Part shown: positions 1 through 64,000 of the stretch, piece by piece | How the letters are laid out: the number at the start of each line of letters is the position of its first letter | Numbering within the stretch: the first letter of the stretch is position 1 | Assembly: GCF_013487865.1 (NCBI RefSeq) | Contig: NZ_CP047409.1 | Location: 620,001 to 684,000, forward strand | Source: Lactobacillus johnsonii | GTDB taxonomy: Bacteria; Bacillota; Bacilli; Lactobacillales; Lactobacillaceae | Direction of reading: 5' to 3' | Length of the DNA: 64,000 bases | The notes under the pieces: generated by a model | What the model was told of the DNA's origin: nothing | The model's input: only the letters and a program-made list of their open reading frames with translations | The model's database searches: none | Program-made: the position numbers and the translations under genes

Positions 1-664
1 AATGAGTATTAAAACCGGAAAAATTGAAGGTTTTGAAGTTGATTTAGCAAATGCTTTAACTAAGGAAATACTAGGAAAAAATGCTAAGGCAAACTTTGTA
101 CAAACTACTGCAAAAACAAAAATTCCACTTTTGAAAAATGGAAATATTGATGCAGTTTTAGCGGCAATGACGATTACGCCAGAACGCAAAAAGCAAATTG
201 ATTTTAGCGATCCATATTTTTATGCTGGACAATCACTTCTTGTAAAAGATGATTCAACAATCAAGAGCATTAAAGATATGAATGGTAAAACTGCATTAGC
301 TGTAAAAGGTACAACAGCAGTTGCCAATGTTAAAAAATTTGCACCTAAGGCTAAAGTATTAGAATTTGATGATTATGGTCAAGCATTTACTGCGCTTAAA
401 GCCGGTCAAGGTCAAGCCATGACTACTGATAATGGTTTGCTTGCCGGAATTGCAACAGAAAACAAGGTCTATAAACTTGTAGGGGGCACCTATACTAAGG
501 AACCCTATGGAATTGCTGTCAATAAAGGACAAACACAAATGAAAAATGCAATTAATCGTGCACTAGTAAAATTAAAAAAAGATGGGACGTATGATGCCTT
601 GGTAAAGAAGTGGTTTAGCGGTATTCCGGGCTTTAATATTAAAGAGGCCGAAGGTGAAAAGTAA
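1..664 (+). CDS. amino-acid ABC transporter substrate-binding protein (5' end outside window)
   Basis: This is the C-terminal part of an extracellular solute-binding protein of the polar amino-acid (glutamine/glutamate/aspartate) ABC family. The reading frame is already open at base 1, so the signal peptide and lipobox lie upstream. The visible 220 residues are nearly the same as the matching part of the protein at 1859-2683: both have GFEVDLA, ITP(E/D)RKKQ, GKTALAVKGTTAV and IPGFNIKE. In this family these segments form the two-lobed ligand-binding fold. It is probably the last gene of a preceding transporter operon, because a T-box leader begins soon after its stop. The precise ligand is not known. 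Confidence 0.85.
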   Translation, partial: MSIKTGKIEGFEVDLANALTKEILGKNAKANFVQTTAKTKIPLLKNGNIDAVLAAMTITPERKKQIDFSDPYFYAGQSLLVKDDSTIKSIKDMNGKTALAVKGTTAVANVKKFAPKAKVLEFDDYGQAFTALKAGQGQAMTTDNGLLAGIATENKVYKLVGGTYTKEPYGIAVNKGQTQMKNAINRALVKLKKDGTYDALVKKWFSGIPGFNIKEAEGEK

Positions 665-719
665 AATTTTTACTTGCCTTTTTTGAAAAAATATTATTAA
701 ATGTAATCAACATTTAAAT

Positions 720-1000
720 TTAAAAAGCGATAAAAAGAAAAGTAGGTAATCTATTTCTTTTAGTGAGTTAACGGTAGTGGAAAAGTTAGCAGACCCTGGA
801 TTATTGAAAGACACTTTTATAATGCTGCTGGCCGAAATCTTTTAAGAGAGTAAGTTTAGCCGTAAGCGGTACGTTATCTAGCCGCTGGAGCATGGTTGTG
901 CTCTAGTCAAGTTGGTCTTTAATTAGACAATTTAGGTGGTACCGCGGAAAAAAGCCTTTCGTCCTGAGTAATTTAGGAGCGAAGGGCTTTTTTTCTTTGC
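720..1000 (+). promoter_or_regulatory. T-box riboswitch leader, probable Asp specifier
   Basis: This leader controls the downstream ABC operon. The conserved T-box segment AGGTGGTACCGCGG is at 934-947 and is followed at once by a U-tailed terminator hairpin. Upstream, AGTGA at 762-766 and GGTAGTG at 773-779 resemble conserved Stem I parts. The best specifier candidate is GAC (Asp) at 810-812, in the context GAAA-GAC-A-CTTTT, which matches the usual 'specifier, A, closing helix' arrangement. Uncharged tRNA binding would stabilise the antiterminator and turn the operon on. The T-box call is secure. The amino-acid assignment is an inference and needs a folded model. Confidence 0.88.
951..996 (+). 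terminator. T-box intrinsic terminator
   Basis: AAAGCCTTTCG pairs with CGAAGGGCTTT and is followed by a T run. The helix competes with the T-box antiterminator just upstream. It is the regulatory attenuator of the glutamine-type ABC operon, not the end of the previous gene. Confidence 0.85.
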
Positions 1001-1107
1001 TCCAATCAGGAAATAAAGGGGTATGCAACAGATATAACTACAGAAGTTAATTTTAAGAAGTTTTAGAGTAGAATGGAAAAGTGAGTAAAAAAGAGAGGGG
1101 AAGCACA

Positions 1108-1857
1108 ATGGCTGCAATTATTGATTTTAAGCATGTAAATAAGTACTATGGTAAGTTCCATGCTTTAAAGGATATTAATTTGAGTATTGAAGAGGGTCAA
1201 GTTGTTTCAATTATCGGCCCGTCTGGTTCTGGTAAGAGTACTTTGATTCGTACAATGAATGGATTAGAGCGAATTAATTCTGGTACTTTGATGGTTACTG
1301 GCTATGATTTGGCAGATAAGCATACGGATTTAAATAAAATTCGTAAAAATGTGGGAATGGTTTTCCAACATTTTAACTTATACGACAACCACACTGTGCT
1401 TGAAAATATAACTTTAGCTCCTAAGATTGTTTTGCATAGACCAGATAAGGAAAATAATGATATTGCCATGGATCTTCTAAAAAAAGTTGGTCTTGAAGAA
1501 AAGGCAAATATGTATCCAAGACAATTGTCTGGTGGACAAAAGCAACGTGTTGCAATTGCTCGTTCATTAGCTATGAGACCAAAGGCAATTTTGTTTGATG
1601 AACCAACTAGTGCTCTTGATCCAGAAATGATTCAAGATGTGTTAGATGTTATGAAATACGTAGCAGATCAAGGAATTACAATGGTTGTTGTAACTCACGA
1701 AATGGGATTTGCTCGTGAAGTTGGGGACAGATTAATTTTCTTTGATCAAGGTAGAATTTTAGAGGATGAAAAACCAGAAGAATTCTTTGCACATCCTAAG
1801 ACTGAACGTGCACGTCAATTTTTAAGTAAGGTTATTACTGAAAAGCTAGGTGGCTAA
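1108..1857 (+). CDS. glnQ: polar amino-acid ABC transporter ATP-binding protein
   Basis: ATPase of the importer encoded with the next three genes; it powers uptake of a polar amino acid. It has 249 residues. Walker [10 protein letters not shown] is at 37-45, the Q-loop at VGMVFQ, the signature LSGGQ at 140-144 and Walker B ILFDEP at 161-166, all intact. I chose ATG 1108 because GAGGGG sits just upstream; the open frame runs back to GTG 1081 without a better ribosome site. It is the first gene after the T-box, so its transcription should respond to tRNA charging. The next gene starts two bases after the stop. Confidence 0.93.
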
Positions 1858-1858
1858 A

Positions 1859-2683
1859 ATGAAAAAATCAACTAAGATTTTTATTTTGCCTCTGGTACTA
1901 GCTTTATTAGTTACTTTGACCGGCTGTGCCAAGAAGCAGAAATCAAGTAATGTTTATGATCAGGTTAAAGAGAGTAAGACAATTACTTGGGGAGTTAAGG
2001 CTGATACTCGTTTATTTGGTTTAATGAGTATTAAAACTGGAAAAATCGAAGGCTTTGAAGTTGATTTAGCAAAGGCCTTAACTAAGCAAATGTTGGGCAA
2101 AGACGCAAAAGCTGAATTTGTACAAACAACTCCCAAAACAAGAATACCGTTATTAAAAAATGGAAATATTGATGCAATTTTAGCAACAATGACTATTACG
2201 CCTGATCGAAAAAAACAAGTAACTTTTAGTGAACCATATTTTACTGCTGGACAATCACTACTTGTAAAAGATGATTCTTCAATCAAAAATGTTAGAGACT
2301 TGAATGGTAAAACTGCCTTAGCTGTTAAAGGAACAACAGCAGTTGATAATGTTAAGAAGTTTGCGCCTAAAGCAAAAGTTTTGGAATATGATGATTATGG
2401 TCAAGCATTTACTGCATTAAAAGCTGGTCAAGGACAAGCAATGACTACCGATAACGGATTACTTGCCGGTATTGCTAGTGAAAATAAAGGTTATAAATTA
2501 GTAGGGGGAACTTACACAAGTGAACCTTACGGTATTGCGGTAGAAAAAGGTCAAACTGATTTTGCTGATCATATTAATAAGGCACTAAATGAATTAAAGA
2601 AAAATGGAACGTATCATCGTCTATTAGTTAAATGGTTTGACGGTATTCCAGGATTTAATATTAAGGAGGTTGAAAATTCGTGA
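1859..2683 (+). CDS. glnH: polar amino-acid ABC transporter substrate-binding lipoprotein
   Basis: Binds the amino acid outside the membrane and delivers it to the two permeases. It has 274 residues. The lipoprotein signal runs from MKKSTKIF through a hydrophobic stretch to the lipobox LTGC, with lipidated Cys 23. The body is the type 3 solute-binding fold, with GFEVDLAKALTK and TPDRKKQVTFSEPYF. ATG 1859 has AGGTGG five bases upstream; an in-frame GTG at 1850 is less likely. It is a close paralog of the truncated protein at the left window edge. The next gene overlaps its stop. The ligand is probably Glu, Gln or Asp; the possible Asp T-box favours an acidic amino acid, but this is inference. 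Confidence 0.92.
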   Translation: MKKSTKIFILPLVLALLVTLTGCAKKQKSSNVYDQVKESKTITWGVKADTRLFGLMSIKTGKIEGFEVDLAKALTKQMLGKDAKAEFVQTTPKTRIPLLKNGNIDAILATMTITPDRKKQVTFSEPYFTAGQSLLVKDDSSIKNVRDLNGKTALAVKGTTAVDNVKKFAPKAKVLEYDDYGQAFTALKAGQGQAMTTDNGLLAGIASENKGYKLVGGTYTSEPYGIAVEKGQTDFADHINKALNELKKNGTYHRLLVKWFDGIPGFNIKEVENS

Positions 2684-3318
2684 TAGGAATTTTAACAAAT
2701 CATTGGTCTGAATTCTTATCAGGCTTTTGGAACACAATTTTATGTAGTGTAATTGCCCTATTCTTTAGTTTGATCCTTGGGGTAGGTTTTGCTTTGTTAG
2801 AAGTTGCACCAAATAAGTTTGGTAGAGCAGTAGCACATGTCTACATTGAAATTTTCCGTAACATTCCTTTGTTAGTTATTACAATGATCTTTTATCTGGT
2901 TGTACCTCAAATTTGGTTCAAGGTATCTGGATTTGCAGCAGGTACAATTGGATTAACATTATATACTTCAGCATTTATTGCAGAAACAGTTAGAGCGGGA
3001 ATTAACTCAGTTGGTGATGGTCAAATGGAAGGTGCCCGCTCAAATGGGATGACTTATACGCAAGCTATGCGGTATGTTATCTTGCCACAAGCTTTAAAGA
3101 TTGTCATTCCGCCATTAGGTAACCAGTTCATTAACTTAATTAAGAACTCATCTGTTTTAGCCTTTGTAGCAGGTTTTGATTTGATGTATCAAGCAGACGT
3201 AATTGCATTCTCATCATTTGAAACAATCAATACTTATGTTGTTGTAGGGTTATTTTACTTAGTATTGACCCTACCATTAAGTTACTACATGCGTCACTTA
3301 GAAAAGAAATTAGCCTAG
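2680..3318 (+). CDS. glnM: polar amino-acid ABC transporter permease
   Basis: One of two inner-membrane permeases of the T-box-controlled importer; 212 residues with about five transmembrane helices. The EAA loop reads GARSNGMTYTQAMRYVILPQA, where the ATPase docks. The start is GTG 2680, overlapping the stop of the lipoprotein gene, with AAGGAGGT at 2662-2669; the overlap suggests translational coupling. The second permease follows after 13 bases and shares the same EAA-loop wording, so the pair probably forms a heterodimeric channel. The symbol is by family role and is not certain. Confidence 0.88.
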   Translation: MIGILTNHWSEFLSGFWNTILCSVIALFFSLILGVGFALLEVAPNKFGRAVAHVYIEIFRNIPLLVITMIFYLVVPQIWFKVSGFAAGTIGLTLYTSAFIAETVRAGINSVGDGQMEGARSNGMTYTQAMRYVILPQALKIVIPPLGNQFINLIKNSSVLAFVAGFDLMYQADVIAFSSFETINTYVVVGLFYLVLTLPLSYYMRHLEKKLA

Positions 3319-3331
3319 GAAGGAGAAAAAG

Positions 3332-3982
3332 ATGGAAAACTTTATTCATGCATATTCTTGGATTAACATTCGCTTTCTCTTACAAGGTTTGTGGGTGACC
3401 ATATATGTATCTTTGATCTCAATTGCTTTAAGTTTTGTATTGGGATTAGTATTTGGTTTTATCCGTTATGTGAAAATTAAATATCTTTCAGCAATTGTTG
3501 GATTTGTAATTGATATTATTAGAAATCTGCCACTATTGTTGATTATCTTCTTTACGTATTTTGGATTACCAGAATTAGGGATTATTACCAATCCAACGGT
3601 TGCTTCTATTATTGCCTTGGTAGTATTTGAAGGGGCAATGCTAGCTGAAATTGTGAGAAGTGGGATCGCTGCTGTTGATCCCGGTCAAATGGAAGGTGCC
3701 CGCTCAAACGGTATGACATATATGCAGGCAATGTATCATGTAATCATTCCGCAAGCGCTCAATAAGATGATTCCATCCCTTTTATCACAATTTGTTTCAT
3801 TAGTTAAGGATACGTCTTTAGCAACAATTATTGTTTTGCCGGAATTATTATTCCATGCACAAATTATTTATAGTCAAAATACTACTTACTTGATTCCAAT
3901 GTATGTAATTATTGCGATTATGTACTTCATTGTTTGTTTCTCACTTTCAATGGTCGCTAAGCATTTACAAAGTAAGTATTAA
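3332..3982 (+). CDS. glnP: polar amino-acid ABC transporter permease
   Basis: Second permease of the importer; 216 residues, mostly hydrophobic, with about five membrane helices. The EAA loop is GARSNGMTYMQAMYHVIIPQA. ATG 3332 has AGGAAGGAG nearby. It is the last gene of the operon: a U-tailed hairpin starts nine bases after the stop. Operon order is ATPase, binding protein, permease, permease. Confidence 0.9.
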   Translation: MENFIHAYSWINIRFLLQGLWVTIYVSLISIALSFVLGLVFGFIRYVKIKYLSAIVGFVIDIIRNLPLLLIIFFTYFGLPELGIITNPTVASIIALVVFEGAMLAEIVRSGIAAVDPGQMEGARSNGMTYMQAMYHVIIPQALNKMIPSLLSQFVSLVKDTSLATIIVLPELLFHAQIIYSQNTTYLIPMYVIIAIMYFIVCFSLSMVAKHLQSKY

Positions 3983-3990
3983 AAAATAAA

Positions 3991-4019
3991 CCACATGAAA
4001 AAATTCATGTGGTTTTTAT
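3991..4019 (+). terminator. terminator of the glnQHMP-type operon
   Basis: CCACATGAA pairs with TTCATGTGG, followed by TTTTT. It closes the amino-acid importer operon. Confidence 0.85.
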
Positions 4020-4055
4020 TATGCCGTTTGAGTAGCAATAATTGTATATTTAACC

Positions 4056-4132
4056 GAATTGGTAAAAAAATGAACTGGTTTGGTATTTTTTGTATTTTTA
4101 TTTTAAAGAAAGGAATAAAATACAGGTATAAA
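4056..4132 (+). promoter_or_regulatory. candidate LytTR-type regulated promoter (site A)
   Basis: Two 9-base direct repeats, GAATTGGTA at 4056 and GGTTTGGTA at 4077, start exactly 21 bases apart. A minus-10-like TATAAA lies at 4127-4132. The 14-base string TTTGGTATTTTTTG at 4079-4092 recurs exactly at 11269-11282, upstream of the bacteriocin pheromone gene. Repeats 21 bp apart are the known binding pattern of PlnC/PlnD-type LytTR regulators. The repeat-to-minus-10 distance is 50 bases here and 38-39 at the other three sites, about one helical turn more. Binding is inference. Confidence 0.55.
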
Positions 4133-4167
4133 TATATAAGAAAAAATAAAATGTGAGGAAATTAATT

Positions 4168-4557
4168 ATGAAAAATTGGGGTTTAACAGCCATGTACATT
4201 GTCGTAATGTTACTAGGCTTCTTTGAATTGTATCGTACCTTCAGATTTTATAAGTGGGATAAAAAGGCAAAACAACTTGCAACTGCACCTTATGTAATAT
4301 ACTTTGGAACCTTCATTAGTGCAGTATTGATTATCGTACCAGTCATGTTCTTGTTAGGGGATACGAATCCTTATATTCCACACTTTTTATATGTTATTCT
4401 AGGAATTATTTTAATTATCGTATCACTTTTAATGTACTGGCGTGGACATCAAATGGCTAAAAAGTTGGGCAAGGATGATAGTAATTTAGCCGTTTGGCAA
4501 ATTTATTTAATTAGTACGGTAATTCTATTTAGTGGATTTGTAAATTTCTTTAAGTAA
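4168..4557 (+). CDS. four-helix membrane protein, unknown function
   Basis: I do not recognise this 129-residue protein. It has about four hydrophobic helices (near residues 5-20, 45-65, 72-92 and 110-128) joined by short charged loops such as RFYKWDKKAK and RGHQMAKKLGKDDS. There is no signal peptidase or lipobox site. ATG 4168 has GAGGAAAT upstream; a GTG at 4153 is less likely. It is monocistronic between two terminators. Its promoter resembles those of the bacteriocin locus 7 kb away, which suggests a role in immunity or in processing by the bacteriocin system, but no family evidence supports this. Confidence 0.8.
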   Translation: MKNWGLTAMYIVVMLLGFFELYRTFRFYKWDKKAKQLATAPYVIYFGTFISAVLIIVPVMFLLGDTNPYIPHFLYVILGIILIIVSLLMYWRGHQMAKKLGKDDSNLAVWQIYLISTVILFSGFVNFFK

Positions 4558-4568
4558 ATTATCTAGTA

Positions 4569-4612
4569 AAAAGAGCAACTACACATGAAAATATATGTGA
4601 AGTTGCTCTTTA
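4569..4612. terminator. bidirectional terminator
   Basis: AAAGAGCAACT pairs with AGTTGCTCTTT, with an inner ACACAT/ATATGTG helix. A-rich and T-rich flanks let it serve both the membrane gene on the left and the leftward phosphotrehalase gene on the right. Confidence 0.85.
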
Positions 4613-4616
4613 TTTA

Positions 4617-6275
4617 CTATATTTTAATTGCTAAAGCTTCATATGGCTTTAACTCAAGTGTTGAAGGAAGAGTAACAATCTCTTCATCATAATTTTGAAT
4701 TAAAATTTCACCGTCACGATCTATATATTCCGTAGGAATTTCAACCTTTGTTTCTTTGCCATAGAAGTTAGCAAAGACTAATAATTTTTCGTCAGAGTTA
4801 TCTAAGTAGCGTTCATATGCCATAACCTGGGGATGATCCATCAAAAGAGGCTTAATGTGACCAGCTGAAATTAATTCTTCGCTTTTTCTAAGTTTAATTA
4901 ATTTTTGGTAGAAATTAAATATTTCTCCTTCACGTAATTCCTTTTCACCATTCACCTTGTCTTGGTCAGTTGGCATCAGCCAAGGCTTACTTTCACTAAA
5001 ACCAGCATATTTAGAATTATCCCAATGCATTGGGACTCTTGAATTATCACGAGCTTTTGATTGAACGATTTCAAAAGCTTCTTTTTTATTCATCCCTTTA
5101 GCAATGAGGGCATCATATGCATTTAGTGCTTCAATATCAACATAATCTTTCATCGAAGTATAGTGTGGATCCATCATACCGATTTCTTCACCCATGTAGA
5201 TATAGGGTGTTCCACGCAGTAGGTGAAGAGCGAGAGCTAACATTTCAGCAGATTTGTCATGATATTTACCGGTATCGCCAAACCGATTTAAAGCCCAAGG
5301 CTGGTCATGATTGTTCCAAAATAGAGCTTGCCAACCGCCACCTTGGTCAATTTTGCTGTTCCAAGTAAGCATAATGTCTTTTAATTTTTTGAAGTCAAAA
5401 GACATCTTTGACCACTTTTCTCCATTTTTGTAGTCAACTTTGAGATGGTGGAAAGTAAATACCATTGAGAGTTCATGATCTTGTGGGCGAGTATAAGCAA
5501 TTGAATTTTCAATTGTAGTAGAGGACATTTCTCCAACAGTGACAGACTCTGGATCTTGACCAAAGGACTTAGCGTTTAATTCTTTTAGATATTGCTGCAC
5601 TACTGGAGTATCAGTATAGAGTGATTTTTCTTGGACTGGATCAGTTGAATCAACTAGGACAGTATCTTTTCCTGTTACATTAATTACGTCAAAGCGGAAA
5701 CCGTGAACACCCTTACTGCGCCAAAAGTTTATTACATCAATTAAGGCAGCGCGAACCTCTGGATTGTGCCAGTCAAGATCTGCTTGAGTTGGATCATAAA
5801 GATGGAGGTAGTAATAATCTGTGTCACCAAATTTTGACCAGGCAGGGCCACCAAATTTAGATTGCCAATTGTTAGGCAACTTTCCATCTTTACCTTTTCT
5901 GAGATAGAAGAATTTTTGATATTTTTTATCACCAGCAAGAGCCTTTTTGAACCATTCATGTTCAGTAGAACAGTGGTTTAAGACCATATCAAGCATGACA
6001 TTAACATTTATATCTTTTAGTTTAGCCACTAATTCTTCAAAGTCGGCCATAGTTCCAAAGCGAGGATCAATTTTTTTATAATCAGCGATATCATAGCCGT
6101 TATCATTTTGCGGGGAAACAAAAAATGGATTAAACCAAATAAAGTCTACATTTAGCTTCTTAATATAGTCAATTTTTTGGATAATTCCGCGTAAATCACC
6201 GATACCGTCATTATTTGAGTCATAAAAAGATTTTGGATAAATTTGGTAAATTACTTTATTGCCTAAATTATTCAT
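4617..6275 (-). CDS. treC: alpha,alpha-phosphotrehalase (GH13)
   Basis: Cytoplasmic hydrolase of 552 residues that splits trehalose 6-phosphate into glucose and glucose 6-phosphate. GH13 motifs are present in order: DMVLNH at 96-101, GFRFD ending at the nucleophile Asp 196, VGEM with acid/base Glu 249, and NHDQP at 322-326. GH13 oligo-1,6-glucosidases look alike; the choice of phosphotrehalase rests on the adjacent TreR-type regulator and the divergent PTS gene. ATG 6275 is preceded by AGAAAGG. The gene lies 15 bases after the regulator gene on the same strand, so the two are probably cotranscribed. Confidence 0.9.
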   Translation of the reverse strand: MNNLGNKVIYQIYPKSFYDSNNDGIGDLRGIIQKIDYIKKLNVDFIWFNPFFVSPQNDNGYDIADYKKIDPRFGTMADFEELVAKLKDINVNVMLDMVLNHCSTEHEWFKKALAGDKKYQKFFYLRKGKDGKLPNNWQSKFGGPAWSKFGDTDYYYLHLYDPTQADLDWHNPEVRAALIDVINFWRSKGVHGFRFDVINVTGKDTVLVDSTDPVQEKSLYTDTPVVQQYLKELNAKSFGQDPESVTVGEMSSTTIENSIAYTRPQDHELSMVFTFHHLKVDYKNGEKWSKMSFDFKKLKDIMLTWNSKIDQGGGWQALFWNNHDQPWALNRFGDTGKYHDKSAEMLALALHLLRGTPYIYMGEEIGMMDPHYTSMKDYVDIEALNAYDALIAKGMNKKEAFEIVQSKARDNSRVPMHWDNSKYAGFSESKPWLMPTDQDKVNGEKELREGEIFNFYQKLIKLRKSEELISAGHIKPLLMDHPQVMAYERYLDNSDEKLLVFANFYGKETKVEIPTEYIDRDGEILIQNYDEEIVTLPSTLELKPYEALAIKI

Positions 6276-6290
6276 TGATATAGTACCTTT

Positions 6291-7016
6291 CTAAAACTTA
6301 ATCTTTTTTCTACGAGCAAAATCAACAAATTTGAACTTATCGGGTCTATGATAAGACAAAGTTAATTGAAATTTAGTTGTATTAGCTAAGTAATTACGGC
6401 TTGCAACTAAAACTGCAAGATCATTGTCGAGTTGAAGTAAGTCTTGAATTCTTTTATCAACTTTGCAGACAGAAATTTCTTTTGTTGCGTATGAAATATC
6501 TAATTTTTGTTTATTTTCTAAATAGTCATAGATAGAAGTCTCAGCAGCTTCCTGTGGAAGAGAATTAACTGGAGGGGAGAGTAAATAGTCACAATCCAAT
6601 ACATCTGCCTGCCCATCTATTAAACGTAATCGTTCAAGATGAAAACCGATGCTATTTTCTTCTTCAGGAAAATACTTTATAAATTGCGCTGGTAATTTAT
6701 CTTCTTTTTGTAGAAGTAATACTTTTGTCTCAGCTTTTAATCCTAATTGGTTATTCAATTCCGCAAAACTAGTAATTCCGGAAATTGGAAAAGTATAACG
6801 ATCTAAATTCAATACAATTGAACCTTTTCCTCTAATTTTTTGGATCAGTCCTAGGTCAGTTAAGCTGTTAAGAGCTTTTCGAATTGTCTCACGAGAAGCG
6901 CCATATAAATCCATTAATTGATGTTCACTTGGGAGATAGTCGCCAGGCTTATATTGTTGATGTTTGATTTTATCAACTAAGTCTTGAGCAATTACTCCAA
7001 ATTTAGATTGAGCCAT
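6291..7016 (-). CDS. treR: trehalose operon GntR-family repressor
   Basis: Regulator of 241 residues. The N-terminal winged helix has LPSEHQLMDLYGASRETIRKAL (given here only to show the helix-turn-helix) and the wing KIRGKGSIVL at about 60-70. The C-terminal UTRA-type effector domain would sense trehalose 6-phosphate. The open frame extends to 7193, but ATG 7016 is the start because GGAGGG lies just upstream and the domain begins here. It is transcribed with treC and away from the PTS gene. Matching operators in both promoters imply that it controls itself and the PTS gene. Confidence 0.9.
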   Translation of the reverse strand: MAQSKFGVIAQDLVDKIKHQQYKPGDYLPSEHQLMDLYGASRETIRKALNSLTDLGLIQKIRGKGSIVLNLDRYTFPISGITSFAELNNQLGLKAETKVLLLQKEDKLPAQFIKYFPEEENSIGFHLERLRLIDGQADVLDCDYLLSPPVNSLPQEAAETSIYDYLENKQKLDISYATKEISVCKVDKRIQDLLQLDNDLAVLVASRNYLANTTKFQLTLSYHRPDKFKFVDFARRKKIKF

Positions 7017-7038
7017 AAAAAACCCTCCTTTGTCTTTA

Positions 7039-7066
7039 ATTATATACACTTGATTAGACAAGTAAA
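7039..7066 (-). promoter_or_regulatory. treR-treC promoter with TreR operator in the spacer
   Basis: On the minus strand, TTTACT (7066-7061) and TATAAT (7044-7039) are 16 bases apart. The inverted repeat ACTTG-ATTAGA-CAAGT at 7048-7063 lies across the spacer. It matches the operator in the divergent PTS promoter, so repressor binding should block RNA polymerase directly. Confidence 0.7.
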
Positions 7067-7130
7067 GAAAAACATTTTTAATTATAAAATATTGATTTAA
7101 AAGAAAAGTAAGCTTTTTCATAAAAATATA

Positions 7131-7157
7131 TTGACAACTTGTACAGACAAGTATAAT
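7131..7157 (+). promoter_or_regulatory. PTS trehalose promoter with TreR operator in the spacer
   Basis: TTGACA (7131-7136) and TATAAT (7152-7157) are 15 bases apart. The perfect inverted repeat ACTTGT-ACAG-ACAAGT at 7137-7152 fills the spacer. The second operator of this design lies about 90 bases away in the treR promoter. Confidence 0.78.
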
Positions 7158-7209
7158 ATTAAAATCAAGATAAATGAAAGCGGATACTTTCAAAGGGGAG
7201 AATGAAATT

Positions 7210-9138
7210 ATGGTACAAGATACTACTAATTTATTAGCTCCAGCAACTGGAGCGGTTATTGCTTTAGCTAAAACTTCTGATCCAATCTTTTCTCAGGGAA
7301 CAATGGGGGATGGGTTTGGATTAACTCCAACCATTGGAAAGGTTGTAGCACCTGTTTCAGGGAAAATCAGTATGGTTGCTGACACTAAACATGCTGTTGG
7401 TATCGTAACTGAAGAAGGACTAGAAGTGTTAGTTCATATGGGTGTGGACACCGTTGGCTTAAAGGGAGCTCCATTTACCATTAAGATTGAAAATGGTCAG
7501 GAAGTTAAGGCTGGCCAAGAAATTGCTGAAATGAACTTAGATGAAATTAAAGCCAAAGGATTAGATACAACAATTATGGTTTTAATTACTAATTCAGCAG
7601 ATAAGCTTTCAGGACTAGATGTAACTGAAGGTGAAGCAAAAGCTGGTGAAGTAGTAGCAACTGCATACTTGAAAGAAGCAGGAGCTGAGGATACTTCAAG
7701 CAAAAAGTTATCTTATCCAGAATTAGCTACCTTTATTATTAAAAATGTTGGAGGTAAGGATAATGTTAATAATGTGATTCACTGTATTACACGTTTGCGT
7801 TTTTACTTAAAGGATGAAAGTAAAGCAAATGATGAAGCTTTGAAAAATCAGCGTGGAATTTTAGATGTAATGCATGCTTCGGGTCAATATCAAGTGGTAA
7901 TCGGTAATGAGGTTACTAATGTTTTTGATAAAGTAGTTAAACAATTAGGACCTTTAGATAGTGAAGCAGCACCAGCTCCAGAAGATGATGGTAAAAATCC
8001 AGTTTCAAGAGCTTTTGGTAATTTAATTGGTTTTATTACTGGTTCAATGAGTCCAATTATTGGAGTAATTGCTGCAGCTGGTATTATTAAGGGTATCTTA
8101 GCCCTTCTAACTCTTCCTCAATTAGGAAGTTTGCTTAGTGTAAAGAGTACAGCTTATATTACAACGAGTGCAATCGCCGATTCTGCATTCTTCTTCCTAC
8201 CAATTTTAGTAGGATATTGTGCAGCTAAAAGATTGAACTCTGATCCGATCATTGCCGCAGTTATTGGTGGAGTGCTTGTTTATCCGCAATTAGTTGATTG
8301 GGGTAAAGCTTTCAAGACCATGTTTGAAATTGGCGGAATTAAGTTTGAGTTCTTGAACTATACTTACTCAATTTTCCCAATGATTTTAGCTGCATGGCTT
8401 GCTAAAAAATGTGAAGACTGGCTTAAAAAGTGGCTACCATCATACTTACAAATGATTTTTATTCCATTAATTACTGTTTTAGTTGTATCAGCTTTAACTT
8501 TGATGGTAACCGGTCCAATTATTCAAGGTGTTGCTAACGGTATTGCTGTCTTCATTAACTGGTTAGTTCATGCATCTGGCTGGGTTGGCGGATTCATTAT
8601 TGGTGGTTTCTACCAAGTATTGGTTATCTTTGGTCTTCACTGGGGTGTTGTGCCACTTGTTGCTCAACAAATTGCTGGAACTGGTGAAAGTGCATTAAAC
8701 GCAATTATTTGTTCATCAATGATTGCCCAAGGTGCTGCAGTATTAGCTGTTGCTATTAAGTCTAAGAAAGAAGACTTAAAGGAATTAGGTTTTGCTTCAA
8801 CAATTTCTGCAATGTGCGGTGTAACAGAACCAGCCGTTTATGGTATTAGTTTAAGATATAAGAAAGTATTTATTTCTGGATGTATCGGTTCTGCCTTTGG
8901 TGGATTAGTTACTGGCTTAATGCACGGAACAATGTATGGCTTTACTGGTGGTTTGATTGGATTCTCATCATTCTTCAATCCAAAACATCCAACTGATTTA
9001 TCTAGTTTCTACACATTCTTAATTGCTAGTGCTGTAACTATTGTAGTTTCATTTATTGTAACTTGGGTATGGGGCTACAATGACAAGATGGTACAAGGTG
9101 CTAAGGTAGCAAAAAAGAAGAGACCAGGTAGTAAGTAA
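7210..9138 (+). CDS. treB: trehalose PTS permease EIIABC
   Basis: Membrane transporter of 642 residues that takes up trehalose and phosphorylates it. Domain order is IIA (about 1-155, with His 61 and phospho-acceptor His 76 in VLVHMGVD), IIB (about 165-245, with Cys 192 in HCITRLRF), then IIC with about ten membrane helices. IIA first is a less common order than IIB-IIC-IIA. ATG 7210 has GGGGAG ten bases upstream; the in-frame ATG at 7174 has none. The sugar call rests on the neighbouring phosphotrehalase and TreR genes and is an inference from context. Confidence 0.9.
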   Translation: MVQDTTNLLAPATGAVIALAKTSDPIFSQGTMGDGFGLTPTIGKVVAPVSGKISMVADTKHAVGIVTEEGLEVLVHMGVDTVGLKGAPFTIKIENGQEVKAGQEIAEMNLDEIKAKGLDTTIMVLITNSADKLSGLDVTEGEAKAGEVVATAYLKEAGAEDTSSKKLSYPELATFIIKNVGGKDNVNNVIHCITRLRFYLKDESKANDEALKNQRGILDVMHASGQYQVVIGNEVTNVFDKVVKQLGPLDSEAAPAPEDDGKNPVSRAFGNLIGFITGSMSPIIGVIAAAGIIKGILALLTLPQLGSLLSVKSTAYITTSAIADSAFFFLPILVGYCAAKRLNSDPIIAAVIGGVLVYPQLVDWGKAFKTMFEIGGIKFEFLNYTYSIFPMILAAWLAKKCEDWLKKWLPSYLQMIFIPLITVLVVSALTLMVTGPIIQGVANGIAVFINWLVHASGWVGGFIIGGFYQVLVIFGLHWGVVPLVAQQIAGTGESALNAIICSSMIAQGAAVLAVAIKSKKEDLKELGFASTISAMCGVTEPAVYGISLRYKKVFISGCIGSAFGGLVTGLMHGTMYGFTGGLIGFSSFFNPKHPTDLSSFYTFLIASAVTIVVSFIVTWVWGYNDKMVQGAKVAKKKRPGSK

Positions 9139-9225
9139 TATAATAGAAAAAATTATGGCCATTATTTGATCTTAGAACGGGCAATTAGTAGATTTGATAA
9201 CCAAATTAAGTTGATAAAATTGATA

Positions 9226-9257
9226 AAACAGCGTTGATAATTCAGCGCTGTTTTTTT
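9226..9257 (+). terminator. terminator of the trehalose PTS gene
   Basis: AACAGCG and CGCTGTT form a hairpin with a loop around TTGATAATTCAG, followed by seven T residues. Confidence 0.8.
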
Positions 9258-9337
9258 GAATTCAATAGTTGAAAATATTAAATCTTATTAATATAATTAA
9301 TAATAATTTAATTGTGTCGTAGATTGGGGGAAAGGCT

Positions 9338-10132
9338 ATGATCTTTGAAAAGCTTTTTTCTAAAGAAAATAAAAAAGATGAGATTGTTAGGGTAAAAATA
9401 AGTGACGAAGAATTCAACGAATTGAAAATAAAATTAAGTAGCGGGGATGTAACAGTTGAACAAGGAGAACGTTTTGCAGTTAACTTTATAGGTAAACGGC
9501 ACTACTTACCTATTGTTCAATTGGAAAATGGAAAGTTACAGCTTAAGCAGAGAATTAATTTAATTGATAATGGTGAAGCGCATCTTAAAGTCTTTGTACC
9601 AGCAGATGTAACTTTAGATAGGCTTGATGTTCAAACTAATAGTGGTGATATTGAAATTGTTGATACCAAAGTGGAAAAAGCATATCTTAAATCGACTGAG
9701 GGAAGAGTTAGAGTAAGACGTGTTGCAATTGCTGAAGCCCTTCTTGAATCAACAGATGGTAATGTGACCGTGAGAAACAGTGATTTAGCTGATGGGAAGC
9801 TGGCTACATATGACGGAGAAATTAAAGTATCTGGATCTACTTTATCTAAAATTTCATTGAATGTTACCGATGGAGACATGAATTTAACTGACGTAACTAT
9901 TGATGGTGGAAGTGCAAACTTAAAGGCTGGTAATTTCACCTTAGATCATGCTGTCTTTAAGAGCGATTATGAGATTAATAATATTGAAGGGCATAATACT
10001 GTCTGGAGTGCAAATTTAAAGTACGCCCGTGTCAGGACAGCTAATGGACTAAATAATATTTCATTTGATCCGCAACCATCTGGAGTGATCTTAACAATGA
10101 CAACAGTAGATGGAGATAATGTGGTGGAATAG
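9338..10132 (+). CDS. DUF4097-like beta-repeat protein
   Basis: 264 residues made of repeated short beta-strand units such as NSGDIEIVDTKV, STEGRVRVRRVA, STDGNVTVRNSD and VTDGDMNLTDVT. This is typical of DUF4097 'adhesin-like' proteins, which fold as right-handed beta-solenoids. There is no signal peptide, transmembrane helix or LPXTG motif, so it is probably cytoplasmic or peripheral. The N-terminal 20 residues are highly charged. ATG 9338 follows GGGGAAAGG. It is cotranscribed with the small membrane gene just downstream (8 bases), so the pair may act at the membrane. Function unknown. Confidence 0.8.
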   Translation: MIFEKLFSKENKKDEIVRVKISDEEFNELKIKLSSGDVTVEQGERFAVNFIGKRHYLPIVQLENGKLQLKQRINLIDNGEAHLKVFVPADVTLDRLDVQTNSGDIEIVDTKVEKAYLKSTEGRVRVRRVAIAEALLESTDGNVTVRNSDLADGKLATYDGEIKVSGSTLSKISLNVTDGDMNLTDVTIDGGSANLKAGNFTLDHAVFKSDYEINNIEGHNTVWSANLKYARVRTANGLNNISFDPQPSGVILTMTTVDGDNVVE

Positions 10133-10139
10133 GAGAAGA

Positions 10140-10367
10140 ATGGTGAAAAGAGAGAAATCTAAGCAGAAAAATTTAGGAATTTATAGTAGCTTGAAATCAG
10201 TTATTATTAATACAGTCTCATTCTTTGTAATGAGTTCTATAGTAGTGGGAATTTCTAATTGGAGTGAATCTCAAAGCTTAATACTGAAAACGTCAGAATA
10301 TCTTGGATTAATAGGTGGAAGTCTGATTGGTGGAATTATAATGAGTTTCTTTTTTGGTGAAAAATAA
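10140..10367 (+). CDS. small two-helix membrane protein
   Basis: 75 residues: a basic N-terminus (MVKREKSKQK), a hydrophobic segment at about 22-42 and a glycine-rich one at about 54-73 (GLIGGSLIGGIIMSFFFG). I do not recognise the family. ATG 10140 has AGGAGA close upstream. It follows the DUF4097-like gene by a few bases and ends in the shared terminator before udk. DUF4097 proteins often sit beside small membrane partners, so a membrane complex is possible. Confidence 0.65.
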   Translation: MVKREKSKQKNLGIYSSLKSVIINTVSFFVMSSIVVGISNWSESQSLILKTSEYLGLIGGSLIGGIIMSFFFGEK

Positions 10368-10396
10368 CCCCGTGGAAAACCACGAGGTTATTTTTA
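10362..10396. terminator. bidirectional terminator before udk
   Basis: AATAACC-C-CGTGG pairs with CCACG-A-GGTTATT, flanked by A and T runs. It serves the small membrane gene and the leftward uridine kinase gene. Confidence 0.8.
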
Positions 10397-11029
10397 TTTG
10401 ACTGTACTTAAAACTGAACGAATCTTCGTAGTAAGCATATCGATAGCAACATCATTTTCTCCACCTTCTGGAACAATGATATCAGCATAACGCTTAGTTG
10501 GTTCAATGAATTGATTATACATGGGCTTAACCGTTGCTAAGTATTGATTAATTACTGATTCTACAGAACGTCCACGTTCTTGTGTATCACGCTCTAATCT
10601 TCTGATAAAACGAATATCATCATCAGTATCTACAAAGACTTTAATACTCATTAAATCACGTAAATTTTCTTCGCCTAAAACTAGGATACCCTCTAAGATA
10701 ATAATATCGGCTGGTTCAGTGTGAATTGTCTTTTCACTTCTTGTATGAGCGGTAAAGTCATAAACTGGCATTTCAACTGCCTTATAGTCCATTAATTGAC
10801 GTAATTGTTCAACAAGAAGTGGCATGTCAAAGGCATCAGGATGGTCGTAGTTGATTTTTTTACGGTCTGCCATTGATAAGTTGTCGTTGTTCTTGTAGTA
10901 AGAATCTTGCGTCATAATTAAGATATGGTCGTCTTGTTGTAATTGGTCATAAATTTCATGGGCGATGGTTGTTTTACCACTACCAGAACCACCAGCAATT
11001 CCAATGATAATAGGGCGTTTACTTTGCAC
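10394..11029 (-). CDS. udk: uridine kinase
   Basis: Phosphorylates uridine and cytidine to UMP and CMP in pyrimidine salvage. It has 211 residues, normal for the family. The P-loop GGSGSGKT is at 13-20, with DSYYKNN and DHPDAFD near 42-65 as in other uridine kinases. The start is GTG 11029, with AGGAGA eight bases upstream. It is a single gene, transcribed leftward from the intergenic region it shares with the bacteriocin pheromone gene. Confidence 0.93.
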
Positions 11030-11357
11030 AATAAAATCTCCTTTTTTAAACTATTACAATAATACCTTAAAATTATGCCCTATGATAGCTTTCTGAGCAA
11101 TAATCTTGACAAATATGTTTTTTATAGTGAAATATTTTGGAACTAGTTAAAAATAAATATCTTGTTCACTATTAATATTTATAAAATTAATTCTCTTTCA
11201 AAAAAATATATATTTACTAGTAGTACGTTATAGAAAAAGAATACTAAATCAGTAATCAAATTGACCAATTTGGTATTTTTTGATTTTTTAGATAGTAAAA
11301 GATGGTAATATTTAAGACATAAAAATGTTATTAATTGTTTTAGAGGAGAGAATAACA
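11030..11357. other. 328-base divergent regulatory region
   Basis: AT-rich spacer between udk (leftward) and the pheromone gene (rightward). The udk half holds its ribosome site. The right half holds the candidate LytTR repeats (listed separately). I see no other gene or structured RNA. Confidence 0.6.
11246..11311 (+). promoter_or_regulatory. candidate LytTR-type regulated promoter of the pheromone gene (site B)
   Basis: Direct repeats AAATCAGTA at 11246 and AATTTGGTA at 11267 start 21 bases apart. The extended minus-10 TGG-TAATAT has its hexamer at 11306-11311, 39 bases after the second repeat. The lack of a good minus-35 fits an activator-dependent promoter. The adjacent LytTR regulator (14321-15118) is the natural ligand. 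Confidence 0.65.
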
Positions 11358-11513
11358 ATGAAAGAAATTAAAAAAGAAAATATTGTTAAGAAAGTTATTT
11401 TAACTGAAGAGGAAATGAGTGAAGTTACTGGTGGAGCTAGAGTAAATGCCTTTGCTGGTGGTGGAAAAATTAGTAAAAATATATTTTACTGGACGCGTAA
11501 TATTTGGAAATAA
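11358..11513 (+). CDS. double-glycine leader peptide, probable bacteriocin-inducing pheromone
   Basis: 51-residue peptide. The 26-residue leader ends ILTEEEMSEVTGG, a classic double-glycine leader cut by C39-peptidase exporters such as the one at 15131. The predicted mature peptide is 25 residues, from ARVNAFAGG to NIW K, basic and ending in aromatic residues. Its small size and position just before a sensor kinase gene point to an inducing pheromone, not a killing bacteriocin. Its promoter carries the LytTR-like repeats. ATG 11358 has AGAGGAGAG upstream. The kinase gene starts two bases after its stop. Confidence 0.85.
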   Translation: MKEIKKENIVKKVILTEEEMSEVTGGARVNAFAGGGKISKNIFYWTRNIWK

Positions 11514-11515
11514 AA

Positions 11516-12822
11516 ATGTTATTAGTATATGTTCTTTTAATGCTTGCTTCTGGAATAACTGACTTATGGATATTCTTTAGAATTTCTCAAGTTGCAGCTA
11601 GCAAAAAAATATTTTGAGTCTAGGTGCAGTGGTACTATTACTTCCCATTTTATGTGTGGGAGTTATCGAACTAGCTACTTTTTTAGAAATTTTATTTTTT
11701 GTATTTTATTTTAGAAAAAGTAAAGAAAAGGATGTGGCTATTGGATCAATTCTAATTGTGGGAGTTGTAGATTCCATCGTAGATATATTAGCCAGTATCT
11801 TAGCGGAGCTTTTGTTCATTGAGGATGCAATTTATCTCAATTTATTAGTCCAAATTATCGTTTTAATTTTTACTGTCTTTATAATTGAAATATTTCATAA
11901 ATATTTTTACTCAGATTTAATAAGTGAGAATCACAAGGTGTTTATTGGACTTCTGTTCTACTTGTATGTCTCCACCACTTTAACAATAATTTTTTACAGG
12001 CAAACTAGAAAGGTTACATCGTTAAGCATATTTTTTACAATTTTTGTATTAATACAAGTAGTCTTTGCAGTAGCCACTTACGGGGAACTAATAAATATTC
12101 AAAAACATCTTTTGAAAAAGTCCCAACAAGACAAACTAATAAAAGAGCAAAAACAACTTCAAGAATACACGCGATACTTAGAAGAGAGCGAAGATGAACT
12201 GCGTGCTTTTCGCCATGATTATCGAAATATGTTTAATTCATTAAAAATCAGTGCACAAGAGGGAGATACGAAGGAACTAATTCAAAAACTAGACGAATAT
12301 ACTAAGACTAATTTAAATGCCAAATCATTTGAAAAGTATAGAGATGTTAATCATATTAAAATAAAATCTTTGAAAAGCATTATTATTGCTAAGTTAACAG
12401 AAATGTATGGATCAAAAATCCCATATAATTTCGAATGTAGAGATGATATTACTAAAATCCCTAACAATATTAATGGATTGGATTTAGTTAGAATTATTGG
12501 CATCAGTTGTGATAATGCAATTGAAGAAAGTAAAGCATTATTGAAGCAGAATAAAAAAGCTCATATTGAAATTATGATTAGTTCAAATGAGGATGGCGAA
12601 TTTGAATATGAAATTCAGAATAAAAGAAGAGATTCAGAAATTTCACTTAAACAAATCCAGCAACGTGGTTATTCAACGAAGAAAAGTCATTCTGGCATGG
12701 GTTTAGCCAATATCAATAGTATTAAGAATAAATATGAAAATATGACAATCTCTTATGAAGTGCCGAAGGGATACTTTGATTTCTATCTCGTAATTGAACC
12801 AGAGGAGCTAATTAACAGTTAA
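11516..12822 (+). CDS. bacteriocin pheromone sensor histidine kinase (HPK10), N-terminal frameshift
   Basis: Membrane sensor for the pheromone. The frame opened by ATG 11516 encodes a first membrane helix (MLLVYVLLMLASG...) but ends at TGA 11614-11616 just after seven A residues at 11603-11609. The rest of the kinase continues in another frame to 12822. One more A would join them into a protein of about 435 residues, normal for this family. The downstream part has several membrane helices, phospho-acceptor His in FRHDYRNMFNSLK, the N-box DNAIEES and the G-box GMGLANI. A TTG restart at 11614 lacks a ribosome site. It is either inactivated or switched by slippage on the A tract. Confidence 0.8.
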
Positions 12823-12858
12823 TGAAAATATAGAAATTTATAGAAGAAATAGAAAAAC

Positions 12859-12893
12859 AGCTTATTTAGAAAGTTAAACATGGAAAATAAGCT
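12859..12893. repeat. left-end subterminal hairpin of the IS605-type element
   Basis: AGCTTATTT and AAATAAGCT form a perfect 9-bp stem with a 17-base loop. In this family such palindromes mark the ends bound by the transposase. It could also act as a weak terminator for the kinase transcript. Confidence 0.55.
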
Positions 12894-12965
12894 TTAATTT
12901 AATATTTACTTGTTTTGCTTTCCTTCCTTAGATAAACTTATGTTTGTATTTAAGGAGGTGAAGAA

Positions 12966-14123
12966 ATGATTAAAACACAAGTAGTTAAGCTAAAAGTTAA
13001 TAAAACAATGCAAAAGCATCTTGATAATTTGTGCGACTATCGTAGGTATTGCTGGAACAAAGGATTAGAAACTTGGCAATTAATGTATGAAGCTCATACA
13101 TTAAATAGAAAAGATAATCCTAGCCCTAATGAACGCAGGGTCCGTGATGAATTAGTAGCTAAGAAAGAAGATTGGCAGTATGAATTATCTGCACGTTGTC
13201 TTCAATTAGTGGTTAAAGATTTGGCTAATGCTTGGAAGAACTTCTTTGATAAGGCTCAATCTGATTGGGGTAAGCCTAGTTTCAAATCAAAGAAAGCCCC
13301 TAGACAAAGCTTTAAAACTGATCGAGCTAAGATTGTTAATGGCAAGCTTCGACTTGATAAACCTAGAAGTGTCTCAAAAGAAGATTGGTTTGATTTGTCT
13401 AGTTATGGGGCCTTAAAGATGAGTGAAGTTAAAGTAGTAAGTATCTTCAAAGAAAAAAACGCTTATTATGCGGCTCTTCCCTATGAAGAAAAGATTGAAT
13501 ATAAATCTAAAACTCATCAAAAGACAGCAGTTGATGTCAATGTCGGTCACTTTAATTACACAGATGGACAAATCAATGTTTTGCCTGTTAAACTGCAAAA
13601 ACTATATAAACGTATCAAGCATTATCAAAGGATGCTAGTCCGTAAAAGAGAAATTAATGGGAAATCAGCTATTAAATCAAATAATTACTCTGCAGTGAGA
13701 ACCAAACTGCAAAGAGATTATCGCAAGGTAGCTAATATTCAAAATGATCTTTTACAGAAGTTTACTACTAAGCTTGTAGATAATTACGACCAAATCGTAA
13801 TTGAAGACTTAGCAGTCAAAGACATGATGATGACGCACGTAGCTTCAAAAGGTATGCAGAGGTCTTTATTTAGTAAGTTTAGACAGATATTAACTTATAA
13901 GTGTGATTGGTATGGCAAAGAATTAATCTTAGCTGATAAAACATATCCATCAACACAAAGATGCGCTAAATGCGGATACGTCAAAACGGGTGATGAAAAA
14001 ATTACTTTGCAAGGCAATCAAAAGCATGGCACCAAACATAATGAGTATATCTGTTATAAGTGTGATTACAGTAATGATCGAGATGAAAATGCAGTTTTAA
14101 ACCTTTTAGCTTTAGCAAGATAA
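12966..14123 (+). CDS. tnpB: TnpB RNA-guided nuclease of the IS200/IS605 family
   Basis: 385-residue accessory protein. Known TnpB proteins are nucleases guided by an RNA made from the element's right end. The RuvC catalytic set appears complete: Asp 190 (TAVDVN), Glu 280 (IVIEDL) and Asp 371/373 (NDRDENAVLNL). The zinc-finger CAKCG...CYKC is at 333-366. Positions match those of the studied ISDra2 protein (D191, E278). The RuvC-I wording VDVNVG differs from the usual GIDLG but keeps the Asp. The start ATG 12966 has a strong AAGGAGGTG. The protein looks intact, so it is not a nuclease-dead TldR-type repressor. No tnpA is present, so movement would need one in trans. Confidence 0.92.
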   Translation: MIKTQVVKLKVNKTMQKHLDNLCDYRRYCWNKGLETWQLMYEAHTLNRKDNPSPNERRVRDELVAKKEDWQYELSARCLQLVVKDLANAWKNFFDKAQSDWGKPSFKSKKAPRQSFKTDRAKIVNGKLRLDKPRSVSKEDWFDLSSYGALKMSEVKVVSIFKEKNAYYAALPYEEKIEYKSKTHQKTAVDVNVGHFNYTDGQINVLPVKLQKLYKRIKHYQRMLVRKREINGKSAIKSNNYSAVRTKLQRDYRKVANIQNDLLQKFTTKLVDNYDQIVIEDLAVKDMMMTHVASKGMQRSLFSKFRQILTYKCDWYGKELILADKTYPSTQRCAKCGYVKTGDEKITLQGNQKHGTKHNEYICYKCDYSNDRDENAVLNLLALAR

Positions 14124-14320
14124 AAAAATAAAAACAAAGGGGCTGGCTAGGCCCTAAAGCTGTGAGAGCTAGTCAATGTGATTACTCCTAAATGGAATAT
14201 CAGAATACTAATGAAGACAACAGTAAATAAAACAAAGAAAGGGAAAATATATCTTTCTGATATGTAGAAAATACATATTCTTCTACATATTTCCATGTTT
14301 TATATAGCAGTGAAAAAACA
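14124..14320 (+). ncRNA. probable omega (guide) RNA region at the right end of the tnpB element
   Basis: The 197 bases after tnpB hold GC-rich hairpins, for example GGGCTGGCTAGGCCC near 14141-14155, and end at the host junction. In TnpB systems the guide RNA covers the end of tnpB and this region, and its guide is the host sequence just past the right end. Here that would start TGAAATATCCAGTAATTATT, the first codons of the regulator gene. Identified by position and family knowledge only. Confidence 0.45.
14260..14290. repeat. right-end subterminal hairpin of the IS605-type element
   Basis: ATATGTAGAA and TTCTACATAT form a perfect 10-bp stem with an 11-base loop, 30 bases before the regulator's start codon. 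It pairs in concept with the left-end hairpin at 12859-12893. Confidence 0.55.
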
Positions 14321-15118
14321 TTGAAATATCCAGTAATTATTTGTGATGACGATAAAACACTAGCAAATAATTTAGTAAATAATGTGAAATACGCAGCTCA
14401 GAATTTAGTTGAAGACAATACAGCTTATGAAAATGTGGAGATTAGTGTAGAGCAAGTTGCCACTACCTTTGAGCAAGTCGTAAGTTATGTAGTGGCTAAG
14501 GATATTCAAAATGCAATTTACTTCTTAGATATTGAATTAAGTCAAAATTCTGAAGCTAAGAATGGAGTAGATTTAGCAGAATTCATCAAAAAACAAGATC
14601 CGAATGCTCAGATTATTTTTGTTACTGCTTATGATAAGTACGCCCCCTTAACTTATCGAAGACGAATTGGTGCAATTGACTATATTAATAAAGCACTAGA
14701 CCAAAATGATATGATGAAGCGTCTAGAAGAAACAATTACTGGGGCGATTCAAAGTATTAACAATCTTACAAAGTCTGGAAGAAAAGAGCTTGTTTATAAA
14801 GTAGGCCGCAGGATAAATAAGGTAGAAGATACTAATATCTATTATCTTGAAAATAGCCCTACACAGCATAAAGTCACTCTAATAACTGAAACTGGTTCAG
14901 CTGAATTTAGAAGCAATATTTCAAAAATTAGTGATGAAAATGACTTTCTTGTTAAAATATCTCAATCTTGCGTAGTTAATCCAAATAATATTGATAGCAT
15001 TGATTTTTCGAAAAAGACCATAACATTTCCTAATGGGGATGAAGTAATATTTGCTCGTAGCTTCAAAAAACATGTCAAGAATTTACTAAATAAATATCCG
15101 GAAATTAACGTTAAATAA
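14321..15118 (+). CDS. LytTR-family response regulator of the bacteriocin locus
   Basis: Transcription activator of 265 residues. The receiver domain has acidic DDD at 9-11, phospho-acceptor Asp 70 (YFLDIEL) and the VTAYDKYA segment at 101-108. The C-terminal LytTR DNA-binding domain covers about 150-260. It should bind 9-bp repeats 21 bp apart, as seen at four promoters in this window. The start codon is TTG 14321 with no clear ribosome site: the upstream transposon has replaced the first base of the original ATG and removed coupling to the kinase gene. Expression may be low. The exporter genes follow in the same direction. Confidence 0.9.
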   Translation: MKYPVIICDDDKTLANNLVNNVKYAAQNLVEDNTAYENVEISVEQVATTFEQVVSYVVAKDIQNAIYFLDIELSQNSEAKNGVDLAEFIKKQDPNAQIIFVTAYDKYAPLTYRRRIGAIDYINKALDQNDMMKRLEETITGAIQSINNLTKSGRKELVYKVGRRINKVEDTNIYYLENSPTQHKVTLITETGSAEFRSNISKISDENDFLVKISQSCVVNPNNIDSIDFSKKTITFPNGDEVIFARSFKKHVKNLLNKYPEINVK

Positions 15119-15130
15119 AAGGTAAGACTT

Positions 15131-17290
15131 ATGTTATTCAAATATAAATCTGTTTATGTACCTCAAGTAGATGAGATGGATTGCGGAGTTGCTTGTCTAG
15201 CAATGATCTTAAAGCAGTATCAATCTCGTGTGTCTTTAGCACATTTGCGTCACGAAGCTCGCACAAATCTTGAAGGCACAACTACGCTGGGACTAGTTAA
15301 AACAGCACAGAAATTTAATTTTAAAACTGAAGCCGTAAAAGCTGATATGTCTCTTTTTAATGAGGATACTATTCAATACCCTTTTATCGTGCATGTTCTT
15401 AAGCAAGGAGAATTACTTCATTATTACGTAGTTCTTAAAAATACTAAGAATTACTTAGTAATTGCCGATCCTGATCCATCAGTTGGCATAATAAAGATGC
15501 CTAAAGATAAATTTGCTCAAGAATGGACTGGTATTGCGCTTTTTATGGTTCCGAATGAAGATTTTGAACCAATTAAAGAAAAGAAAAATAACCTATGGTC
15601 TCTCTTTCCATATATGTTTAAGCAAAAGCGGCTGATGATTAATATCATTTTAGCCGCTTTATTAATGACAATAATTAGTATTTGTAGTTCATACTTTGTG
15701 CAAGGAATAATCGATACTTATATTCCCGATGGAACTTATCAGACTCTTTCAATTTTAGCTGTTGGACTATTAATTGCTTATATTTTTAATTCAATCTTTT
15801 CTTATGGACAGAATTTTTTATTAAATGTTCTAGGTCAAAGATTAAGTATTGATTTAAACCTCCAATATATAAGGCATATTTTTGAATTGCCAATGGAATT
15901 CTTTGTGACTAGAAGAACTGGTGAAATAACCTCACGTTTCTCTGATGCAAGTAGAATTATTGATGCTCTAGCAAGTACTGTTATTTCACTTTTCTTAGAC
16001 TTAGCGATTGTAATTGTAATGGGACTAGTGTTAGCTGCTCAAAATATGACCTTATTTGGAATCACATTATTAGCTTTACCAGTATATGCTGTAGTAATTC
16101 TGGGATTTACTAAGAAATTTGAAAAGTTAAATGATGAACAAATGGAGAGCAATGCAGTACTAAGTTCTTCAGTCATCGAAGATATTCAAGGTATTGAAAC
16201 TATCAAAGCTCTCAATAGTGAAGATACAAGATATCGTAGAATCGATAGCCAATTTGTAAATTATTTAAAGAAGTCATTTAAATATAGTAAGGCTGAGAGT
16301 TTGCAGACGGCGTTAAAGACATTTATTCAACTATCTCTTAATGTAATTATTTTATGGGTTGGCGCACGAGTAGTGATGCAAGGACAGATGAGTATCGGTC
16401 AATTAATGACTTTTAATGCGTTACTATCTTATTTCATTGACCCACTTCAAAATATTATTAACTTACAACCTCGTCTTCAATCAGCTAGTGTTGCACAAAA
16501 TAGATTGAACGAGGTTTATCAGGTGCAAAGTGAATTTAATGCAGATACTTCTATCCAGAACTCAGCTGCTTTAGAAGGAATGATTGAATACAAGCATGTT
16601 GATTATCGATATGGTTATGGGACGGATGTTTTAAAAAACATTAATCTAAAAATTAAGCCAGATGAAAAATTAGCAATTGTTGGCATGAGTGGATCAGGAA
16701 AATCGACAATGGTTAAGTTACTCGTTGATTTCTTTTCACCAAGTAAGGGAGAAGTAACTTTAAATGGTCATGCAACTAGTGAAGTTAATAAACATACCTT
16801 ACGCTCATATGTTAACTATGTTCCTCAAACGCCATATATCTTTTCTGGAACAGTTAAGAAGAATTTATTACTCGGCTGCAGACCGGATATTAGCGAAGAA
16901 GATGTAATTAAAGCCTGTCAGATTGCTGGAATTGATCAGGAGATAGCTAGTTTGCCACTACAATTCGAGACAAAGTTAGATGAGAATGCCAAGATTTTAT
17001 CCGGTGGACAAAAGCAGAGATTAACTATTGCTAGAGCATTACTCTCGCCAGCAAAAGTTTTTATCTTTGATGAAGTAACAAGTGGTTTAGATACAATTAC
17101 AGAAAAAAGAGTAGTTGACAATCTTATGAAACTAAAAGACAAGACAATCATTTTTATTGCACACCGTCTAGCCATTGCAGAACGTGCAGATAAGGTGGTT
17201 GTAATTGACCAGGGGCAGATTGTTGAAGAAGGAAGTCATGAAGAGCTTATGGAGCAACATGGTTTTTATTATGACTTAGTAAAGGGATAG
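15131..17290 (+). CDS. bacteriocin/pheromone ABC exporter with C39 peptidase
   Basis: Inner-membrane exporter of 719 residues that cuts double-glycine leaders and secretes the peptide. The N-terminal C39 protease has Cys 18 (EMDCGVACLAM), His 97 (LLHYYV) and Asp 113 (ADPDP). A six-helix membrane domain spans about 165-450. The ATPase has Walker A GMSGSGKST near 518-526, the signature LSGGQKQR and Walker B VFIFDEVTSGLD. All catalytic motifs are intact. ATG 15131 follows a modest AAAGG. Its substrate here should be the pheromone at 11358. It is in an operon with the regulator upstream and the accessory gene downstream. Confidence 0.93.
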   Translation: MLFKYKSVYVPQVDEMDCGVACLAMILKQYQSRVSLAHLRHEARTNLEGTTTLGLVKTAQKFNFKTEAVKADMSLFNEDTIQYPFIVHVLKQGELLHYYVVLKNTKNYLVIADPDPSVGIIKMPKDKFAQEWTGIALFMVPNEDFEPIKEKKNNLWSLFPYMFKQKRLMINIILAALLMTIISICSSYFVQGIIDTYIPDGTYQTLSILAVGLLIAYIFNSIFSYGQNFLLNVLGQRLSIDLNLQYIRHIFELPMEFFVTRRTGEITSRFSDASRIIDALASTVISLFLDLAIVIVMGLVLAAQNMTLFGITLLALPVYAVVILGFTKKFEKLNDEQMESNAVLSSSVIEDIQGIETIKALNSEDTRYRRIDSQFVNYLKKSFKYSKAESLQTALKTFIQLSLNVIILWVGARVVMQGQMSIGQLMTFNALLSYFIDPLQNIINLQPRLQSASVAQNRLNEVYQVQSEFNADTSIQNSAALEGMIEYKHVDYRYGYGTDVLKNINLKIKPDEKLAIVGMSGSGKSTMVKLLVDFFSPSKGEVTLNGHATSEVNKHTLRSYVNYVPQTPYIFSGTVKKNLLLGCRPDISEEDVIKACQIAGIDQEIASLPLQFETKLDENAKILSGGQKQRLTIARALLSPAKVFIFDEVTSGLDTITEKRVVDNLMKLKDKTIIFIAHRLAIAERADKVVVIDQGQIVEEGSHEELMEQHGFYYDLVKG

Positions 17291-17300
17291 GTGAAGATAG

Positions 17301-17894
17301 ATGGACGTAAAAGACTATGAAAGCACAGAATTCTATTCCTATAAATTTAAAAATTTTTCGACAATGATTATTATTCCAGCTGCTATTCTTGTCTTCCTTG
17401 TATTTATTGGTTCTTTTTTTGCAATTAGACAGAGTACAGTTTCTTCAGTCGGAGTTATTGAGCCAGTGACTGTGATTAAACAAAAAACTACTAATTATGA
17501 TGAGGGGCAAATTGTAACAAAACATGGTCAAAAATGGGTAGCTCATATTGATCAAGATGATGCAGTAAATTTGATGCCCATGATAGCAGCCAAGAAACAG
17601 GTGAAGATAATCACTTACGTACCAAGTAATAAGGTTTCGGCTATTAAAAAGGGACAGACGATAAACTTTTCTGTCCCAACAGGAGATGGCTTGACCAGTA
17701 GATTAATTGGTAAAGTGAGAGAAATTGGCGTTTATCCAGTAAATATAAATAAGCAGAGTGGCTATGAGATCATCTCGACTGCGAAAATTAATGATGAAAA
17801 TGTTAAGTATGGGATGCAGGGAAATGCGACAATTCTCACGGGTAGTAGCACTTATTTTGAATACTTTTTAGATAAGATCTTGAATAAGAAATAA
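17301..17894 (+). CDS. bacteriocin export accessory protein
   Basis: 197-residue bitopic membrane protein: short cytoplasmic N-terminus, one hydrophobic helix at about 22-45, then an extracytoplasmic part with beta-rich segments. It occupies the place of the HlyD-like accessory factor in class II bacteriocin loci, which is usually about 450 residues and has a coiled-coil hairpin. Here only the parts flanking the hairpin seem present. It follows the exporter by 10 bases with GGTGAAG at a suitable distance. The short form may be normal for this species group; I cannot exclude a deletion. Confidence 0.75.
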
Positions 17895-17938
17895 GTTTGA
17901 TAAAATGATGTTAAATCATATTAGGTGAGGACAGAAAT

Positions 17939-18223
17939 ATGAATGAAAATAAGCTAAAAATGATGTTGACTAAAATCAAAGCAAATGTTGATATTGCAAC
18001 TGATCCAGAAGCACAAAAACTAATTGAATCAGCACTTGATGCAGTAGATAGAAAAATTGATTTACAAAAAGTTATGCATGATCTAAAGCAAGATATTAAT
18101 ATGTATTCTGTGGCGCATGGATTTAAGCTACCAGAGACTTTGACAAAGTTACAGCTTTTATTAGATAAAAATCCTGATAAATGGGTTGGTGCAGGTGCTG
18201 GTGGAGTTTGGCCAGTAATCTAG
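17939..18223 (+). CDS. bacteriocin immunity-like protein (enterocin A immunity type)
   Basis: 94 residues, mostly helical, without membrane helices. Size and pattern fit the four-helix-bundle immunity proteins of pediocin-like bacteriocins. The C-terminus is unusual: DKWVGAGAGGVWPVI, rich in Gly and Trp. The C-terminus decides specificity in this family. The protein at 19464-19778 is a paralog with a similar Trp/Gly-rich tail. RBS AGGTGAGG is upstream. No bacteriocin gene accompanies it. The family call is by eye and moderate. Confidence 0.65.
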   Translation: MNENKLKMMLTKIKANVDIATDPEAQKLIESALDAVDRKIDLQKVMHDLKQDINMYSVAHGFKLPETLTKLQLLLDKNPDKWVGAGAGGVWPVI

Positions 18224-18240
18224 ATATAAATAGAATTTTT

Positions 18241-18290
18241 AAAAGTACCGAATTAGTCACAAACAATACTAATTTGGTACTTTTTATTTT
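18241..18290 (+). terminator. terminator-like hairpin overlapping regulatory site C
   Basis: AGTACCGAATTAGT pairs with ACTAATTTGGTACT with one G-T pair, then TTTTTATTTTT. It would end the transcript that runs from the regulator through the first immunity gene. Confidence 0.65.
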
Positions 18291-18314
18291 TGGACAATTT
18301 TAAAATGCTAAAAT
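18250..18314 (+). promoter_or_regulatory. candidate LytTR-type regulated promoter (site C)
   Basis: Direct repeats GAATTAGTC at 18250 and AATTTGGTA at 18271 start 21 bases apart. The extended minus-10 TGC-TAAAAT has its hexamer at 18309-18314, 38 bases after the second repeat. The same stretch also forms an inverted repeat (TACCGAATTAGT with ACTAATTTGGTA) followed by T residues, so it can double as a terminator for the upstream immunity gene. Confidence 0.6.
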
Positions 18315-18352
18315 TTAAATCTATAGGGAAAATAATTAGGAAGGAAAAATAA

Positions 18353-18586
18353 ATGAAAATTATTGAGGCCAATGAAAAAGCAGCTTCAAGAAAAGAAAGA
18401 TGGATAGTCCTAAGTATAAGTTTGATCTTCGGAGACTTAATGAACAAATTATTTTTACGGTTGACTTCGATTGATAGCTTTATTCTAAGCATGGTAATTG
18501 GAATCGGAAGCATGTATTTGCTTGAGAGTGGATATTATTATTTTAGAGATGATATTCAGAAAATAATAGAAAAGTTCAAGAAGTAA
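18353..18586 (+). CDS. small two-helix membrane protein of the immunity cluster (copy 1)
   Basis: 77 residues: charged N-terminus MKIIEANEKAASRKERW, then two hydrophobic helices at about 17-32 and 40-58 and a basic tail. It is a paralog of the protein at 19110-19340: both share the pattern M-K-(I/F)-I-E, WIV, (L/I)NKLFL-LT and YYY. ATG 18353 has GGAAGGA upstream. First gene after candidate promoter C. The context suggests immunity or protection against a bacteriocin, but I do not recognise the family. Confidence 0.7.
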   Translation: MKIIEANEKAASRKERWIVLSISLIFGDLMNKLFLRLTSIDSFILSMVIGIGSMYLLESGYYYFRDDIQKIIEKFKK

Positions 18587-18629
18587 TAGGTTTATTCATC
18601 TCAACTTAAATTTTAGGAGGAGAATAAAA

Positions 18630-18905
18630 ATGGCTATAGGATACATTCCAATTATTTTACTTTTAATAATTGCTTTAGGTAATATTACTATTTCACTAAA
18701 ATTGCATAAGATAGTCAGAACCTCTGACGCCTCAAATATCTTAGTGTTTGGAATAGTGACCATGGTTATTTTTGCCTTAAAAGATTTAGATTCATTTTCT
18801 TGGAGTTCAGCAATTGCTTGTATTTTTATGAGTATCGTTGTCTTTAAAGATCTATATAATGAATATCAACTTCAAATAAAAAATAAGTCTGAGGAACATA
18901 ACTAA
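18630..18905 (+). CDS. small three-helix membrane protein of the immunity cluster (copy 1)
   Basis: 91 residues with three hydrophobic segments (about 4-22, 38-52, 57-74) and a charged tail LYNEYQLQIKNKSEEHN. It shares length, helix pattern, an SxKxHK motif after helix 1 and an E/QYxxQxxN tail with the protein at 19781-20065. Three- to four-helix proteins of this size serve as immunity proteins for two-peptide bacteriocins such as lactacin F. RBS TAGGAGGAG is strong. Its stop overlaps the next gene's ATG. Confidence 0.7.
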   Translation: MAIGYIPIILLLIIALGNITISLKLHKIVRTSDASNILVFGIVTMVIFALKDLDSFSWSSAIACIFMSIVVFKDLYNEYQLQIKNKSEEHN

Positions 18906-19123
18906 TGAGAAAGCCATTAACGATTAGATGCATCTTCGCGGGATTTGCTTTTTGTTTACTTCAAACTCTAGGGGATATATTGGTCGGTAGTCAATTAACT
19001 CTTTGGATAATTCTCGGTAATATTCTGTGGGGAGTAATTTTTGCTTACTTAATGTTTAAATTATTAAAAAGAATGCAAGTGCGAAAGAAGCATCAAAGGA
19101 AAGATACAGATGAAATTTATTGA
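18905..19123 (+). CDS. small two-helix membrane protein
   Basis: 72 residues with two hydrophobic segments (about 8-26 and 31-53) and a very basic tail LLKRMQVRKKHQRKDTDE. No double-glycine leader, so it is not a bacteriocin precursor. ATG 18905 overlaps the stop of the gene before (ATGA-style), and GAGGAAC lies upstream. The next gene starts inside its 3' end. Tight coupling makes it part of the immunity block. Family not recognised. Confidence 0.65.
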   Translation: MRKPLTIRCIFAGFAFCLLQTLGDILVGSQLTLWIILGNILWGVIFAYLMFKLLKRMQVRKKHQRKDTDEIY

Positions 19124-19340
19124 AACCACTAATAAGAAAGATGCCCATACTGAGGAATGGATCGTAATTATTCTCAGTGTGATCTTTGCATATTTGATTA
19201 ATAAACTATTTTTATCTTTGACTAATAGCACTAGTATTACAGTGAGTCTTGTAGTTCTAATTGCGAGCATGAGTGTTTTTTCAATCACTTACTATTATGG
19301 TAAAGATAAACTCCAACAAAGGCTAAAAAGCAAAAAGTAA
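19110..19340 (+). CDS. small two-helix membrane protein of the immunity cluster (copy 2)
   Basis: 76 residues; paralog of the protein at 18353-18586, with the same two-helix layout (WIVIILSVIFAYLINKLFL, then a second helix and YYYGKDKLQQ). It starts 14 bases inside the preceding gene, with AAGGAAAG upstream. The duplication of this type together with the three-helix and soluble immunity types suggests that a whole module was copied and then diverged. Confidence 0.7.
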   Translation: MKFIETTNKKDAHTEEWIVIILSVIFAYLINKLFLSLTNSTSITVSLVVLIASMSVFSITYYYGKDKLQQRLKSKK

Positions 19341-19345
19341 GAACC

Positions 19346-19410
19346 AAATTGGTTGTAAAAAGTGCTAAATCGATCCAATTATCATTCTTATTAAAAAATG
19401 ATAGTAAAAT
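19346..19410 (+). promoter_or_regulatory. candidate LytTR-type regulated promoter (site D)
   Basis: Repeats AAATTGGTT at 19346 and AAATCGATC at 19367 start 21 bases apart; the second is a poorer match. TAAAAT at 19405-19410 is 38 bases after the second repeat, the same spacing as site C. A further direct repeat, ATGATAGTA at 19398 and 19421, is also present with a 23-base period and no known role. Confidence 0.45.
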
Positions 19411-19463
19411 TAATAAATGAATGATAGTATTTAAACAAATATAATCCTTTGGAGGACAAAAAC

Positions 19464-19778
19464 ATGAAAAATGAATTGGCACAAGTATTGAATGATTTCA
19501 TTTCACTTGCTAAGACTCATTATGATCGAAAAGGTAACGAATACTTATTAGAACAATTAGAGATTGCCTTAGATAAGACGAATAACAATGTTCAAGATGC
19601 GGTAAACGAAGCACGAACAACCTATCAAAATGTGAATACGATTTGTTTAGTAAACCATCTCCATTTAGAAAAAGATGAAGAGGCATTACTTGAAAAAATT
19701 AAAGAAATTTCAATGAGTAAAGGCTGGCTTGGTGGCTTAAACAGCTGGAATACTACCAATACTTGGCCTGGAAGGTAG
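19464..19778 (+). CDS. bacteriocin immunity-like protein (enterocin A immunity type), copy 2
   Basis: 104 residues, helical and soluble, paralog of the protein at 17939. The tail KGWLGGLNSWNTTNTWPGR is again rich in Trp, Gly and Asn and unlike the body. ATG 19464 follows GGAGGA; the open frame extends 15 bases upstream through a TTG that lies inside that ribosome site. It has its own candidate regulated promoter. The next gene starts two bases after its stop. Confidence 0.68.
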   Translation: MKNELAQVLNDFISLAKTHYDRKGNEYLLEQLEIALDKTNNNVQDAVNEARTTYQNVNTICLVNHLHLEKDEEALLEKIKEISMSKGWLGGLNSWNTTNTWPGR

Positions 19779-19780
19779 GA

Positions 19781-20065
19781 ATGAAAATGCAAGCTTTTTA
19801 TTATGCAATGCCAACTTTAGCAGTAATTGTAATTGCAGCATATATTTTTACTTCAGTTAAGATTCATAAGTTTATCTGGTTTTCACCAGTTGTTTATTTA
19901 GCTTTGATAGGAAGTATAGGACTCTGGATTAAAATTGGTACAAATATTTTTTCTACCTCAGAAACTGGAGTTTTCGGATTGCTTACACTAGAAGCAATTC
20001 TCTTAGAGGGAATTATTGAAGAATATAGATATCAAAAACAGAATCTTGAAAAGAATGAAGAGTAG
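19781..20065 (+). CDS. small three-helix membrane protein of the immunity cluster (copy 2)
   Basis: 94 residues with three hydrophobic segments and the tail IIEEYRYQKQNLEKNEE. Paralog in layout of the protein at 18630. ATG 19781 has GGAAGGTAGG just upstream, overlapping the end of the immunity gene. Last gene of the cluster, ended by a U-tailed hairpin. Confidence 0.68.
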   Translation: MKMQAFYYAMPTLAVIVIAAYIFTSVKIHKFIWFSPVVYLALIGSIGLWIKIGTNIFSTSETGVFGLLTLEAILLEGIIEEYRYQKQNLEKNEE

Positions 20066-20085
20066 CAAAGTAGCTACTCTTTTTT
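20058..20085 (+). terminator. terminator of the immunity cluster
   Basis: AAGAGTAGC pairs with GCTACTCTT around AAAGTA, followed by T residues. The stem overlaps the last codons of the preceding gene. Confidence 0.85.
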
Positions 20086-20128
20086 AATATATCAGCTTTA
20101 TGTGCATCTTTTCTCAAAGTGAACTAAA

Positions 20129-22960
20129 ATGGAGCTGGAAAAAGGAATAGAAGTGATAACTTTGACTGAAAAAGATGATGAAGACGATGAGATAATTAAG
20201 GTGGCTCAATTATCCGTCGAAGATGCATTAAAAGAATTAAATACAGAGCAAGCTGGTTTAACTATTGATGAAGTACATACTTTGCAGCAAACATATGGAA
20301 AAAATGTTTTTGCTAAAGCAAAACAAGAACCACTATGGAAGAAGTTTATAGCTAACTTTACAAGTTTAATGGCGATTTTACTTTGGGTAGCAGGGATAAT
20401 AGCTTTCTGCGCAAATTTAGTACAACTAGGAATTGCCATTTGGGCTGTAAATATTATTAATGGGATTTTTAGTTTTTGGCAGGAATTTCAGGCTGATAAG
20501 GCAACCGAAGCTTTAGCGAATATGTTACCTTCATATACTCGTGTTGTGAGAAATGGTAAAGAAGAAAAAATTCTGGCTAAAGACTTAGTACCAGGTGACA
20601 TAGTCAAACTAGAAGAAGGGGACGATATCCCAGCTGATATTCGTGTGATTGCGGCAACAAGTGCTCAGGTAGATCAATCATCCCTAACTGGTGAAGTAAA
20701 TCCAGTGCATAAAGATACACATCGAATTGAAAACGTCGAAAAGAAAAATCATGCTGATCTTAATAACATGATTTTTTCTGGTACAAACATGATGAAAGGA
20801 AACGTTACAGGTGCTGTTGTTAAGACAGGAATGAATACTGACTTTGGTAAAATTGCTGAATTGACACAAAATGTTAAGCAACAAAAGAGTCCACTTGAAA
20901 AAGAACTTGATACTTTAACGAAACAAATTTCAATTCTAGCAATTTCTATTGGTATTATTTTCTTCTTAGTTGCAACTTTCTTTGTACATTATCCTTTAGT
21001 AAAAGCCTTTGTTTTTGCTTTAGGGATGATTGTGGCTTTTATTCCAGAAGGATTAGAGCCAACTGTTACATTGTCCTTGGCTGGAGCAGTTCAAAGAATG
21101 GCAAAAAAGCATGCCTTGATTAAGCGTTTATCTAGTGTTGAAACGCTAGGGTCAACTTCTGTCATTTGTTCTGATAAAACAGGTACTTTAACTAAGAACG
21201 AAATGACCGTAAAAGAACTTTGGACTTTAGAGAAGAGCTATCATGTTTCGGGTGAAGGTTATGCAGTGCGGGGTCATATTAAAGAAGGACCAACGCATAT
21301 TTTTGCAAAAGATAATGACACCTTGAAGGAAGTATTACTTGGTGGTGTTTTTGCAGATAATGCAAGAATTCAAAAGCCTGATAAGCAACATCCGCGCTAC
21401 CAAATCTTAGGTGATCCAACTGAAGCTTGCCTTGAAGTTGTTGCAAGAAAAGGAAAGATAGATGTTGAAGCAGAAGTAGAAAAGACACCACGCGTTAAAG
21501 AATTGCCATTTGATTCAAGTAGAAAAATGATGACAGTAATTCAGAGCTCCGATGGTACACACCGTTTCAATACCTATACTAAGGGTGCCCAAAATTGTGT
21601 GGTTGATAAATGTACTTCTTACCTATGTGATGGTAAAATTCAGCCTATTACCCAGGAAATAAAAGATAAGATTATGCGAGCAAATGACGGCTATGCTAAA
21701 GATGGCTTGCGTGTCTTAGCAGTTGCTGGCCGTAATCTTGATCAAAAGATAATGGATAATTTAGATCTTGCAACAATTGATACAGTTGAAAGAGATCTCA
21801 CCTTCTTAGGGTTAACCGTTATGATGGATCCGCCAAGAGCCGAAGTTTATAAGGCGGCACGTGAATGCCGCAAGGCTGGAATTAAAGTTACGATGGTTAC
21901 TGGTGACTATGGTTTGACCGCTAAGAGTATTGCTCGTGAAATTGGCTTGACTGATCCTGATAAGCCACTGACAGTCATTACTGGGGATGCTTTAAAGACG
22001 ATGCCTGATAAGGAGTTAAGACATTATCTTGAAGGTGAAGTTGTTTTTGCTAGAATGGCCCCTGAACAAAAATACCGTGTTGTTTCGATGTATGAAAAAA
22101 TGGGTAAAATCGTTGCTGCCACTGGAGACGGCGTTAATGACGCACCTGCTTTAAAGAAAGCAAATATTGGTATCGCTATGGGTGGAACGGGTACTGATGT
22201 TGCAAAAGAAGCAGCCGATATGATTTTGGCTGATGATAATTTTGCTTCTATTGTAGGTGCTATTAAAGAAGGACGCGGTGTATACAGCAATATTCGTAAG
22301 TTCTTAATTTACATTTTGAACTCAAATATGCCTGAAGCCGTTCCATCTGTTCTGTTTTTACTTTCAGGTGGGGCAATTCCATTGGCTTTGACTGTAATGG
22401 AAATTTTATTTATTGACCTAGGTACTGACATGATTCCAGCTCTAGGTTTAGGACGAGAAGATCCTGAAAAAGGAATTATGGATCGGCCTCCAAGATCACC
22501 AAAGGATCATTTGATTAATAAAGATGTCCTGGCAAAAGCCTTTCTCTGGTATGGTTTAATTGCTTCGATAATTGCGACAGCTGCCTTCTTCATTGCTAAC
22601 TTTTATCGTGGTCATATTTTTCCTAATTTGCCAGCAAGCGGCTGGGACTATCGCCAAGCAACTACTGTAACTTTAGCGGCAATTATTTTTTGTCAGATTG
22701 CGGCAGTCTTAAATATTCGGTATGCTAGACAGTCAATGTTTAACAAATATTTCTTTAAGAATTCGATGATTTTTATTGGGATCATTATGGAAATTGTCTT
22801 GCTACTATGCATTTCTTATGTGCCAGTCTTTCAGTCATTTTTTGGTACCGAGCCGCTTAATGCACATGATTGGATGATGCTAGTATGTATCCCGATACCA
22901 TTAATTTTAATTGACGAGTTAAGAAAATGGATTTTAAGAAAAGAGTCAAAAAATAAATAA
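20129..22960 (+). CDS. P-type cation-transporting ATPase
   Basis: Membrane pump of 943 residues, P2 type. The actuator motif LTGE is at 186-189, phospho-acceptor Asp 349 in CSDKTGTLT, and the hinge ATGDGVNDAP near 670. About ten membrane helices are expected. The ion-site motif in helix 4 reads PEGLEPTVTL at 307-316, where Ca pumps usually have PEGLP; the substrate is therefore uncertain (Ca, Na or other). The start is ambiguous: ATG 20129 has a weak ribosome site, while GTG 20153 has AAAAAGGA upstream. It is a single gene between two terminators. Confidence 0.9.
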   Translation: MELEKGIEVITLTEKDDEDDEIIKVAQLSVEDALKELNTEQAGLTIDEVHTLQQTYGKNVFAKAKQEPLWKKFIANFTSLMAILLWVAGIIAFCANLVQLGIAIWAVNIINGIFSFWQEFQADKATEALANMLPSYTRVVRNGKEEKILAKDLVPGDIVKLEEGDDIPADIRVIAATSAQVDQSSLTGEVNPVHKDTHRIENVEKKNHADLNNMIFSGTNMMKGNVTGAVVKTGMNTDFGKIAELTQNVKQQKSPLEKELDTLTKQISILAISIGIIFFLVATFFVHYPLVKAFVFALGMIVAFIPEGLEPTVTLSLAGAVQRMAKKHALIKRLSSVETLGSTSVICSDKTGTLTKNEMTVKELWTLEKSYHVSGEGYAVRGHIKEGPTHIFAKDNDTLKEVLLGGVFADNARIQKPDKQHPRYQILGDPTEACLEVVARKGKIDVEAEVEKTPRVKELPFDSSRKMMTVIQSSDGTHRFNTYTKGAQNCVVDKCTSYLCDGKIQPITQEIKDKIMRANDGYAKDGLRVLAVAGRNLDQKIMDNLDLATIDTVERDLTFLGLTVMMDPPRAEVYKAARECRKAGIKVTMVTGDYGLTAKSIAREIGLTDPDKPLTVITGDALKTMPDKELRHYLEGEVVFARMAPEQKYRVVSMYEKMGKIVAATGDGVNDAPALKKANIGIAMGGTGTDVAKEAADMILADDNFASIVGAIKEGRGVYSNIRKFLIYILNSNMPEAVPSVLFLLSGGAIPLALTVMEILFIDLGTDMIPALGLGREDPEKGIMDRPPRSPKDHLINKDVLAKAFLWYGLIASIIATAAFFIANFYRGHIFPNLPASGWDYRQATTVTLAAIIFCQIAAVLNIRYARQSMFNKYFFKNSMIFIGIIMEIVLLLCISYVPVFQSFFGTEPLNAHDWMMLVCIPIPLILIDELRKWILRKESKNK

Positions 22961-22965
22961 ACTTT

Positions 22966-22994
22966 AACTGCTAGTTTTAACTAGCAGTTTTTTC
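22966..22994 (+). terminator. terminator of the P-type ATPase gene
   Basis: AACTGCTAG and CTAGCAGTT with a TTTTAA loop, then TTTT. Confidence 0.87.
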
Positions 22995-23031
22995 TTGCTA
23001 AAATAGTAAAAATACGGAAGGTGGCGAAAGT

Positions 23032-23880
23032 ATGAAAAAAGGATTAGTAATGGAAGGTGGGGCAATGCGCTGCATGTTTACTGCTGGAGTAATCGATACT
23101 CTGATGAAAGCCGGCATTGATTTTGATGGTGCAATAGGTGTATCAGCAGGAGCTGCTTTTGGGTGCAATTATAAGTCAAAGCAAATAGGAAGAGTTTTAC
23201 GCTATAACGTAAAATATGCTAGTGATCCACGTTTATCTAGTTGGCACTCGTGGCTAAAGACCGGTGATTTATATGGTGCTGACTTTTGTTATCGAGAATT
23301 ACCAGTAGAATTAGATGTATTTGATACCGCTGCTTTTCAAAAAAATCCCATAGATTTTTGGTGTGTGGCAACTGACATTAATAATGGTGAAGCAGTATAT
23401 CATAAATTGATTTCAGGTAAAGAAGCAGATTTGCAGTGGATTCGCGCCTCTTCATCCATTCCTGTTTTTGCGCGGCCAGTTGAAATTGGGAGTCGTAAGT
23501 ATTGGGATGGTGGAATTAGTGATTCAATTCCGATTAAATTTTTTGAAAAAATTGGCTATGACAAGAACGTTGTCATTTTAACGTAGCCCCTCTCTTATCG
23601 AAAAGAAGCAAGTAAACTATATCCAGCTTTAGAATTAGTCTTACATCAATATCCTGCTGTCTTGAAAAAATTAAAGACAAGAGCAAAAGATTATAATGAT
23701 GTACTTAATTACATTAGAAAAAAAGAAGTACAAGGCAAAATGTTAGTTATCAGACCGCCTTATCCTTTAGAAATTGGCACAATGGAGAAAGATCCCCAAG
23801 AATTGAAGCGTGTATACCAAATCGGTGTAAAAGAAGTTAAGAAAAATTTACAAGCAATAAAAACTTATTTGAGTGAATAA
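23032..23880 (+). pseudogene. patatin-like phospholipase, broken by an amber codon
   Basis: A patatin-type acyl hydrolase of about 282 residues is interrupted by one in-frame TAG at 23584-23586. The first part (184 residues) has the oxyanion loop EGGAMR, the nucleophile motif GVSAG (Ser 38) and the catalytic DGG at 159-161. The second part continues in the same frame with PLSYRKEASKLYPALEL and ends at 23880. A CAG-to-TAG change would explain it. RBS GGAAGGTGG precedes ATG 23032. Both catalytic residues lie before the stop, so a truncated protein might keep some activity, but this is doubtful because the last third is missing. Confidence 0.85.
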
Positions 23881-23980
23881 TCTTCTTGAATGACTTGTCT
23901 AGATTACATTTCATTCGCTATAATTAACAAAAGCTTAAATTTTCAGTTTTTTAATAGTAATTGTAGAGGGAATGAATGTA

Positions 23981-25474
23981 ATGAAAAAAACAAAACTGTT
24001 AAGCTTTTTCTTTGCACTTTTGATGTTTTTCTCACTCGGTGCTACTTTTATCAAGCCAGCTCAAGCGGCTAGCCAAAAGCAAGTAGCAGAAGGTAGTGTC
24101 TTGAAGAAGATTAAAAAGAGTGGAGAATTAGTAGTCGGTACATCTGCTGATTATCCGCCACTAGAATTTACCGCAAGTGAAAATGGTAAGACTAAATATG
24201 TTGGAGTAGATATTGAACTAGCCAAAGATATCGCCAAAGACTTAGGTGTGAAGTTAGTTATTAAGAATATGTCTTTTGACTCCTTGTTAGTTGCACTCGA
24301 GACAGGAAAGGTAGATATGGTTATTTCGGCTATGACGCCTACCCCTGAAAGAAAGCAAAGTGTGGCATTTTCAAAAATTTACTATAAGCCAAGTGGTGAA
24401 TATTTCTTAGTAAATAAAAAGGATAAAGACAAGTACACCAGTATTCAAAGTCTTAAAGGTCAAACGGTTGGAGCACAAACAGGAAGTAACCAATATAATT
24501 TAGTTAAGTCTCAAATGAAAGATTCTAAATTAAAGGGTCTTGGAAAAATTAACAACTTAGTATTAGCCTTGCAATCAGGCAAGGTTTCTGCAGTAGTAGT
24601 AGAAGAATTAATTGCTAAAGCATATGCCGAAAATAATAGTGGCTTAGCTGCAGTTCATTCAAACTTAAAAGAAACTCAAGCAGGAAACGCAGTTGCAATT
24701 GCTAAAGGACAAGATGATTTAGTAGCTCAAGTAAATAAGACAATTGACCAAGTTCAGAAGAAAGACTTGATTAATAAAGAATATTTACCAGCAGCTGCTA
24801 AATATATGAAGACAGAAAAGAAAAGTAATACTTTTGCTAAGTACATTCCATATTTCTTTAAGGGTATTTGGTACACAATCGTAATTACTATTTTTTCAGT
24901 AATTATTGGTATTGTTTTAGGTATCATTTTAGCTTTGATGCGTTTATCAAAGAATCCAATTTTACACTGGCTTGCTGTTTGCTACATTGAATTTATCCGT
25001 GGTACGCCGCAAATGGTACAAATTTTATTTGTTTACTTCGGAATTGGATATTTGATTTCTAATCTTTCCGCTTTAGTTGCAGGTATTATTGCGATTGGAC
25101 TTAATTCTGGAGCCTATGTGGCTGAAGATATTAGGTCAGGAATTGATTCTTTACCAAAAGGCCAGATGGAAGCAGCTCGCTCACTTGGTTTAAGCCGTCA
25201 AAAAGCCTTTAGATATGTCATTATTCCGCAGGCAATTAAGAACATTTGGCCAGCTTTAGGCAATGAATTTATTACTTTATTAAAGGATAGTTCGTTAGTT
25301 TCAGTAATTGGAGTTGCAGAACTAATGTATCAAACACAATTAGTTCAAACTTCAACTTATAAGGGTGTTCTACCATTATTTATTGCCATGATTATTTACT
25401 TTATTATGACTTTCTCATTAACGAGATTATTGAATCACTTTGAAAAGAGGATGAAGCGTAATGACAATGATTAA
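23981..25474 (+). CDS. amino-acid ABC transporter, fused binding protein and permease
   Basis: One 497-residue chain joins a signal peptide (cut expected after AQA, about 30), a type 3 solute-binding domain (about 35-275) and a membrane permease of about 215 residues with the EAA loop [22 protein letters not shown]. In such GlnPH-like fusions the binding domain is tethered to the channel outside the cell. ATG 23981 is ten bases after AGAGGG; the ATG at 23972 is too close. The ATPase gene overlaps the 3' end. Substrate probably Gln, Arg or another polar amino acid; not resolved. Confidence 0.9.
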
Positions 25475-26192
25475 GGTTGAACATTTAAAGAAGAGTTTTG
25501 GAAAAAAAGAAGTCCTCAAAGATATTTCTGCAAATGTTGAGAAGGGAAAAGTTATTAGTATCATTGGCCCATCAGGTTCAGGTAAGAGTACATTTTTACG
25601 CTGTCTTAATGTACTTGAGACACCAACAAGCGGCAAGATAATTTTTGATGGGCAAGATTTAACACATATTAGTGAAAAGGAATTAGATATTTTAAGAGAA
25701 AAAATGGGAATGGTTTTCCAAAGCTTTAATCTTTTTCCAAATATGAATGTAGTTGAAAACGTTAAATTAGCTCCTATGAAAGTTAAAGGCGTAAGTGAAG
25801 AAGAAGCTGAAAAGCAGGCTTTAGAATTGCTTGATAAAGTGGGTTTGAAAGATCGGGCTAAGCAATATCCTTCTAGTTTGTCTGGTGGGCAGCAGCAACG
25901 TGTTGCGATTGCTAGAGCTTTAGCAATGGACCCCGAAGTAATGCTATTTGATGAACCAACAAGTGCCTTAGACCCAGAAATGGTTGGCGAAGTTTTAAAG
26001 ACAATGCAAGACTTGGCAGATTCAGGTATGACAATGGTTATTGTTACTCATGAAATGGGATTTGCCCGTGAAGTTTCTGATGAAGTGTGGTTTATGGCAG
26101 ATGGATATTTGCAGGAACAAGGAAGTCCAGAACAAATTTTTGAAAGTCCGCAAAGTACACGTGCAAAAGACTTTCTTTCTAAAGTACTTTAA
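25461..26192 (+). CDS. amino-acid ABC transporter ATP-binding protein
   Basis: Energises the fused transporter upstream. It has 243 residues with Walker [10 protein letters not shown] at 36-44, Q-loop MGMVFQ, signature LSGGQ at 140-144 and Walker B MLFDEP at 161-166. It starts 14 bases inside the preceding gene, which implies coupled translation. It closely resembles the glnQ product at 1108 but belongs to a separate two-gene operon. Confidence 0.92.
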
Positions 26193-26212
26193 ATATTAAT
26201 ATTTTTTAAAAT

Positions 26213-26246
26213 AAGCACTTTCTTTTTACAAGGAGAGTGCTTTTCT
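26213..26246 (+). terminator. terminator of the fused amino-acid ABC operon
   Basis: AAGCACTTTC and GAGAGTGCTT around TTTTTACAAG, followed by TTCTTT. Confidence 0.75.
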
Positions 26247-26288
26247 TTATAATAGTTGCGTTAGAAAAGTTAAAAGGGGATGAGTTTA

Positions 26289-26807
26289 ATGAAGATTAGA
26301 CAAGCTACAATGGATGATTATGATCAAATTATGACAATTTTAAAGGATGGTGCTAACCAACTAGCAGAACGTGGAGTTGACCAATGGCAAGGAGACTATC
26401 CTTCACCAGATCAAATTAAAGAAGATATTGAAAAAGGTTTTGCCTATTTAGCTGTTTCAGCTGATGGGGAAACAGTAGGTGCTATTTCTATAGTTGAAGC
26501 ACCAGATCATTCTTATGATGATTTGAAAGGTGAGTGGCTTCTAGATACTGATAAATATGTTGTAATTCACCGCGTTGCCATTCATTCAAAGCACGCAGGT
26601 CATGGTTATGCTACTAAGCTTTTGACTGAAGTAATTGATTATATTCGTGATCACCGTAAAGATATTGATAGCATTCGAATTGATACACATGAAAACAATA
26701 GCGCAATGCAACATCTAATTGATAAGATGAATTTCACTAAAGTGGGAGAATTGCATGGAGTTTATCGTCCAGATGAAATTTCATATGTTTATGAGAACGT
26801 TAGATAA
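26289..26807 (+). CDS. GNAT-family N-acetyltransferase
   Basis: 172 residues. The acetyl-CoA site follows the GNAT pattern: VIHRVAIHSKHAGHGYATKLL near 95-115, and a second conserved part IRIDTHENNSAMQHLIDKMNF near 136-156. The acceptor is unknown. ATG 26289 is nine bases after AAGGGG; the ATG at 26280 abuts it and is unlikely. Single gene with its own terminator. Confidence 0.85.
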   Translation: MKIRQATMDDYDQIMTILKDGANQLAERGVDQWQGDYPSPDQIKEDIEKGFAYLAVSADGETVGAISIVEAPDHSYDDLKGEWLLDTDKYVVIHRVAIHSKHAGHGYATKLLTEVIDYIRDHRKDIDSIRIDTHENNSAMQHLIDKMNFTKVGELHGVYRPDEISYVYENVR

Positions 26808-26819
26808 TAAATAAATTTT

Positions 26820-26846
26820 AGCTAGGTTGAAAAACCTAGCTTTTTT
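26820..26846 (+). terminator. terminator of the GNAT gene
   Basis: AGCTAGGTT and AACCTAGCT around GAAA, followed by TTTTT. Confidence 0.88.
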
Positions 26847-26927
26847 GTTGAGTTTAAGCATTCTGTTGACAGGTATGAATATGATAGAATATTCTTGTTG
26901 AATACTGTAAATTACATGGAGAAATCG

Positions 26928-27797
26928 ATGAGAAAAAATTTTAAATTTAAAATAGCCGCTGTTTGTGGACTGCTAGCTATTTTAATTGGACTTACAGGCT
27001 GTGCTAACAATAATAGCAATAAGATTACTGTTGTTGGATCTAGTGCCATGCAACTTTTAGCTGAGCAAGCTGGAAATGACTATCGTCTGTCTCATCCTGA
27101 CAGTAATATTGTTGTTCAAGGAGGAGGTTCGGGAACTGGTCTTAGCCAAGTACAGGCTGGAGCAGTTGAAATTGGAACTTCCGATGTTTTTGCTGAAACT
27201 CAAAAGGGAATAGATGCTAAGAAATTGCAAAATCATCTTGTTGCCGTTGTAGGTATTGTTCCTATTGTTAATAAGAGTGCCGGTGTAAGCAATTTGAGTA
27301 AGCAGCAATTGAGTGCTATTTTTACAGGTAAAATTACTAACTGGAAACAAGTTGGTGGTAAGAACCAAACTATCACTGTAATTAACCGTTCTAAGGGTAG
27401 TGGTACTCGTGGAACTTTTGAAGGCTTAGTTCTAAATGGAAAAAAGCCAATTCAGGCTCAAGAACAAGATTCTAACGGTACTGTACGTAAAATTGTCAGT
27501 TCTACACCAGGGACAATTTCTTATATCTCATTCCCGTATGCTAATGATGAAAATATTCAAAAATTAAGTATTGATGGGATAAAGCCTACGAATAAGAATG
27601 TCGAGACAAATCGCTGGCACCTTTGGTCTTATGAACATATCTATACTAAGGGTAAACCTAACAAGAATGTTCAAAAATTTATTGATTATATGCTTGGAAG
27701 TAAGGTACAAAATGATTTAGTACCTAAACTAGGCTATATTAGTATCGATAAGATGCAGGTCGAACGTGATAGTAATAATCATGTTGTTCAAAAATAA
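26928..27797 (+). CDS. pstS: phosphate ABC transporter substrate-binding lipoprotein
   Basis: Captures phosphate outside the cell. It has 289 residues. The lipoprotein signal ends at LTGC (Cys 25). Phosphate-site motifs follow: VGSSAM, GGGSGTGLSQ and NRSKGSGTRGTFE. ATG 26928 has GGAG six bases upstream; earlier in-frame ATGs would bury the signal peptide. It is the first gene of a six-gene pst operon. A TTGACA at 26866 with a weak minus-10 may be its promoter. Two-component control is usual, but no PhoPR pair is adjacent. Confidence 0.93.
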   Translation: MRKNFKFKIAAVCGLLAILIGLTGCANNNSNKITVVGSSAMQLLAEQAGNDYRLSHPDSNIVVQGGGSGTGLSQVQAGAVEIGTSDVFAETQKGIDAKKLQNHLVAVVGIVPIVNKSAGVSNLSKQQLSAIFTGKITNWKQVGGKNQTITVINRSKGSGTRGTFEGLVLNGKKPIQAQEQDSNGTVRKIVSSTPGTISYISFPYANDENIQKLSIDGIKPTNKNVETNRWHLWSYEHIYTKGKPNKNVQKFIDYMLGSKVQNDLVPKLGYISIDKMQVERDSNNHVVQK

Positions 27798-27813
27798 AGA
27801 ATAGGACGTTTTG

Positions 27814-28806
27814 ATGAATAACAAAGATCTTAAAAAAGTAGTTGAGTCTGCTTTAGATAAGCAAAAAGTTCCTCATGTTAAATTAAAGAAGATTGGTGCA
27901 AGTAAGGTTGATGTTGCCAGCTTAACTGAGCCATCAAAAGAAACACGACAAGAATATTGGGGTAAAGGACTAACTTATTGCGCCATTATTTTAATTATTA
28001 TTTTGGTTGCTTCAATTATTGGTTTTATTGGATTTCATGGACTAGAAACTTTTACTAAAGATCATGTGAATGTTTTTCAATTTTTAACTTCTAGTGATTG
28101 GGATCCAGGTGAGGGAAAGAATCACGTCGGAGCAGCAGCGATGATTGTAACTTCGTTTTCTGTAACCTTACTAGCTGCTTTAGTAGCAACCCCATTTGCA
28201 ATTGCAGTAGCCTTATTTATGACTGAGTATTCTTCTAAAAAGGGTGCACGCTTTTTGCAATCAGTAATTGAATTATTGGTCGGAATTCCCTCTGTTGTTT
28301 ATGGATTCTTGGGATTAACAGTTATTGTTCCTTTTATTAGAAATATTTTTGGTGGAACTGGGTTCGGTATTTTATCAGCGACTTTAGTTTTATTTGTCAT
28401 GGTTTTACCGACAATTACTTCGCTAACTGTTGATAGTTTAAAAGCTGTACCATCTGATTACCGGAAAGCTTCTTTAGCTTTAGGTGCAACTAAATGGCAA
28501 ACAATCTATAAAGTGATTTTGCGAGTTGCTTCTCCTAGAATTATGACAGCGGTAATTTTTGGGATGGCTAGAGCCTTTGGTGAAGCCTTAGCTGTACAGA
28601 TGGTTATTGGTAATGCAGTTTTAATGCCAGCTAACTTAGTGAGTCCATCTGCTACTTTAACTAGTCAGTTAACTAGTCAAATGGGAAACACAGTTATGGG
28701 AACCTTACCAAATAATGCACTTTGGTCATTAGCGCTTCTATTGTTAATTATGTCTTTGGTCTTTAACTTCTTAGTCCGCTTAATTGGAAAGAGAGGACAG
28801 AAATAA
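27814..28806 (+). CDS. pstC: phosphate ABC transporter permease
   Basis: 330-residue permease. An unusually long polar N-terminus of about 50 residues precedes six membrane helices. The EAA-type loop is ASLALGATKWQTIYKVILRVA. It pairs with the next gene product to make the phosphate channel. Its stop overlaps the pstA start by one base. Confidence 0.92.
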   Translation: MNNKDLKKVVESALDKQKVPHVKLKKIGASKVDVASLTEPSKETRQEYWGKGLTYCAIILIIILVASIIGFIGFHGLETFTKDHVNVFQFLTSSDWDPGEGKNHVGAAAMIVTSFSVTLLAALVATPFAIAVALFMTEYSSKKGARFLQSVIELLVGIPSVVYGFLGLTVIVPFIRNIFGGTGFGILSATLVLFVMVLPTITSLTVDSLKAVPSDYRKASLALGATKWQTIYKVILRVASPRIMTAVIFGMARAFGEALAVQMVIGNAVLMPANLVSPSATLTSQLTSQMGNTVMGTLPNNALWSLALLLLIMSLVFNFLVRLIGKRGQK

Positions 28807-29696
28807 TGAATGCAAAAACTCGTAATAAAATTGCTACTGCTGGTATTTATACCTTAGTGAGTATTGTTGTAATCATCCTCTTTGGGATTTTAGGCGATAT
28901 TCTAGTTTCGGGTGTACCACATCTTTCATGGCATTTTTTATCTTCTGAGGCTTCTTCCTATCAAGCTGGCGGAGGGGTAAGAGATCAGCTATTTAATTCC
29001 TTATATTTGCTAGTATTAACCTTAATTATTTCACTTCCAATTGCTTTGGGAGCAGGTATTTATCTAGCGGAATATGCTAAAGATAATTGGTTTACTAACT
29101 TAATTAGAACAACAATTGAAATTTTAAGCTCACTTCCTTCAATTGTTGTTGGTTTATTTGGTTATTTACTATTTGTAGTACAGTTTGGATTTGGTTTTTC
29201 AATTATTTCTGGTGCTTTGGCTCTTACATTCTTTAATTTACCAACACTAACTAGTAATATTGAACAAGCTATTGAAGGTGTTCCGCAAGCGCAAAGAGAT
29301 GCGGGACTTGCCTTGGGTTTATCTAACTGGAAAACAATTCGCGGGATCGTTTTGCCGGCAGCCTTACCAGGAATTTTAACTGGTATTATTTTGAGTGCTG
29401 GTAGAATTTTTGGTGAAGCCGCTGCCTTAATTTATACTGCAGGGCAAAGTGGATCTACAATTGACTACAGTAATTGGAATCCATTTAGTCCAACTAGTTT
29501 TTTAAATGTGATGCGTCCAGCAGAAACTTTAGCTGTTCATATTTGGAAGGTTAATACTGAAGGGATTATTCCCGATGCAACAATTGTTTCAGCTGCAACT
29601 TCTGCTTTATTAATTATTGTGGTAATTTTATTCAATCTTGGTGCACGTGCATTGGGTAATCATTTATACCGCAAATTAACGGCTGCTAAGTCATAA
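28806..29696 (+). CDS. pstA: phosphate ABC transporter permease
   Basis: Second channel subunit, 296 residues and about six helices, with the loop DAGLALGLSNWKTIRGIVLPAA. ATG 28806 overlaps the stop of pstC. The pstB genes follow at once. Confidence 0.92.
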   Translation: MNAKTRNKIATAGIYTLVSIVVIILFGILGDILVSGVPHLSWHFLSSEASSYQAGGGVRDQLFNSLYLLVLTLIISLPIALGAGIYLAEYAKDNWFTNLIRTTIEILSSLPSIVVGLFGYLLFVVQFGFGFSIISGALALTFFNLPTLTSNIEQAIEGVPQAQRDAGLALGLSNWKTIRGIVLPAALPGILTGIILSAGRIFGEAAALIYTAGQSGSTIDYSNWNPFSPTSFLNVMRPAETLAVHIWKVNTEGIIPDATIVSAATSALLIIVVILFNLGARALGNHLYRKLTAAKS

Positions 29697-29706
29697 GGAG
29701 AAATTT

Positions 29707-30507
29707 ATGCAAAATGTAAATGAAGTCCCGACCTATATTCATCAATTTAATAAGGATGAGCAAATTATATCGACGCAGGACCTTAGTGTTTTTTATGGCG
29801 GTAGCGTACAAAAGCTTTTTAATGCTAGTCTTCAGTTTAAGAGAAAAACTATTACAGCTTTAATTGGAGGATCTGGATCAGGAAAGTCTACTTTTTTACG
29901 TTGTCTTAATAGAATGAATGACAAAGTGGCTCGAGTAGATGGTGAAATTTGGTATCATGGTTTGGATATCAATAAAAACAATATTAACGTTTACCAATTA
30001 AGAAAAAATATTGGAATGGTTTTTCAAAAACCTAATCCATTTCCAAAATCAATTAGAGAAAATATTACTTATGCTCTAAAAGCAAATGGTGAAAATGATA
30101 AGCAAAAATTAGATCAAATTGTAGAAGAAAGTTTAAGAGCGGCTGCTTTATGGGATGAAGTGAAGGACAAGTTAGATAAGAGCGCATTGGCAATGTCTGG
30201 TGGACAACAGCAGCGTTTATGTATTGCGCGAGCTCTTGCGTTGAAGCCTGAAATTTTGCTGCTCGATGAGCCTGCTAGTGCCCTGGATCCTGTTTCTACT
30301 TCTAAGCTTGAGGATACCCTTAAGCAATTAAGAACTGATTATACAATGATCATGGTAACGCACAATATGCAACAAGCTAGTCGTATTAGTGATTACACTG
30401 CTTTCTTTCATTTAGGTCATGTTTTAGAGTATGACACTACTGAAAATATTTTTACTAATCCTAAGGGTGAAATTACGGAAGACTACATTCGCGGAAGTTT
30501 TGGATAA
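29707..30507 (+). CDS. pstB1: phosphate ABC transporter ATP-binding protein (first copy)
   Basis: ATPase of the phosphate importer, 266 residues. Walker A is GGSGSGKST near 57-65, the signature [14 protein letters not shown] near 164-177, then [13 protein letters not shown] second, distinct pstB follows, a common arrangement in lactobacilli. AAGGAG is just upstream of ATG 29707. Confidence 0.92.
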
Positions 30508-30517
30508 GGGGTTTACT

Positions 30518-31273
30518 GTGGAAAATATTATTACAAGTAAAGATGTTCACCTGAGCTATGGAAATGTTGAAGCTTTACATGGCATTAGCTTAGACTTTGA
30601 AGAAAAAGAACTTACTACCTTAATCGGTCCTTCAGGATGCGGAAAATCAACCTTTCTTCGTTGTTTAAACAGAATGAATGACGATATACCTAATATTCAT
30701 ATTAGTGGTGAGATTAAATTTGAAAATAAGAATATCTATGGTCCTAAAATGGATTTGGTAGAATTACGTAAAGATGTTGGAATGGTTTTCCAGCAGCCAA
30801 GTCCTTTTCCATTTTCTGTTTATGACAATATTGCTTACGGTCTTAGAATTGCTGGAATTAAAGATAAAGAATTAATCGACCAGCGAGTTGAAGAAAGTTT
30901 AAAGCAAGCTGCAATTTGGAAGGAGACTAAAGATAATTTAGATCGAAACGCTCAAGCATTTTCTGGAGGACAACAACAGAGAATTTGTATTGCTCGTGCT
31001 TTAGCAGTTCGTCCAAAAGTAGTTTTGCTTGATGAGCCGACTAGTGCTCTTGACCCAATTTCAAGTAGTGAGATTGAAGAGACTCTTCTTGAATTAAAGC
31101 ATGATTTTACTTTTATCATGGTAACGCACAACTTACAACAAGCCTCTCGAATTAGTGACTATACTGCGTTCTTAATGAGTGGGGACTTAATTGAGTATGG
31201 TAAGACCTCAGATGTGTTTATGAATCCGAAAAAGCAAATTACTAGTGACTATCTGAACGGACGTTTTGGTTAA
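30518..31273 (+). CDS. pstB2: phosphate ABC transporter ATP-binding protein (second copy)
   Basis: 251 residues with Walker [11 protein letters not shown]-loop [12 protein letters not shown], signature FSGGQQQR and Walker [13 protein letters not shown]. The start is GTG 30518 with AAGGGG upstream; the open frame runs back into pstB1. It is a clear paralog of pstB1 but keeps the usual PstB wording more closely. Confidence 0.92.
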
Positions 31274-31291
31274 TAAAGGAGATTTTTTAAG

Positions 31292-31975
31292 ATGCATGAA
31301 GTTTTTTTAGATGAATTACGTAAGTTGAATACTCGTTTCATGGGAATGGGCATTGATGTTAGTGAAGCGATTGAAGAAGCAACACAAGCTTTTGTTGAAC
31401 ATGATAAAAAACTAGCTCAAAGTTTAGTCAAAGATGATCAAAAAGTTTCGCGTGCTGCTACAAAAGTTGAAAAAAGAACCTTAAAATTGATGGCTCTTCA
31501 GCAACCAGTTGCTAGTGACTTTAGAAATGTCATTAGTATCTTAAAGGCTACTAATGACTTAGAACGAATTGGTGAAAATGCTAATTCAATTGCTTGGGAA
31601 ACAATTCGAGTAAAGGGAAATCCTCGTATTCCAGAAGTTGAAGCAATTATTAAGTCAATGGCTAAGAAAGTTAACTTTATGCTAGATCAAGTTTTAAAAG
31701 CCTATGTACAAGGTGATGAAAAATTAGCTCGTGAAGTTGCTAAAAAAGATGATGAAGTAGATGAGGAATATGTAAAAGCACGTAAGTTGATTATTTCTGG
31801 AATTAAACAAGATCCAGAGGCAGCAGTTGCTTCTTCAAGCTACTTTATGGTAATTCGTTTACTTGAACGAATTGGTGACCACGTCGTTAATTTAGCACAA
31901 TGGGTTGTCTATAAAATGTCAGGAGAATTAGTAGATTTAAATACTAAGGATACTGATGAGATGACCGAATTATAA
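31292..31975 (+). CDS. phoU: phosphate transport regulator PhoU
   Basis: Cytoplasmic regulator of the Pst transporter and of phosphate signalling. It has 227 residues and consists of two similar three-helix halves, each with the metal-binding (E/D)xxxD motif: NDLERIGENANSIAWE and RLLERIGDHVVNLAQWV. AAAGGAG precedes ATG 31292. Last gene of the pst operon. Confidence 0.93.
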   Translation: MHEVFLDELRKLNTRFMGMGIDVSEAIEEATQAFVEHDKKLAQSLVKDDQKVSRAATKVEKRTLKLMALQQPVASDFRNVISILKATNDLERIGENANSIAWETIRVKGNPRIPEVEAIIKSMAKKVNFMLDQVLKAYVQGDEKLAREVAKKDDEVDEEYVKARKLIISGIKQDPEAAVASSSYFMVIRLLERIGDHVVNLAQWVVYKMSGELVDLNTKDTDEMTEL

Positions 31976-32045
31976 AATTGAATATTTTTATGAAGCCGGC
32001 CAACAATATGATTGATATGGTCTACTTAAAAAATCTGAATATAGA

Positions 32046-32083
32046 AAAATAAGAACCTTCACTTTGAGGGTTCTTATTTTTAT
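32046..32083 (+). terminator. terminator of the pst-phoU operon
   Basis: AAAATAAGAACC and GGTTCTTATTTT form a strong stem with a T-rich tail. The 70 bases between phoU and this hairpin hold nothing I recognise. Confidence 0.87.
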
Positions 32084-32182
32084 TTAACTTTATATACCTC
32101 AGTTGTAAGCGTGTGCAAAAAATAAAAAAGAAATCTATAATAAAACTATAAATTAAGCTGTAATACTAAGTAGGGGGAAGTT

Positions 32183-33721
32183 ATGCGCGATACAGTACAA
32201 AAAAAGAAGAAACATCAATTTCCAACAGCATATACAGTTATCATTATTGTTCTATTATTGGTACAGATTTTAACGTTTTTTATACCATCAGGTAATTATG
32301 CAACGCTTGAATATGATCAACCAAGTAAAGAGTTTGTAATTACAAAACCAAATGGTAGCAAGCATAAAGAAGCAGCAACCCAAAAAACGTTAGATAAATA
32401 TAAAGTTAAGATTGATGTTAAAAAGTTTACCAGTGGGACTATCTATAAACCGGTGGCCATTCCTGATTCCTATGAAAAAATTAATCAGAAAAAGCCAGGA
32501 CTTGGCGGAGCAATTTATCAATTTCTTTCTTCACAAGTAAACGGAATTGCTCAAAGTATCGATATTATTGCCTTTGTTTTAATTCTAGGTGGTTGTATTG
32601 GAGTCGTTCATGCAAATGGTGCAATTGATGCTGGAATGCAGGCACTTTCTAAAAAAATTAAAGGTAAACAGGTTTTATTGATTGTCTTAGTAATGGGATT
32701 AATTGCTATTGGGGGAACAACATTTGGTTTAGCTGAAGAAACAATGGCTTTTTATCCGATCCTAATCCCAGTCTTCTTATTAGCAGGGTTTGATAGGATG
32801 ACAGTTGTTGCGACGATCTTTTTAGGTACAAGTATTGGGACGATGGCATCAACTATTAACCCATTTTCAACTGTAATTGCTTCAAATACGGCTGGGGTCA
32901 ATTTTACAGATGCATTGCCGCTTAGAATTTGTATGTGGGCAACTTGTGTGATTGTAGGGATGATTTATGTGATTCTTTATGCTAAAAAAGTGCAAAAGAA
33001 TCCTAAAGCTTCATATGTTTATAATGACTTCGCTAAAGAAGATCAAGAATATATGAATCAAAATCAAACTGTGCAAGAAAGTAAATTTACTTGGCGTCAA
33101 AAATTAACTTTGCTTGTCTTTGCAATTGCTTTTATTGTAATGATTTGGGGTGTTCAACAAAAGGGATGGTACTTTACTGAAATTGCAGTTGTCTTCTTAG
33201 CAACGGGCTACATTTTCGCCTTTGTTTCAGGCTTAAGTGAGCATAAATTCGTTGAGAGCTTTGTAAATGGTGCTGCAGACTTATTGGGTGTGGCTTTAAC
33301 AATTGGCCTAGCACGTGCTGTTTCTATTGTAATGGAAGAAAGTCATACTAGTGACACAATTATGAATTTCTTTAGCCAACAAGTTTCTGGTATGCCACCA
33401 TTATTATTTATTTGGTTCATGTTCTTAGTCTACATTATTCTTGGTTTCTTTATTCAGTCATCTTCTGGCTTAGCAGTTCTTTCTATGCCAATTATGGCAC
33501 CGCTAGCTAACGTGGTTGGAATTGATCGAGCAAGTATCATTGACGCTTATAATTGGGGTCAAGGGTTCATTAGTTTAATTGCACCAACTGGATTAATTTT
33601 AATGAGTTTAATGATGGTAAATATTGGGTTCAATAAATGGTTTAAGTTTTGTTGGAAACTATTAGTTATTGAATTTGGCATTTGTTTAGCCTTTTTAGCA
33701 ATTGGTTTAGTTGTTTACTAA
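32183..33721 (+). CDS. YfcC-family membrane carrier
   Basis: 512 residues with about 12 membrane helices and an extracytoplasmic insert at about 35-95. Conserved stretches GGTTFGLAEETMAFYPI and LGTSIGTMASTINPFSTVIA match the YfcC / C4-dicarboxylate-type carriers. Such proteins are thought to move amino acids, peptides or dicarboxylates; the substrate is not known. GGGGGAAG precedes ATG 32183. Monocistronic, no linked metabolic gene. Confidence 0.82.
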   Translation: MRDTVQKKKKHQFPTAYTVIIIVLLLVQILTFFIPSGNYATLEYDQPSKEFVITKPNGSKHKEAATQKTLDKYKVKIDVKKFTSGTIYKPVAIPDSYEKINQKKPGLGGAIYQFLSSQVNGIAQSIDIIAFVLILGGCIGVVHANGAIDAGMQALSKKIKGKQVLLIVLVMGLIAIGGTTFGLAEETMAFYPILIPVFLLAGFDRMTVVATIFLGTSIGTMASTINPFSTVIASNTAGVNFTDALPLRICMWATCVIVGMIYVILYAKKVQKNPKASYVYNDFAKEDQEYMNQNQTVQESKFTWRQKLTLLVFAIAFIVMIWGVQQKGWYFTEIAVVFLATGYIFAFVSGLSEHKFVESFVNGAADLLGVALTIGLARAVSIVMEESHTSDTIMNFFSQQVSGMPPLLFIWFMFLVYIILGFFIQSSSGLAVLSMPIMAPLANVVGIDRASIIDAYNWGQGFISLIAPTGLILMSLMMVNIGFNKWFKFCWKLLVIEFGICLAFLAIGLVVY

Positions 33722-33804
33722 CTAGGCAAATAAGTAGCTTTTAGTATTTTTTATAGCTATGATGAAACTAAAGATATTGTTTAATATTTTAAGGAGGCAT
33801 TTTT

Positions 33805-34272
33805 ATGGCTTATCCAAAAACTAAAAAAATTATGAATGAAATTGTTGCTGATTTAACTCAAACTCACATGGTTGTTCACCAACACCATTGGTACATGCTT
33901 GGAAGAGGATTTTTGAAATTGCACCCATATTTAGATGGTGTAATGGAAGAGTTGGCTGAGCAACAAGATGGGGTTGCTGAAAGATTAATTGCTATTAATG
34001 GTAATCCGATTTCTACCTATGAAGAAGTATTAGAAGAAACCAATGTTCCAGATCAAATCGGTAGCTGGGACTTATCAATTGAAGAAAGATTCCAACTAAT
34101 TATAAATGCATACAAACAATTGCGAGATGATTATGAAAGAGGGATCAAGATTAGTGAAGGTGAGGGAGACGACTCAACTAATGATTTATTGATTTCTTAC
34201 CATACTGCAATTGAAAAGAGAATTTGGATGATGTCAGCTGAACTTGGTCAACGTCCAGGTGAAGGTGAATAG
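33805..34272 (+). CDS. dps: Dps-like ferritin family protein
   Basis: 155 residues. Dps proteins form 12-subunit shells that oxidise and store iron and protect DNA from peroxide. The ferroxidase-site pattern is seen: HHWYMLGRGFLKLHPYLDGVMEELAEQ, with the conserved His and Asp/Glu between about 27 and 55. AAGGAGG precedes ATG 33805. Single gene. Confidence 0.9.
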   Translation: MAYPKTKKIMNEIVADLTQTHMVVHQHHWYMLGRGFLKLHPYLDGVMEELAEQQDGVAERLIAINGNPISTYEEVLEETNVPDQIGSWDLSIEERFQLIINAYKQLRDDYERGIKISEGEGDDSTNDLLISYHTAIEKRIWMMSAELGQRPGEGE

Positions 34273-34290
34273 GATAAATATATTTATGCA

Positions 34291-34317
34291 AAGCATTCCG
34301 TGTATGGAATGCTTTTT
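34291..34317 (+). terminator. terminator of the dps gene
   Basis: AAGCATTCC and GGAATGCTT, then TTTT. Confidence 0.87.
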
Positions 34318-34361
34318 TGCTATAATGAAAGTAAATATTGCCATACAGGGAAAGGAATACC

Positions 34362-35288
34362 ATGAATAAAGTTACAATTGTTGGTTCAATTAACGTTGAT
34401 AATATTATGCATATTAAGAAACTCCCTCAACCAGGAGAAACAATAGCAATGTCTGAATTTTCAAAAGCTGCTGGTGGTAAGGGAGCAAATCAAGCCGTAG
34501 CAAGTAGTCGAGCAAAAAATGAAACAATTTTTGTTGGACGTATTGGAGATGATGACAATGGTCGCTTTATGCTTGAACAATTTAAAGAAAATGGAATTAA
34601 TGTTGACCATGTAGCTGTAACGCCAAACCAACAAACTGGACAAGCTTATATTTTGCTTCAAGAGACAGGACAAAATTCAATTATTATTCAACATGGTGCA
34701 AATTTTGACGTAACAGCAGAAGATGTTAGAAATGCAAAAGATCAAATTGAAGATAGCGATTTTGTGATTGCTCAATTTGAAACACCAATTGAAGCAACTA
34801 TTGAAGCTTTTAAGATTGCTAGAGAAGCGGGTAAAATTACTATTTTAAATCCTGCGCCAGCTCGTACTGATATTCCAGAAGAATTATTAGAATTAACCGA
34901 CTTGATTACTCCTAATGAAACTGAAGCTGAGAGTATTACAGGAATTAAAGTTGACAGTGAGGAGTCAATGAAGAAGAGTAGCGAAATTTTTCATCAAATG
35001 GGAATTAAGGGTGTAATTATCACAATTGGTGAACGTGGATCGTATGTTTCTTATGAAGACATTGAAGAGATTGTTCCTGCTTTCAAAGTAAAGGCAGTTG
35101 ATACAACGGCAGCCGGTGATACATTCTTAGGCGCTTTATCTAGCGAATTGAAGCCTGATTTAAGTAACTTAAGAGATAGTGTGATTTATGCATCCAAATC
35201 ATCCTCATTTACAGTTCAAAAATTAGGTGCATTTCCATCTATTCCAACTAGAGAAGTAGTTGAAGAAGCTTTGAAGGAGAAGAACTGA
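34362..35288 (+). CDS. rbsK: ribokinase
   Basis: Phosphorylates ribose to ribose 5-phosphate. It has 308 residues of the PfkB fold: GSINVDN near 8-14, GGKGANQAVASSRA near 41-54 and the catalytic DTTAAGDTFLGA near 252-263. ATG 34362 follows AAAGGA; the open frame starts 24 bases earlier without a ribosome site. The product feeds the next gene, rpiA, which starts at its last base. No ribose transporter is nearby, so the ribose may come from the nucleoside hydrolase downstream. Confidence 0.93.
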   Translation: MNKVTIVGSINVDNIMHIKKLPQPGETIAMSEFSKAAGGKGANQAVASSRAKNETIFVGRIGDDDNGRFMLEQFKENGINVDHVAVTPNQQTGQAYILLQETGQNSIIIQHGANFDVTAEDVRNAKDQIEDSDFVIAQFETPIEATIEAFKIAREAGKITILNPAPARTDIPEELLELTDLITPNETEAESITGIKVDSEESMKKSSEIFHQMGIKGVIITIGERGSYVSYEDIEEIVPAFKVKAVDTTAAGDTFLGALSSELKPDLSNLRDSVIYASKSSSFTVQKLGAFPSIPTREVVEEALKEKN

Positions 35289-35986
35289 TGAATAAGACAG
35301 AGCAAGATCAATTAAAAAAAGAAGCAGCTACTAAAGCTGCTAATATGGTAGAGCCTAATTCTGTTTTAGGAGTTGGAACAGGCTCAACAGTTGCTTTTTT
35401 TATCGATGCATTAGGTGAACGCAAAGAAAAAGAAGGATTTAGTTTAAAGCATATTGTTACTACTTCTAACCGTAGTAAGAAGCAACTTGAAGGACTAGGC
35501 TTTAAGGTTGATGAATTAGCTGATATTGATCAAGCTGATTTAACAGTAGATGGCGCTGATCGAGTTGACGATAATCTAGATGGAATCAAAGGCGGTGGTG
35601 GTGCCTTAACTTTAGAAAAAAATGTTGCCATCAACTCAAAGAAAATTATTTGGATTGTTGATGAATCAAAACTGGTTCACCATCTCAGCGGTTTCCCGCT
35701 TCCAGTTGAAGTATTACCAGTATCTGCTGAACAAAACTTTAAACGTTTTGAAGCAGAAGGGTTGAAGCCTCAATGGCGTTTAGATGATCAAGGAAAGCGT
35801 TACGTAACTCATTACGGTAACTACATCGTTGATTTAGCTGCTGATCCAACTCCCGTACCACACGGTTTAGCTGATTATCTAGATCATACAGTTGGTGTAG
35901 TTGAGCACGGTTTATTTTTAGACATGTGTGATGAAGTTATCATTGCTCATAGTGATGGTACAATTGAAGACAAGAAGGGAAAATAA
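35288..35986 (+). CDS. rpiA: ribose-5-phosphate isomerase A
   Basis: Interconverts ribose 5-phosphate and ribulose 5-phosphate. It has 232 residues with GVGTGSTVAFFI near 24-35, DGADRVD near 85-91 and KGGGGALTLEK near 97-107, the usual substrate-binding motifs. Its start overlaps the rbsK stop by one base. Together with the phosphoketolase at 39303 it links pentoses to central metabolism. Confidence 0.94.
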   Translation: MNKTEQDQLKKEAATKAANMVEPNSVLGVGTGSTVAFFIDALGERKEKEGFSLKHIVTTSNRSKKQLEGLGFKVDELADIDQADLTVDGADRVDDNLDGIKGGGGALTLEKNVAINSKKIIWIVDESKLVHHLSGFPLPVEVLPVSAEQNFKRFEAEGLKPQWRLDDQGKRYVTHYGNYIVDLAADPTPVPHGLADYLDHTVGVVEHGLFLDMCDEVIIAHSDGTIEDKKGK

Positions 35987-36015
35987 TTATTTTTTCAAAA
36001 ACTAATATAATTTTT

Positions 36016-36046
36016 AAAAGACTTGAGCAGTTCAAGTCTTTTTTTG
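36016..36046 (+). terminator. terminator of rbsK-rpiA
   Basis: AAAAGACTTGA and TTCAAGTCTT around GCAG, then a T run. Confidence 0.88.
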
Positions 36047-36102
36047 TAACAAATCTTAGTTCATAATAAATATGATACGTAAATTTAGAAAGAAGGACCT
36101 TT

Positions 36103-37026
36103 ATGTCAAAAAAGCCCTTAATTATTAGTACAGATCCAGGTATTGATGATATTGCTGCAATGACAATCAGTCTTTTTGCAGATGAACTTGATGTTAAAAT
36201 GATTGTTCCAACCTGGGGAAATGTTTCTTTAGAACATACTTTACAAAATACTCTTGATTTAGAGAAATTTTTACATACAAAAGTTCCTGTAGTCAGGGGA
36301 GCTAATCAGCCATTAGTACGTCCAGCAATTAGTGCAGCTTCTGTTCATGGTGAAACAGGAATTGCTGGCTTTGAATTCGAAAAAGCTAGTGATGAATTAT
36401 TAGAGCCAGGGCTGGCTGCTACGAAGATGTATGAAATAATTAAAAACAGTCCTGAAAAAGTTACTTTATTAGGAGTTGGTCCTTTAACTGACTTTGCCCT
36501 TTTATTTAAGCAATACCCTGATGTGGTAAAAAATATTGCTGAAGTTTATATTATGGGTGGAAACATTGGGCATGGAAACCATAGTCCATTTGCGGAATAT
36601 AATATTGCAGGTGATCCAGAAGCAGCACAAATTGTTTTCCATTCCGGCTTGCCAGTTTATGTAGCTCCACTTGAAATTGGAGATAAGGCTCATTTAACTC
36701 AAGATCAAATGGACAAGATTAAAGAATGCGGTGAAGTTGGTAAAATGCTTTATTTGATGTTTTCTAATATTCATGAACCCGATGGAGATACTCGAATTAA
36801 GATTTATGATCCAACAGCAGTTGGAATTATGCTTCATCCTAAATTCTTTACTTTAAAGCCAGCCAATGTTGAAATTGAATTAGCTGGACGCTATACATAT
36901 GGTGCTAGTGTGATGGATTTCTTAAGTGAAAAACATAATGCACAAATTGCAACAGACGTTGATACAGAGAAGTTTGCAGCTTGGTTCATTGATGGTATCA
37001 AGGCTGCCAATAATGGGAGAAAATAA
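36103..37026 (+). CDS. inosine/uridine-preferring nucleoside hydrolase
   Basis: Hydrolyses nucleosides to ribose and base. It has 307 residues. The calcium/ribose-site DPGIDD is at 11-16, with MGGNIGHGN and FAEYNIAGDPEAA further on, as in the family. It overlaps the following GntR gene by one base. The released ribose could be used by rbsK and rpiA just upstream. Confidence 0.92.
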   Translation: MSKKPLIISTDPGIDDIAAMTISLFADELDVKMIVPTWGNVSLEHTLQNTLDLEKFLHTKVPVVRGANQPLVRPAISAASVHGETGIAGFEFEKASDELLEPGLAATKMYEIIKNSPEKVTLLGVGPLTDFALLFKQYPDVVKNIAEVYIMGGNIGHGNHSPFAEYNIAGDPEAAQIVFHSGLPVYVAPLEIGDKAHLTQDQMDKIKECGEVGKMLYLMFSNIHEPDGDTRIKIYDPTAVGIMLHPKFFTLKPANVEIELAGRYTYGASVMDFLSEKHNAQIATDVDTEKFAAWFIDGIKAANNGRK

Positions 37027-37754
37027 TGACTGATTTAGTCTATCGCTCAGTAATGCGCGATATTAAACAAAAAATACTTAATAATGAATATGAAGATATG
37101 CGTTTGCCTGATGAGCGTAGCCTAAGCGACTATTATCATGTAAGTCGTTCATCGATGAAGCGCGCTTTAGGTTTGCTTGCTCAGCAAGGGATAGTTTTTA
37201 AAAAAAGAGGTAGCGGAACATTTATTAATCCGCTCTATTTGAAGAATCAAGCGCTTTTTAAGTATGAAGGATCAAATTTAGGTATTACTGATTCCTTTAG
37301 TGTTCCCGGTAAGAAGCAAAGTATTGAGCTGTTAGACTATCAGGTAATTAAGGTCGACGAAGATTTAAGACAGGATTTATTTTTAAAAGATTCAGATTTT
37401 GTTTATCAAATAAAACGACTTCGTTTGTTAGACGATCAGCCATTTTTAATTGAAACAGGATTTATTCCTATTAAGATTACTCCAGAATTAAATCCGGATA
37501 TTCTTAAAGGATCGCTATTTAACTACTTAGAAGATACACAAAATAAAACTGTAACACGTTCATTCTTAACAATTACAGTTGAGCCATCAACTTTAGAAGA
37601 TCAGTCTAAATTGATGCTGGCACCTAATGAACCTGTAGGTGTAATGGAAGGTATTTTCTTTTTAGATGATGGGACTCCATTTGAAGTTTCAAATATGAGA
37701 ATTCATTATAAATACATGAAGTACAATACTTTTGTTAACTTAAGTCAAGAATAA
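37026..37754 (+). CDS. GntR-family regulator (HutC/UTRA type)
   Basis: 242 residues. N-terminal winged helix (LPDERSLSDYYHVSRSSMKRAL at about 23-44, wing KKRGSGTFI near 58-66), then a UTRA effector domain. It is the second gene of an operon with the nucleoside hydrolase, so it probably responds to a nucleoside or ribose compound and controls that operon. Its operator is not evident. Confidence 0.88.
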   Translation: MTDLVYRSVMRDIKQKILNNEYEDMRLPDERSLSDYYHVSRSSMKRALGLLAQQGIVFKKRGSGTFINPLYLKNQALFKYEGSNLGITDSFSVPGKKQSIELLDYQVIKVDEDLRQDLFLKDSDFVYQIKRLRLLDDQPFLIETGFIPIKITPELNPDILKGSLFNYLEDTQNKTVTRSFLTITVEPSTLEDQSKLMLAPNEPVGVMEGIFFLDDGTPFEVSNMRIHYKYMKYNTFVNLSQE

Positions 37755-37758
37755 AAAT

Positions 37759-37803
37759 AAGCCATTGTTTTTCTCGGGGGATGAGAGAAACAATGGCTTT
37801 TTA
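37759..37803. terminator. bidirectional terminator
   Basis: AAGCCATTGTTT and AAACAATGGCTT form a long stem, closed further by CTC/GAG. It serves the GntR operon and the leftward gene at 37819. Confidence 0.88.
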
Positions 37804-37818
37804 TATAGGACGAGTAGC

Positions 37819-38145
37819 TTAATCAAATTGCAAACTATCGTCAATAGGGGATAGATATACATAGTTTAAGTTAGTGTTTTTACATTGCTCACTGAGGAAA
37901 TTAATTAAAGTATCTTGTTCCTTAGTAATTGGGATTTGCTTAAGTACTATTTGAGATTGCAAATACATAGCTAACTTATTGCTCCAAGCAGCTGCATCAT
38001 CGTGGTTTTCGGCTTTAGCTATGACTTTTAAAATTGTCTGCTCAAGCGGAAGATATGCTTTAATTTGAACTTTATTGAAACTAGTATATAAATCTTTTAA
38101 TACTGTGATAATTTCATCGTGCTTTGTAATAGGTTTTTCTAACAT
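37819..38145 (-). CDS. small helical protein, unknown function
   Basis: 108 residues, predicted mostly helical, soluble, no signal. The pattern of leucines with AAAWSNKLAMYLQSQ and EQDTLINFLSEQ loosely recalls the four-helix bacteriocin immunity proteins seen at 17939 and 19464, but the similarity is too weak to assign. ATG 38145 has GTGAGGT upstream on its strand. Single gene. Confidence 0.7.
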   Translation of the reverse strand: MLEKPITKHDEIITVLKDLYTSFNKVQIKAYLPLEQTILKVIAKAENHDDAAAWSNKLAMYLQSQIVLKQIPITKEQDTLINFLSEQCKNTNLNYVYLSPIDDSLQFD

Positions 38146-38285
38146 GATAAAGACCTCACTATCTTAAATAATTTAACTGATTTCTGGGCCCACTAAAATA
38201 CTAGCATCTTTCATGCTTGAAAAGCCTATTTTGTATGAAAGTAGCGGTTTCTGCTAAGTGTTTATCTTGATTTAAATAACATTAT

Positions 38286-38301
38286 ACTGATTTAGATCAG
38301 T
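38286..38301. promoter_or_regulatory. palindrome upstream of the DeoR-type gene, possible operator
   Basis: ACTGAT-TTAG-ATCAGT is a perfect 6+6 inverted repeat. A half-site-like TACTGATTA follows near 38318. It lies about 110 bases before the DeoR regulator gene, between two divergent genes, so it may be that regulator's site. Confidence 0.4.
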
Positions 38302-38409
38302 AAATCATTTCTTAAATACTGATTAATCCTTAAAATAAAGCTCTAAATACAGATAAATACGGAAAATGAAAGGGTTTTCTGATAAGATGAGATATGTGAG
38401 GTGAGATAA

Positions 38410-39195
38410 ATGCAATCACAAGTTGAAAGACTAGATTTAATTAGACAAAAATTAGATGAGGAAAAAACAATTAGTACACGTGAAATTATGAAATTATGTC
38501 ATGTCTCTTTTGATACGGCTAGAAGGGATGTAATTAAATTAACCAGCACGGGTCAAGCAATTCGAATCCATGGTGGATTGATGAAAATTAAACAGGGGAC
38601 AGTGCCTGATTATAATTCTCGTGTCCATGTTTTATCGCCCATAAAGAATAAAATAGCTAAGATGACGGCAAAGTATTTAACAGCTGATAAGCTGATTTAT
38701 TTAAATGCTTCGACTACTATTTCGCAGCTGTGCCACTATCTTAAGGGCTTAAATGCAACAATCATGACAAATTCAATTGATAATGCTGGTGCCCTAATGA
38801 TGGATAACTTGCCTAATGTCATCTTACTAGGCGGCTATTTAAATAAAGAGAATCACTATACATCTTCTTTAAATAGTTTAAAAGAAATAGATCAATATGA
38901 ATTTGATATTGCAGTCATTGGGACGTCATCGGTTAATAAAAATGGCGTTTTTGTAGTTAACCATTCGGATGCACAAATTGAAAGAGAAGTAGTTAATCGA
39001 ACCAAAACAGTTATTTTACTGGCAGAAGAATATAAATTTAAAGAAGATAGATCTTCTCCATACAAGGTCATGGATTGCAAGCAAGCTGATATTTTGATTA
39101 CAGATAATAAGCTTGATCCACAGTATCGAAAATATTTTAAAAAGAATATTAAGATTCGTGAAGTACTCGAAGAGGAAAATATAAAAAGTAAGTAA
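38410..39195 (+). CDS. DeoR-family transcriptional regulator
   Basis: 261 residues. DeoR-type helix-turn-helix at about 18-45 (STREIMKLCHVSFDTARRDVIKL), then a sugar-phosphate-sensing domain with NASTTISQLCHYL and LGGYLN. These proteins usually repress sugar-use operons and respond to a sugar phosphate. The phosphoketolase gene follows by about 100 bases, so pentose control is possible but not shown. Start ATG 38410 has GTGAGGTGAG nearby. Confidence 0.88.
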   Translation: MQSQVERLDLIRQKLDEEKTISTREIMKLCHVSFDTARRDVIKLTSTGQAIRIHGGLMKIKQGTVPDYNSRVHVLSPIKNKIAKMTAKYLTADKLIYLNASTTISQLCHYLKGLNATIMTNSIDNAGALMMDNLPNVILLGGYLNKENHYTSSLNSLKEIDQYEFDIAVIGTSSVNKNGVFVVNHSDAQIEREVVNRTKTVILLAEEYKFKEDRSSPYKVMDCKQADILITDNKLDPQYRKYFKKNIKIREVLEEENIKSK

Positions 39196-39275
39196 TTATA
39201 ATTGGACCGTCCCAATAATTTTAAAAGTTGAATTTTCGTACTTGATGCTATATGATAAGTACTGTAATAAGCAAA

Positions 39276-39289
39276 TGAAAACTATTTCA
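39276..39289 (+). promoter_or_regulatory. candidate catabolite-responsive element of the phosphoketolase gene
   Basis: TGAAAACTATTTCA differs from the CcpA consensus TGWAANCGNTNWCA at one position (T for G in the centre). It sits between a TATGATA minus-10-like element near 39251 and the ribosome site AAGGAG. CcpA bound here would block transcription when glucose is present. By eye only. Confidence 0.45.
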
Positions 39290-39302
39290 AGGAGATATAG
39301 CT

Positions 39303-41708
39303 ATGGCAGTGAATTACGATTCTCAAGAATACTTAAAGAGTGTTGACGCATACTGGCGTGCAGCTAACTACTTATCAGTGGGACAATTATTTTTAATGAA
39401 TAATCCTTTACTTAAGAGAGACTTAAAGGCAGAAGATGTAAAACCTAAGCCAATCGGTCACTGGGGTACAATTGTGCCGCAAAACTTTATCTATGCACAT
39501 TTAAATCGTGCAATTAAGAAATATGATTTAAATATGTTCTATATTGAAGGTTCTGGTCATGGTGGCCAAGTAATGGTATCTAATTCATACTTAGATGGTT
39601 CATATACTGAGCGCTACCCAGAAATTACCCAAGATGAAAAGGGAATGGCTAGGTTATTTAAGCAATTTAGTTTTCCTGGTGGAGTTGCTTCTCATGCTGC
39701 TCCAGAAACTCCTGGATCAATCCATGAAGGTGGGGAATTAGGTTACTCACTATCTCATGGTGTTGGTGCAATTTTAGATAATCCGGATGTAATTGCTGCA
39801 GTTGAAATTGGTGATGGTGAATCAGAAACTGGTCCACTTGCTACTTCTTGGTTTTCGAGTAAGTTCATTAACCCAATTAAAGATGGGGCAGTTATTCCTA
39901 TCTTGCAAATCAATGGCTTTAAGATCTCTAATCCAACCATCGTTTCTAGAATGAGTGACGAAGACTTAACTAAGTACTTTGAAGGAATGGGTTGGAAGCC
40001 ATACTTTGTTTCTGCATATAAAGACGGTGAATTTAATGGGTATAAAGACCACATGGAAGTTCACCAAGAAATGGCAAAGACAATGGACGAAGTTGTTGAA
40101 GAGATTAAGGCTATTCAAAAGCATGCGCGTGAAAACAATGATGATTCCTTAGTGAAGTGGCCAATGATCGTCTTTAGAGTACCTAAAGGTTGGACCGGTC
40201 CAAAATTTGATCTAGATGGCAATCCAATTGAAAATAGTTTCCGTGCTCACCAAATTCCAATTCCTGTTGCTCAAGATGACATGACTCATAAAGAAATGCT
40301 TACTGATTGGATGGAAAGCTATAAGCCAGAAGAATTATTCAATGAAGATGGCTCACCAAAAGATATCGTTAAGGAAAATATCTTATCAGGCGACCAAAGA
40401 ATGGCTATGAATCCAGTAACCAACGGTGGTATTGATCCAAAAGTCTTAAATATGCCTGATTACCGTGACTTTGCAATTAAATTTGATAAACCTGGTTCTG
40501 TTGAAAAACAAGATATGGCCGAATGGGCAAAATATTTAGACAAGATGTCTGAATTGAATCCAACTAATTTCCGTGGTTTTGGTCCTGATGAAACTAAATC
40601 TAATCGTTTATTCCAACTTTTAGATAATCAAAAACGTCAATGGATGGAAAGTATTCATACTCCAAATGATGAAAACTTAGCTCACGAAGGTCGTGTGATT
40701 GACTCACAATTGTCAGAACACCAAGATGAAGGTTGGCTTGAAGGATATGTATTAACTGGTCGTCACGGATTCTTTGCTACTTATGAAGCATTTGGTCGTG
40801 TAGTTGATTCAATGCTTACTCAACATATGAAATGGTTGAGAAAAGCTAAAGAGCAAACTTGGAGACATGATTATCCAGCTTTAAACTTAGTTGATACTTC
40901 AACTGTTTTCCAGCAAGATCACAATGGTTATACTCACCAAGATCCAGGTATGTTAACTCATTTGTATGAAAAGAATCGTCCAGATTTAATTCACGAATAC
41001 TTGCCAGCAGATACTAACTCTCTTCTTGCTGTATCTGATAAGGCATTTAGAGATCGCGAATGCATCAATGTTTTAGTAACTTCTAAACAACCTCGTCCTC
41101 AGTGGTTCTCAATTGAAGAAGCTAAAAAATTAGCTGATAAAGGTCTTGGGTATGTTGACTGGGCATCAACTGATAAGGGCGCTAAGCCAGATGTTGTTTT
41201 TGCTTCAACTGGTACTGAACCAACAATTGAATCTTTAGCTGCCATTGACTTACTTCATAAAAAATTCCCAGACTTAAAGATTCGCTACATTAATGTGATT
41301 GATGTCATGAAATTAATGTCACCAGAAAAGAATCCAAATGCAATCAGTAATGAAGAATTTAACCGTCTTTTCCCTAAAGGTACACCTGTTATCTTCGCAT
41401 GGCATGGATTTAAGCCAATGATGGAATCAATTTGGTTTGATCGTGGTCGTGGTAAAGATGATGTTCATATTCATGGATATGAAGAAAATGGTGACATTAC
41501 TACTCCTTTTGATATGCGTGTTTTGAACCACATGGACTGCTATGATTTAGCAAAGGATGTAGTAGAGAGTATTCCTGATTTAAGTGAAAAGAATGCTGAC
41601 TTCATTGATGAAATGGACAGCTTGCTTGCTAAACACCATCAATATATCCGTGATAATGGTAAAGATATGCCAGAAGTTACTGAATGGCAATGGAATGGCT
41701 TAAAATAA
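39303..41708 (+). CDS. xpkA: xylulose-5-phosphate/fructose-6-phosphate phosphoketolase
   Basis: Thiamine-diphosphate enzyme that splits xylulose 5-phosphate to acetyl phosphate and glyceraldehyde 3-phosphate. It has 801 residues, normal for the family. Visible family motifs are [34 protein letters not shown] and the ThDP-site [15 protein letters not shown] precedes ATG 39303. Single gene with its own terminator. It allows pentose use through the phosphoketolase pathway and fits the rbsK-rpiA genes nearby. Confidence 0.96.
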
Positions 41709-41721
41709 ATATATTATTTTT

Positions 41722-41750
41722 AAAGATCGGATTAATTTCCGGTCTTTTTT
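41722..41750 (+). terminator. terminator of xpkA
   Basis: AAAGATCGG and CCGGTCTTT around ATTAATTT with a T tail. Confidence 0.82.
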
Positions 41751-41866
41751 AATTGTAGTTATTAAAAAATCATTGTATTGTTAGTGTGATATTTATTGCT
41801 ATAATGGTTTAAGAGAAGTAAGTGTAATTTTAATAAATAAAAGATATTGTAGGAATGGATGATGAG

Positions 41867-42523
41867 ATGGATTTTAAAGATGTTTTAGCAAGTGAACATG
41901 CAACAAGAAAGTTTACTGATCAAAGAGTAAGCGAAAAAAAAGTTATCAAAGTAATCGAAGAGGCACAAAGAACTCCATCATTGTTAAATTCACAACCATG
42001 GCGAATTTATGTAGCTGAAGGTGAAGTTGCTAAGGCAATAAGAAAAGAATATGAGAAGAAGGTCTTGGCTCATGAAGAACCACATGAAGATTTTGCTTCA
42101 TTGCTAAAAGTTGAGTGGGATACATTCCCAAGTAAAAACATGGCAACGATGAGTGAAACTTTAGATTACTTTTTATGTGGTGAATCTTATGCTTTCGATC
42201 AAGCTCAAATAAAATTGTTTAACGCTCCTGTGATAGTATTTTTGACTATTCCTAAAAAATCTCCAGCTTGGTCAATTTTTGACTTGGGTGCGTTTTCGCA
42301 GACACTGATGTTAGCTGCTAATAATCGTGGCTTAAGCACAATGCCAGCTCATGCTTTCGTTAAGTACCCAGATGTAATAAGAAAGTATTTGAATATTCCA
42401 GAAGATGAATCAATTGGAATTGGGATTGGTTTAGGATATCCGAATAAGAAGGCAACAATTAATAATTACAAGTCTAAGCGTGTACCGTTAGATGAAGTTT
42501 TAAAGATTAAAAAAGATCTCTAA
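41867..42523 (+). CDS. nitroreductase-family oxidoreductase
   Basis: 218 residues, FMN-dependent fold. N-terminal EHATRKFTDQRVSEKKV and RTPSLLNSQPWRIYV bind flavin; DLGAFSQTLMLAANNRGLSTMP is the dimer-core helix. The natural substrate is unknown. The start is ATG 41867 or ATG 41855; AGGA at 41851-41854 abuts the earlier one, so I prefer the later. Single gene with a terminator. Confidence 0.88.
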   Translation: MDFKDVLASEHATRKFTDQRVSEKKVIKVIEEAQRTPSLLNSQPWRIYVAEGEVAKAIRKEYEKKVLAHEEPHEDFASLLKVEWDTFPSKNMATMSETLDYFLCGESYAFDQAQIKLFNAPVIVFLTIPKKSPAWSIFDLGAFSQTLMLAANNRGLSTMPAHAFVKYPDVIRKYLNIPEDESIGIGIGLGYPNKKATINNYKSKRVPLDEVLKIKKDL

Positions 42524-42526
42524 TTA

Positions 42527-42588
42527 AAAAACTCTTGAAGAAATAAAGTCTAGCTAATTTGTTAGATGGAATTCTTTAAGAGTTTTTT
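42527..42588 (+). terminator. terminator of the nitroreductase gene
   Basis: AAAAACTCTT pairs with AAGAGTTTTTT; the loop holds a smaller hairpin (TCTAGC...GTTAGA). Confidence 0.72.
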
Positions 42589-42644
42589 ATTTGCTTATTT
42601 AAAATAATATTAAAATATGGCATAATTATAAAAAAAGGAGAAGA

Positions 42645-43340
42645 ATGATGTTATTAGTTTCTCCTGAGCAATGGGCTAATTGGGATAAATGGTTTAATTA
42701 CACATTGCCAGGCTATATTTTAATTTTAGGGATAATTTTTTTATTTGTTGGATTGATTCCATTTTTATGCGTACATAATAAAATTACTTATACTTTATTT
42801 GGGGTGACAACCGTATTTTTAGTAACTTTTCTGGGGATAGCGTATTTTAAAAATAAGGAATCAACAGAATATGTCAAAGAAAATCACTATTTGACGGCAA
42901 TGGTTAGAGAGTATGATGCTCAGATTTTTGCTAATAAATATTATGATCCAGAGGAAATCGAGATGTTTAAATATGTAGCTGATATTCAGACTCCGTCACA
43001 CTTACCCTCAATTTATAAAAAGATACCAGTGAAGCAAGAAGTTACCTACCTTGGTAAAAATGATTATTATGCTTTTATTGAATTAAATAATGTAGTAACG
43101 AAGTTTAGTTTAGCAGATTGTAAAAAAATCTCAGGAAATAAAACTTACTTTACAGGGTATCATTTTAAGATTAGAAATAAGAAGTTTTTGAAGTTAGGAT
43201 TTATTGATTTAAAACATAATTTACGCGATAAAGTAGAACTGCCAGCCGATTCCTATAACAAGCAAGTTTCAAGTAATATTGAAGAAAATTATAATCATCC
43301 CGGATTAGTTGCAAACTGGATCCCTGATTCAGCAAAATAA
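42645..43340 (+). CDS. membrane protein, unknown function
   Basis: 231 residues. Two hydrophobic helices near 20-42 and 50-68 are followed by a polar domain of about 160 residues, rich in Lys and Tyr, probably outside the membrane. I do not recognise the family. AGGAG lies upstream; ATG 42645 and ATG 42648 are both possible. Lies alone before the CNNM gene, about 50 bases away, and may be cotranscribed with it. Confidence 0.78.
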   Translation: MMLLVSPEQWANWDKWFNYTLPGYILILGIIFLFVGLIPFLCVHNKITYTLFGVTTVFLVTFLGIAYFKNKESTEYVKENHYLTAMVREYDAQIFANKYYDPEEIEMFKYVADIQTPSHLPSIYKKIPVKQEVTYLGKNDYYAFIELNNVVTKFSLADCKKISGNKTYFTGYHFKIRNKKFLKLGFIDLKHNLRDKVELPADSYNKQVSSNIEENYNHPGLVANWIPDSAK

Positions 43341-43390
43341 TGCTAAAATAGAGATGTAATTATTTAATATATAAAAAAGGTGAAGATCAC

Positions 43391-44773
43391 TTGTCTACAA
43401 GTACTATAACTACTAATTTAATTGTTATTTTCATAACGTTTTTAATTGCAATTTTCTTTGTTGTTGCTGAATTTGCTTTAGTGCAGACTAGATCGAGTCA
43501 GTTAGAAGATATGCTGGCAAACGGTCAGGGCAATCCTAAGAAACTAAAGCGTGCTCTACATATGGTTCATAACTTAAATGAGTCATTATCTACCACTCAA
43601 GTAGGTACAACTTTAGTTGGTGTTATTTTAGGTTGGATTGGTCAGGGAACTATTGAGGAACTATTGACCGATGTGTTTAAAATGACACCTTGGTTTGGAG
43701 CAAAGACTAGCGGAGTATTAGGAGCAACTTTAGGTGTTGTATTGCTAACTTATTTAGAAGTTGTTGTAACTGAAATTGTTCCTAAGAATATTGCTATTGA
43801 CATGCCCGTTAAATGTTTAATGGCAGTCGTTACTCCTTTAGCTGCTTTCCATACGATTGTATATCCATTCGTATGGTTACTTAACCACAGTGCTAATGGA
43901 TTGCTTCATTTATTAGGGATGCAGTCAGCTGATGAAGAAAGTGAAGTTTATTCACAATCTGAAATCTTGCGTTTATCTCGTAACGCTGTAACGGGCGGCT
44001 CACTTGATAAAGACGATCTTTTGTATATGGAACGTGCTTTTGAATTAAATGATAAAGTTGCTAAAGATATCATGACAGACCGTACTCAACTTCAAGTTTT
44101 AAATGCGACTGATGATGTAAAGACAGCTTTAGAAAAATACATTAAAGATGGTTTCAGCCGTTTTCCAGTTGTGCGTGATAACGATAAAGATGATGTTGTA
44201 GGATATGTTTATTCCTATGATATCGTAAGTCAAGATCAGGAAAATCCTAATGTTCCGATTACTAGAATTATTAGAGCGATTATTACTGTGCCTGAATCAA
44301 TGTTAATTCAAGATATTTTGAAATTAATGATTAAAAAGCACACACCAATTGTTTTAGTAGTTGATGAGTATGGTGGAACAAGTGGAATTGTAACTGATAA
44401 AGATATTTATGAAGAACTCTTCGGATCAATTAAGGATGAAATCGATGATGTTTCAGACGAATATATTGTCCGCGATGATCATGGAAATATCCATGTTTCA
44501 GGAAAGACTACTTTATATGATTTTGAACGTTACTTCCATACTAAGCTGAAAGCATTCGAAGATAGTGATATTATTACCATCGGTGGTTATATGATGGAAC
44601 ACTATCCTAATTTAAAACGTGGTGAGTCTGTTGATTTAGAAGGCTTTAAGTTTAAGCTAGTAAACATTGAACAAGGATTCATGCGTTGGTTCATCGTTTC
44701 TAAGATCGATCAAGCCAGTGAAAATGATGATTCAGAAAATAGCGATCAAAATGATAAAGAAAAAGATAAATAA
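43391..44773 (+). CDS. CNNM/CBS-domain membrane protein (HlyC/CorC family)
   Basis: 460 residues: CNNM membrane domain with four hydrophobic segments (about 5-200), a CBS pair (about 215-345, MTDRTQLQVL and VDEYGGTSGIVT) and a CorC/HlyC C-terminal domain (about 360-440). The acidic tail follows. Members are linked with Mg/Co efflux; the old name hemolysin is misleading. The start is TTG 43391, with AGGTGA seven bases upstream and the membrane domain beginning at once. Confidence 0.9.
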   Translation: MSTSTITTNLIVIFITFLIAIFFVVAEFALVQTRSSQLEDMLANGQGNPKKLKRALHMVHNLNESLSTTQVGTTLVGVILGWIGQGTIEELLTDVFKMTPWFGAKTSGVLGATLGVVLLTYLEVVVTEIVPKNIAIDMPVKCLMAVVTPLAAFHTIVYPFVWLLNHSANGLLHLLGMQSADEESEVYSQSEILRLSRNAVTGGSLDKDDLLYMERAFELNDKVAKDIMTDRTQLQVLNATDDVKTALEKYIKDGFSRFPVVRDNDKDDVVGYVYSYDIVSQDQENPNVPITRIIRAIITVPESMLIQDILKLMIKKHTPIVLVVDEYGGTSGIVTDKDIYEELFGSIKDEIDDVSDEYIVRDDHGNIHVSGKTTLYDFERYFHTKLKAFEDSDIITIGGYMMEHYPNLKRGESVDLEGFKFKLVNIEQGFMRWFIVSKIDQASENDDSENSDQNDKEKDK

Positions 44774-44777
44774 TCGG

Positions 44778-44806
44778 AAAAAGCACCTCAAGATAGGTGC
44801 TTTTTT
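44778..44806 (+). terminator. terminator of the CNNM gene
   Basis: AAGCACCT and AGGTGCTT with a short loop, then a T run. Confidence 0.87.
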
Positions 44807-44870
44807 GTCTAATTAAATGTTATAATTCTACTATTAACAACGCATTTATAAAAGGATATAGAGGGTTAAA

Positions 44871-45440
44871 ATGCAAAATAGTGATAATATTGACAACATT
44901 ATTGATCGTGTTTTATTTAGTCAAGATGACATCGAAGAGATTTGTCAAAGACTAGGTAAGCAATTAACTGAGGATTATGCTGGTAAGTTTCCATTAGTCA
45001 TTGGGGTACTAAAGGGTGCTGTATACTTTATGACTGATTTAACACGCCATATGAATGTAAAAATGCAAAATGACTTTATGGATGTTTCAAGCTACGGTGA
45101 TGGCTTTGAATCAACTGGTAAAGTTAGATTAGATATTGACGTTCAAGCAGATGTTAAGGGTAGAGATGTATTACTGGTTGAAGATATTGTTGATACTGGT
45201 CATACTCTAAAATTTATGAAGGATCTATTAATTGAACGTGGCGCAAAGAGTGTAAAGTGTTGCGCACTTCTTAATAAGACAGAACGCCGTGAAGATGATG
45301 TAGTTGTAGATTACTATGGCTCAAAAGTTGAAAATGAATTTGTAGTTGGCTATGGATTAGACTACTTAAATGCATATCGTAATCTACCTTATGTTGGTGT
45401 TTTAAAACCAGAAGTTATTCAAGCAAACTTAAACCGTTAA
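44871..45440 (+). CDS. hpt: hypoxanthine phosphoribosyltransferase
   Basis: Purine salvage enzyme making IMP or GMP from PRPP. It has 189 residues. The PRPP loop VLLVEDIVDTGHTL begins near 100; the substrate-binding LKGAVYF is near 48-54. The start ATG 44871 follows GAGGG. Ends in a bidirectional terminator. Confidence 0.94.
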   Translation: MQNSDNIDNIIDRVLFSQDDIEEICQRLGKQLTEDYAGKFPLVIGVLKGAVYFMTDLTRHMNVKMQNDFMDVSSYGDGFESTGKVRLDIDVQADVKGRDVLLVEDIVDTGHTLKFMKDLLIERGAKSVKCCALLNKTERREDDVVVDYYGSKVENEFVVGYGLDYLNAYRNLPYVGVLKPEVIQANLNR

Positions 45441-45470
45441 TAATTCAAAATATATTTATCATAAAATTAA

Positions 45471-45517
45471 AAGGGTTGAGACTTCCTCCTTAGCTAGTGG
45501 AAGTTTCAACCCTTTAT
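45471..45517. terminator. bidirectional terminator between hpt and the APC permease gene
   Basis: AAAGGGTTGAGACTTCC pairs with GGAAGTTTCAACCCTTT, one mismatch. Serves both converging genes. Confidence 0.88.
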
Positions 45518-45529
45518 CTATGAGCTTTA

Positions 45530-46840
45530 TTATTGGCGATTGTTTTGCTTTTTCATATAGTAATAAATAGGAAGGCCCAATAGCGTTAGACCGATACCAG
45601 TTATTGATAGCCAGAATTCATTGATTACAGTACTAATTACAATGAATAAACCACCACCAATTGAGATGATCGGGACAATCGGATACCAAGGAACAACATA
45701 CGGACGTTCTAGTTTAGGTTCGCGGTAGCGCAAAATTACCACTGCAATTGAAATTAGGGTGGTAAAGGTCCACATGACGAAGACGAGCATGTTGGTTAAG
45801 AGGTCAAAGGTCCCTAGTAGAATCATTATTAAAGATACGAAAAGAATAATTAGTGCACTCAGTGTAGGCACACCTGTATTAACATTAGTGCGACTAATTT
45901 TATCGGAAAATGGTAACATCTTATTTTGTGCTAAAGTATAAGGTATTCTCATTCCTGTAAGCATAAAACCATTAATTGCGCCATAAACTGAAATTAAAAT
46001 TCCAATAGTAACTAATTTCCCGCCTAAACTACCAAATAGTTTTAACGAAGCTAAATAGGCAGTATTTTGATTGCCAACAATTTCTTTAAAGGGGATGGCA
46101 GTTAAAAATGCATAGTTGACTAATACATAAATTAAAGTAATAGCCGATAGTCCAATAATGATAGCTCTTGATAGATTCTTCTCAGGCTTTTCAATTTCAC
46201 CAGCTAAATTAGTTACGTTAATCCAACCATCATAAGCAAATAAAGCTGCAAGTAAACCGCCACTTAAGCCTGTCCAAAAAGAAACATTATGTCCAGCGCT
46301 TAAAGGGAGTAGGGCAATGTTGACTTTGTTTGAGTTAAAAAGTCCGAACAGCACAATTAAAGCAATTGGAATGGCCTTAAGAATAGTCATGACTGATTGC
46401 ATTCTGGTTGAAAACTTTGTAGAAATAAAGTTTAAGCCCATTAAAAATATGGCGAGTAGTATAGCAATTAAAGTTGCGTATTTAGCAGGCAGGTTAAATA
46501 AAACAACAAATTGTTGTCCAAATATTACACTTAGAGCGGCAATATTGGCTGGAAAATAGACTAGCATCTGAGCCCAGCCAAATAAAAAGCCCCAAACTTT
46601 CCCGTAAGTATACTCGATGTACTTGATAGAACCCCCAGTAACTGGAAGAGCAGCTGCAATTTCAGATACGGTGAGGCCAGAAGCAATGGAAACAATACCG
46701 GCTAAGATCCAGACAAAGAGAGTTAAGGAGGGAGTGCCGGTTTCATAACTAATGCTTCCTATTTTGAAAAAAACGCCCCCACCAATTACAGTTCCAACGA
46801 CTGTAGCTAGGGCTTGACCAAAGCTAATTTGTCTTTTCAA
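45530..46840 (-). CDS. APC-family amino-acid permease
   Basis: 436 residues with about 12 membrane helices. The helix 1 motif GTVIGGGVFF near 16-25 and GGSIKYIEYTYG near 68-79 fit the amino acid-polyamine-organocation family, LAT subgroup. Substrate unknown. AAAGGAAAG precedes ATG 46840 on its strand. Single leftward gene. Confidence 0.9.
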   Translation of the reverse strand: MKRQISFGQALATVVGTVIGGGVFFKIGSISYETGTPSLTLFVWILAGIVSIASGLTVSEIAAALPVTGGSIKYIEYTYGKVWGFLFGWAQMLVYFPANIAALSVIFGQQFVVLFNLPAKYATLIAILLAIFLMGLNFISTKFSTRMQSVMTILKAIPIALIVLFGLFNSNKVNIALLPLSAGHNVSFWTGLSGGLLAALFAYDGWINVTNLAGEIEKPEKNLSRAIIIGLSAITLIYVLVNYAFLTAIPFKEIVGNQNTAYLASLKLFGSLGGKLVTIGILISVYGAINGFMLTGMRIPYTLAQNKMLPFSDKISRTNVNTGVPTLSALIILFVSLIMILLGTFDLLTNMLVFVMWTFTTLISIAVVILRYREPKLERPYVVPWYPIVPIISIGGGLFIVISTVINEFWLSITGIGLTLLGLPIYYYMKKQNNRQ

Positions 46841-46960
46841 GATTGTGCTTTCCTTTCAATATATCTATAACTTTTAGTAATGATATCATTTTATACTAAA
46901 TCTTAATGAAAGTGGTGTAGAAAGAAGAAGTTCGTTAAAATAGCTAATGGAGGGACTGCA

Positions 46961-47671
46961 ATGCATCGTTATCGACATAAATATACTTTTCCAAGTATTA
47001 TTATCTTACTCATTCTAGCTTTCTCAGGACTAGTGTGGGGATACTTTAATATGAGGCAAAATACAACTGTTCCTCGTGGCTCAAATATGAGTGTATTAGG
47101 CATTGAATTAGACCAAACAAAAGATTACATTGATCTACATAAGCTAGAAAAAAATGGTATTTCTTTTGTATATTTGAGGTCAACACAAGGAAAATCTTAT
47201 TTTGATGATAATTACCTGCTTTATCGCGATCAAATTCAAGGAACTAACTTAAATTTTGGTACAATTATTGCTTATAGTGATGAAACAAGTAATCAAGAAC
47301 AATACCAATACTTTTTGAATAAAGTAGGAACTAACACTGGAAGCTTGCCAGTTATGATTGTGCCAGCCGCTAGTCACTTGACTAAAGCATATTGGAAGCG
47401 AATGGGAGATTTCGCTAGAATGATAAATAATCTTGGAAAAAGAGTAATGATAGCTGGTGACTATCGCTACCATAATTATTTTCCAGAAGGGACAAGATTT
47501 TTATATACAGGTGCCAGTTTAAAAGATCGGCGACATTATGCATTTTGGTGTTACACTCAAAATGGAAGGGTTAAAAATATAGATAATCTCGATCAGGATG
47601 TAACTATGTTTGCTTATATTGGTACTAATACACAGTACGAGCAATTATATGGTCAGCAAGGAACACAATAG
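46961..47671 (+). CDS. GH25-like membrane-anchored protein lacking usual catalytic residues
   Basis: 236 residues: basic N-terminus, one anchor helix at about 12-28, then a domain laid out like GH25 lysozymes (start GIELDQTKDYIDLHKL, then RSTQGKSYFDD, and AFWCYTQNGRVKNI near the end). In active GH25 enzymes the first motif is GIDxS and the middle has DxE after LPxALD; here they read GIELD and LPVMIVPAAS, so the acidic pair is absent. It is probably a cell-wall-binding pseudoenzyme. GGAGGG precedes ATG 46961. The helicase gene begins 10 bases later. Confidence 0.72.
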   Translation: MHRYRHKYTFPSIIILLILAFSGLVWGYFNMRQNTTVPRGSNMSVLGIELDQTKDYIDLHKLEKNGISFVYLRSTQGKSYFDDNYLLYRDQIQGTNLNFGTIIAYSDETSNQEQYQYFLNKVGTNTGSLPVMIVPAASHLTKAYWKRMGDFARMINNLGKRVMIAGDYRYHNYFPEGTRFLYTGASLKDRRHYAFWCYTQNGRVKNIDNLDQDVTMFAYIGTNTQYEQLYGQQGTQ

Positions 47672-47681
47672 AGGAAATAAA

Positions 47682-48911
47682 ATGTATTCAAACGCAATTA
47701 CACAAGTTTTAGAAAAAGAACATAAAAATAAACCAACCTTAATTCAAGAAAGAACATATGATGCTATTCGTAATGGTGCTAGCATCGTAGGATTAGCTAA
47801 GACTGGTACTGGTAAAACTTTAGCTTATGGTTTGCCAGTAATGGAGCGAATTGCTGAAATTGGTGGTCGAGGCATTATTTTAGAGCCAACTACTGAACTT
47901 GCGATTCAAACTAGGAATAATCTTTTACCTTATGCAAAATCATTAGGTTTAAAAACCATTGCATTAGTTGGAGCAGGAAATAGAAAAAGACAATTAGAAC
48001 GCTTAAAAAAGGAAAAGCCGGAAATAATAATTGCTACACCAGGAAGATTTTTTGACTTTTTATCAGAGAATCGAATCAAGTATCAAGACATTAACGCCTT
48101 AGTGATTGATGAAGCGGATGATATTTTAGAATTTACAAAATTAGAATTACTAAGTTCATTAGGACAAAATTTATCTTCAACTGCTCAAATTTTGCTTTTT
48201 GGAGCATCAGAGTCAGAAATTACGAAAAATGCCGAAGATTTGTTTAATCACACTTTCTTATTAATTGATGTGCGACCAGAACAAAAATCTGAAGTTAAAC
48301 ATTACTTTTTACAAGTCTCAAATGAATATAAAATGCAGTTTTTGCAGCGGTTGGCAAAGTTAGATAAGTTTAAGGGCATACTCTTTTTTGATAGTACAGA
48401 AAGTGAAATGAGATTTGCGCGAATTTTTAGTCATAGTAAGACAAAATTTGCTGTTTTAAGTAATGAAACTAGTAAACAAAAGCGAGAAAAAATTCTTAGT
48501 GATTTTAGAGCAGAACGAATTAAGTTTTTATTTGCGACTGATTTAGCAGCTCGTGGGTTAGACTTACCTGATGTTAGCTATGTTATTAACTTTGAAATTC
48601 CGAGTGAAGTGAACACTTACTTGCATCGGAGCGGTAGAACGGGCCGAATGAATAAATCAGGAACTGTTGTCACTCTTGGGGATGATCATGACTTTAGAGA
48701 CTTGAGAAAATTACTAGCTGATACTTACCAAGTTCAAAGAGCATATTTTGCAGGTTATAGTTTGACGACTGAAAAGCCAAAACGAAAAAAAGCGGAGCCA
48801 GAAACTCAAGAGAAGAAAGTACAGGAAGTTAAGCCTAAGCATAAAAAGAAGCGTTGGCGCAATAAGAAAAATAAAGGATATCATCCTCGAAAGGATAGAA
48901 GAGAAGAATAA
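47682..48911 (+). CDS. DEAD-box RNA helicase
   Basis: 409 residues. Motif I AKTGTGKT, motif II DEADD, motif III appears as GAS rather than SAT, then the C-terminal ATDLAARGLDLPDV and motif VI HRSGRTGR. The last 50 residues are very basic, as in RNA-binding tails. ATG 47682 follows GAGGAAA; the frame runs back to 47610 inside the preceding gene. The PTS gene starts at its last base. A role in RNA folding or ribosome assembly is likely from the family. Confidence 0.93.
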   Translation: MYSNAITQVLEKEHKNKPTLIQERTYDAIRNGASIVGLAKTGTGKTLAYGLPVMERIAEIGGRGIILEPTTELAIQTRNNLLPYAKSLGLKTIALVGAGNRKRQLERLKKEKPEIIIATPGRFFDFLSENRIKYQDINALVIDEADDILEFTKLELLSSLGQNLSSTAQILLFGASESEITKNAEDLFNHTFLLIDVRPEQKSEVKHYFLQVSNEYKMQFLQRLAKLDKFKGILFFDSTESEMRFARIFSHSKTKFAVLSNETSKQKREKILSDFRAERIKFLFATDLAARGLDLPDVSYVINFEIPSEVNTYLHRSGRTGRMNKSGTVVTLGDDHDFRDLRKLLADTYQVQRAYFAGYSLTTEKPKRKKAEPETQEKKVQEVKPKHKKKRWRNKKNKGYHPRKDRREE

Positions 48912-50242
48912 TGTCATCTTTAGTTAAATGGCTAGAAACTTATGTTTTGCCACCTGCATCGCGTTTAGCTCAAGTACGCTGGCTAGTTGCAATGCGGGAT
49001 ACTTTCATTTCTTTACTGCCAATTACAATGGCTGGTTCAATTGCCATGCTATTTAATAGCATAATTAGAGCGGCTAAAGTACAAATGCATTGGGATACTT
49101 TTTATTCTTTGATGCAACCTGTAGTAGCAATTGACAATATCATTTGGGAAGGGACATTTGCCCTTTTTGCTGTTTATTTTGCAATTTCTTGGGGTTATCA
49201 TTTAGCTAAGACCTATGAAGTCAACCGATTTGCAGGTTCTGTTGCTTCTTTAGTTGCTTTTGCAATGAGCATTAGTGATTCTGTTAAATTGCGTATTGAT
49301 GGGGATGTAGTTGATATTAAAAATGCTTTTTATATCAAGCAATTTTCTACAATGGGCCTATTTACAGCTATTATCTTTGGCTGTATTGGAACAGCGTTAT
49401 TTATTACCTTTTATAAGGCTAGAATTAGACTAAAAGTAGATAGTAGTATGCCGCATGCAGAATGGGTTGCATTTAGTACGTTGATCCCAATCTTGCTTTC
49501 TGTTTTTATTGTAGGTTTTGTTAACTATGCGTTTCAAAGACTTACAGGAACTTATTTTGGTAATTGGCTGCTTACTACTATTCAAAGACCCTTGGTTAAT
49601 TTAGGACAAGGCTTTGGAGTCGTTTTATTAGTTACATTTTTGGTCCAGATCTTCTGGTTCTTTGGAATTAACGGGATAAGTGTGCTAACTCCAGTAATGG
49701 ATTCTTTGTGGCTGACACCAGAAAATATTAATGTTACAGCTGTTAGAAATAGTGAGCATGTTCCTTATGTTTGGGTTCGTGACTCTTTTAATGTTTTTGC
49801 ATGGTTTGGTGGAGCAGGCGGAACGCTGGTATTAATTATTGCCATTTTAATGTTTTCTAAACGTAAAGATTATCGAACAATAGCAAAGATGGCTGTAGCA
49901 CCAGGAATTTTTAATATTAATGAACCTATTATTTTTGGCCTGCCAGTTGTTTTTAACCCTGTCTATCTAATTCCATTTGTGGTAGCTCCTTTAGTAAATG
50001 TATCATTAGCTTATTGGGCTACACAGGCTGGTTTAGTTAATCCAGTTCAAATTTTTGTTCCAACCGTAATGCCGCCACTTATCGGACCATTCTTGGCTTG
50101 CAATTATGATTGGCGTGCTATTGTACTGGCTTTCATTAATATGGTAATTGCGCTTCTTATTTGGATGCCGTTTGTTTTTGCGGCAGATAAGATTGCTAAG
50201 CAAGATAATAATCGACGGAATTTCTATTTACCTCAATATTAA
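48911..50242 (+). CDS. PTS EIIC component, lactose/cellobiose family
   Basis: 443-residue membrane permease of the cellobiose/lactose PTS class (family motif NINEPIIFGLPVVFNP near 336-351) with about ten helices. No EIIA or EIIB gene is nearby, so it must share partners encoded elsewhere. It overlaps the helicase gene by one base, an odd functional pairing. Sugar unknown. Confidence 0.9.
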   Translation: MSSLVKWLETYVLPPASRLAQVRWLVAMRDTFISLLPITMAGSIAMLFNSIIRAAKVQMHWDTFYSLMQPVVAIDNIIWEGTFALFAVYFAISWGYHLAKTYEVNRFAGSVASLVAFAMSISDSVKLRIDGDVVDIKNAFYIKQFSTMGLFTAIIFGCIGTALFITFYKARIRLKVDSSMPHAEWVAFSTLIPILLSVFIVGFVNYAFQRLTGTYFGNWLLTTIQRPLVNLGQGFGVVLLVTFLVQIFWFFGINGISVLTPVMDSLWLTPENINVTAVRNSEHVPYVWVRDSFNVFAWFGGAGGTLVLIIAILMFSKRKDYRTIAKMAVAPGIFNINEPIIFGLPVVFNPVYLIPFVVAPLVNVSLAYWATQAGLVNPVQIFVPTVMPPLIGPFLACNYDWRAIVLAFINMVIALLIWMPFVFAADKIAKQDNNRRNFYLPQY

Positions 50243-50292
50243 ATTTATGATAGTGAAAAGTTAGTTTTTATGTTAAAGTAGAAACTAGTCCT

Positions 50293-50365
50293 GACCCCGT
50301 AGTTCATCTGGATAGAACAATGGTCTCCTAAACCGTAGAGGTGAGTTCGAATCTCACCGGGGTCA
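50293..50365 (+). tRNA. tRNA-Arg (anticodon CCU)
   Basis: Full cloverleaf of 73 bases: acceptor GACCCCG / CGGGGTC, D-arm GTTC...GAAC, anticodon stem ATGGT/ACCGT with anticodon CCT at 50327-50329, and T-arm GTGAG-TTCGAAT-CTCAC. Discriminator A. CCA is not encoded (TAC follows). Reads AGG codons. Confidence 0.95.
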
Positions 50366-50372
50366 TACATGA

Positions 50373-50412
50373 AAAAAGCATTTCTTCAATTAATTAGAAG
50401 AAATGCTTTTTT
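50373..50412. terminator. bidirectional terminator after tRNA-Arg
   Basis: AAAAAAGCATTTCTTC and GAAGAAATGCTTTTTT, a 16-bp perfect stem. Also serves the leftward gene at 50420. Confidence 0.9.
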
Positions 50413-50419
50413 ATTCATC

Positions 50420-50605
50420 TTAAACATATTTTAATGGGTTAATAAAAATCTCTAAAACAATCCAGAGAAAAATAATTAGTAATATTGCAATAATTCCAAT
50501 TAAAACATGCTTATTTTTTTGTGGGTAAGAGTTCCCAAAGAGGAAAACTAAGCAAAAGACTATAATGGTAATTAAAATTGCAGCTAAAGATAAAAAACTA
50601 AACAT
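50420..50605 (-). CDS. small two-helix membrane protein
   Basis: 61 residues: MFSFLSLAAILITIIVFCLVF and a second helix near 34-54, with a short Lys-rich loop (YPQKNKH). The family is not known. ATG 50605 has GGAAAGTGAGC at a good distance on its strand; the frame extends to 50653 without a better start. Ends in the shared terminator. Confidence 0.65.
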   Translation of the reverse strand: MFSFLSLAAILITIIVFCLVFLFGNSYPQKNKHVLIGIIAILLIIFLWIVLEIFINPLKYV

Positions 50606-50718
50606 AAATTGCTCACTTTCCTTATAATATATAAGTATAAAGTAGTTTGACAAATAGTACCAAAGAAAATTTAATTGGGGTATAGTAGAAGATACAAGAT
50701 ATAAGGTAAGGATAAATT

Positions 50719-51861
50719 ATGAATAAAGTAAAAGTAATGACAGTTTTTGGTACTAGACCAGAAGCTATTAAAATGGCACCGTTAGTGTTGAAGCTAAAAA
50801 AAGATGATCGTTTTGAAGAGATAACAGTCGTAAGTGCTCAACATCGTGAAATGTTGGATCAGGTTTTAGATATTTTTAAAATTAAACCTGACTATGATTT
50901 TAATATCATGCATAAAAATCAAATATTAGAAGATATTACTTCAAAAGTAATGCTTGATATGGCTAAAGTAATAAAAAAAGAGCAACCAGATATTGTTTTG
51001 GTTCATGGGGATACAACAACTAGCTTTGCGGCTGGCTTAGCAACTTTTTATGAACAAACAAAGTTAGGCCATGTGGAGGCTGGCCTTAGAACCTGGAATA
51101 AGTATTCTCCGTTTCCAGAAGAGATGAATCGGCAAATGACTGATGATTTAACTGATTTATATTTTGCACCAACTAAATTAAGCAAACAAAACTTAATTAA
51201 GGAAAATCATCCCGCTGACAATATTTATGTGACTGGGAATACTGCCCTTGATGCTTTGGAACAGACGGTTAAAGAAGATTATCATCACGATGTTCTTGAT
51301 GAAATTAACCCAGATAGTAAGATTGTTTTAGTTACCATGCACCGCAGAGAGAATCAAGGAGAACCTATGCGACGCGTCTTTAAAGTTATGAAACAGGTAG
51401 TTGATAGTCATAAAGACGTTGAAATTATCTATCCGGTTCATCTGTCTCCACGTGTACAAAAGGTAGCTAAAGAGGTATTAAGTGACGATCCGCGAATTCA
51501 CTTGGTTAAACCACTAGATGTAGTTGATTTTCATAATTTAGCTAAAAAAAGCTACTTTATTATGACTGATTCGGGTGGAGTTCAAGAAGAAGCTCCTTCT
51601 CTAGGTAAGCCAGTATTAGTTTTACGTGATACAACTGAGCGCCCTGAAGGGGTAGCAGCTGGAACTTTAAAGCTTGTGGGAACCGAAGTAGATAAGGTTC
51701 GTGCTGAAATGATACGTTTACTTGAAGATGAAAAAGCTTATACTGAAATGGCGAATGCAAAAAATCCATATGGGGATGGAAAGGCAGCTGATCGGATTAT
51801 GGATGCAATTGCTTATTATTTTGACAAGGAACATAATCAAAAACCAGTTGATTTTAACTAA
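50719..51861 (+). CDS. wecB: UDP-N-acetylglucosamine 2-epimerase (non-hydrolysing)
   Basis: Converts UDP-GlcNAc to UDP-ManNAc for wall teichoic acid or capsule. It has 380 residues. Substrate-site motifs are GTRPEAIKMAPL near 11-22, VHGDTTTSFA near 95-104, HVEAGLRT, HRRENQG and the DSGGVQEEAPSLGKPVL segment near 286-302. The original terminator just after it has been split by the IS3 element, so transcripts may now run into the element. Confidence 0.94.
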   Translation: MNKVKVMTVFGTRPEAIKMAPLVLKLKKDDRFEEITVVSAQHREMLDQVLDIFKIKPDYDFNIMHKNQILEDITSKVMLDMAKVIKKEQPDIVLVHGDTTTSFAAGLATFYEQTKLGHVEAGLRTWNKYSPFPEEMNRQMTDDLTDLYFAPTKLSKQNLIKENHPADNIYVTGNTALDALEQTVKEDYHHDVLDEINPDSKIVLVTMHRRENQGEPMRRVFKVMKQVVDSHKDVEIIYPVHLSPRVQKVAKEVLSDDPRIHLVKPLDVVDFHNLAKKSYFIMTDSGGVQEEAPSLGKPVLVLRDTTERPEGVAAGTLKLVGTEVDKVRAEMIRLLEDEKAYTEMANAKNPYGDGKAADRIMDAIAYYFDKEHNQKPVDFN

Positions 51862-51875
51862 AAAAAGCTCCATTT

Positions 51876-51901
51876 TGAAGTGCCATAGAAAAGTTAGACA
51901 T
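51876..51901. repeat. IS3-family terminal inverted repeat (orfB side)
   Basis: Begins TGAAGTGCCATAG and ends AAGTTAGACAT; partner at 53344-53369. Confidence 0.85.
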
Positions 51902-51911
51902 TTATAAAATT

Positions 51912-52727
51912 TTAAAGATTTGATAATACACGATTTCTGTATTTTACAGGAGTCGTGTATTTTAATTTGTTTGATCTTCTAACATTGTTAAACCAATAAA
52001 TATAATCTTTCAGAATTTCCTTCATCTCTTCTAAACTTCCAATCTTAAGTCGATTCAGTTTTTCTCTCTTCATTAGATTAAATATCGTTTCTCCTGGTGC
52101 ATTATCATGACAATTTCCTTTTAGGGACATGCTTTGGATTATATTCATTTTCTTTAGTCGAGCCTGATAGCCTGGATTCTGATATTGAAAGCCTTGATCT
52201 GAATGAAGGATAGGAGCAGCTCCTGGTGGAAGATTATCTGCTAGTTCATCTAGCATATTATAAATAGTTTTCATTTCAGGAGAGTAACTTACTGCACAAG
52301 CTAGAATCTCCAAAGAAGCTTTATCTACTACAGGAGAAATATAAACTTTCTTGCCGTTAGTTAGTTTATATTCGGTTACATCGGTATGAAGAACTTTATA
52401 GGGGATAGTTTCATCAAAAGTTTGATTTAGGATATTTGGTGCTTTCTTTCCTACATTACCCTTATACGAACTATATTTACCAGTATTTTTATGATAAATT
52501 GTTGTTTTTATTCCTAAACTTCTCATTAACTTACGTACTGTTTCTAGAGAAAATTTAAATCCTTCATCTCTTAACGCTCCCCACATAGGACGATAACCAT
52601 ATGTTTCTTGTCCTTCATAGCCATAATAGATTTCTTGAATCTTCTCTTTTACTAAAGCATACTTATCAGCTTGATTAATTCTATTTTTTACATTGTCATA
52701 GTAAGTCTTTCTATTTAATTTAAGCAC
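51912..52727 (-). CDS. IS3-family transposase OrfB
   Basis: Catalytic part of the transposase, 271 residues from the first ATG. The DDE set is complete: Asp in HTDVTEY, Asp in HSDQGFQY and Glu in HDNAPGETIFNLMKRE. The frame stays open upstream to the orfA overlap, so the true product is probably an OrfAB fusion made by -1 frameshifting on the A6 run (plus-strand T run 52790-52795). The N-terminal HTH_21-type region with KLNRKTYY is present. Confidence 0.93.
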   Translation of the reverse strand: MLKLNRKTYYDNVKNRINQADKYALVKEKIQEIYYGYEGQETYGYRPMWGALRDEGFKFSLETVRKLMRSLGIKTTIYHKNTGKYSSYKGNVGKKAPNILNQTFDETIPYKVLHTDVTEYKLTNGKKVYISPVVDKASLEILACAVSYSPEMKTIYNMLDELADNLPPGAAPILHSDQGFQYQNPGYQARLKKMNIIQSMSLKGNCHDNAPGETIFNLMKREKLNRLKIGSLEEMKEILKDYIYWFNNVRRSNKLKYTTPVKYRNRVLSNL

Positions 52728-52780
52728 CTTAAATAAGACCTTAAGTTTAATTTGATGGTGTTTTGCCCGAATATCCTGTA

Positions 52781-53314
52781 TTAATTGTGTTTTTTGTTTG
52801 TTGGATAACGTGGATATCGGGCAGCCACTTTTTTTAAGACAAGATTTTCCACTCTAAGTCTTTCTAATTCAGCTTCCTGCTTAAGAATTTTTTCTTCATA
52901 CTTTTGCTTTTCACTAAGTTCTAACTTTTTAGTTGTCTTCTTACTCTTTTTAGGCACTTTCCTAGGCCGACCTTTCTGTTTAGGCAGCAGCCCAGCGTAT
53001 CCTTCTTCATTGAACTTTTTAGCCCAATTGTATACTTGAGAATCACTAATATTAAACTTAGCCGCTACCTTTGAAACTCCAATAGAATGTGTTAAGTAGT
53101 AGCGTACCACATTTAGCCTAAAGTCAGAAGAATAAGTAGTTTTAGTATGTTTAACAGATAAGGCAGCTAAACCTTGACACTTAGCCTTATCAACCCACCT
53201 ACGAATAAGAGTCCAATGAATATTATATTGTTTAGCTAAACCTTTTATTGAATCTTCATGATTTAAATATTTGGAAACAATTTCAATTTTTAATTCAGTC
53301 GAATATTTGGTCAT
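52781..53314 (-). CDS. IS3-family transposase OrfA
   Basis: DNA-binding part of the transposase, 177 residues. Two helix-turn-helix parts (about 14-40 and 63-90: GLAKQYNIHWTLIRRWV and KVAAKFNISDSQVYNWAKKF) and a leucine-rich coiled coil (about 128-160, KQEAELERLRVENLVLKK). ATG 53314 with AGG upstream is a better start than 53329. An A6 run near its 3' end should allow a -1 shift into orfB. Confidence 0.92.
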   Translation of the reverse strand: MTKYSTELKIEIVSKYLNHEDSIKGLAKQYNIHWTLIRRWVDKAKCQGLAALSVKHTKTTYSSDFRLNVVRYYLTHSIGVSKVAAKFNISDSQVYNWAKKFNEEGYAGLLPKQKGRPRKVPKKSKKTTKKLELSEKQKYEEKILKQEAELERLRVENLVLKKVAARYPRYPTNKKHN

Positions 53315-53343
53315 AAAAAAATACCTCATAATTATTAGATTTT

Positions 53344-53369
53344 ATGTCTAACAATTATGAGGCACTTCA
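53344..53369. repeat. IS3-family terminal inverted repeat (orfA side)
   Basis: Complement begins TGAAGTGCCTCAT and ends TTGTTAGACAT; partner at 51876-51901. Confidence 0.85.
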
Positions 53370-53390
53370 TTTTTATGGAGCTTTTTTAGA

Positions 53391-53900
53391 TCACTTTTTA
53401 TTAAAGTAGTCTTTAAATTTTTTAGCGAATTTACCACTAGTATTAAGAAAAATTGATTTGGTAGTTAAGTAATTGAAGATACCTACTAAAATTTGATCGA
53501 TTATTTTTACAAAAAATGCATTCCAATGAAGCCAAGAAATACCAACTAGCATAATTAAGTTATCCGGGATTAAACTAATAACTCGGTAAATAAAGAATAA
53601 ACAAATTTGGTAAACTACTCCATGCTTTTTATCAACATTTTGAATGAATACACCATGTTTATTAAAAGAAAAAGAGGCTAAATTAGAAATAATAAATGCG
53701 ATTGTGTTGGCATAAATCACAGGCATCTTCCAAATATTATGCAATAAAAGAAAGCAGGCAATATTGATAAGGGCTGCTAGAAAACCGAAGATAACATAAA
53801 CATAAAAATTTCGGTGTCTGGCAACGAGTTTACTCCCGAGTTTTCTTAACTGCTCTTGAGTAATCTTTTGTCCCTTTCTTTTATGATGACTTTTAGCCAT
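53391..53900 (-). CDS. GtrA-family membrane protein
   Basis: 169 residues: basic N-terminus (KSHHKRKGQK), then four membrane helices from about 33 onward, with FGFLAALINIACFLLL and FNYLTTKSIFL. GtrA proteins help move lipid-linked sugars across the membrane for wall polysaccharide modification, which fits the nearby wecB. ATG 53900 has GAGG six bases upstream and overlaps the flavodoxin stop. Confidence 0.85.
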   Translation of the reverse strand: MAKSHHKRKGQKITQEQLRKLGSKLVARHRNFYVYVIFGFLAALINIACFLLLHNIWKMPVIYANTIAFIISNLASFSFNKHGVFIQNVDKKHGVVYQICLFFIYRVISLIPDNLIMLVGISWLHWNAFFVKIIDQILVGIFNYLTTKSIFLNTSGKFAKKFKDYFNKK

Positions 53901-54339
53901 TAAATGCCTCAACTATTTCTTCAGTAGCTTGATCAATTAAGGCGATATCTTCATCATCGACTGCATTTTCTATTTTAACTGGTTTTGCGGCTTCAATAGC
54001 GCCACATTTAATAAATGCTTTTTCAAAATCATCTACATTTTCACAGTAGTGATCTTTATAGGTCTTGTCTCCTGAGCCCATTACAGCAAATTTTTTACCA
54101 GATAAGTCAAGGGTAATTAGTTGGTCGTAAAAGTCTTTCAATTCATCAGTCATAACGCCTTCGCCATATGTATAAGTAACCATCACGCAAAGGTCAGCAT
54201 CAAGATAAGAGCTAGCATCTGCAAAACTGACGTCAATATTTTCTACGTCAAAACCTGCATCTTGTAAGTTTTCTTCTAAAATCTCTGCCATATCTTCATC
54301 ATTACCAGTCATGCTGGCAAAGACAATTTGTGCTTTCAT
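53893..54339 (-). CDS. flavodoxin
   Basis: Small FMN electron carrier of 148 residues. The phosphate loop is ASMTGNDEDMAE near 8-19 and the flavin loops YTYGEGVMTDELKDF near 56-70 and GSGDKTYKDHYC near 88-99. The acidic composition is usual. AGAAAG precedes ATG 54339. It is cotranscribed leftward with the GtrA gene. Confidence 0.9.
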   Translation of the reverse strand: MKAQIVFASMTGNDEDMAEILEENLQDAGFDVENIDVSFADASSYLDADLCVMVTYTYGEGVMTDELKDFYDQLITLDLSGKKFAVMGSGDKTYKDHYCENVDDFEKAFIKCGAIEAAKPVKIENAVDDEDIALIDQATEEIVEAFNG

Positions 54340-54524
54340 GCAAAAAACTTCTTTCTATAACGTTTTCTCTTATTATACTAAAGAAGTATAGAAGTTTGTA
54401 AATCTTAAGAGAAATTATTTAAGAAAAGCTTTATAATGAATGGTTGAGACTTTCTTAATAACTACAAATTCATACCTATTTAAGGTATGCTAGGAGTATA
54501 TAAATTAAAAAAGGAGACTTTTTA

Positions 54525-55349
54525 ATGATAACAATTAAATCAAAACGCGAATTGCAAGGTATGCAAAAATCTGGTCGCGTTTTAGCAGCTATGTTTGAAG
54601 GGTTACGTGATGTTATTAAACCTGGAATTTCAACTTGGGAAATTGAAGAATTTGCTCAAGATTTTATGAAAAAACATGGTGGTCGTCTTTCAGAACAAGG
54701 TTTTGAAGGATATAAGTATGGAACTTGTATTAGTGTAAACGATGAAATTGCTCATGCAATTCCTAGAAAAGATAAGATCCTAAAAGAGGGTGACTTAGTC
54801 AGCGTTGACGTTACTTGCAACGTTGATGGCTACGAAACTGATTCATGTACTACTTATGGTGTTGGTGAAATTTCTGCCGAAGACCAAAAATTAATGGACG
54901 TTACTAAGAAAGCAATGTACATGGGAATTGATCAAGCGGTTGTTGGAAATCGTATTGGTGATATTGGTAGCGTTATTCAAAATTATGTTGAAGATGAAAA
55001 TGGCTATGGTGATGTGCGTGAACTTGTAGGCCATGGTATTCAACCATCAATCCATGAAGATCCAGAAGTTCCTCACTGGGGTAAAGCAGGTCATGGTTTG
55101 CGTTTACGTGAAGGAATGACTATTACGGTTGAACCAATGGTTGAAGCTGGTGGTGACTGGAGAATCGAACAAAAGACTGTATCCGATCCTAATGATGATT
55201 GGGTTTACTATGCAACTCCAGATGGCTCAAAGGCTGCTCAATTTGAACATACTTTTGCAATTACTCCAGATGGACCAAAGATCTTAACTTTGCAAAAGCC
55301 ATATGATGGCTACGAAAAATATCTTCCTCACTTTTTAGATGAAGATTAA
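54525..55349 (+). CDS. map: methionine aminopeptidase type I
   Basis: Removes the N-terminal Met from new proteins. It has 274 residues. Metal ligands are seen in SVDVTCNVDGYETDSCTTY, GHGIQPSIHEDPEVPHWG, TVEPMVEAGG and QFEHTFAI. AAAGGAG precedes ATG 54525. The YihY gene follows after 14 bases. Confidence 0.94.
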   Translation: MITIKSKRELQGMQKSGRVLAAMFEGLRDVIKPGISTWEIEEFAQDFMKKHGGRLSEQGFEGYKYGTCISVNDEIAHAIPRKDKILKEGDLVSVDVTCNVDGYETDSCTTYGVGEISAEDQKLMDVTKKAMYMGIDQAVVGNRIGDIGSVIQNYVEDENGYGDVRELVGHGIQPSIHEDPEVPHWGKAGHGLRLREGMTITVEPMVEAGGDWRIEQKTVSDPNDDWVYYATPDGSKAAQFEHTFAITPDGPKILTLQKPYDGYEKYLPHFLDED

Positions 55350-55363
55350 TAGATAATAAAATC

Positions 55364-56272
55364 ATGAATTCTTTTCTAAATCAGACTAAAAACCGTATAA
55401 CAGAGTTCTTTCAGTTATTATCTAAATATATTAGCCAAGGCGAGATAAATCAGACTTCAATTATTATTGCTTACTATGTGCTATTAAGTATTTTTCCAAT
55501 CATAATTATTATTGGAAATGTTTTACCTTTGCTTAATATCGACACTGAGCCAATTGCTCGTTATCTTGAATTGATTTTTCCATCTCAAGTTTCAAGTCTA
55601 ATTATGCCAATTATTAATGCTTTATTGAAAAAACACTCCAGTGGTTTTATTTCTCTTGGTATTGTAATTGCTATTTGGTCTTTAAGTTGTTTGGTTAATT
55701 CAATTCGCTTAGCAGCAAATAAAATTTATGGCGTTGATAAAAAAGAAAAAGGTAAGTCATGGTGGAACTATTTACTTGCTAGAACGTTTACGTTTGTTCT
55801 TTCTGTGGTTTTGGTAGTTGGTTTTTCAATTATAATTTTTGTCGTTACCTTTGGTAGACAAATTATGGAATTTTTAGCTCCAATTTTTAATCTATCCTTG
55901 TGGTGGGTATATAAGTTGGAAAATTATCGTTGGCCGATTATAATTTTGGTTATGGTTATTATAAATTTGTATATTAACTATGTCATTCCCAACATCACTG
56001 TACAAAAGCGCATCGTATGGCCTGGAGTATGGTTTACTGTAGTGAGCTGGAGCGCCTTATCCTATTTCTTTGGTTTATATTTAAGGCAATTTGGAACGCG
56101 CTGGCAAAACTATGGAATTGTAGGTTCTTTTATAATCTTTATGTTATGGCTAAATGTAGGTTCATTTTTACTTTTGCTTGGTATTTGTCTTAATGCCACA
56201 GGGGATGAATTGAAAGGTAGAAAAATTGAATACAGTCGTAGCCCGATTTTGAGAATTTTTAGAAAAAAATAG
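55364..56272 (+). CDS. YihY/virulence factor BrkB family membrane protein
   Basis: 302 residues with about six membrane helices. Family wording IIAYYVLLSIFPIIIIIGN near 34-52 and YGIVGSFIIFMLWLNVGSFLLLLG near 249-272. Older annotations call this ribonuclease BN, which is wrong for the family. Role unknown. It follows map and is probably in the same operon. Confidence 0.88.
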   Translation: MNSFLNQTKNRITEFFQLLSKYISQGEINQTSIIIAYYVLLSIFPIIIIIGNVLPLLNIDTEPIARYLELIFPSQVSSLIMPIINALLKKHSSGFISLGIVIAIWSLSCLVNSIRLAANKIYGVDKKEKGKSWWNYLLARTFTFVLSVVLVVGFSIIIFVVTFGRQIMEFLAPIFNLSLWWVYKLENYRWPIIILVMVIINLYINYVIPNITVQKRIVWPGVWFTVVSWSALSYFFGLYLRQFGTRWQNYGIVGSFIIFMLWLNVGSFLLLLGICLNATGDELKGRKIEYSRSPILRIFRKK

Positions 56273-56345
56273 CAAATTGTCTAAATAAGTTTCTAGAAGT
56301 TTGGTAAAATACACTAAGGAAAGCTTATTTTGTGAGGAGAATAAA

Positions 56346-57251
56346 ATGAAAGTAAGAAAAGCAGTTATTCCAGCAGCTGGATTAGGTACTAGATTTTTAC
56401 CTGCCACTAAGGCTATGCCAAAGGAAATGGTACCAATTGTTGATAAACCAACAATTCAATTTATTGTAGAAGAAGCTAAAAAATCTGGAATTGAAGATAT
56501 CTTAATTGTTACTGGTAAAAACAAGCGTTCCATCGAAGATCACTTTGATGCTAACCCAGAACTAGAACAAGATTTGGAAGAAAAGGGTAAAACTGAACTT
56601 TTACACTTAACCCAATCAATTACTAACCTAGGTGTTAACCTTTACTATACTCGTCAACCATACCCAGCTGGTTTAGGGGATGCGATTTTAAGAGCTCGTA
56701 GCTTCGTTGGGGATGAACCATTTGCTGTTATGCTTGGTGACGACTTAATGGAAGATAAGACTCCACTAACTAAGCAATTAATTGATCGTTATGATAAGAC
56801 TCATGCATCAACTATTGCTGTTATGCCTGTACCACATGAAGAAGTTTCTAAGTATGGTGTTATTGATCCAGATAGCGAAATTGAACCTGGTTTGATTAAC
56901 GTTAAAGCATTTGTTGAAAAGCCAGATGTAGATAAGGCACCTAGTGACTACGCAATTATCGGTCGTTACTTATTAACTCCAGAAATTTTTGATATTTTAG
57001 CACATCAAAAACCTGGTCGTGGTGGTGAAATTCAATTAACTGATGCTATTGATACTATGAACAAGACTCAACGAGTATTCGCTCATGTATTTAATGGTGA
57101 ACGTCATGATGTTGGTAACAAGGAAGGTTACCTTGAAACATCAATTGAATATGGTTTATCTCACCCTCAAATTAAAGATGATTTACGTGAGTACATTATT
57201 AACATGGCTCAAAAATTACAAAAAGAAGATAAAAACTCAAAGAAGAAATAA
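56346..57251 (+). CDS. galU: UTP-glucose-1-phosphate uridylyltransferase
   Basis: Makes UDP-glucose for polysaccharide and wall synthesis and galactose use. It has 301 residues: nucleotide loop [19 protein letters not shown] near 9-27, [10 protein letters not shown] and LGDDLMEDK with the metal-binding Asp, and FVEKP. ATG 56346 follows GAGGAG; the frame extends 45 bases upstream without a ribosome site. It has its own terminator. Confidence 0.95.
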
Positions 57252-57270
57252 TAAGACTTCTTTGAAACTA

Positions 57271-57303
57271 TAAGACTGACTATTTTGTCAGTCTTATTTT
57301 TTT
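57271..57303 (+). terminator. terminator of galU
   Basis: TAAGACTGAC and GTCAGTCTTA around TATTTT with a T run. Confidence 0.88.
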
Positions 57304-57381
57304 GCTAAAAAAGGTGTAATCTTTTTGCCAAGTGCTTATAAATAGTGAGAAAATATAAATAACTATTTTTATAAGGGTAAA

Positions 57382-58344
57382 ATGATGATTGAATATAAAA
57401 ATATTTCAAAAAAATACGATGGACAAGAAATTTTAAAAGATGTTTCTTTCGCAGTGAAAAAAGGAGATATTTTTGTTTTAGTTGGACCAAGTGGAAGCGG
57501 AAAAACAACTTTGTTAAAGATGTTTAACCGTCTTATTGAACCAACAAAAGGACAGATTCTTCTAAATGATAAACCAATAAAAGAATATAATTTGCGTAAA
57601 CTAAGAGAAAGGACAGGGTATGTATTGCAAACAGCTAGTTTGTTTCCAAATTTAACTGTTGGTGAAAATATTACAATTGTGTTAGAGCAAGAAGGTGTTG
57701 ATCGCAAAGAACGGCGAAAAAAACAGGAAGAGCTATTAAAATCGGTTGATTTGGATCCAAAATTATATTGTGATCGGATGCCGAGTGAACTATCAGGTGG
57801 TGAACAACAACGAGTTGGTATTGTTCGGGCTTTAGCAGCGGATCCTGAAGTTGTTTTAATGGATGAACCTTTTTCTGCTCTTGATCCAGTTGTAAGAAAG
57901 CAACTACAAGACTTACTTATTAATTTACATGAACAATTTAATAAGACAGTAATGTTTGTAACACATGACATGCAAGAAGCTATTCGTTTAGGAAACACAA
58001 TTGGAGTTCTGCATAAAGGTGTTTTAGAACAAGTTGGCAAACCTAGAGAAATTTTAAGACATCCTGCTACAAAATTTGTACAGGAATTTTTTGCAGGAAA
58101 TAGAATTAATCAAAAGCTCGACCTTGAAACTTTATTGAAGAGTGAATTGGGCGTAGATCCACGATTCTATCCTAAAGTGGATGCCCTTGTTCGTTATCAC
58201 GTTGATAGCGTAGAGGATTTAATTAAAGATTGTTCTAACCATCCTGATACTCTGTTTGTTGCAGAGACCAGGTTTGGAGAATTTTTAATTGAGCCAAAAA
58301 GAGTTTGGAATTTCTTTTTAAAGTGGGTGGCTGGACATGATTAA
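57382..58344 (+). CDS. osmoprotectant ABC transporter ATP-binding protein
   Basis: ATPase of a glycine betaine/carnitine/choline importer (OpuCA-like). It has 320 residues: Walker A GPSGSGKTT near 36-44, signature LSGGEQQRVGIVRA, Walker B VLMDEPFSALDP, then a C-terminal region of about 80 residues. The start is ATG 57382 (57385 also possible) with AAGGG upstream. It overlaps the next gene by 8 bases. Confidence 0.9.
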   Translation: MMIEYKNISKKYDGQEILKDVSFAVKKGDIFVLVGPSGSGKTTLLKMFNRLIEPTKGQILLNDKPIKEYNLRKLRERTGYVLQTASLFPNLTVGENITIVLEQEGVDRKERRKKQEELLKSVDLDPKLYCDRMPSELSGGEQQRVGIVRALAADPEVVLMDEPFSALDPVVRKQLQDLLINLHEQFNKTVMFVTHDMQEAIRLGNTIGVLHKGVLEQVGKPREILRHPATKFVQEFFAGNRINQKLDLETLLKSELGVDPRFYPKVDALVRYHVDSVEDLIKDCSNHPDTLFVAETRFGEFLIEPKRVWNFFLKWVAGHD

Positions 58345-59884
58345 ATCACTATGGCAGATGTTACTAACTGAACATGAACAAATTTGGGCTACCACACTTG
58401 TTCATATTAAGATTTCTCTGATTGCCTTGCTGATTGCAATGGTAATTGCAATTCCGCTGGCTTTTATTTTAAAAGGTCACAAAAAAGCTGCTGAATTTAC
58501 ACTTCAAATAGCGGGAATTATTCAAACAATTCCTAGTTTGGCGGTTCTAGGTTTACTGCTACCATTTGTTGGAATAGGAACTGTGCCAGCAGTCATTGCA
58601 TTAGTTTTATATGCAATTATGCCGATATTTCAAAATACTTATTCAGGATTAACAGAAATACCCGAAAATCTGGAAGAAGCAGCCACTGCCTTTGGGCTAA
58701 CTAAATGGAAAAAGTTGCAGCGACTAGAAATTCCAATGGCTATGCCAATGATAGTTGCAGGGATTAGAATTGCGCTGGTTATGATTATTGGGACTGCTAC
58801 TTTAGCTGCTTTAATTGGTGGCGGAGGCTTAGGGACTTATATATACGTTGGGATTAATTCAAACAATAATACTGAAGTTCTAATGGGAGCAATCTTATCT
58901 GCGTTGCTTGCTCTAATATTTAGTGGCGTTTTGAAATTTATTTCAAAAAATAATAAACGTCTAAAAGTAGGAAGTGTACTAATTGGTCTAGCTTTAATAA
59001 TTTGGGGTGGAAGTAGTGTGTATACACATTATGCTAATACTTCTAAGAACGTTGCTGAACCAAAACAGACGATTACCATTGCTGGAAAAATGGGATCCGA
59101 ACCAGCTATTTTGATTAATATGTATAAGGATCTAATCGAAAAGAATGATCCCAATACTAAGGTGGTTTTAAAACCTAACTTTGGTGGAACAACGTTTTTA
59201 TTCAAAGCTCTGCAAACAGATAAGATTGATATTTATCCTGAATTTACAGGTACAGTTTTACAAACTTTAGTTAAAACTGGTAAAAAGACCGGGAATGATC
59301 CAAATCAAGTTTATGTAGAAGCTAGAAGCGACTTAAAGAAACAATTTGATATGGAATATCTGAAGCCAATGGCTTACCAAAATGGTTATGCTTTAGCTAC
59401 AACACAAAAATTTGCTAAAGACAATCACTTGACCAAGATGAGTGACTTAAACCGTGTAAATAAAAAAGCACATGCAGCCTTTGATCCGGACTTCACTTCA
59501 TTAAAAGATGGCTATCCTGGCTTAAAGAAAATCTATAAGTTAGATTTTGCTTCAATTAAGAGTACTGAATCGAGCATTCGCTATCATGCTATTGCTGATA
59601 ATCAAGCTAATATTGTTGATGCTTATACGACAGATGCAGAAATTAAGAAGTATAATTTAGTAATGCTAGATGATGATAAGAAATTCTTCCCACCATATCA
59701 GGGAGCTCCTCTAATGAGGGCAAAATTTGCAGAGAGAAATCCTCAAATTGTAAAGGCTTTAAATAAATTGGCTGGTAAAATTACTACTGAAGAAATGCAG
59801 GAAATGAATTATCAAGTTAATGTTAAGCAGGAGAAACCTGCTAAAGTAGCTCATGATTATTTGGTAAAACATGAATTAATTTAG
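58337..59884 (+). CDS. osmoprotectant ABC transporter, fused permease and binding protein
   Basis: 515 residues: permease with about six helices (about 20-230; EAATAFGLTKWKKLQRLEIPMA is the ATPase-docking loop), then a substrate-binding domain (about 240-510, KMGSEPAILINMYKDLIE and FTGTVLQTL) of the OpuAC/ProX kind. The fusion tethers the binding part to the channel. With the ATPase upstream it makes a complete two-gene importer for quaternary amines used in osmotic protection. Confidence 0.91.
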   Translation: MIKSLWQMLLTEHEQIWATTLVHIKISLIALLIAMVIAIPLAFILKGHKKAAEFTLQIAGIIQTIPSLAVLGLLLPFVGIGTVPAVIALVLYAIMPIFQNTYSGLTEIPENLEEAATAFGLTKWKKLQRLEIPMAMPMIVAGIRIALVMIIGTATLAALIGGGGLGTYIYVGINSNNNTEVLMGAILSALLALIFSGVLKFISKNNKRLKVGSVLIGLALIIWGGSSVYTHYANTSKNVAEPKQTITIAGKMGSEPAILINMYKDLIEKNDPNTKVVLKPNFGGTTFLFKALQTDKIDIYPEFTGTVLQTLVKTGKKTGNDPNQVYVEARSDLKKQFDMEYLKPMAYQNGYALATTQKFAKDNHLTKMSDLNRVNKKAHAAFDPDFTSLKDGYPGLKKIYKLDFASIKSTESSIRYHAIADNQANIVDAYTTDAEIKKYNLVMLDDDKKFFPPYQGAPLMRAKFAERNPQIVKALNKLAGKITTEEMQEMNYQVNVKQEKPAKVAHDYLVKHELI

Positions 59885-59896
59885 AAAAGAGAAAAA

Positions 59897-60307
59897 ATGA
59901 CAAAATATACAGTAAAAAGTGAATTAACTGATACTCCTTGGCAAATTGAAAATCGAACAAAGAAAAATAAATTCATGGCTGATGAATCAGCAAGTGGTAA
60001 AAATGTTGCCCCGAATCCAGTAGAATATTTAGCTGGTGCTGTTAACTCTTGTATTTCAATTTCTGCAGGGATGATTGCAAATGTACATCATTTAGATGTA
60101 AAGAACTTTAAAGTAACAAATCAGGCAATTACTACTAAACTCGGCCATGGAAAGTCAGTTGTTAGTGAAATGTTGATTACGGTTTCTTTTGAAAGCTCTA
60201 TGTCTCAAGAAGAAAAACAAGACTTTTTAGATCATACTCTACATGTTTCAACTGTCTATCAAACAGTATCACAGAGTGTAAAAACATACGTAGAATTAGA
60301 AAATTAA
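59897..60307 (+). CDS. OsmC/Ohr-family protein
   Basis: 136 residues. The family is peroxide-reducing through two Cys. Here Cys in VNSCISISAG near 49-56 is present, while the second expected Cys position in the first half is not obvious. It follows the osmoprotectant transporter by 12 bases, suggesting one stress-linked operon. RBS AGAAAAGAG is modest. Family call good, activity uncertain. Confidence 0.82.
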   Translation: MTKYTVKSELTDTPWQIENRTKKNKFMADESASGKNVAPNPVEYLAGAVNSCISISAGMIANVHHLDVKNFKVTNQAITTKLGHGKSVVSEMLITVSFESSMSQEEKQDFLDHTLHVSTVYQTVSQSVKTYVELEN

Positions 60308-60318
60308 GTTATCAATTT

Positions 60319-60352
60319 GCTCTTAGTCGGATAAGACTAAGGGCATTTTTGA
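60319..60352 (+). terminator. terminator of the osmoprotectant-OsmC operon
   Basis: GCTCTTAGTC and GACTAAGGGC form a stem with a GGATAA loop and a T-rich tail. Confidence 0.78.
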
Positions 60353-60408
60353 TTTTTTTATGAATGTAAGGCAAGCTAGAAACTAATTAAGTTTGGGGAG
60401 GAGTTTAA

Positions 60409-61507
60409 GTGAAAAAATAGTTGCTAAACCAGTTAGCATGTTTGAATTATTCTTCGATTTAGTTTTTGTATATGCGATTTCTAGAATTACTGCGATGATT
60501 CATCATCCTGTTAATGGAGGAATTCCTTTAACTACTTTTTGGAGTTTTTGTTAGTCGTAGTTGTAGTGATGGAAATCTGACTCTATCAGGTTGTTTATTT
60601 TAATTGATATAGCAAGAATAACTTTTTAGATATTGCCGGACTTGTTTTAAATATGTTTACGGCAGTTTACTTAGCCAATAATATTAATACAGACTGGCGC
60701 ATAACCTTTCACTATTTTAATATTGCGATGGCTGTAATGATTGCAACAATATTTTACCAATATTTATTCACGTTGATTAATGAAGTTAATGATAAAAGAG
60801 AATTCTTATTTATTTTAGGGATAGAGTTCTTTTTAATAATTCTAGGGTTGATGCTTGGCTATTATGTCGGGATTTATTTCTGTATTGCTGCTTATATTAT
60901 TGGCTTGATTTTACCAATCTTTTTATGGGAAAAATTTAAGTCTGAAAGAGTTAATTTCCCTCATTTGGTGGAGAGAGTCAGTTTGATAGTCATTATTGCG
61001 TTTGGAGAAGTAATTGTTAATTTAGCAAATTACTTTAATAGTAAGACGCCTCTTATGTATGCTGCATTTTTATTACTAGTTTTAATGTTTGCTAGCTATG
61101 TACTTTTATCTGATAAGATCATTAACCATCATCAAATTAGCAGAGGATTTGTCTTAATGTATAGTCATATTGCGATTGTAATTTCTGTATTGTTAATGAC
61201 CGTAGACACTCTATATTTAAATAATAAAAATGTGGACCATAAATTTCTGTACGGGCTAATTATAGGTACGGTCGCACTTTATTATTTCTCTTTGATTGTG
61301 AACCAAGTTTATAGTAAAAAAGTATGTCAATTTAAAAAAATCGAAGCAATAACTCTCTTAACTATATTTATTATTGGAGCTTTAATTTTATGGTTAGTTA
61401 AGAATTCTAATTTTGTGGGTTATGATCTGCTTATTAATATGAAATCTGACCTTTTTCTTAGTTTTTCTAATGAAAAGCAAAAATTCTTTAAATTAACATT
61501 ATTATAG
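60409..61507 (+). pseudogene. low-temperature-requirement A (LtrA)-like membrane protein, degraded
   Basis: Fragments of one LtrA-type protein are spread over three frames. GTG 60409 (with GGGGAGGAG upstream) runs into TAG after three codons. The second frame gives AKPVSMFELFFDLVFVYAISR up to TAG near 60558. The third continues LLVVVVVMEI with TGA at 60578 and TGA at 60605, then an intact 284-residue stretch of about eight membrane helices from 60653. At least two frameshifts and two nonsense codons mean no full product. Confidence 0.85.
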
Positions 61508-61563
61508 TTAGTAAAAAAATCTCGACTGCTATAATATTAGTAAATTAATAAAGAGGGATTAAC

Positions 61564-62175
61564 ATGGATATTTATGGTGGCTATACTCCAGTACTAGATA
61601 GTTTACTTAATCAAATGTTGGAGTATTTTAGAAAAGAAAATAAACTTCATCAAGAGAAAACTGGCGATAGCCTATATGAACACTTGATTGGACGAGTTAA
61701 ACGTCCAGAAAGTATGATTGAAAAATGTCAACGAAAAGAATTGCCAGTAACGCCAGAATCAGCTTTAAAGGAAAATCGAGATAGTGTAGGGATTCGTGTG
61801 GTTTGCAATTTTATTGATGACATTTATACCTGTATTGATTTAATTAAGGAATGGGACGATGTAGAAATCGTCAAGCAAAAAGATTACATTACAAATGCTA
61901 AACCAAATGGGTATCGTTCTTACCACATGATTTTAGATGTTGAAAGACCCGAAGAAGATATCGTAGGAAACACCCCTGGTCACTACTATGTCGAAATACA
62001 ACTTAGAACAATAGCAATGGATACCTGGGCTAGTTTAGAGCATGAAATGAAGTATAAGCACCAGATAAAGAATCCCGAAATGATTGGTAAAGAGTTGAAG
62101 CGAGTGGCTGATGAATTAGCTTCTTGTGATGTAAGTATGCAGACTTTGCGCCATTTAATTAGAGAGGAAGATTAA
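61564..62175 (+). CDS. relQ: small alarmone synthetase (RelQ/YjbM type)
   Basis: Makes (p)ppGpp from GTP/GDP and ATP. It has 203 residues and a single synthetase domain, with no hydrolase or TGS part. Visible motifs are SVGIRVVCNFIDDIY near 74-88, NGYRSYHMILDV near 118-129 and VEIQLRT near 147-153. AGAGGG precedes ATG 61564. The two-component genes follow by four bases, so they may share a transcript. Confidence 0.92.
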   Translation: MDIYGGYTPVLDSLLNQMLEYFRKENKLHQEKTGDSLYEHLIGRVKRPESMIEKCQRKELPVTPESALKENRDSVGIRVVCNFIDDIYTCIDLIKEWDDVEIVKQKDYITNAKPNGYRSYHMILDVERPEEDIVGNTPGHYYVEIQLRTIAMDTWASLEHEMKYKHQIKNPEMIGKELKRVADELASCDVSMQTLRHLIREED

Positions 62176-62179
62176 CTTA

Positions 62180-62845
62180 ATGAAAATTTTGCTTGCAGAA
62201 GATGAAGAACAACTATCTCGTGTTTTAGTAGCAGCAATGCAGAGTGTTAATTATGAGGTGGATCCTGTTTTTAATGGTCGGGATGCAGTTGAATTTGCTA
62301 AGAAAAATTCATATGACGTTATCATCTTAGATATTATGATGCCGGTCATGGATGGAATCACAGCTCTAAAGGAGATTCGCAAGAGTGGCGATAAGACTTA
62401 TGTTTTAATGTTAACTGCAAAAGCAGAAGTTGATGACCGAGTAACGGGGTTAGATAGTGGAGCTGATGATTATTTAACTAAGCCATTCTCACTGAAAGAG
62501 CTGCTAGCACGTTTACGTTCAAAAGAGCGACGTGATGATCAATATACACCTAATGAGGTTGAAGTCGGAGACCTCGCTTTAAATGTTGCTGAACAAGAGT
62601 TAGTCAGTCACAATTCGATTCGTTTAGGAAGTAAAGAAACTCAACTTTTGAATTATTTGATGCTTAATGAAGGAAAAGAATTTTCAAATTCAGATTTACT
62701 AGCACATGTTTGGAAAGATGATGAGGAAGCTAGTGAAGAAGTTGTTTGGATTTATATTTCTTACTTAAGACAAAAGTTGCAGTCAATTCAAAGCTCAGTT
62801 CAGATTGTCGGTGAAAAAGGTGGTAGTTTTTCCTTAATTAGGTAG
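62180..62845 (+). CDS. OmpR-family response regulator
   Basis: 221 residues. Receiver domain with acidic EDE at 7-9, phospho-acceptor Asp 51 (IILDIMMP) and Lys near 101 (LTKPFS). C-terminal winged helix with ELL and VVWIYISYLRQKL. The kinase gene follows by 10 bases. Target genes unknown. Confidence 0.93.
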   Translation: MKILLAEDEEQLSRVLVAAMQSVNYEVDPVFNGRDAVEFAKKNSYDVIILDIMMPVMDGITALKEIRKSGDKTYVLMLTAKAEVDDRVTGLDSGADDYLTKPFSLKELLARLRSKERRDDQYTPNEVEVGDLALNVAEQELVSHNSIRLGSKETQLLNYLMLNEGKEFSNSDLLAHVWKDDEEASEEVVWIYISYLRQKLQSIQSSVQIVGEKGGSFSLIR

Positions 62846-62855
62846 GTGAGCTAAA

Positions 62856-64000
62856 ATGATCCAAAAGTTTCGTTGGAAATTTATTGGAATGTCAATTGCA
62901 GCTTTGTTTATAGTACTCGTAATTACCCTAGGTGCTTTATTAGGAGTTAGCTATACCCAAAGTCATAATGAGGTTGATCGAGTTTTAACAGTCTTAGTAA
63001 ATAATCAGGGACAATTAACTCCTCGAAATGCTAAGCCAGTCTTTGGTAATCAAAAAGATCCAATTAATAAGAATTTTTTGGCAGGCGAATATAATCCGGA
63101 GGCAGTTTTTCAATATCGTTATTTCACTGTTGCCGAGACTCCGCAGAGTAATCCGCGAATAGTAAATGATGACAATGTTTATGATGTTGGACGAGCTGAG
63201 ATTCTTAGTACAAGTAAGAGAATTTTTAAGGATAAGACAACAGATGGCGTAGTGACAATTGGTAATAATCAGTATGCTTACCGTGTTGGAAAAAATCAGA
63301 CTGGTCGTAAATTTATTGTTTATTTGAATGAATCACTGATTTATCATCGTTTTTCGCTACTAGTTAGGGTATCGATTGTTTTAGGAATTGGGGCTTTGAT
63401 TGTTTTTGCACTGGTATTGATTTTGGTTTCTAAAAAAGCGATTGGTCCAATTATTACAACATATCGTAAACAACGTGAGTTTATTACCAATGCTGGCCAT
63501 GAATTAAAAACTCCTTTGGCCATTATTGCTGCTAATACCGAAATGGAAGAAATGTTAGGCAATAATTCTGAATGGAATAAAAGCACTAAGGAACAAGTTG
63601 ATCGATTAACAAGGTTAATTAACCGATTAATTGCACTAGCTCGGACTGGTGAAACCAGTGAAGTGGTCCTAAATAAAGTGAATTTTTCTGAAATTGTTAA
63701 AAAGAATGTCAATAGCTTTAAGTCTGTGATGCAAAAAAATCATCTTAAATATAATGGAATGATTATGCCAGATTTATATGTTAAAGCAGAGAAAAATGTT
63801 TTAAGTGAACTGATTAACATCTTATTAGACAATGCTCGTAAATATTGCGATAAAGATGGGAAAGTGCACGTAACCTTAACTAAAGGAAGGCTAGGAACAA
63901 ATGCCATCTTAAAAGTTGCTAATACTTATAAAGAAGGAAAAGGAAAAGATTATTCGCATTTCTTTGAGCGTTTCTATCGAGAAGATGAATCACACAATTC
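62856..64000 (+). CDS. sensor histidine kinase, cut by the window end
   Basis: Partner of the OmpR-type regulator upstream. The reading frame is open from ATG 62856 to the last base (381 codons visible). Membrane helix at about 10-32, extracytoplasmic sensor to about 165, second helix near 168-192, then the H-box with His 215 (NAGHELKTP) and the N-box ELINILLDNARKYC near 312-325. The G-boxes lie beyond the window. RBS TAGGTGAG precedes the start. Confidence 0.92.
   Translation, partial: MIQKFRWKFIGMSIAALFIVLVITLGALLGVSYTQSHNEVDRVLTVLVNNQGQLTPRNAKPVFGNQKDPINKNFLAGEYNPEAVFQYRYFTVAETPQSNPRIVNDDNVYDVGRAEILSTSKRIFKDKTTDGVVTIGNNQYAYRVGKNQTGRKFIVYLNESLIYHRFSLLVRVSIVLGIGALIVFALVLILVSKKAIGPIITTYRKQREFITNAGHELKTPLAIIAANTEMEEMLGNNSEWNKSTKEQVDRLTRLINRLIALARTGETSEVVLNKVNFSEIVKKNVNSFKSVMQKNHLKYNGMIMPDLYVKAEKNVLSELINILLDNARKYCDKDGKVHVTLTKGRLGTNAILKVANTYKEGKGKDYSHFFERFYREDESHN

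What the first reader, a model, noticed from the sequence alone, without database searches (positions are those of the whole stretch)
4056..19410. Four promoters with paired 9-bp repeats 21 bp apart: a probable bacteriocin regulon reaching a distant gene
Sites: GAATTGGTA/GGTTTGGTA (4056/4077), AAATCAGTA/AATTTGGTA (11246/11267), GAATTAGTC/AATTTGGTA (18250/18271) and AAATTGGTT/AAATCGATC (19346/19367). Each pair is exactly 21 bp apart. Three have a minus-10 at 38-39 bp from the second repeat, and the fourth at 50 bp, about one helical turn more. The rough consensus RAATYRGTA is unlike the published PlnC-type TACGTTAAT, but the geometry is the same. The seen part is the repeats and spacing. LytTR binding is inference.
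Basis: partly seen in the sequence, partly recalled or inferred. Interest (0 to 1): 0.8.

Follow-up and report, generated by a model that had tools for sequence, protein, structure and literature searches.

The report
Bacteriocin operators, tandem and inverted
Four control sites in front of bacteriocin-system genes in a Lactobacillus are real and shared with related species, but three of them are mirror-image rather than side-by-side repeats, and a relative with a single such regulator carries both layouts at the same spacing.

Summary
The four repeat pairs exist and are far above chance. They belong to a Lactobacillus operator: two RAATYRGTC half-sites 21 bp apart, with a -10 about 30 nt downstream, found mostly beside one clade of LytTR response regulators in gassericin-E-like loci. 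Corrections: (1) P1-P3 are inverted repeats (TACCRAATYRGTC-N8-GACYRATTYGGTA), not PlnC-like direct repeats; P4 is a weak direct pair. (2) All four have a -10 at the usual distance. (3) No bacteriocin gene was found here and the kinase frame is broken, so the circuit may be a remnant. (4) The 'distant gene' site P1 is weak and shared only with closest relatives.

Beyond the finding: direct and inverted operators coexist at one spacing and -10 distance, also in a relative (G010) with one full-length LytTR regulator, and promoters of homologous CAAX-protein genes are direct in one species, inverted in another. This suggests one LytTR regulator tolerating either orientation of the promoter-proximal half-site. 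Direct repeats before gaeP and gaeA were already described for gassericin E; the named searches listed no report of mixed layouts. Binding is inferred, not shown.

The parts
4052..4085 (+). P1 operator (inverted type, weak), before the 129-aa membrane-protein gene
   Evidence: (22.8 bits, held out of training); alignment of relatives
4116..4121 (+). P1 -10 TAAAAT, 31 nt after the operator
4168..4557 (+). 129-aa protein, membrane protein by its hydrophobic sequence (judged by eye), the 'distant gene'; no family above cut-off
11242..11275 (+). P2 operator (inverted type), before the pheromone gene
11306..11311 (+). P2 extended -10 TGgTAATAT (hexamer), 31 nt after the operator
11358..11513 (+). 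double-glycine peptide, 51 aa: inferred induction pheromone
   Evidence: weak match below cut-off to a bacteriocin-like peptide family
11614..12822 (+). histidine kinase (GHKL domain; AgrC-like, below that model's cut-off); its N-terminal part is in another frame upstream (A-run one base shorter than in G059 and G058)
12966..14123 (+). TnpB gene lying between kinase and regulator (also in G059)
14321..15118 (+). LytTR response regulator; of 4 LytTR hits in the genome the only one in a full-length frame (others 145-158 aa)
15131..17290 (+). C39-peptidase peptide/bacteriocin ABC exporter, 719 aa
17301..17894 (+). bacteriocin secretion accessory protein, 197 aa (below the family cut-off)
17939..18223 (+). 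enterocin-A-immunity-like protein, 94 aa (just below cut-off; 64% identical over 86 aa to a G059 protein above it)
18246..18279 (+). P3 operator (inverted type); also a strong hairpin (-18.5 kcal/mol) followed by T, 23 bp after the immunity-like gene
18309..18314 (+). P3 extended -10 TGcTAAAAT (hexamer), 30 nt after the operator
18353..19340 (+). four small ORFs of 77, 91, 72 and 76 aa, mostly hydrophobic by eye
   Evidence: 77 and 91 aa without Pfam match
19342..19375 (+). P4 operator (direct type, weak right half); counterparts in G071 (direct) and in G058 and G059 (undecided)
19405..19410 (+). P4 -10 TAAAAT, 30 nt after the operator
19464..19778 (+). 104-aa protein downstream of P4 (no family match; immunity role only guessed from position)

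Best explanation
The sites are operators of the locus's own LytTR response regulator (14321-15118). Inferred mechanism: a secreted double-glycine pheromone activates the AgrC-like kinase, the phosphorylated regulator binds as a dimer with one LytTR domain on each of two half-sites (RAATYRGTC) 21 bp apart, two helical turns on one DNA face, and recruits polymerase to a -10, often extended, 29-31 nt downstream. In this clade the promoter-distal half-site points forward, but the promoter-proximal half-site may be in tandem (P4) or inverted (P1-P3) orientation; a nearly palindromic half-site (ACYRAWTYRGT) would let point mutations move between the two. Shown by sequence: half-sites, spacing, two orientations, -10 distance, conservation, association with the regulator clade. 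Inferred: binding, dimer geometry, activation. In this genome the circuit is probably impaired (no bacteriocin gene found, kinase frame broken), so the four sites may control only export and immunity-like genes or be idle.
For: Spacing: in 513,814 bases (window plus 33 loci), distinct pairs of half-sites >=9 bits peak at 21 bp, 9 direct and 20 inward-inverted, 0 outward; every other distance from 11 to 44 has <=2. First-order Markov resampling (20 rounds) gives means of 0.1 direct and 0.05 inverted at 21 bp against 10 and 27 observed with duplicates. The extended -10 peaks at 29-30 nt (10 of 25 direct sites) and 29-31 nt (17 of 55 inverted sites, both strands counted), with 4 and 7 hits over all other offsets to 60. 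Half-site matrices fit an inverted layout (L1 distance 0.15) better than any direct register (best 0.69) over 29 distinct sites. Association: 16 of 19 genomes with a regulator >=50% identical have the inverted motif at <=3 mismatches against 10 of the other 56 (Fisher p 3.5e-7, relatedness not corrected), or 14 of 19 against 6 of 56 at <=2. 27 of 36 hits with <=2 mismatches lie within 15 kb of a clade regulator gene. At <=2 mismatches 11 of 25 Lactobacillus genomes and 0 of 372 others of the family match; reversed control 3 of 397. G010, with one full-length LytTR regulator, has 4 inverted and 4 direct sites within about 20 kb. CAAX-protein promoters: direct in G003, inverted in G010, proteins 71.5% identical.
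Against: No binding or expression data. The reversed control of the genus search hits 9 of 75 genomes at <=3 mismatches, so some of the 6 genomes with only 3-mismatch hits (two of them, G004 and G025, among the 16) are probably chance. Three genomes with a regulator >=50% identical (G005, G061, G031) lack the inverted motif. Nine of 36 hits with <=2 mismatches are not near a clade regulator: five are on contigs without one in fragmented assemblies (G016, G058, G068, G070 twice; G068 has only regulators up to 39% identical, G070 none found), G014 and G023 have no ortholog, G013 and G015 are unexplained. Strict direct pairs: 16 hits in 7 of 8 genomes searched, none in this genome, reversed control 2; one (G071 C27) is not near a regulator. 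Some 'direct' calls are hybrids differing from the inverted form mainly at the central base (G020, second locus of G058, G073). The 29 sites were found mostly with an inverted-form pattern, which favours that form. Loci were chosen by regulator or motif and are related, so sites are not independent. P1 and P4 are weak.
Confidence: 0.7

Rival explanations
1. The inverted sites are intrinsic terminator (or attenuator) hairpins followed by T-runs, and the shared sequence is coincidental or secondary.
For: P1-P3 fold into hairpins with T-runs behind them (-9.5, -11.3 and -18.5 kcal/mol; z -2.4, -2.8, -8.2). P3 lies 23 bp after an immunity-like gene. Arms pair slightly better with their own partner than with shuffled partners (12.09 against 11.85 of 13, reached by 1.3% of shuffles).
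Against: The same sequence recurs in many species at a fixed distance before a -10, so the hairpin would lie upstream of the transcript it precedes. Only 8 of 23 inverted-type sites are fully pairable and one inner position pairs in 14 of 23. Direct-type sites share half-site, spacing and -10 distance, and P4 does not fold (z -0.59). The gene before P1 already has a terminator-like hairpin at 3988-4015.
Confidence: 0.08
2. Two different proteins are involved: the LytTR regulator reads the direct sites and another dimeric DNA-binding protein reads the inverted sites.
For: Inverted operators usually go with symmetric dimers (PMC9723621, abstract), and the short LytTR proteins of these genomes (frames of 151-161 aa in G010, 145-158 aa here) were not excluded.
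Against: Both layouts use the same half-site, spacing and -10 distance, stand in the same locus of G010, and replace each other before homologous genes.
Confidence: 0.17
3. In this genome the circuit is dead or immunity-only, and the four sites are relics or control only export and immunity-like genes.
For: No Bacteriocin_IIc hit above cut-off in the genome; tblastn with bacteriocins of G059 and G010 finds no convincing match in the window (best E 0.48) and a loose double-glycine pattern over 11000-20200 finds only the pheromone and a stretch of the exporter. G059 has two Bacteriocin_IIc genes after exporter and accessory genes. Kinase frame interrupted near 11615.
Against: The A-run could be an assembly error, and translation from the TTG at 11614 could still give most of the kinase; P2 and P3 keep strong operators. 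Bacteriocin genes outside these families were not excluded.
Confidence: 0.5
4. P1 is a chance or decaying site and the 129-aa gene is not in the regulon.
For: Site weaker in G058 (14.1 bits against 22.8), below the 3-mismatch cut in G069, spacing 20 bp in G023, which has no regulator ortholog; absent in G021 and G071 although gene and neighbour are in place; level with two background places in the half-site scan.
Against: Held-out score third of 64 kb, -10 at 31 nt, 83 bp from operator to start codon like P2.
Confidence: 0.45

Closest known systems
Gassericin E locus gaePKRTC of L. gasseri EV1461 (PMC4788914, passages read)
   Same: Pheromone-kinase-response regulator-exporter-accessory order, exporter 719 aa and accessory 197 aa as in the window, imperfect 9-10-bp repeats upstream of the gaeP and gaeA promoters, binding by GaeR proposed.
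   Different: There described as direct L and R repeats like S. thermophilus Blp boxes, at two promoters; here four sites, three inverted, no bacteriocin gene found, TnpB inside the operon.
PlnC/PlnD regulon of L. plantarum (PMC2714321, passages read)
   Same: Two 9-bp half-sites with 12-bp spacer (21-bp period) upstream of the promoter; LytTR regulators; several operons.
   Different: TACGTTAAT in tandem; the words inverted and palindrom occur 0 times in its text.
SilA (PMC2766830) and LytTR regulatory systems HdrR/BrsR (PMC6193735), passages read
   Same: LytTR regulators on paired repeats, mostly 21-bp period; in SilA one base more or fewer in the spacer abolishes activity.
   Different: Direct repeats; other sequences; 'inverted' occurs 0 times in PMC6193735.
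ArdK of plasmid R388 (PMC9723621, abstract read)
   Same: One regulator able to bind direct repeats and an inverted repeat.
   Different: Helix-turn-helix KorA family repressor, not LytTR; there shown by structures.
AlgR sites at algD (title of a reference seen, paper not read)
   Same: A LytTR-type regulator with binding sites described as inverted repeats.

Membership tests
LytTR-controlled class II bacteriocin three-component regulon (PlnC/BlpR type) | LytTR response regulator beside a double-glycine pheromone gene and an AgrC/GHKL kinase | tested here: met
   but kinase frame broken and TnpB between kinase and regulator
LytTR-controlled class II bacteriocin three-component regulon (PlnC/BlpR type) | Pairs of half-sites with 21-bp period upstream of the -10 of several operons | tested here: met
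LytTR-controlled class II bacteriocin three-component regulon (PlnC/BlpR type) | Half-sites in direct (tandem) orientation | tested here: not met
   P1-P3 inverted, only P4 direct; several related regulators have direct pairs
LytTR-controlled class II bacteriocin three-component regulon (PlnC/BlpR type) | C39-peptidase exporter and accessory protein in the locus | tested here: met
   exporter above cut-off, accessory protein below its cut-off
LytTR-controlled class II bacteriocin three-component regulon (PlnC/BlpR type) | Structural bacteriocin gene under control | tested here: not met
   none above cut-off in this genome, none found in the locus by tblastn or loose pattern; present in G059 and G010
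LytTR-controlled class II bacteriocin three-component regulon (PlnC/BlpR type) | Regulator binds the repeats and activates transcription | not testable with these tools
   needs gel shift and expression data
Gassericin E/T regulatory-transport operon (gaePKRTC) | Sequence orthology of regulator and exporter to GaeR/GaeT | tested here: inconclusive
   same gene order and lengths as reported; GaeR and GaeT sequences were not compared
Intrinsic terminators | Stem kept by pairing, T-run, position after genes | tested here: inconclusive
   P1-P3 fold, P4 does not; 8 of 23 inverted-type sites fully pairable, weak arm coupling

The most novel reading that the evidence does not exclude
A single LytTR response regulator controls its regulon through two operator symmetries, tandem and inverted, at one fixed spacing and one fixed distance to the -10, and promoters of homologous genes have switched symmetry during evolution through a nearly palindromic half-site. 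The LytTR regulators in the passages I read act on direct repeats (one reference title speaks of widely separated inverted AlgR sites); this would be a natural direct-inverted operator switch inside one regulator family.
Probability: 0.58. Interest if true: 0.65.

Novelty: new variant of a known kind. Interest (0 to 1): 0.5.

Why it matters
How a dimeric regulator can sit on direct repeats, and how operators change symmetry without losing function, is an open structural and evolutionary question. Here nature offers matched promoters, some of homologous genes, differing mainly in the orientation of one half-site, under what looks like one regulator. It also gives a searchable operator for finding quorum-controlled bacteriocin genes in Lactobacillus, a genus of gut, vaginal and food bacteria.

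Tried and rejected
A longer interdomain linker as the reason for the flip: no linker insertion seen in the alignment of 35 regulators. 'Inverted for regulation and immunity, direct for bacteriocins': fits G010 but not G003, whose two CAAX-type promoters are direct. Terminator reading: kept only as a possible second role of P3. My first double-glycine pattern turned out to miss both G059 bacteriocins, so the absence of bacteriocin genes rests instead. Direct pairs in 20 loci of sister and more distant regulators: the script with an extended -10 found pairs in 4 of 20, one of them a doubtful inverted one; looking before double-glycine genes gave CAGAATATG-type pairs in G001 and G042 by count, others only by eye. 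So 'direct is ancestral' is weakly based. Plasmid tblastn with the regulator: 71 records, all under 60% identity (20 listed, best 41.5%), not pursued. The genome-contig scan found two regulator relatives. Orientation of sites was chosen partly by the -10, so -10 counts there are partly circular; one search counts both strands. Dropped before counting: sites with more than 4 mismatches, hits without TAnnnT at 28-32 nt.
Full report
What was checked. The window is G000:C1:620001-684000 of a 1,995,616-base genome; a 96% identical regulator lies in a record titled uncultured Lactobacillus sp.. With the shorter 9-base half-site and any TAnnnT, two other window places score like P1.

The -10. TAAAAT, TAATAT, TAAAAT and TAAAAT start 31, 31, 30 and 30 nt after the 34-bp operators of P1-P4. 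None of the four is among the two-hexamer promoters listed by the consensus scan (60 of 63 shown), as expected of promoters that need an activator.

Relatives. In 75 Lactobacillus genomes, 32 have a regulator relative at E <= 1e-20 and 26 have the 34-bp form with up to 3 mismatches; the reversed control hits 9 of 75. Of 19 genomes with a regulator >=50% identical, 16 have it, of the other 56, 10 (Fisher p 3.5e-7 without correction for relatedness); at <=2 mismatches 14 of 19 and 6 of 56. The three misses are G005, G061 and G031. Of 36 hits with at most 2 mismatches, 27 lie within 15 kb of a regulator of the clade; of the 9 others, five are on contigs without one in fragmented assemblies, G014 and G023 have no ortholog, and G013 and G015 are unexplained. 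In a family sample of 397 genomes, 11 of 25 Lactobacillus and 0 of 372 others match at <=2 mismatches; the reversed control matches 3 of 397. An operator (up to 4 mismatches) stands 73-83 bp before the start of a double-glycine pheromone-like gene in G000, G014, G020, G021, G033, G058, G059, G069, G070 and G073.

Inverted, not direct. Over 29 distinct sites the left half-site matrix is close to the reverse complement of the right one (mean L1 distance 0.15) and differs from the right one read directly (0.69 at the best register). These sites had been found mostly with an inverted-form pattern. I therefore scored both orientations of the right half with a matrix made from left halves only (14 distinct). 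In this genome P1-P3 score as inverted and P4 as direct; the P4 counterparts are direct in G071 and undecided in G058 and G059. Across 513,814 bases (window plus 33 loci), direct pairs peak at 21 bp (9 distinct) and inward-inverted pairs peak at 21 bp (20 distinct), outward pairs give 0 there, and no other distance from 11 to 44 exceeds 2. Markov-resampled sequence gives means of 0.1 and 0.05 against 10 and 27. Extended -10s peak at 29-30 nt for direct (10 of 25) and 29-31 nt for inverted sites (17 of 55, both strands), with 4 and 7 at all other offsets to 60.

Both forms with one full-length regulator. G010 has four LytTR hits of which one is of full regulator length (275-aa frame against 151-161) and one regulator match. 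It has 4 inverted sites and 4 direct sites with <=1 mismatch within about 20 kb. There the inverted ones precede a pheromone-like gene, two Rce1/CAAX-type proteins and the exporter; the direct ones precede two Bacteriocin_IIc genes, a double-glycine peptide and a 64-aa protein. Promoters of homologous CAAX-type genes are inverted in G010 and direct in G003, with proteins 71.5% identical. The strict direct pattern was run on 8 genomes: 16 hits in 7, none in this genome, reversed control 2. By the coordinates, 15 of the 16 lie within 15 kb of a regulator (one of them only if the chromosome of G003 is circular) and one (G071 C27) does not. Other regulators of the clade have direct pairs: G042 48%, G004 59%, G061 and G031 52% identical; among more distant ones CAGAATATG-type direct pairs were found in G001 and G042, while most of the 20 loci searched gave none. 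The regulator tree puts the regulators I had linked to RAATYRGTC sites in one 20-row clade (100/100); the order inside is partly unresolved and the root is the midpoint. That direct is ancestral is a weak inference.

This genome. The nearest relative G059 carries two Bacteriocin_IIc genes after exporter and accessory genes. Here the genome has none above cut-off, tblastn with bacteriocins of G059 and G010 finds no convincing match in the window, and a loose double-glycine pattern over 11000-20200 finds only the pheromone and part of the exporter. My first pattern was too strict to count. The kinase frame is interrupted near 11615; compared with G059 and G058 an A-run is one base shorter. A TnpB gene lies between kinase and regulator, as in G059. 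The circuit may be non-functional or serve export and immunity only.

The distant gene. Of 18 genomes with a relative of the gene, the site stands at 21 bp in G000 and G059 (identical) and, weaker, in G058 and G069, and with 20-bp spacing in G023, which has the gene (98%) but no regulator ortholog and, by eye, a frameshifted pheromone gene. G021 and G071 have the gene after the same neighbour without the site. In SilA a one-base change of spacing abolishes activity (PMC2766830, passages), so G023 fits loss of constraint, but this is one case. I give P1 about even odds. Bacteriocin pheromones acting on genes outside their cluster are on record for S. thermophilus BlpC (PMC10826417, search listing and start of abstract only).

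Known work. PMC4788914 (passages) describes imperfect direct repeats upstream of gaeP and gaeA in L. gasseri and proposes binding by GaeR. PMC2714321 (passages) describes 9-bp tandem repeats with a 12-bp spacer for PlnC/PlnD. PMC6193735 (passages) and PMC4227749 (passages) describe direct repeats for HdrR/BrsR and AgrA. PMC8545106 (passages) describes a 30-bp motif for BlpR of S. gallolyticus. PMC9723621 (abstract) shows a helix-turn-helix regulator that binds both layouts. AlgR sites described as widely separated inverted repeats are known to me only from a reference title seen. The searches listed no report of mixed direct and inverted LytTR operators by title and start of abstract; several lists were capped (20 of 38, 20 of 56, 20 of 439, 12 of 15, 12 of 80 and 12 of 64), and most subscription papers are not held.

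Verdict. The new part is the operator symmetry: a new variant of a known kind, unproven at the bench.

Noticed in passing
window 11504-12822: Kinase reading frame interrupted near 11615 at an A-run one base shorter than in two relatives; a natural break or an assembly error.
   Followed up: partly
window 17301-18353 against L097/L098: Compared with G059 the bacteriocin genes and a CAAX-type gene are missing here; G059 has a second, partial exporter/accessory stretch, so loss by recombination between copies is plausible.
   Followed up: partly
window 12966-14123: TnpB (RNA-guided endonuclease family) gene inside the bacteriocin regulatory operon, between kinase and regulator, also in G059.
   Followed up: partly
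window 18246-18290: P3 operator is also a strong hairpin followed by T, 23 bp after the immunity-like gene: operator and terminator may be one sequence.
   Followed up: partly
L091 9400-10320 (G023): A relative without the regulator ortholog keeps the pheromone operator, while its pheromone gene reads as frameshifted.
   Followed up: partly
L111 6727 (G013) and L112 6071 (G015): Operator-like sites with a -10 at 30 nt but no regulator of this clade nearby; G013 has a 45% identical regulator on another contig.
   Followed up: no
window 2-664 and 1850-2683: Two similar binding-protein genes that look like amino-acid ABC transporters (by eye), upstream of P1.
   Followed up: no

What the first reader, a model, noticed from the sequence alone, without database searches (positions are those of the whole stretch)
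11516..11640. Sensor kinase frameshifted at a run of seven A: pseudogene or slippage switch
ATG 11516 begins a normal first helix but ends at a TGA right after A7 (11603-11609). One more A (or a -1 slip) restores a kinase of about 435 residues, with all later motifs intact. Such A tracts can give slippage or reversible length change, so sensing may be off, low-level or variable between cells.
Basis: partly seen in the sequence, partly recalled or inferred. Interest (0 to 1): 0.7.

Follow-up and report, generated by a model that had tools for sequence, protein, structure and literature searches.

The report
Frameshifted quorum-sensing kinase in bacteriocin locus
A Lactobacillus gene for the sensor that listens for the cell's own bacteriocin-inducing signal is broken by one missing base in a run of A's, most likely a recent ordinary loss of function in a locus that also lacks bacteriocin genes; a reversible switch remains possible but is unproven.

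Summary
The ATG 11516 frame stops at TGA 11615-11617, shortly after A7 (11603-11609), giving 33 residues; the rest of the kinase (402 codons) is open in another frame. All five close orthologues have eight A's there and an open kinase frame (one fragment runs off its contig), so none starts at the later TTG. The gene is the histidine kinase of a gassericin-type (gaePKRTC-like) bacteriocin quorum-sensing operon. The genome has no hit for the class II bacteriocin peptides that three relatives carry at this locus.

Best reading: a recent single-base contraction that makes the cell deaf to its own inducing peptide. The downstream codons still look constrained, and homopolymers elsewhere match a relative's lengths, so a general assembly fault is unlikely, though this one base is unverified without reads. 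A7 runs are common here, and published slippage rates at A7 are low (0.39% in E. coli), so a slippage switch is possible but unsupported.

In the genus survey 9 of 44 evaluable related kinases are broken; the neighbouring response regulator is open in all 9. This resembles agr in Staphylococcus: a new member of a known kind.

The parts
11298..11326 (+). conserved upstream block before the inducing-peptide gene (probable promoter/regulator-binding area)
   Evidence: invariant in nearly all columns across window, G045, G031, G016, G034; function inferred; no direct repeats found by the repeat finder
11358..11513 (+). 51-aa double-glycine peptide, probable inducing peptide (gaeP-like)
   Evidence: ORF; weak NCBIfam bacteriocin-like peptide hit below cut-off; conserved in relatives 5' of the kinase
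11516..11617 (+). 5' part of the frameshifted histidine kinase: 33 codons and stop, one hydrophobic segment
   Evidence: 81-84% identical to the start of intact orthologues in G045, G031, G006 and G034
11603..11609 (+). A7 tract; eight A's in 5 of 5 close orthologues
11614..12822 (+). 3' part of the kinase, 402 codons from TTG 11614 (TTGA overlaps the upstream stop): five hydrophobic segments plus AgrC-like kinase module
   Evidence: AgrC 6e52/4bxi matches
12870..14300 (+). TnpB-bearing insertion between kinase and regulator, approximate ends
   Evidence: TnpB ORF 12966-14123; same insertion in G045, absent in G031 and G016; its left end recurs at three other places in the genome
14321..15118 (+). 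response regulator with LytTR DNA-binding domain (gaeR-like), intact
15131..17290 (+). C39-peptidase bacteriocin ABC transporter (gaeT-like, 719 aa), intact; sequence from about 16331 on matches the second copy of G016
17301..17894 (+). transporter accessory protein (gaeC-like, 197 aa), matches copy 2 of G045 and G016
17939..18223 (+). enterocin A immunity-like protein, 94 aa
   Evidence: Pfam EntA_Immun E 2.4e-4, 21.8 bits against cut-off 22.1

Best explanation
This is a recent loss-of-function frameshift (A8 to A7) in the histidine kinase of a gassericin-type three-component bacteriocin locus. Shown: the reading frame is cut after 33 codons, inside the loop after the first hydrophobic segment; orthologues are longer and open; regulator, transporter and accessory genes are open; no hit for the class II bacteriocin peptide genes of three relatives was found in this genome. 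Inferred: the cell can still make and export the inducing peptide at basal level but cannot answer it, so regulator-dependent genes (transport, immunity) stay at basal level. Rare DNA reversion of the A run, transcriptional slippage of the order of a few transcripts per thousand, or weak restart at TTG 11614 (giving a five-segment receptor) may leave traces of kinase, but none is shown to matter.
For: A8 in 5 of 5 close orthologues against A7 here. Four of the five have open frames of 444-448 codons counted from the stop before the start, and the fifth is open to its contig end. No second copy of this kinase in the genome: one match. Codons after the lesion carry no stop, and window-branch changes are 20 non-synonymous to 29 synonymous against 16.5 to 18.5 on the G045 branch (outgroup G006), with 3 to 5 in the cytoplasmic half; binomial probability of so few non-synonymous under no constraint 0.008, or 0.06 with a milder site ratio. 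So the lesion is recent or the product is still used. Bacteriocin structural peptides (PF10439) sit in the same locus of G045, G016 and G031, but the own genome has no PF10439 hit, no DNA match to the A/X segment and no protein match. Related kinases are often broken: 9 of 44 evaluable loci.
Against: No reads and no other strain of this species could be examined. Conserved downstream codons also fit a product that is still made. G000 carries 5 coding frameshifts in 287 comparable genes against 0 of 295 in G045, which could mean real decay or sequencing error. The kinase may be expressed in part by slippage or restart. The empty result had no positive control genome.
Confidence: 0.7

Rival explanations
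1. Phase-variable kinase: the A run changes length by slipped-strand mispairing at replication, so a few cells regain a kinase and the population hedges between hearing and not hearing the signal.
For: The lesion is exactly one unit of the gene's longest homopolymer. Downstream codons remain constrained. Published precedents: reversible poly(A) change in S. aureus agrA (PMC6686034, passages), inlA A6 to A7 at about 5.5e-7 (PMC2831843, abstract and sections 5 and 9). Another broken kinase of the genus, G060 contig 39, has its frame change in a repeat of about four ATTTT-like units.
Against: All five close species are in the A8 state, no strain variation was available, seven A's is short for a fast switch, and such runs occur about every 1.3 kb on either strand.
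Confidence: 0.12
2. Sequencing or assembly error: the true sequence has A8 and the kinase is intact.
For: Homopolymer deletion is the classic error; 5 coding frameshifts in 287 genes in G000 against 0 of 295 in G045.
Against: 133 of 162 coding A/T runs of 7 or more found in G045 have the same length in G000; 5 are shorter and 1 longer, and the reciprocal count is also balanced: 133 same, 4 shorter (one search counted 5 indels). The other four frameshifts are not mainly in long A/T runs and one gene (pepC-like) also carries a stop codon, as in real decay.
Confidence: 0.12
3. Functional recoding: -1 ribosomal or transcriptional slippage at the A run makes a controlled small dose of full-length kinase.
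For: A run of lysine AAA codons followed by an ATA codon lies just before the stop; tssM of Citrobacter works this way with A11 (PMC4256274, abstract).
Against: Relatives read through in one frame with A8, so there is no conserved recoding. Downstream RNA fold is no better than shuffles, z -0.98. A7 insertion by E. coli polymerase was 0.39% (PMC6260861 section 20), and the paper gives 7 T's as the minimum for productive slippage.
Confidence: 0.05
4. Restart at TTG 11614, which overlaps the TGA (TTGA), yields a 402-aa receptor without the first membrane segment that still works or signals constitutively.
For: TTGA overlap and an open frame; five hydrophobic segments remain.
Against: No Shine-Dalgarno-like sequence in the 20 bases before the TTG, and the first in-frame ATG is at residue 206. 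An odd number of segments would be expected to upset the topology (inference). No orthologue starts there.
Confidence: 0.05

Closest known systems
Gassericin E / gassericin T regulatory operon gaePKRTC (Lactobacillus gasseri; PMC4788914, abstract and passages seen)
   Same: Gene order peptide, kinase, regulator, ABC transporter, accessory; kinase starts 2 bp after the peptide gene; transporter 719 aa and accessory 197 aa as in the paper
   Different: Window kinase is frameshifted, a TnpB element separates kinase and regulator, and the structural genes gaeA/gaeX have no counterpart found in this genome; sequence identity to the published genes was not computed
Staphylococcus aureus agr frameshifts, including poly(A) variants (PMC8768832, passages; PMC6686034, passages)
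   Same: AgrC-type kinase (AgrC is the nearest solved structure) with recurrent frameshifts; agrC gained the most different frameshifts; poly(A) changes in agrA can revert
   Different: Bacteriocin rather than virulence regulon; reversibility not shown here; only one genome per species
Pneumococcal blp locus with frameshifted blpAB (PMC4739728, passages)
   Same: Double-glycine-peptide bacteriocin quorum sensing with common frameshifts and debate on non-producing strains
   Different: There the transporter is the gene commonly broken; here the kinase is broken and the transporter is open
inlA 5' poly(A) tract of Listeria (PMC2831843, abstract and sections 5 and 9)
   Same: One-base change in a short A run near the 5' end truncates the protein
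   Different: Run length polymorphism among strains was shown there, not here

Membership tests
gassericin-type three-component bacteriocin locus | double-glycine inducing peptide gene directly before the kinase | tested here: met
   51-aa peptide with GG site, 2 bp before ATG 11516
gassericin-type three-component bacteriocin locus | AgrC/ComD-like membrane kinase and LytTR regulator | tested here: met
   HATPase_c_5 and LytTR hits, AgrC model and structures; but the kinase frame is broken
gassericin-type three-component bacteriocin locus | C39 ABC transporter and accessory protein | tested here: met
   TIGR01193 1064 bits; TIGR01000 127.5 bits, below its cut-off of 258.85
gassericin-type three-component bacteriocin locus | two-peptide class II structural genes (A and X) | tested here: not met
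   no PF10439, DNA or protein match in the own genome; present in G045, G016, G031
pseudogene by frameshift | open frame in orthologues, interrupted here | tested here: met
pseudogene by frameshift | loss of purifying selection after the lesion | tested here: not met
   no sign of relaxation; read as recency, or as remaining use
phase-variable homopolymer locus | tract length varies among strains or within a culture | not testable with these tools
   one genome per species, no reads; A8 in 5 of 5 other species
programmed frameshift gene | out-of-frame arrangement and stimulatory signals conserved | tested here: not met
   relatives are in frame; fold z -0.98

The most novel reading that the evidence does not exclude
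Across Lactobacillus bacteriocin quorum-sensing loci the receptor kinase is a repeatedly used, partly tract-driven off switch: cells become deaf to the inducing peptide while regulator, exporter and immunity genes stay intact, and some lineages return to hearing by a change of run length.
Probability: 0.1. Interest if true: 0.65.

Novelty: new member of a known kind. Interest (0 to 1): 0.33.

Why it matters
If the kinase is truly off, this strain cannot induce its bacteriocin locus by its own signal, which matters for predictions that read bacteriocin activity from genome annotation. The genus-wide excess of broken kinases beside intact regulators (9 of 44 against 2 of 42) makes it testable whether losing the receptor is favoured, as discussed for agr, or is plain decay.

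Tried and rejected
Homologues starting at TTG 11614: rejected, 5 of 5 orthologues run through the tract. General homopolymer collapse of the assembly: not supported. Paralogous kinase taking over: the protein search found one match in the genome; five other GHKL kinases exist but are distant, and cross-talk was not tested. Stimulatory RNA structure: none. Direct repeats upstream of the peptide gene as regulator sites: none found by the tool, though an upstream block is conserved. Terminator between kinase and regulator: none predicted. Deletion versus never-had for the bacteriocin genes: left open. The window transporter and accessory genes match copy 1 upstream of about 16331 and copy 2 downstream. 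That fits deletion between repeats, but also a cassette gained by relatives. First frameshift candidate (metK) was dropped as an upstream non-coding extension. A conserved shared frameshift site in L033 and L152 was looked at and is not the same sequence. Literature searches for a described frameshift in this kinase listed none; only listings plus the passages cited were seen. PMC6036575 was looked into by passages and held nothing on this point.

Full report
What is there. The window lies in a Lactobacillus chromosome (genus inferred from named relatives; window at 620001-684000 of a 1,995,616-base contig). Around the finding the gene order is: double-glycine peptide 11358-11513, kinase from ATG 11516, TnpB-bearing insertion, LytTR regulator 14321-15118, C39 ABC transporter 15131-17290, accessory protein 17301-17894, an enterocin A immunity-like protein 17939-18223 (just below the Pfam cut-off), and several small unassigned ORFs. 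This is the order reported for gaePKRTC of gassericin E, with the kinase 2 bp after the peptide gene, a 719-aa transporter and a 197-aa accessory protein (PMC4788914, abstract and passages). Identity to the published genes was not computed.

The lesion. The ATG 11516 frame reads 33 codons and stops at TGA 11615-11617, two codons after A7 (11603-11609). The other frame opens at TTG 11614 and runs 402 codons to 12822. All 75 genus genomes were searched with the DNA. Besides the window, five genomes hold a close orthologue over the whole N-terminal part (G045, G070, G034, G006, G031), and all five have eight A's in place of seven and an open frame; G034's copy is cut by its contig end after 295 codons. 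A sixth, G016, shares the leader and the kinase module but has a different sensor part and different mature peptide. G045's intact kinase has six hydrophobic segments; the window's 5' product keeps one and the 3' frame keeps five (simple hydropathy).

Is it real? I compared 464 kb of this genome with 400 kb of G045. Of 288 G045 ORFs with a collinear match (of 334 tried), 6 frameshift candidates appeared; one (metK) was an upstream artefact, leaving 5 of 287, and 7 genes had internal stops. In the other direction there were 0 frameshifts in 295 matched ORFs (of 390 tried) and 5 genes with stops. The excess of frameshifts in this genome is a result that keeps sequencing error on the table. But homopolymer lengths agree: of 162 coding A/T runs of 7 or more found in G045, 133 are the same length here, 23 substituted, 5 shorter, 1 longer; runs found in this genome show 133 same, 22 substituted, 4 shorter in G045. 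The frameshifts include short runs and one gene with a second lesion. So a general base-calling fault is unlikely; this single base remains unverified without reads.

How old? After the lesion there is no further stop in 402 codons. On the window branch (outgroup G006) I count 20 non-synonymous and 29 synonymous changes against 16.5 and 18.5 on the G045 branch; with outgroup G031 the numbers are 31:30 and 11.5:14.5. In the cytoplasmic half the window branch has 3:5 (G006) or 2:2 (G031). With the G006 count, constraint for most of the branch is suggested (binomial 0.008, or 0.06 with a milder ratio). The sample is small. The lesion is therefore recent, or something is still made. The sensor half differs from G045 far more than the kinase half (dS 0.47 against 0.06), which together with G016 points to swapping of peptide and sensor modules between lineages, a known habit of such systems (recalled).

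The locus lacks its product. G045, G016 and G031 carry two-peptide bacteriocin genes of Pfam PF10439 in this locus. In this genome PF10439 gives no match, the G045 segment gives only a 68% match to a different small ORF, and the G031 peptide gives none (no positive control in that call). The window transporter and accessory genes look like copy 1 upstream of about 16331 and like copy 2 of G016 downstream, so deletion between repeats or a cassette gained by the relatives are both possible. A TnpB element sits between kinase and regulator here and in G045, where the kinase is intact, so the element did not by itself bring the frameshift.

Switch or loss? A7 runs are frequent here (213 A and 133 T runs of 7 or more in 464 kb). 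Published figures: 0.39% insertion at an A7 by E. coli RNA polymerase (PMC6260861, section 20 read), A6 to A7 reversion in Listeria inlA near 5.5e-7 (PMC2831843, section 9), a run of 11 A's in the tssM example (PMC4256274, abstract), and reversible poly(A) change in S. aureus agrA (PMC6686034, passages). These make leak or reversion possible, but nothing in this window shows that it is used. No downstream RNA structure stands out.

Wider pattern. I tested 48 kinase loci from the genus search: the 30 given as loci and 18 fetched. At least four weak rows (G008:C1:1635821, G007:C21:26173, G060:C76:6301, G003:C3:103802) were not examined. Four loci cut by contig ends (L010, L026, L034, L144) were dropped. 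Of the remaining 44, 9 are broken: six frameshifts (L005 the window, L013, L024, L031, L033, L152) and three stops (L018, L025, L029). L156 lacks about 70 N-terminal positions and was counted as intact. The neighbouring regulator is open in 9 of 9; in L033's case it is shared with an intact kinase next door. Of 42 evaluable regulators (L112-L137 and L142-L159, less one cut by a contig end and one counted twice; the weak hits L138-L141 left out) 2 are broken (L130, L142). Fisher p is 0.0496 without allowing for the longer kinase gene, so this is suggestive only. Five of the six frameshifts fall in the first quarter of the kinase profile. PMC8768832 (passages) reports agrC as the agr gene with the most different frameshifts.

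Verdict. Ordinary in kind and well supported as a lesion: most likely recent loss of the receptor in a bacteriocin quorum-sensing locus without bacteriocin genes. The switch reading stays open at low probability.

Noticed in passing
window 11358-12153 against G045 and G016: Inducing peptide and sensor half are much more divergent than the kinase half (dS 0.47 against 0.06 with G045; G016 has a wholly different sensor): mosaic, as if pherotypes are swapped
   Followed up: partly
window 16331-17894: Transporter C-terminal half and accessory gene match the second, remnant copy of G016 at 89-100% per 120-base block while the N-terminal half resembles first copies: repeat recombination or a cassette gained by relatives
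   Followed up: partly
L152 849-877 (minus strand; G060 contig 39): A related kinase changes frame within an array of about four ATTTT-like units, a possible contingency repeat
   Followed up: partly
window 12804-12900: About 97 bases at the left end of the TnpB element recur at three other places of the genome (85-92% identity)
   Followed up: no
G000:C1:587136-588460 (minus strand): A pepC-like aminopeptidase gene with a one-base deletion in a short A run plus an internal stop compared with G045
   Followed up: no
window 17939-18223: Immunity-like protein whose C-terminal tail (after about residue 86) differs from the relatives' shared tail
   Followed up: no

What the first reader, a model, noticed from the sequence alone, without database searches (positions are those of the whole stretch)
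12823..14321. tnpB element inserted exactly at the kinase/regulator junction and rebuilt the regulator's start codon
Joining the flanks (CAGTTAA and TGAAATATCC) restores an overlap of the kinase stop with ATG of the regulator. The insertion turned ATG into TTG using a base of the element, and removed translational coupling and the ribosome site. Subterminal perfect hairpins at 36 and 30 bp from the tips agree with the proposed ends.
Basis: partly seen in the sequence, partly recalled or inferred. Interest (0 to 1): 0.72.

Follow-up and report, generated by a model that had tools for sequence, protein, structure and literature searches.

The report
Jumping element splitting ribosome-binding site from gene
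A small mobile DNA element that carries an RNA-guided DNA cutter sits between a bacterial regulator gene's ribosome-binding site and its start codon, and its relatives are repeatedly found at the same kind of place, apparently because their target motif is itself the ribosome-binding sequence.

Summary
Empty sites in two relatives, and other copies of the element, place it at 12808-14310 (1503 bp, +/-2 bp), not 12823-14321. The pre-insertion site reads CCAGAGGAG|TGAAAAA(A)(C/T)ATTG. The kinase originally stopped at TGA directly after GAGGAG; the element now adds four codons (LINS) and a stop. The TTG start is ancestral (also in empty-site relatives G006 and G016). The insertion did separate the regulator's Shine-Dalgarno (SD) sequence GAGGAG from its start codon.

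The element is a tnpA-less member of the IS607 group with an apparently intact TnpB nuclease and a 3' guide-RNA scaffold (Rfam RF03014). The broader result is that its target, GGAG/AGGAG, equals the SD core and matches the published AGGAG TAM of other IS607 TnpBs. All four copies in this genome lie between an SD and a start codon. Across 98 non-redundant insertions in Lactobacillaceae, 65 have an ATG opening an ORF 3-15 nt past the right end, versus 14% of AGGAG sites (39% of non-coding ones) in the host genome. I found no paper that notes this.

The parts
12808..14310 (+). tnpA-less IS607-type tnpB element, 1503 bp (boundaries can slide 2 bp left, because AG is shared by the target GGAG and the right end GCAG)
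   Evidence: Empty sites in G016 (L006) and G006 (L015); shared termini of other copies
12803..12807 (+). Target motif AGGAG (part of GAGGAG 12802-12807): original Shine-Dalgarno sequence of the regulator, equal to the AGGAG TAM reported for other IS607 TnpBs
   Evidence: Sequence; empty sites; 18 of 18 unanchored left ends preceded by GGAG, 14 of them AGGAG; PMC11061315
12808..12822 (+). Element-derived end of the kinase ORF: codons CTA ATT AAC AGT TAA add LINS and a new stop; the G016 relative stops at TGA directly after GAG GAG
   Evidence: ORF list; G016 kinase ends EPEE*
12859..12893 (+). Left subterminal hairpin (9-bp perfect stem, 17-nt loop)
   Evidence: Sequence; same segment seen in the other genome copies
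12966..14123 (+). tnpB, 385 aa; predicted RuvC residues D190, E280, D371 and zinc-finger cysteines present
   Evidence: Pfam PF01385 and PF07282; NF040570 guided_TnpB 235.8 bits, cut-off 100; alignment to a TnpB-like chain; residue numbers
14160..14217 (+). Guide-RNA scaffold core, Rfam RF03014 Transposase-1 RNA
   Evidence: 55.9 bits, gathering 42.8; covarying helices in 24 copies
14261..14289 (+). Right subterminal hairpin, between the RF03014 core and the right tip
   Evidence: Sequence; predicted in part in the single-strand fold; not part of the consensus structure
14307..14310 (+). Right end GCAG, which replaces GGAG next to the guide region (differs from the TAM at one base)
   Evidence: Conserved right ends
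14311..14330 (+). Predicted 20-nt guide: the first bases after the element, covering the regulator's start codon
   Evidence: Inference from the layout and from the about-20-nt optimal guide of PMC11061315
14321..15118 (+). Response regulator (LytTR, AgrA-like), ancestral TTG start, now without an upstream SD
   Evidence: same TTG in G006, G016, G088, G089; duplex with anti-SD -8.5 before, -0.5 kcal/mol after
11614..12822 (+). AgrC-like sensor kinase
   Evidence: PF14501; NF046015 99.9 bits, below its cut-off of 500

Best explanation
The window holds a non-autonomous IS607-group element: tnpB plus a guide-RNA scaffold, without tnpA. A serine transposase supplied in trans inserted it by exchange at the AG of a GGAG site. 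That site was the Shine-Dalgarno sequence of the bacteriocin-locus response regulator, overlapping the last two codons of the kinase. The insertion left GAGGAG upstream, gave the kinase four extra codons and a new stop, and put the element's GCAG where GGAG had been, 10 nt before the ancestral TTG start. TnpB would use the element's 3' RNA plus about 20 nt of the start-codon region as guide, with (A)GGAG as TAM. It would thus cut empty alleles (SD plus start region), while the element-bearing copy (GCAG) is spared. Because TAM and insertion target coincide with the SD, this element family lands again and again between SD and start codon. Shown: ends, empty sites, ancestral TTG, IS607 relatives, SD-site statistics, intact predicted catalytic residues. 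Inferred: transposition in trans, RNA-guided retention, lowered regulator translation.
For: Ends and empty sites. Unanchored left-end motif found in 18 of 98 insertions, preceded by GGAG in 18 of 18. IS607 transposase NF033518 (219 bits, cut-off 110) directly upstream of an 88% identical tnpB with the same ends in G062. TnpB family and conserved D190/E280/D371. RF03014 and covariation in 15 of 26 predicted pairs. Published AGGAG TAM in 18 of 22 IS607-TnpB strains. SD-to-start position: 4 of 4 copies in G000; 65 of 98 with ATG and 74 of 98 with any start, against 64 of 458 and 91 of 458 AGGAG sites in 400 kb of G000.
Against: G000 has no recognisable IS607 transposase, so movement in trans is unproven there. 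RF03014 is not the RAGATH-18 family of the published TnpBs, so the AGGAG TAM is transferred by analogy plus flank evidence. 24 of 98 insertions are not upstream of an ORF by my rule. The excess over non-coding AGGAG sites is modest within the closest subset (15 of 25 against 39%, p 0.03), so loss of gene-disrupting insertions explains part of the pattern. No expression data.
Confidence: 0.85

Rival explanations
1. One reading: element 12823-14321 inserted at a kinase-stop/ATG overlap, turning ATG into TTG with an element base.
For: G031, at 82% regulator protein identity, does use ATG.
Confidence: 0.02
2. The SD bias is only survivorship: the transposase accepts GGAG-like sites anywhere, insertions inside genes are lost, and SDs are merely the commonest G-rich intergenic sites in a low-GC genome.
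For: IS607 itself targets (G)GG with little further specificity (PMC6188088, passages). Non-coding AGGAG sites are already upstream of an ATG ORF in 46 of 117 cases.
Against: GGAG is present at 18 of 18 resolved left ends, so the motif is more than GG. 65 of 98 exceeds 39% (p 6e-8), though only p 0.03 in the closest subset.
Confidence: 0.4
3. The element has been kept at the regulator as a switch: reduced regulator translation, or RNA-guided TnpB acting on the locus, tunes bacteriocin induction.
For: The insertion is shared by G000, G088 and G089; regulator dN/dS is about 0.1 between G000 and G089.
Against: The same element sits in front of unrelated genes, including metG-like and ecfT-like ones. 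TnpB keeps its predicted catalytic residues, unlike TldR repressors. Purifying selection on the regulator needs no switch.
Confidence: 0.08
4. IS200/IS605-type peel-and-paste element, inserted 3' of a short target with subterminal hairpins.
For: Insertion 3' of a short motif, subterminal hairpins, and a better NCBIfam score for IS200_TnpB (188.7) than IS607_TnpB (99.4), both far below their cut-offs.
Against: A relative with the same ends carries a serine-recombinase IS607 transposase, and AG is shared by target and right end.
Confidence: 0.04

Closest known systems
IS607-family TnpBs with RAGATH-18-derived reRNA (ISFba1; Cell Res 2024, PMC11061315)
   Same: Compact IS607 TnpB (about 385 aa), guide RNA encoded downstream of and separate from tnpB, TAM AGGAG adjacent to the left end
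   Different: This element's scaffold matches Rfam RF03014, not RAGATH-18; it lacks tnpA. The paper's main text does not mention Shine, ribosome, RBS or start codon (term searches)
IS607 of Helicobacter pylori and its TnpA (PMC6188088)
   Same: Serine transposase in the related copies, dinucleotide exchange, no target duplication
   Different: IS607 targets (G)GG with little more (passages); here GGAG/AGGAG with AG shared. The window copy has no tnpA
ISXfa1-type IS607 (NAR 2023, PMC10711439)
   Same: TAM and crossover dinucleotide are linked in these elements
   Different: The motif depleted there is GGG (passages)
TldR, nuclease-dead TnpB repressors (PMC13418256, search listing only; nuclease-dead nature recalled)
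   Same: Would link a TnpB-like protein to gene regulation
   Different: Predicted catalytic residues D190/E280/D371 are intact here

Membership tests
IS607 family | Serine-recombinase TnpA (MerR-HTH plus resolvase domain) | tested here: not met
   Absent from the window element and not found in G000 (the control rings in 7 of 14 genomes). Present in a relative with the same ends: L217 ORF, NF033518 219 bits, PF00239 and MerR. So: a tnpA-less derivative, not a full IS607 element
IS607 family | Exchange at a shared dinucleotide, no target-site duplication | tested here: met
   AG shared by target GGAG and right end GCAG; empty sites rejoin without duplication
IS607 TnpB / AGGAG-TAM group | AGGAG motif next to the left end | tested here: met
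   14 AGGAG, 2 TGGAG, 2 GGGAG among 18 resolved left ends
IS607 TnpB / AGGAG-TAM group | RAGATH-18-type reRNA | tested here: inconclusive
   Rfam scan of 11000-16000 at E<=1 gives RF03014 Transposase-1 as the only match inside the element; whether Rfam holds RAGATH-18 was not checked
RNA-guided nuclease TnpB | RuvC D/E/D residues and zinc finger | tested here: met
   D190, E280, D371, CAKC, CYKC by alignment and sequence; activity not tested
TldR repressor | Loss of RuvC catalytic residues (recalled) | tested here: not met
   Residues intact
IS200/IS605 | Y1 (HUH) TnpA | tested here: not met
   No second transposase ORF in the window element; the related copy has a serine transposase. G000 was not searched for a Y1 transposase
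IStron | Group I intron within the element (recalled) | tested here: not met
   No intron family in the Rfam scan at E<=1

The most novel reading that the evidence does not exclude
A family of RNA-guided elements has made the ribosome-binding site its address. One motif, (A)GGAG, serves as integration target, as nuclease TAM and as Shine-Dalgarno sequence. The element therefore settles genome-wide between SD and start codon, guides its nuclease against SD-plus-start alleles, swaps the SD for GCAG, and yet leaves even core genes such as metG in place as intact ORFs. That implies translation that tolerates or bypasses loss of the SD. In the window the same insertion sits in two diverged bacteriocin haplotypes with an element 8-9 times less diverged than its flanks, which would fit recent RNA-guided homing.
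Probability: 0.5. Interest if true: 0.7.

Novelty: new variant of a known kind. Interest (0 to 1): 0.52.

Why it matters
If the TAM of these TnpBs is the ribosome-binding sequence, insertion becomes a systematic way to uncouple genes in operons and lower their translation, and every copy is a natural experiment on how a gene copes without its SD. It also makes a testable prediction for all AGGAG-TAM TnpBs. For the window itself, it corrects the reading of the regulator: nothing rebuilt its start codon.

Tried and rejected
Homing footprint: identity between G000 and the carriers G088/G089 peaks around the element, but the empty-site relative G006 shows the same rise on the left (98% at 12250-12750, 75-86% at 11250-11999), so the peak on that side reflects exchange of the kinase's sensor part. 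I do not claim a conversion tract. The contrast that remains is 4 of 1503 differences in the element (G088) against 19 of 800 in the two 400-bp flanks (G089), Fisher p 3e-6; tnpB/reRNA constraint or recombination could explain it.

Generality beyond Lactobacillaceae: TnpB at E<=1e-60 in 398 genomes of the phylum and RF03014 in 299 genomes rang only in G000, so this could not be tested outside the family, apart from a few loci labelled as other taxa. Phage records: no match.

Outward promoter or terminator in the element: three weak promoter-like hits, fewer than in shuffles, none near the right end, and no terminator-like site. IStron reading: no intron match. First versions of the insertion count had right-end pattern faults: the filter dropped many valid copies, and mis-set L004. 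One search is the corrected count and differs by one insertion (74 and 65 instead of 73 and 64). The first left-end search was anchored on GGAG and is circular; it is replaced. The SD-energy comparison over 74 insertions assumes an ideal AGGAG before insertion, so 'weaker in 74 of 74' is built in and is not used as evidence; the window value uses the real joined flanks.

Full report
WHAT IS THERE. The window belongs to a 1.996-Mb single-contig genome, G000. It is about 97% identical to G012 over a 12-kb sample; G012 carries the same insertion-site sequence as the Lactobacillus johnsonii ATCC 33200 record (loci L039 and L068), so it is inferred to be that species. The region is a bacteriocin locus: an AgrC-like kinase, an AgrA/LytTR regulator, a peptide-export ABC transporter and an accessory protein. 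Between kinase and regulator lies a 385-aa TnpB ORF. Three further copies at 84-86% DNA identity occur in the genome.

ENDS. In an unanchored search the left-end motif was found in 18 of 98 non-redundant insertions, and GGAG preceded it in 18 of 18 (AGGAG 14, TGGAG 2, GGGAG 2). A pairwise check put GGAG at the boundary of similarity in 40 of 82 copies; in the other 42 the modal boundary fell elsewhere, often inside tnpA or tnpB. Empty sites exist in G016 (regulator protein 92% identical) and G006 (97% over its 109 residues at a contig edge; core DNA 98%): CCAGAGGAGTGAAAAAATATTGAAATATCC and CCAGAGGAGTGAAAAACATTGAAATATCC. Blast alignments end at window 12807 and resume at 14306, the last bases being the shared AG. 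The element is 12808-14310, 1503 bp.

WHAT THE INSERTION CHANGED. In G016 the kinase ends ..VIEPEE* with TGA directly after GAGGAG; in the window it ends ..VIEPEELINS*, the last four codons and stop coming from the element. The regulator's TTG is present with and without the element (G006, G016; G088, G089) and is therefore ancestral; the more distant G031 has ATG. GAGGAG was the regulator's Shine-Dalgarno sequence, 10 nt before TTG; it is now 1.5 kb away, and the sequence in its place is GCAG. Estimated pairing with the 16S tail falls from -8.5 to -0.5 kcal/mol. Between the carriers G000 and G089 the regulator has dS 0.134 and dN 0.013, so it is probably still used.

WHAT THE ELEMENT IS. TnpB matches guided_TnpB above cut-off (235.8 bits, 100), and its RuvC residues align (D190, E280, D371). 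Downstream, 14160-14217 matches Rfam RF03014 above gathering. In 24 copies (chosen from the 98) the predicted consensus structure of the 3' region has 26 pairs, 15 with changes on both sides, including a helix that pairs ATAAAA-type sequence with TTTTAT close to the right end. The window RNA folds with z -3.24. In G062 an 88% identical tnpB with the same ends has an IS607 transposase directly upstream (NF033518, 219 bits; PDB relatives include IS607-family catalytic domains). G000 has no such transposase (in one search the control search rang in 7 of 14 genomes). So the element is a tnpA-less member of the IS607 group.

THE TARGET IS THE SHINE-DALGARNO SEQUENCE. PMC11061315 (passages and the discussion section read) reports that IS607 TnpBs cut next to AGGAG (18 of 22 strains) or GAGGG (4 of 22). 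Its main text has no hit for Shine, ribosome, RBS or start codon. Of 169 loci holding a TnpB relative, 145 gave a right end and 24 were excluded (below 45% identity, no right-end motif, incomplete, or duplicate); 7 had too short a flank; collapsing near-identical flanks left 98 insertions (one right end corrected). Of these 98, 65 have an ATG, and 74 any of ATG/GTG/TTG, 3-15 nt after the junction opening at least 40 codons. Background in 400 kb of G000: AGGAG sites 64 of 458 (ATG) and 91 of 458 (any); non-coding AGGAG sites 46 of 117 and 58 of 117; GGAG sites 153 of 1414 and 236 of 1414. Moving the test 60-240 nt along the same flanks gives 5-10 ATG hits of 97-98. Binomial p is 3e-32 against all AGGAG sites and 6e-8 against non-coding ones (ATG). 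For the 25 closest insertions (TnpB 76% identity or more) it is 15 of 25, p 1e-7 and p 0.03 respectively. These p-values use one genome as background and treat insertions as independent. In G000 all four copies fit: the regulator (TTG), an ECF-transporter T-component-like gene, an amino-acid-type ABC permease, and a C69 dipeptidase. At two of these sites relatives show the empty form: ACAGGAGGTGAAGGAAGTG (G006, G016, G011) and GGGAGGAAATGG or similar (G016, G011, G006). One copy in the MAG G088 lies directly before a 659-position metG reading frame. Whatever start signal such genes use, the insertion is tolerated.

HOW IT PROBABLY WORKS. A serine transposase acting in trans exchanges strands at the AG of GGAG. 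The guide RNA then carries the start-codon region of the invaded gene, and TnpB can cut alleles that still have GGAG next to that region, while the element's own GCAG differs from the TAM. PMC11061315 reports loss of cutting on any single TAM change for ISFba1; that this holds here is inference. The effect on the invaded gene, weaker initiation, is inferred from sequence only.

LITERATURE CHECK. Searches for IS607 + Shine-Dalgarno, TnpB + AGGAG, TnpB + ribosome binding site + TAM, TnpB + Shine-Dalgarno, insertion sequence + Shine-Dalgarno + target specificity + transposase, IS607 + Lactobacillus johnsonii and TnpB + ribosome binding site + insertion sequence + Lactobacillus returned, from their listings, no paper on SD-targeted insertion. 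Only open-licence PMC papers were searched.

VERDICT. The better story is the family's repeated landing on Shine-Dalgarno sequences, which follows from a known TAM but seems not to have been pointed out.

Noticed in passing
L136:606-2100 (G089): In G089 the shared element carries a further insertion of about 1.5 kb in its left non-coding part, with two ORFs resembling an IS3-type transposase pair (name recalled, not tested).
   Followed up: partly
L304:1501-1777 (Lactobacillus taiwanensis plasmid NZ_CP059277.1): A miniature, tnpB-less remnant with the same left end after AGGAG and a degenerate right end, again just before an ATG; a possible MITE.
   Followed up: partly
window 11250-12000 and 15000-18000: Against G089, whose core is about 99% identical, the kinase's sensor half and the ABC transporter fall to about 74-92% identity: the bacteriocin locus looks like a mosaic of exchanged haplotypes.
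   Followed up: partly
window 11325-11513: Small ORF with a weak bacteriocin-like-peptide match (20.1 bits, cut-off 40) upstream of the kinase; candidate inducing peptide.
   Followed up: no
L093:739 on (G088 contig 14): An element copy ends 10 nt before the ATG of an intact methionine--tRNA ligase ORF, leaving no evident SD; it is a MAG, so strain mixture cannot be excluded.
   Followed up: partly
G000:C1:1699215-1700686: Of the four copies in the genome, only this one did not ring for RF03014 in a family search that used strict filters.
   Followed up: no

What the first reader, a model, noticed from the sequence alone, without database searches (positions are those of the whole stretch)
17939..20065. 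Immunity-like gene bank made of duplicated modules and no bacteriocin gene
Three types occur twice: soluble helical immunity-like (17939, 19464), two-helix membrane (18353, 19110) and three-helix membrane (18630, 19781). One more two-helix gene lies between. No other open frame in the cluster has a double-glycine leader. The locus seems to keep protection against several bacteriocins while making none.
Basis: partly seen in the sequence, partly recalled or inferred. Interest (0 to 1): 0.72.

Follow-up and report, generated by a model that had tools for sequence, protein, structure and literature searches.

The report
Bacteriocin immunity genes without a bacteriocin
A gut Lactobacillus keeps a signalling system, an exporter and seven small genes that look like protection against bacteriocins (bacterial killing peptides), while the bacteriocin genes found at the same spot in its sister species are absent; this is a tidy example of a known situation, not a new kind of system.

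Summary
The seven open frames at 17939-20065 are real. No bacteriocin gene lies among them; a scan that recovers the known bacteriocins of sister loci finds one double-glycine peptide in the whole window, a pheromone-like peptide at 11358 upstream of the histidine kinase, regulator and exporter. The locus is the lactacin F / gassericin T-type cluster of the Lactobacillus johnsonii-gasseri group. At the same spot, sister species carry lactacin F, gassericins T and M, a pediocin-like gene, or an unnamed class II peptide.

Two of three claimed duplications hold, as old paralogues (18353/19110, 42% identity; 18630/19781, 21%). The two soluble proteins share a fold but are different immunity types; 19464 is a PedB/PapB relative. 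18905 is unrelated to the other two-helix genes.

Most likely mechanism (inferred): a quorum-controlled immunity island. The direct repeat of the pheromone promoter also stands before 18353, and in decayed form before 19464, with the -10 box at the same distance. In this assembly the kinase carries a one-base frameshift. The exporter gene is a mosaic where sisters carry the lactacin F module; whether this strain lost that module or never had it cannot be decided. Orphan immunity genes are known, so interest is modest.

The parts
11242..11283 (+). operator-like direct repeat (TACTAAATCAGTAATCAAATTGACCAATTTGGTATTTTTTGA) of the pheromone promoter, -10 box 64 nt from its start
   Evidence: matrix trained on sister loci only, 39.8 bits against a best of 18.8 in five shuffles; fixed -10 spacing; two strong places in the genome; direct repeats before the homologous gaeP promoter described in PMC4788914
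11358..11513 (+). double-glycine leader peptide, pheromone-like (MKEIKKENIVKKVILTEEEMSEVTGG / ARVNAFAGGGKISKNIFYWTRNIWK)
   Evidence: orthologues in G033, G059 and G021, directly before the kinase in G033 and G059
11516..12822 (+). AgrC-type histidine kinase, split by a one-base deletion in the A tract at 11603-11609: N-terminal frame 11516-11617, remainder 11614-12822
   Evidence: 7 A in the window against 8 A in two sisters; continuous frame in G059 and G033; NF046015 99.9 bits, HATPase_c_5 over cut-off
12966..14123 (+). TnpB/OrfB-type transposon gene between kinase and regulator (not part of the immunity function)
   Evidence: 99.5% identical gene at the same place in G059
14321..15118 (+). 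response regulator
   Evidence: orthologues in sister loci, 74-97% identity
15131..17290 (+). peptidase-containing bacteriocin ABC exporter; mosaic gene with a break near 16090
   Evidence: TIGR01193 1064 bits; private-site rate 2.3% before and 15.2% after the break
17301..17894 (+). short exporter accessory protein (197 aa), copy-2 type
   Evidence: TIGR01000 partial match; about 95.5% DNA identity to sisters' second copy, 76% to their first; GaeC is also 197 aa (PMC4788914)
17939..18223 (+). soluble EntA/LciA-type immunity protein whose last eight residues differ from its orthologues
18246..18287 (+). operator-like direct repeat before 18353, -10 box 63 nt from its start
   Evidence: 36.1 bits; spacing; genome-wide search
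18353..18586 (+). two-helix membrane protein (type b)
   Evidence: a relative follows the lafI-like gene in sisters
18630..18905 (+). three-helix membrane protein (type c)
   Evidence: orthologue directly follows gamM in G033; dN/dS 0.21-0.44
18905..19123 (+). small hydrophobic basic protein (type d), two to three hydrophobic segments
   Evidence: 35% identical to the protein directly after an acidocin J1132/gassericin B-like gene in G003; dN/dS 0.21-0.30
19110..19340 (+). two-helix membrane protein, paralogue of 18353 (type b)
   Evidence: dN/dS 0.09-0.19
19342..19383 (+). decayed operator-like repeat before 19464, -10 box 63 nt from its start
   Evidence: seen also before the orthologue in G059, G021 and G071
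19464..19778 (+). PedB/PapB-type class IIa immunity protein
   Evidence: 2IP6 at E = 6e-12, 7e-13 by profile; homologue sits in a pediocin operon on a plasmid; dN/dS 0.08-0.30
19781..20065 (+). three-helix membrane protein, paralogue of 18630 (type c); sister starts suggest the real start is 19787
   Evidence: dN/dS 0.14-0.37

Best explanation
This is a lactacin F / gassericin T-type class II bacteriocin locus in an immunity-only state. Shown by sequence: a pheromone-like peptide, kinase, regulator, exporter and accessory gene, then seven small genes of types that accompany bacteriocins in sister species, and no structural bacteriocin gene. Inferred mechanism: the exported pheromone, from self or from relatives, acts through kinase and regulator; the regulator binds the direct repeats before the pheromone gene and before 18353 (and a decayed copy before 19464), so the immunity genes rise together with the pheromone. 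The two soluble proteins would bind the mannose-PTS receptor once a class IIa or IId peptide has docked and block the pore, as PedB and LciA do. The membrane proteins would guard against two-peptide bacteriocins of the lactacin F, gassericin M or acidocin J1132 kind. The exporter stays because it still processes the pheromone. In this assembly the kinase frame is broken, so the circuit may be off and the immunity genes then expressed only at basal level.
For: Same locus in sister species with bacteriocin genes, and a clean negative here with working positive controls. PedB relation of 19464. Immunity fold of 17939. Neighbours of the membrane types. GamI2 and GamI3, described beside gamY/gamM in L. 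gasseri LM19 with EntA-immunity domains, correspond to 17939 and 19464 (PMC7162838; G033 carries the same GamY and GamM). Shared repeat with a -10 box 63-64 nt from its start at 17 of 21 elements tabulated (some of them orthologues of each other), found nowhere else in five genomes except one further site; direct repeats known before gaeP and gaeA (PMC4788914). Purifying selection on the bank genes compared, dN/dS 0.08-0.44.
Against: No protection assay exists. The membrane proteins have no curated-family match, no plasmid relatives and, for type c, no informative fold match. The repeats are also inverted repeats followed by T-runs and could in places act as terminators, although the one before the pheromone has no upstream gene to terminate. 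The kinase frameshift argues that the circuit does not work in this strain, unless it is an assembly error.
Confidence: 0.72

Rival explanations
1. Decaying remnant: the locus lost its bacteriocin genes and kinase function recently, and the immunity genes merely linger without use.
For: Kinase frameshift, transposon gene between kinase and regulator, altered tail of 17939, frameshifted or truncated copies of bank genes in G033 and G071.
Against: All seven bank genes and the exporter are intact, and dN/dS is 0.08-0.44 across species; 19464 and 19781 are identical in sequence to G059.
Confidence: 0.3
2. The locus still makes a bacteriocin: the 25-residue peptide at 11358 is itself antimicrobial, or the exporter serves a peptide encoded elsewhere in the genome.
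For: The peptide is short and cationic with a proper leader; dual pheromone/antimicrobial peptides are known (plantaricin A, from memory).
Against: Its position directly before the kinase and its orthologues in producing sisters mark it as the pheromone. Leader profile, Bacteriocin_IIc, Bacteriocin_II and LafA searches find no structural gene in the genome, and the repeat occurs at no other bacteriocin gene.
Confidence: 0.12
3. The repeat before 18353 is a terminator of 17939 and not an operator; the immunity genes are constitutive.
For: The element is a near-perfect inverted repeat followed by a T-run and lies just after 17939.
Against: The same element lies before the pheromone gene, where the upstream gene is divergent and nothing needs terminating; the -10 box keeps a 63-64 nt distance across genes and species, also where the second half-site has decayed.
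Confidence: 0.2
4. The small membrane proteins (types b, c, d) are not immunity proteins but accessory or unrelated small membrane proteins.
For: No family, plasmid or fold match.
Against: Placement after bacteriocin genes or operons in several species and under the shared repeat.
Confidence: 0.25

Closest known systems
Gassericin M / gassericin T cluster 3 of L. gasseri LM19 (PMC7162838)
   Same: pheromone, kinase, regulator, exporter, accessory gene, then immunity genes GamI2 and GamI3 corresponding to 17939 and 19464
   Different: LM19 carries gamA, gamX, gamY and gamM; none is present here
Lactacin F (laf) locus of the L. johnsonii group and gassericin E locus (PMC4788914)
   Same: order of regulatory and export genes; direct repeats before the pheromone promoter
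   Different: lafA-lafX-lafI or gaeAXI absent here; exporter is a mosaic; a repeat stands before immunity genes alone
blp bacteriocin immunity region of Streptococcus pneumoniae (PMC6422914)
   Same: quorum-controlled locus with a variable set of immunity genes; immunity can persist without a working bacteriocin gene (pncF-out)
   Different: other gene families; in pneumococcus it is often the exporter that is lost, here the exporter is kept and the bacteriocin genes are missing
PedB/PapB and EntA-im/LciA immunity proteins
   Same: 19464: clear sequence relation; 17939: fold
   Different: no cognate peptide gene alongside in this genome

Membership tests
PedB/PapB class IIa immunity proteins (19464) | significant sequence relation to a solved member | tested here: met
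   2IP6 E = 6e-12 over residues 16-103
PedB/PapB class IIa immunity proteins (19464) | gene next to a pediocin-like structural gene (usual, not obligatory) | tested here: not met
   none in the window; a pediocin-like gene is present in the same locus of L. taiwanensis
EntA_Immun (PF08951) immunity proteins (17939) | score over the curated cut-off | tested here: inconclusive
   21.8 bits against 22.1
EntA_Immun (PF08951) immunity proteins (17939) | helical-bundle fold of the family | tested here: met
   AlphaFold2 pLDDT 76; SPy2152, PedB, EntA-im, LciA and the ternary-complex immunity chain are the five best matches, at weak E-values but probabilities 0.91-1.00
class IIa/IId immunity mechanism | binds mannose-PTS together with the bacteriocin | not testable with these tools
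   known for PedB (PMC5077127, abstract) and LciA (8hfs)
lactacin F / gassericin T-type locus | pheromone, kinase, regulator, exporter and accessory gene in this order | tested here: met
   kinase frame broken
lactacin F / gassericin T-type locus | two-peptide structural genes and cognate immunity gene (lafA-lafX-lafI or gatAXI) | tested here: not met
   LafA search of the own genome negative; scan negative
blp-like quorum-controlled immunity region | immunity genes under the same regulator repeats as the pheromone | tested here: inconclusive
   repeats and spacing shared; binding not tested
membrane immunity proteins of two-peptide bacteriocins (types b, c, d) | protects against a named peptide | not testable with these tools
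   only gene neighbourhood

The most novel reading that the evidence does not exclude
A listen-only defence: the strain senses its relatives' pheromone and switches on several different kinds of immunity while carrying no weapon, with the poly(A) tract in the kinase gene acting as a slippage switch between listening and silent states.
Probability: 0.12. Interest if true: 0.6.

Novelty: new member of a known kind. Interest (0 to 1): 0.36.

Why it matters
It shows, in one gut species complex, how bacteriocin structural genes turn over at a fixed chromosomal place while immunity genes and the signalling system stay. It offers a genetically simple test of whether quorum-regulated immunity without bacteriocin production pays. 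It also points to small membrane protein families (types b, c, d) with no curated description that are likely immunity proteins for two-peptide bacteriocins.

Tried and rejected
A recent tandem module duplication: rejected, since gene order is not repeated and orthologues are closer than paralogues. Recent common descent of 17939 and 19464: not supported. A hidden bacteriocin gene in the bank: not found. Structural genes elsewhere in the genome: not found with PF10439, TIGR01847, PF01721 and LafA. Identifying the odd 28-base end of 17939 as the end of a lost bacteriocin gene: no source found in 75 genomes or on plasmids, left open. Relatives of 17939 on viral contigs and of types b, c, d on plasmids: none. 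Fold of the three-helix type: uninformative. Deciding whether the lactacin F module was lost here or gained in sisters: not possible, because where the second exporter copy can be read in sisters it is truncated beyond the mosaic break.

Full report
Observation. Pairwise comparison with shuffled controls supports two paralogue pairs, 18353/19110 (z = 16) and 18630/19781 (z = 8), and not the soluble pair (z = 2.5). Profile-profile comparison also fails to join the soluble pair. 18905 differs from the 18353 type. The order a-b-c-d-b-a-c is not a repeated module.

Is there really no bacteriocin gene? A double-glycine scan was run with positive controls. It recovers LafA, LafX, GatA, GatX, GamY, GamM, a pediocin-like peptide and a further class II peptide in sister loci, with one extra hit that is an immunity gene read from an internal start. 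In the 64 kb window it gives one peptide only, at 11358. Searches of the whole genome with Bacteriocin_IIc, the leader profile, Bacteriocin_II and LafA find no structural gene; the leader profile finds only the 11358 peptide, at E = 0.39. These short models are weak, so a divergent peptide elsewhere is not excluded.

Setting. Upstream lie the peptide at 11358, an AgrC-type kinase, a TnpB-type gene, a response regulator, a peptidase-containing exporter (TIGR01193, 1064 bits) and a short accessory protein. A P-type ATPase gene closes the locus downstream. The same locus occurs in sister genomes of the johnsonii-gasseri group, one of which is Lactobacillus taiwanensis DSM 21401 (G071).

Sisters carry bacteriocins here. 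G021, G059 and G071 have lafA and lafX (sequence recognised from memory as lactacin F) followed by a lafI-like gene and a type b gene cut by an IS30-like element. G033 has gassericin T and M genes identical to those listed in PMC7162838. G059, G058 and G070 have a peptide beginning KIYHATPWQIC or KIYYATPWQIC directly before their 17939 orthologue, and G034 has a related peptide before its 17939 relative. L. taiwanensis has a pediocin-like gene (PF01721, 45 bits) upstream of its 17939 orthologue. So the 17939 type is repeatedly paired with class II peptides, while several other Lactobacillus genomes hold a relative with no bacteriocin gene in the fetched flanks (L038, L040, L043, L044). Orphan immunity genes are common here.

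What the proteins are. 19464 is a PedB/PapB-type immunity protein: 2IP6 at E = 6e-12, with a shared C-terminal TTNTWP, and a plasmid relative sits in a pediocin operon. 17939 scores just under the EntA_Immun cut-off; its predicted model (pLDDT 76) has SPy2152, PedB, EntA-im, LciA and the ternary-complex immunity chain as its five best matches, at weak E-values but high probabilities. Its last eight residues (AGGVWPVI) differ from the ETLSLTNF-type end of its orthologues and the source of the new end is unknown. Types b, c and d match no curated family. Their likely role comes from position: type d follows an acidocin J1132/gassericin B-like gene in G003, type c follows gamM in G033, type b follows the lafI-like gene in sisters. 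Purifying selection is seen in the bank genes compared across species (dN/dS 0.08-0.44; synonymous change is saturated in some comparisons); 18353 was not included in that test.

Regulation. A 42-base element with two half-sites 21 bases apart stands before the pheromone gene (11242) and before 18353 (18246). A matrix trained only on sister loci scores them 39.8 and 36.1 bits against a best of 18.8 in five shuffles. A -10-like box lies 63 or 64 bases from the element start at 17 of the 21 elements tabulated, including decayed ones before 19464 orthologues; one more has it at 62, and three variants in G033 with a different half-site spacing have none. Some of these elements are orthologues of each other, so they are not independent. 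In five genomes the pattern occurs only in this locus, apart from one further site at 4052 that is conserved in G059. Direct repeats before gaeP and gaeA were reported in PMC4788914. Regulator binding is inference.

Damage and history. The kinase has 7 A where two sisters have 8, which splits its frame near codon 30; G059 and G033 have one frame. This could be real, a slippage state or an assembly error. The exporter gene is mosaic: before about 16090 the window differs privately from four copy-1 alleles at 2.3% of sites, after it at 15.2%, far beyond permutations, and the 3' part is 95-100% identical to G021's second copy over most windows. In G021 and G059 the lactacin F module lies between the two copies. 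Either this strain's ancestor lost the module by recombination between copies, or sisters gained it by insertion; the truncated second copies do not allow a decision.

Verdict. An immunity-only, probably quorum-controlled version of a known bacteriocin locus. Comparable states are described for the pneumococcal blp region (PMC6422914), and retention of immunity genes under selection is discussed for lactobacilli (PMC6036575). The protein identities are solid for one gene, good for a second and positional for five. The functional claim needs deletion and challenge tests.

Noticed in passing
window 11600-11617: Poly(A) tract of 7 in the kinase gene against 8 in two sister species, splitting the frame; may be slippage, real loss or assembly error.
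   Followed up: partly
window 4052-4093 and 4170-4557: A third operator-like element with a -10-like box at 64 bases before a gene for a membrane protein of unknown function; the element is conserved in G059.
   Followed up: partly
window 12966-14123: TnpB-type gene between kinase and regulator, 99.5% identical and at the same place in G059, absent from G033.
   Followed up: partly
L033 9569-9763, L034 1043-1237, L035 999-1193, L042 around 3839 (-): Unnamed double-glycine peptides (KIYHATPWQIC..., KIRRLTQYVLY...) sharing the ending NGWL..GPWG, each before a 17939-type immunity gene; the G059 peptide has no Pfam match. Possibly an undescribed class II bacteriocin family.
   Followed up: partly
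window 18196-18223: The 3' end of the 17939 gene is unrelated to its orthologues; it may be a recombination joint carrying the tail of a lost gene.
   Followed up: partly
L032 11194-11367 (-): lafX of L. taiwanensis DSM 21401 appears frameshifted near its C-terminus.
   Followed up: no
L033 about 10230-11455: A CAAX-protease-like membrane protein gene (recognised by eye) sits between the 17939 and 18630 orthologues in G059.
   Followed up: no
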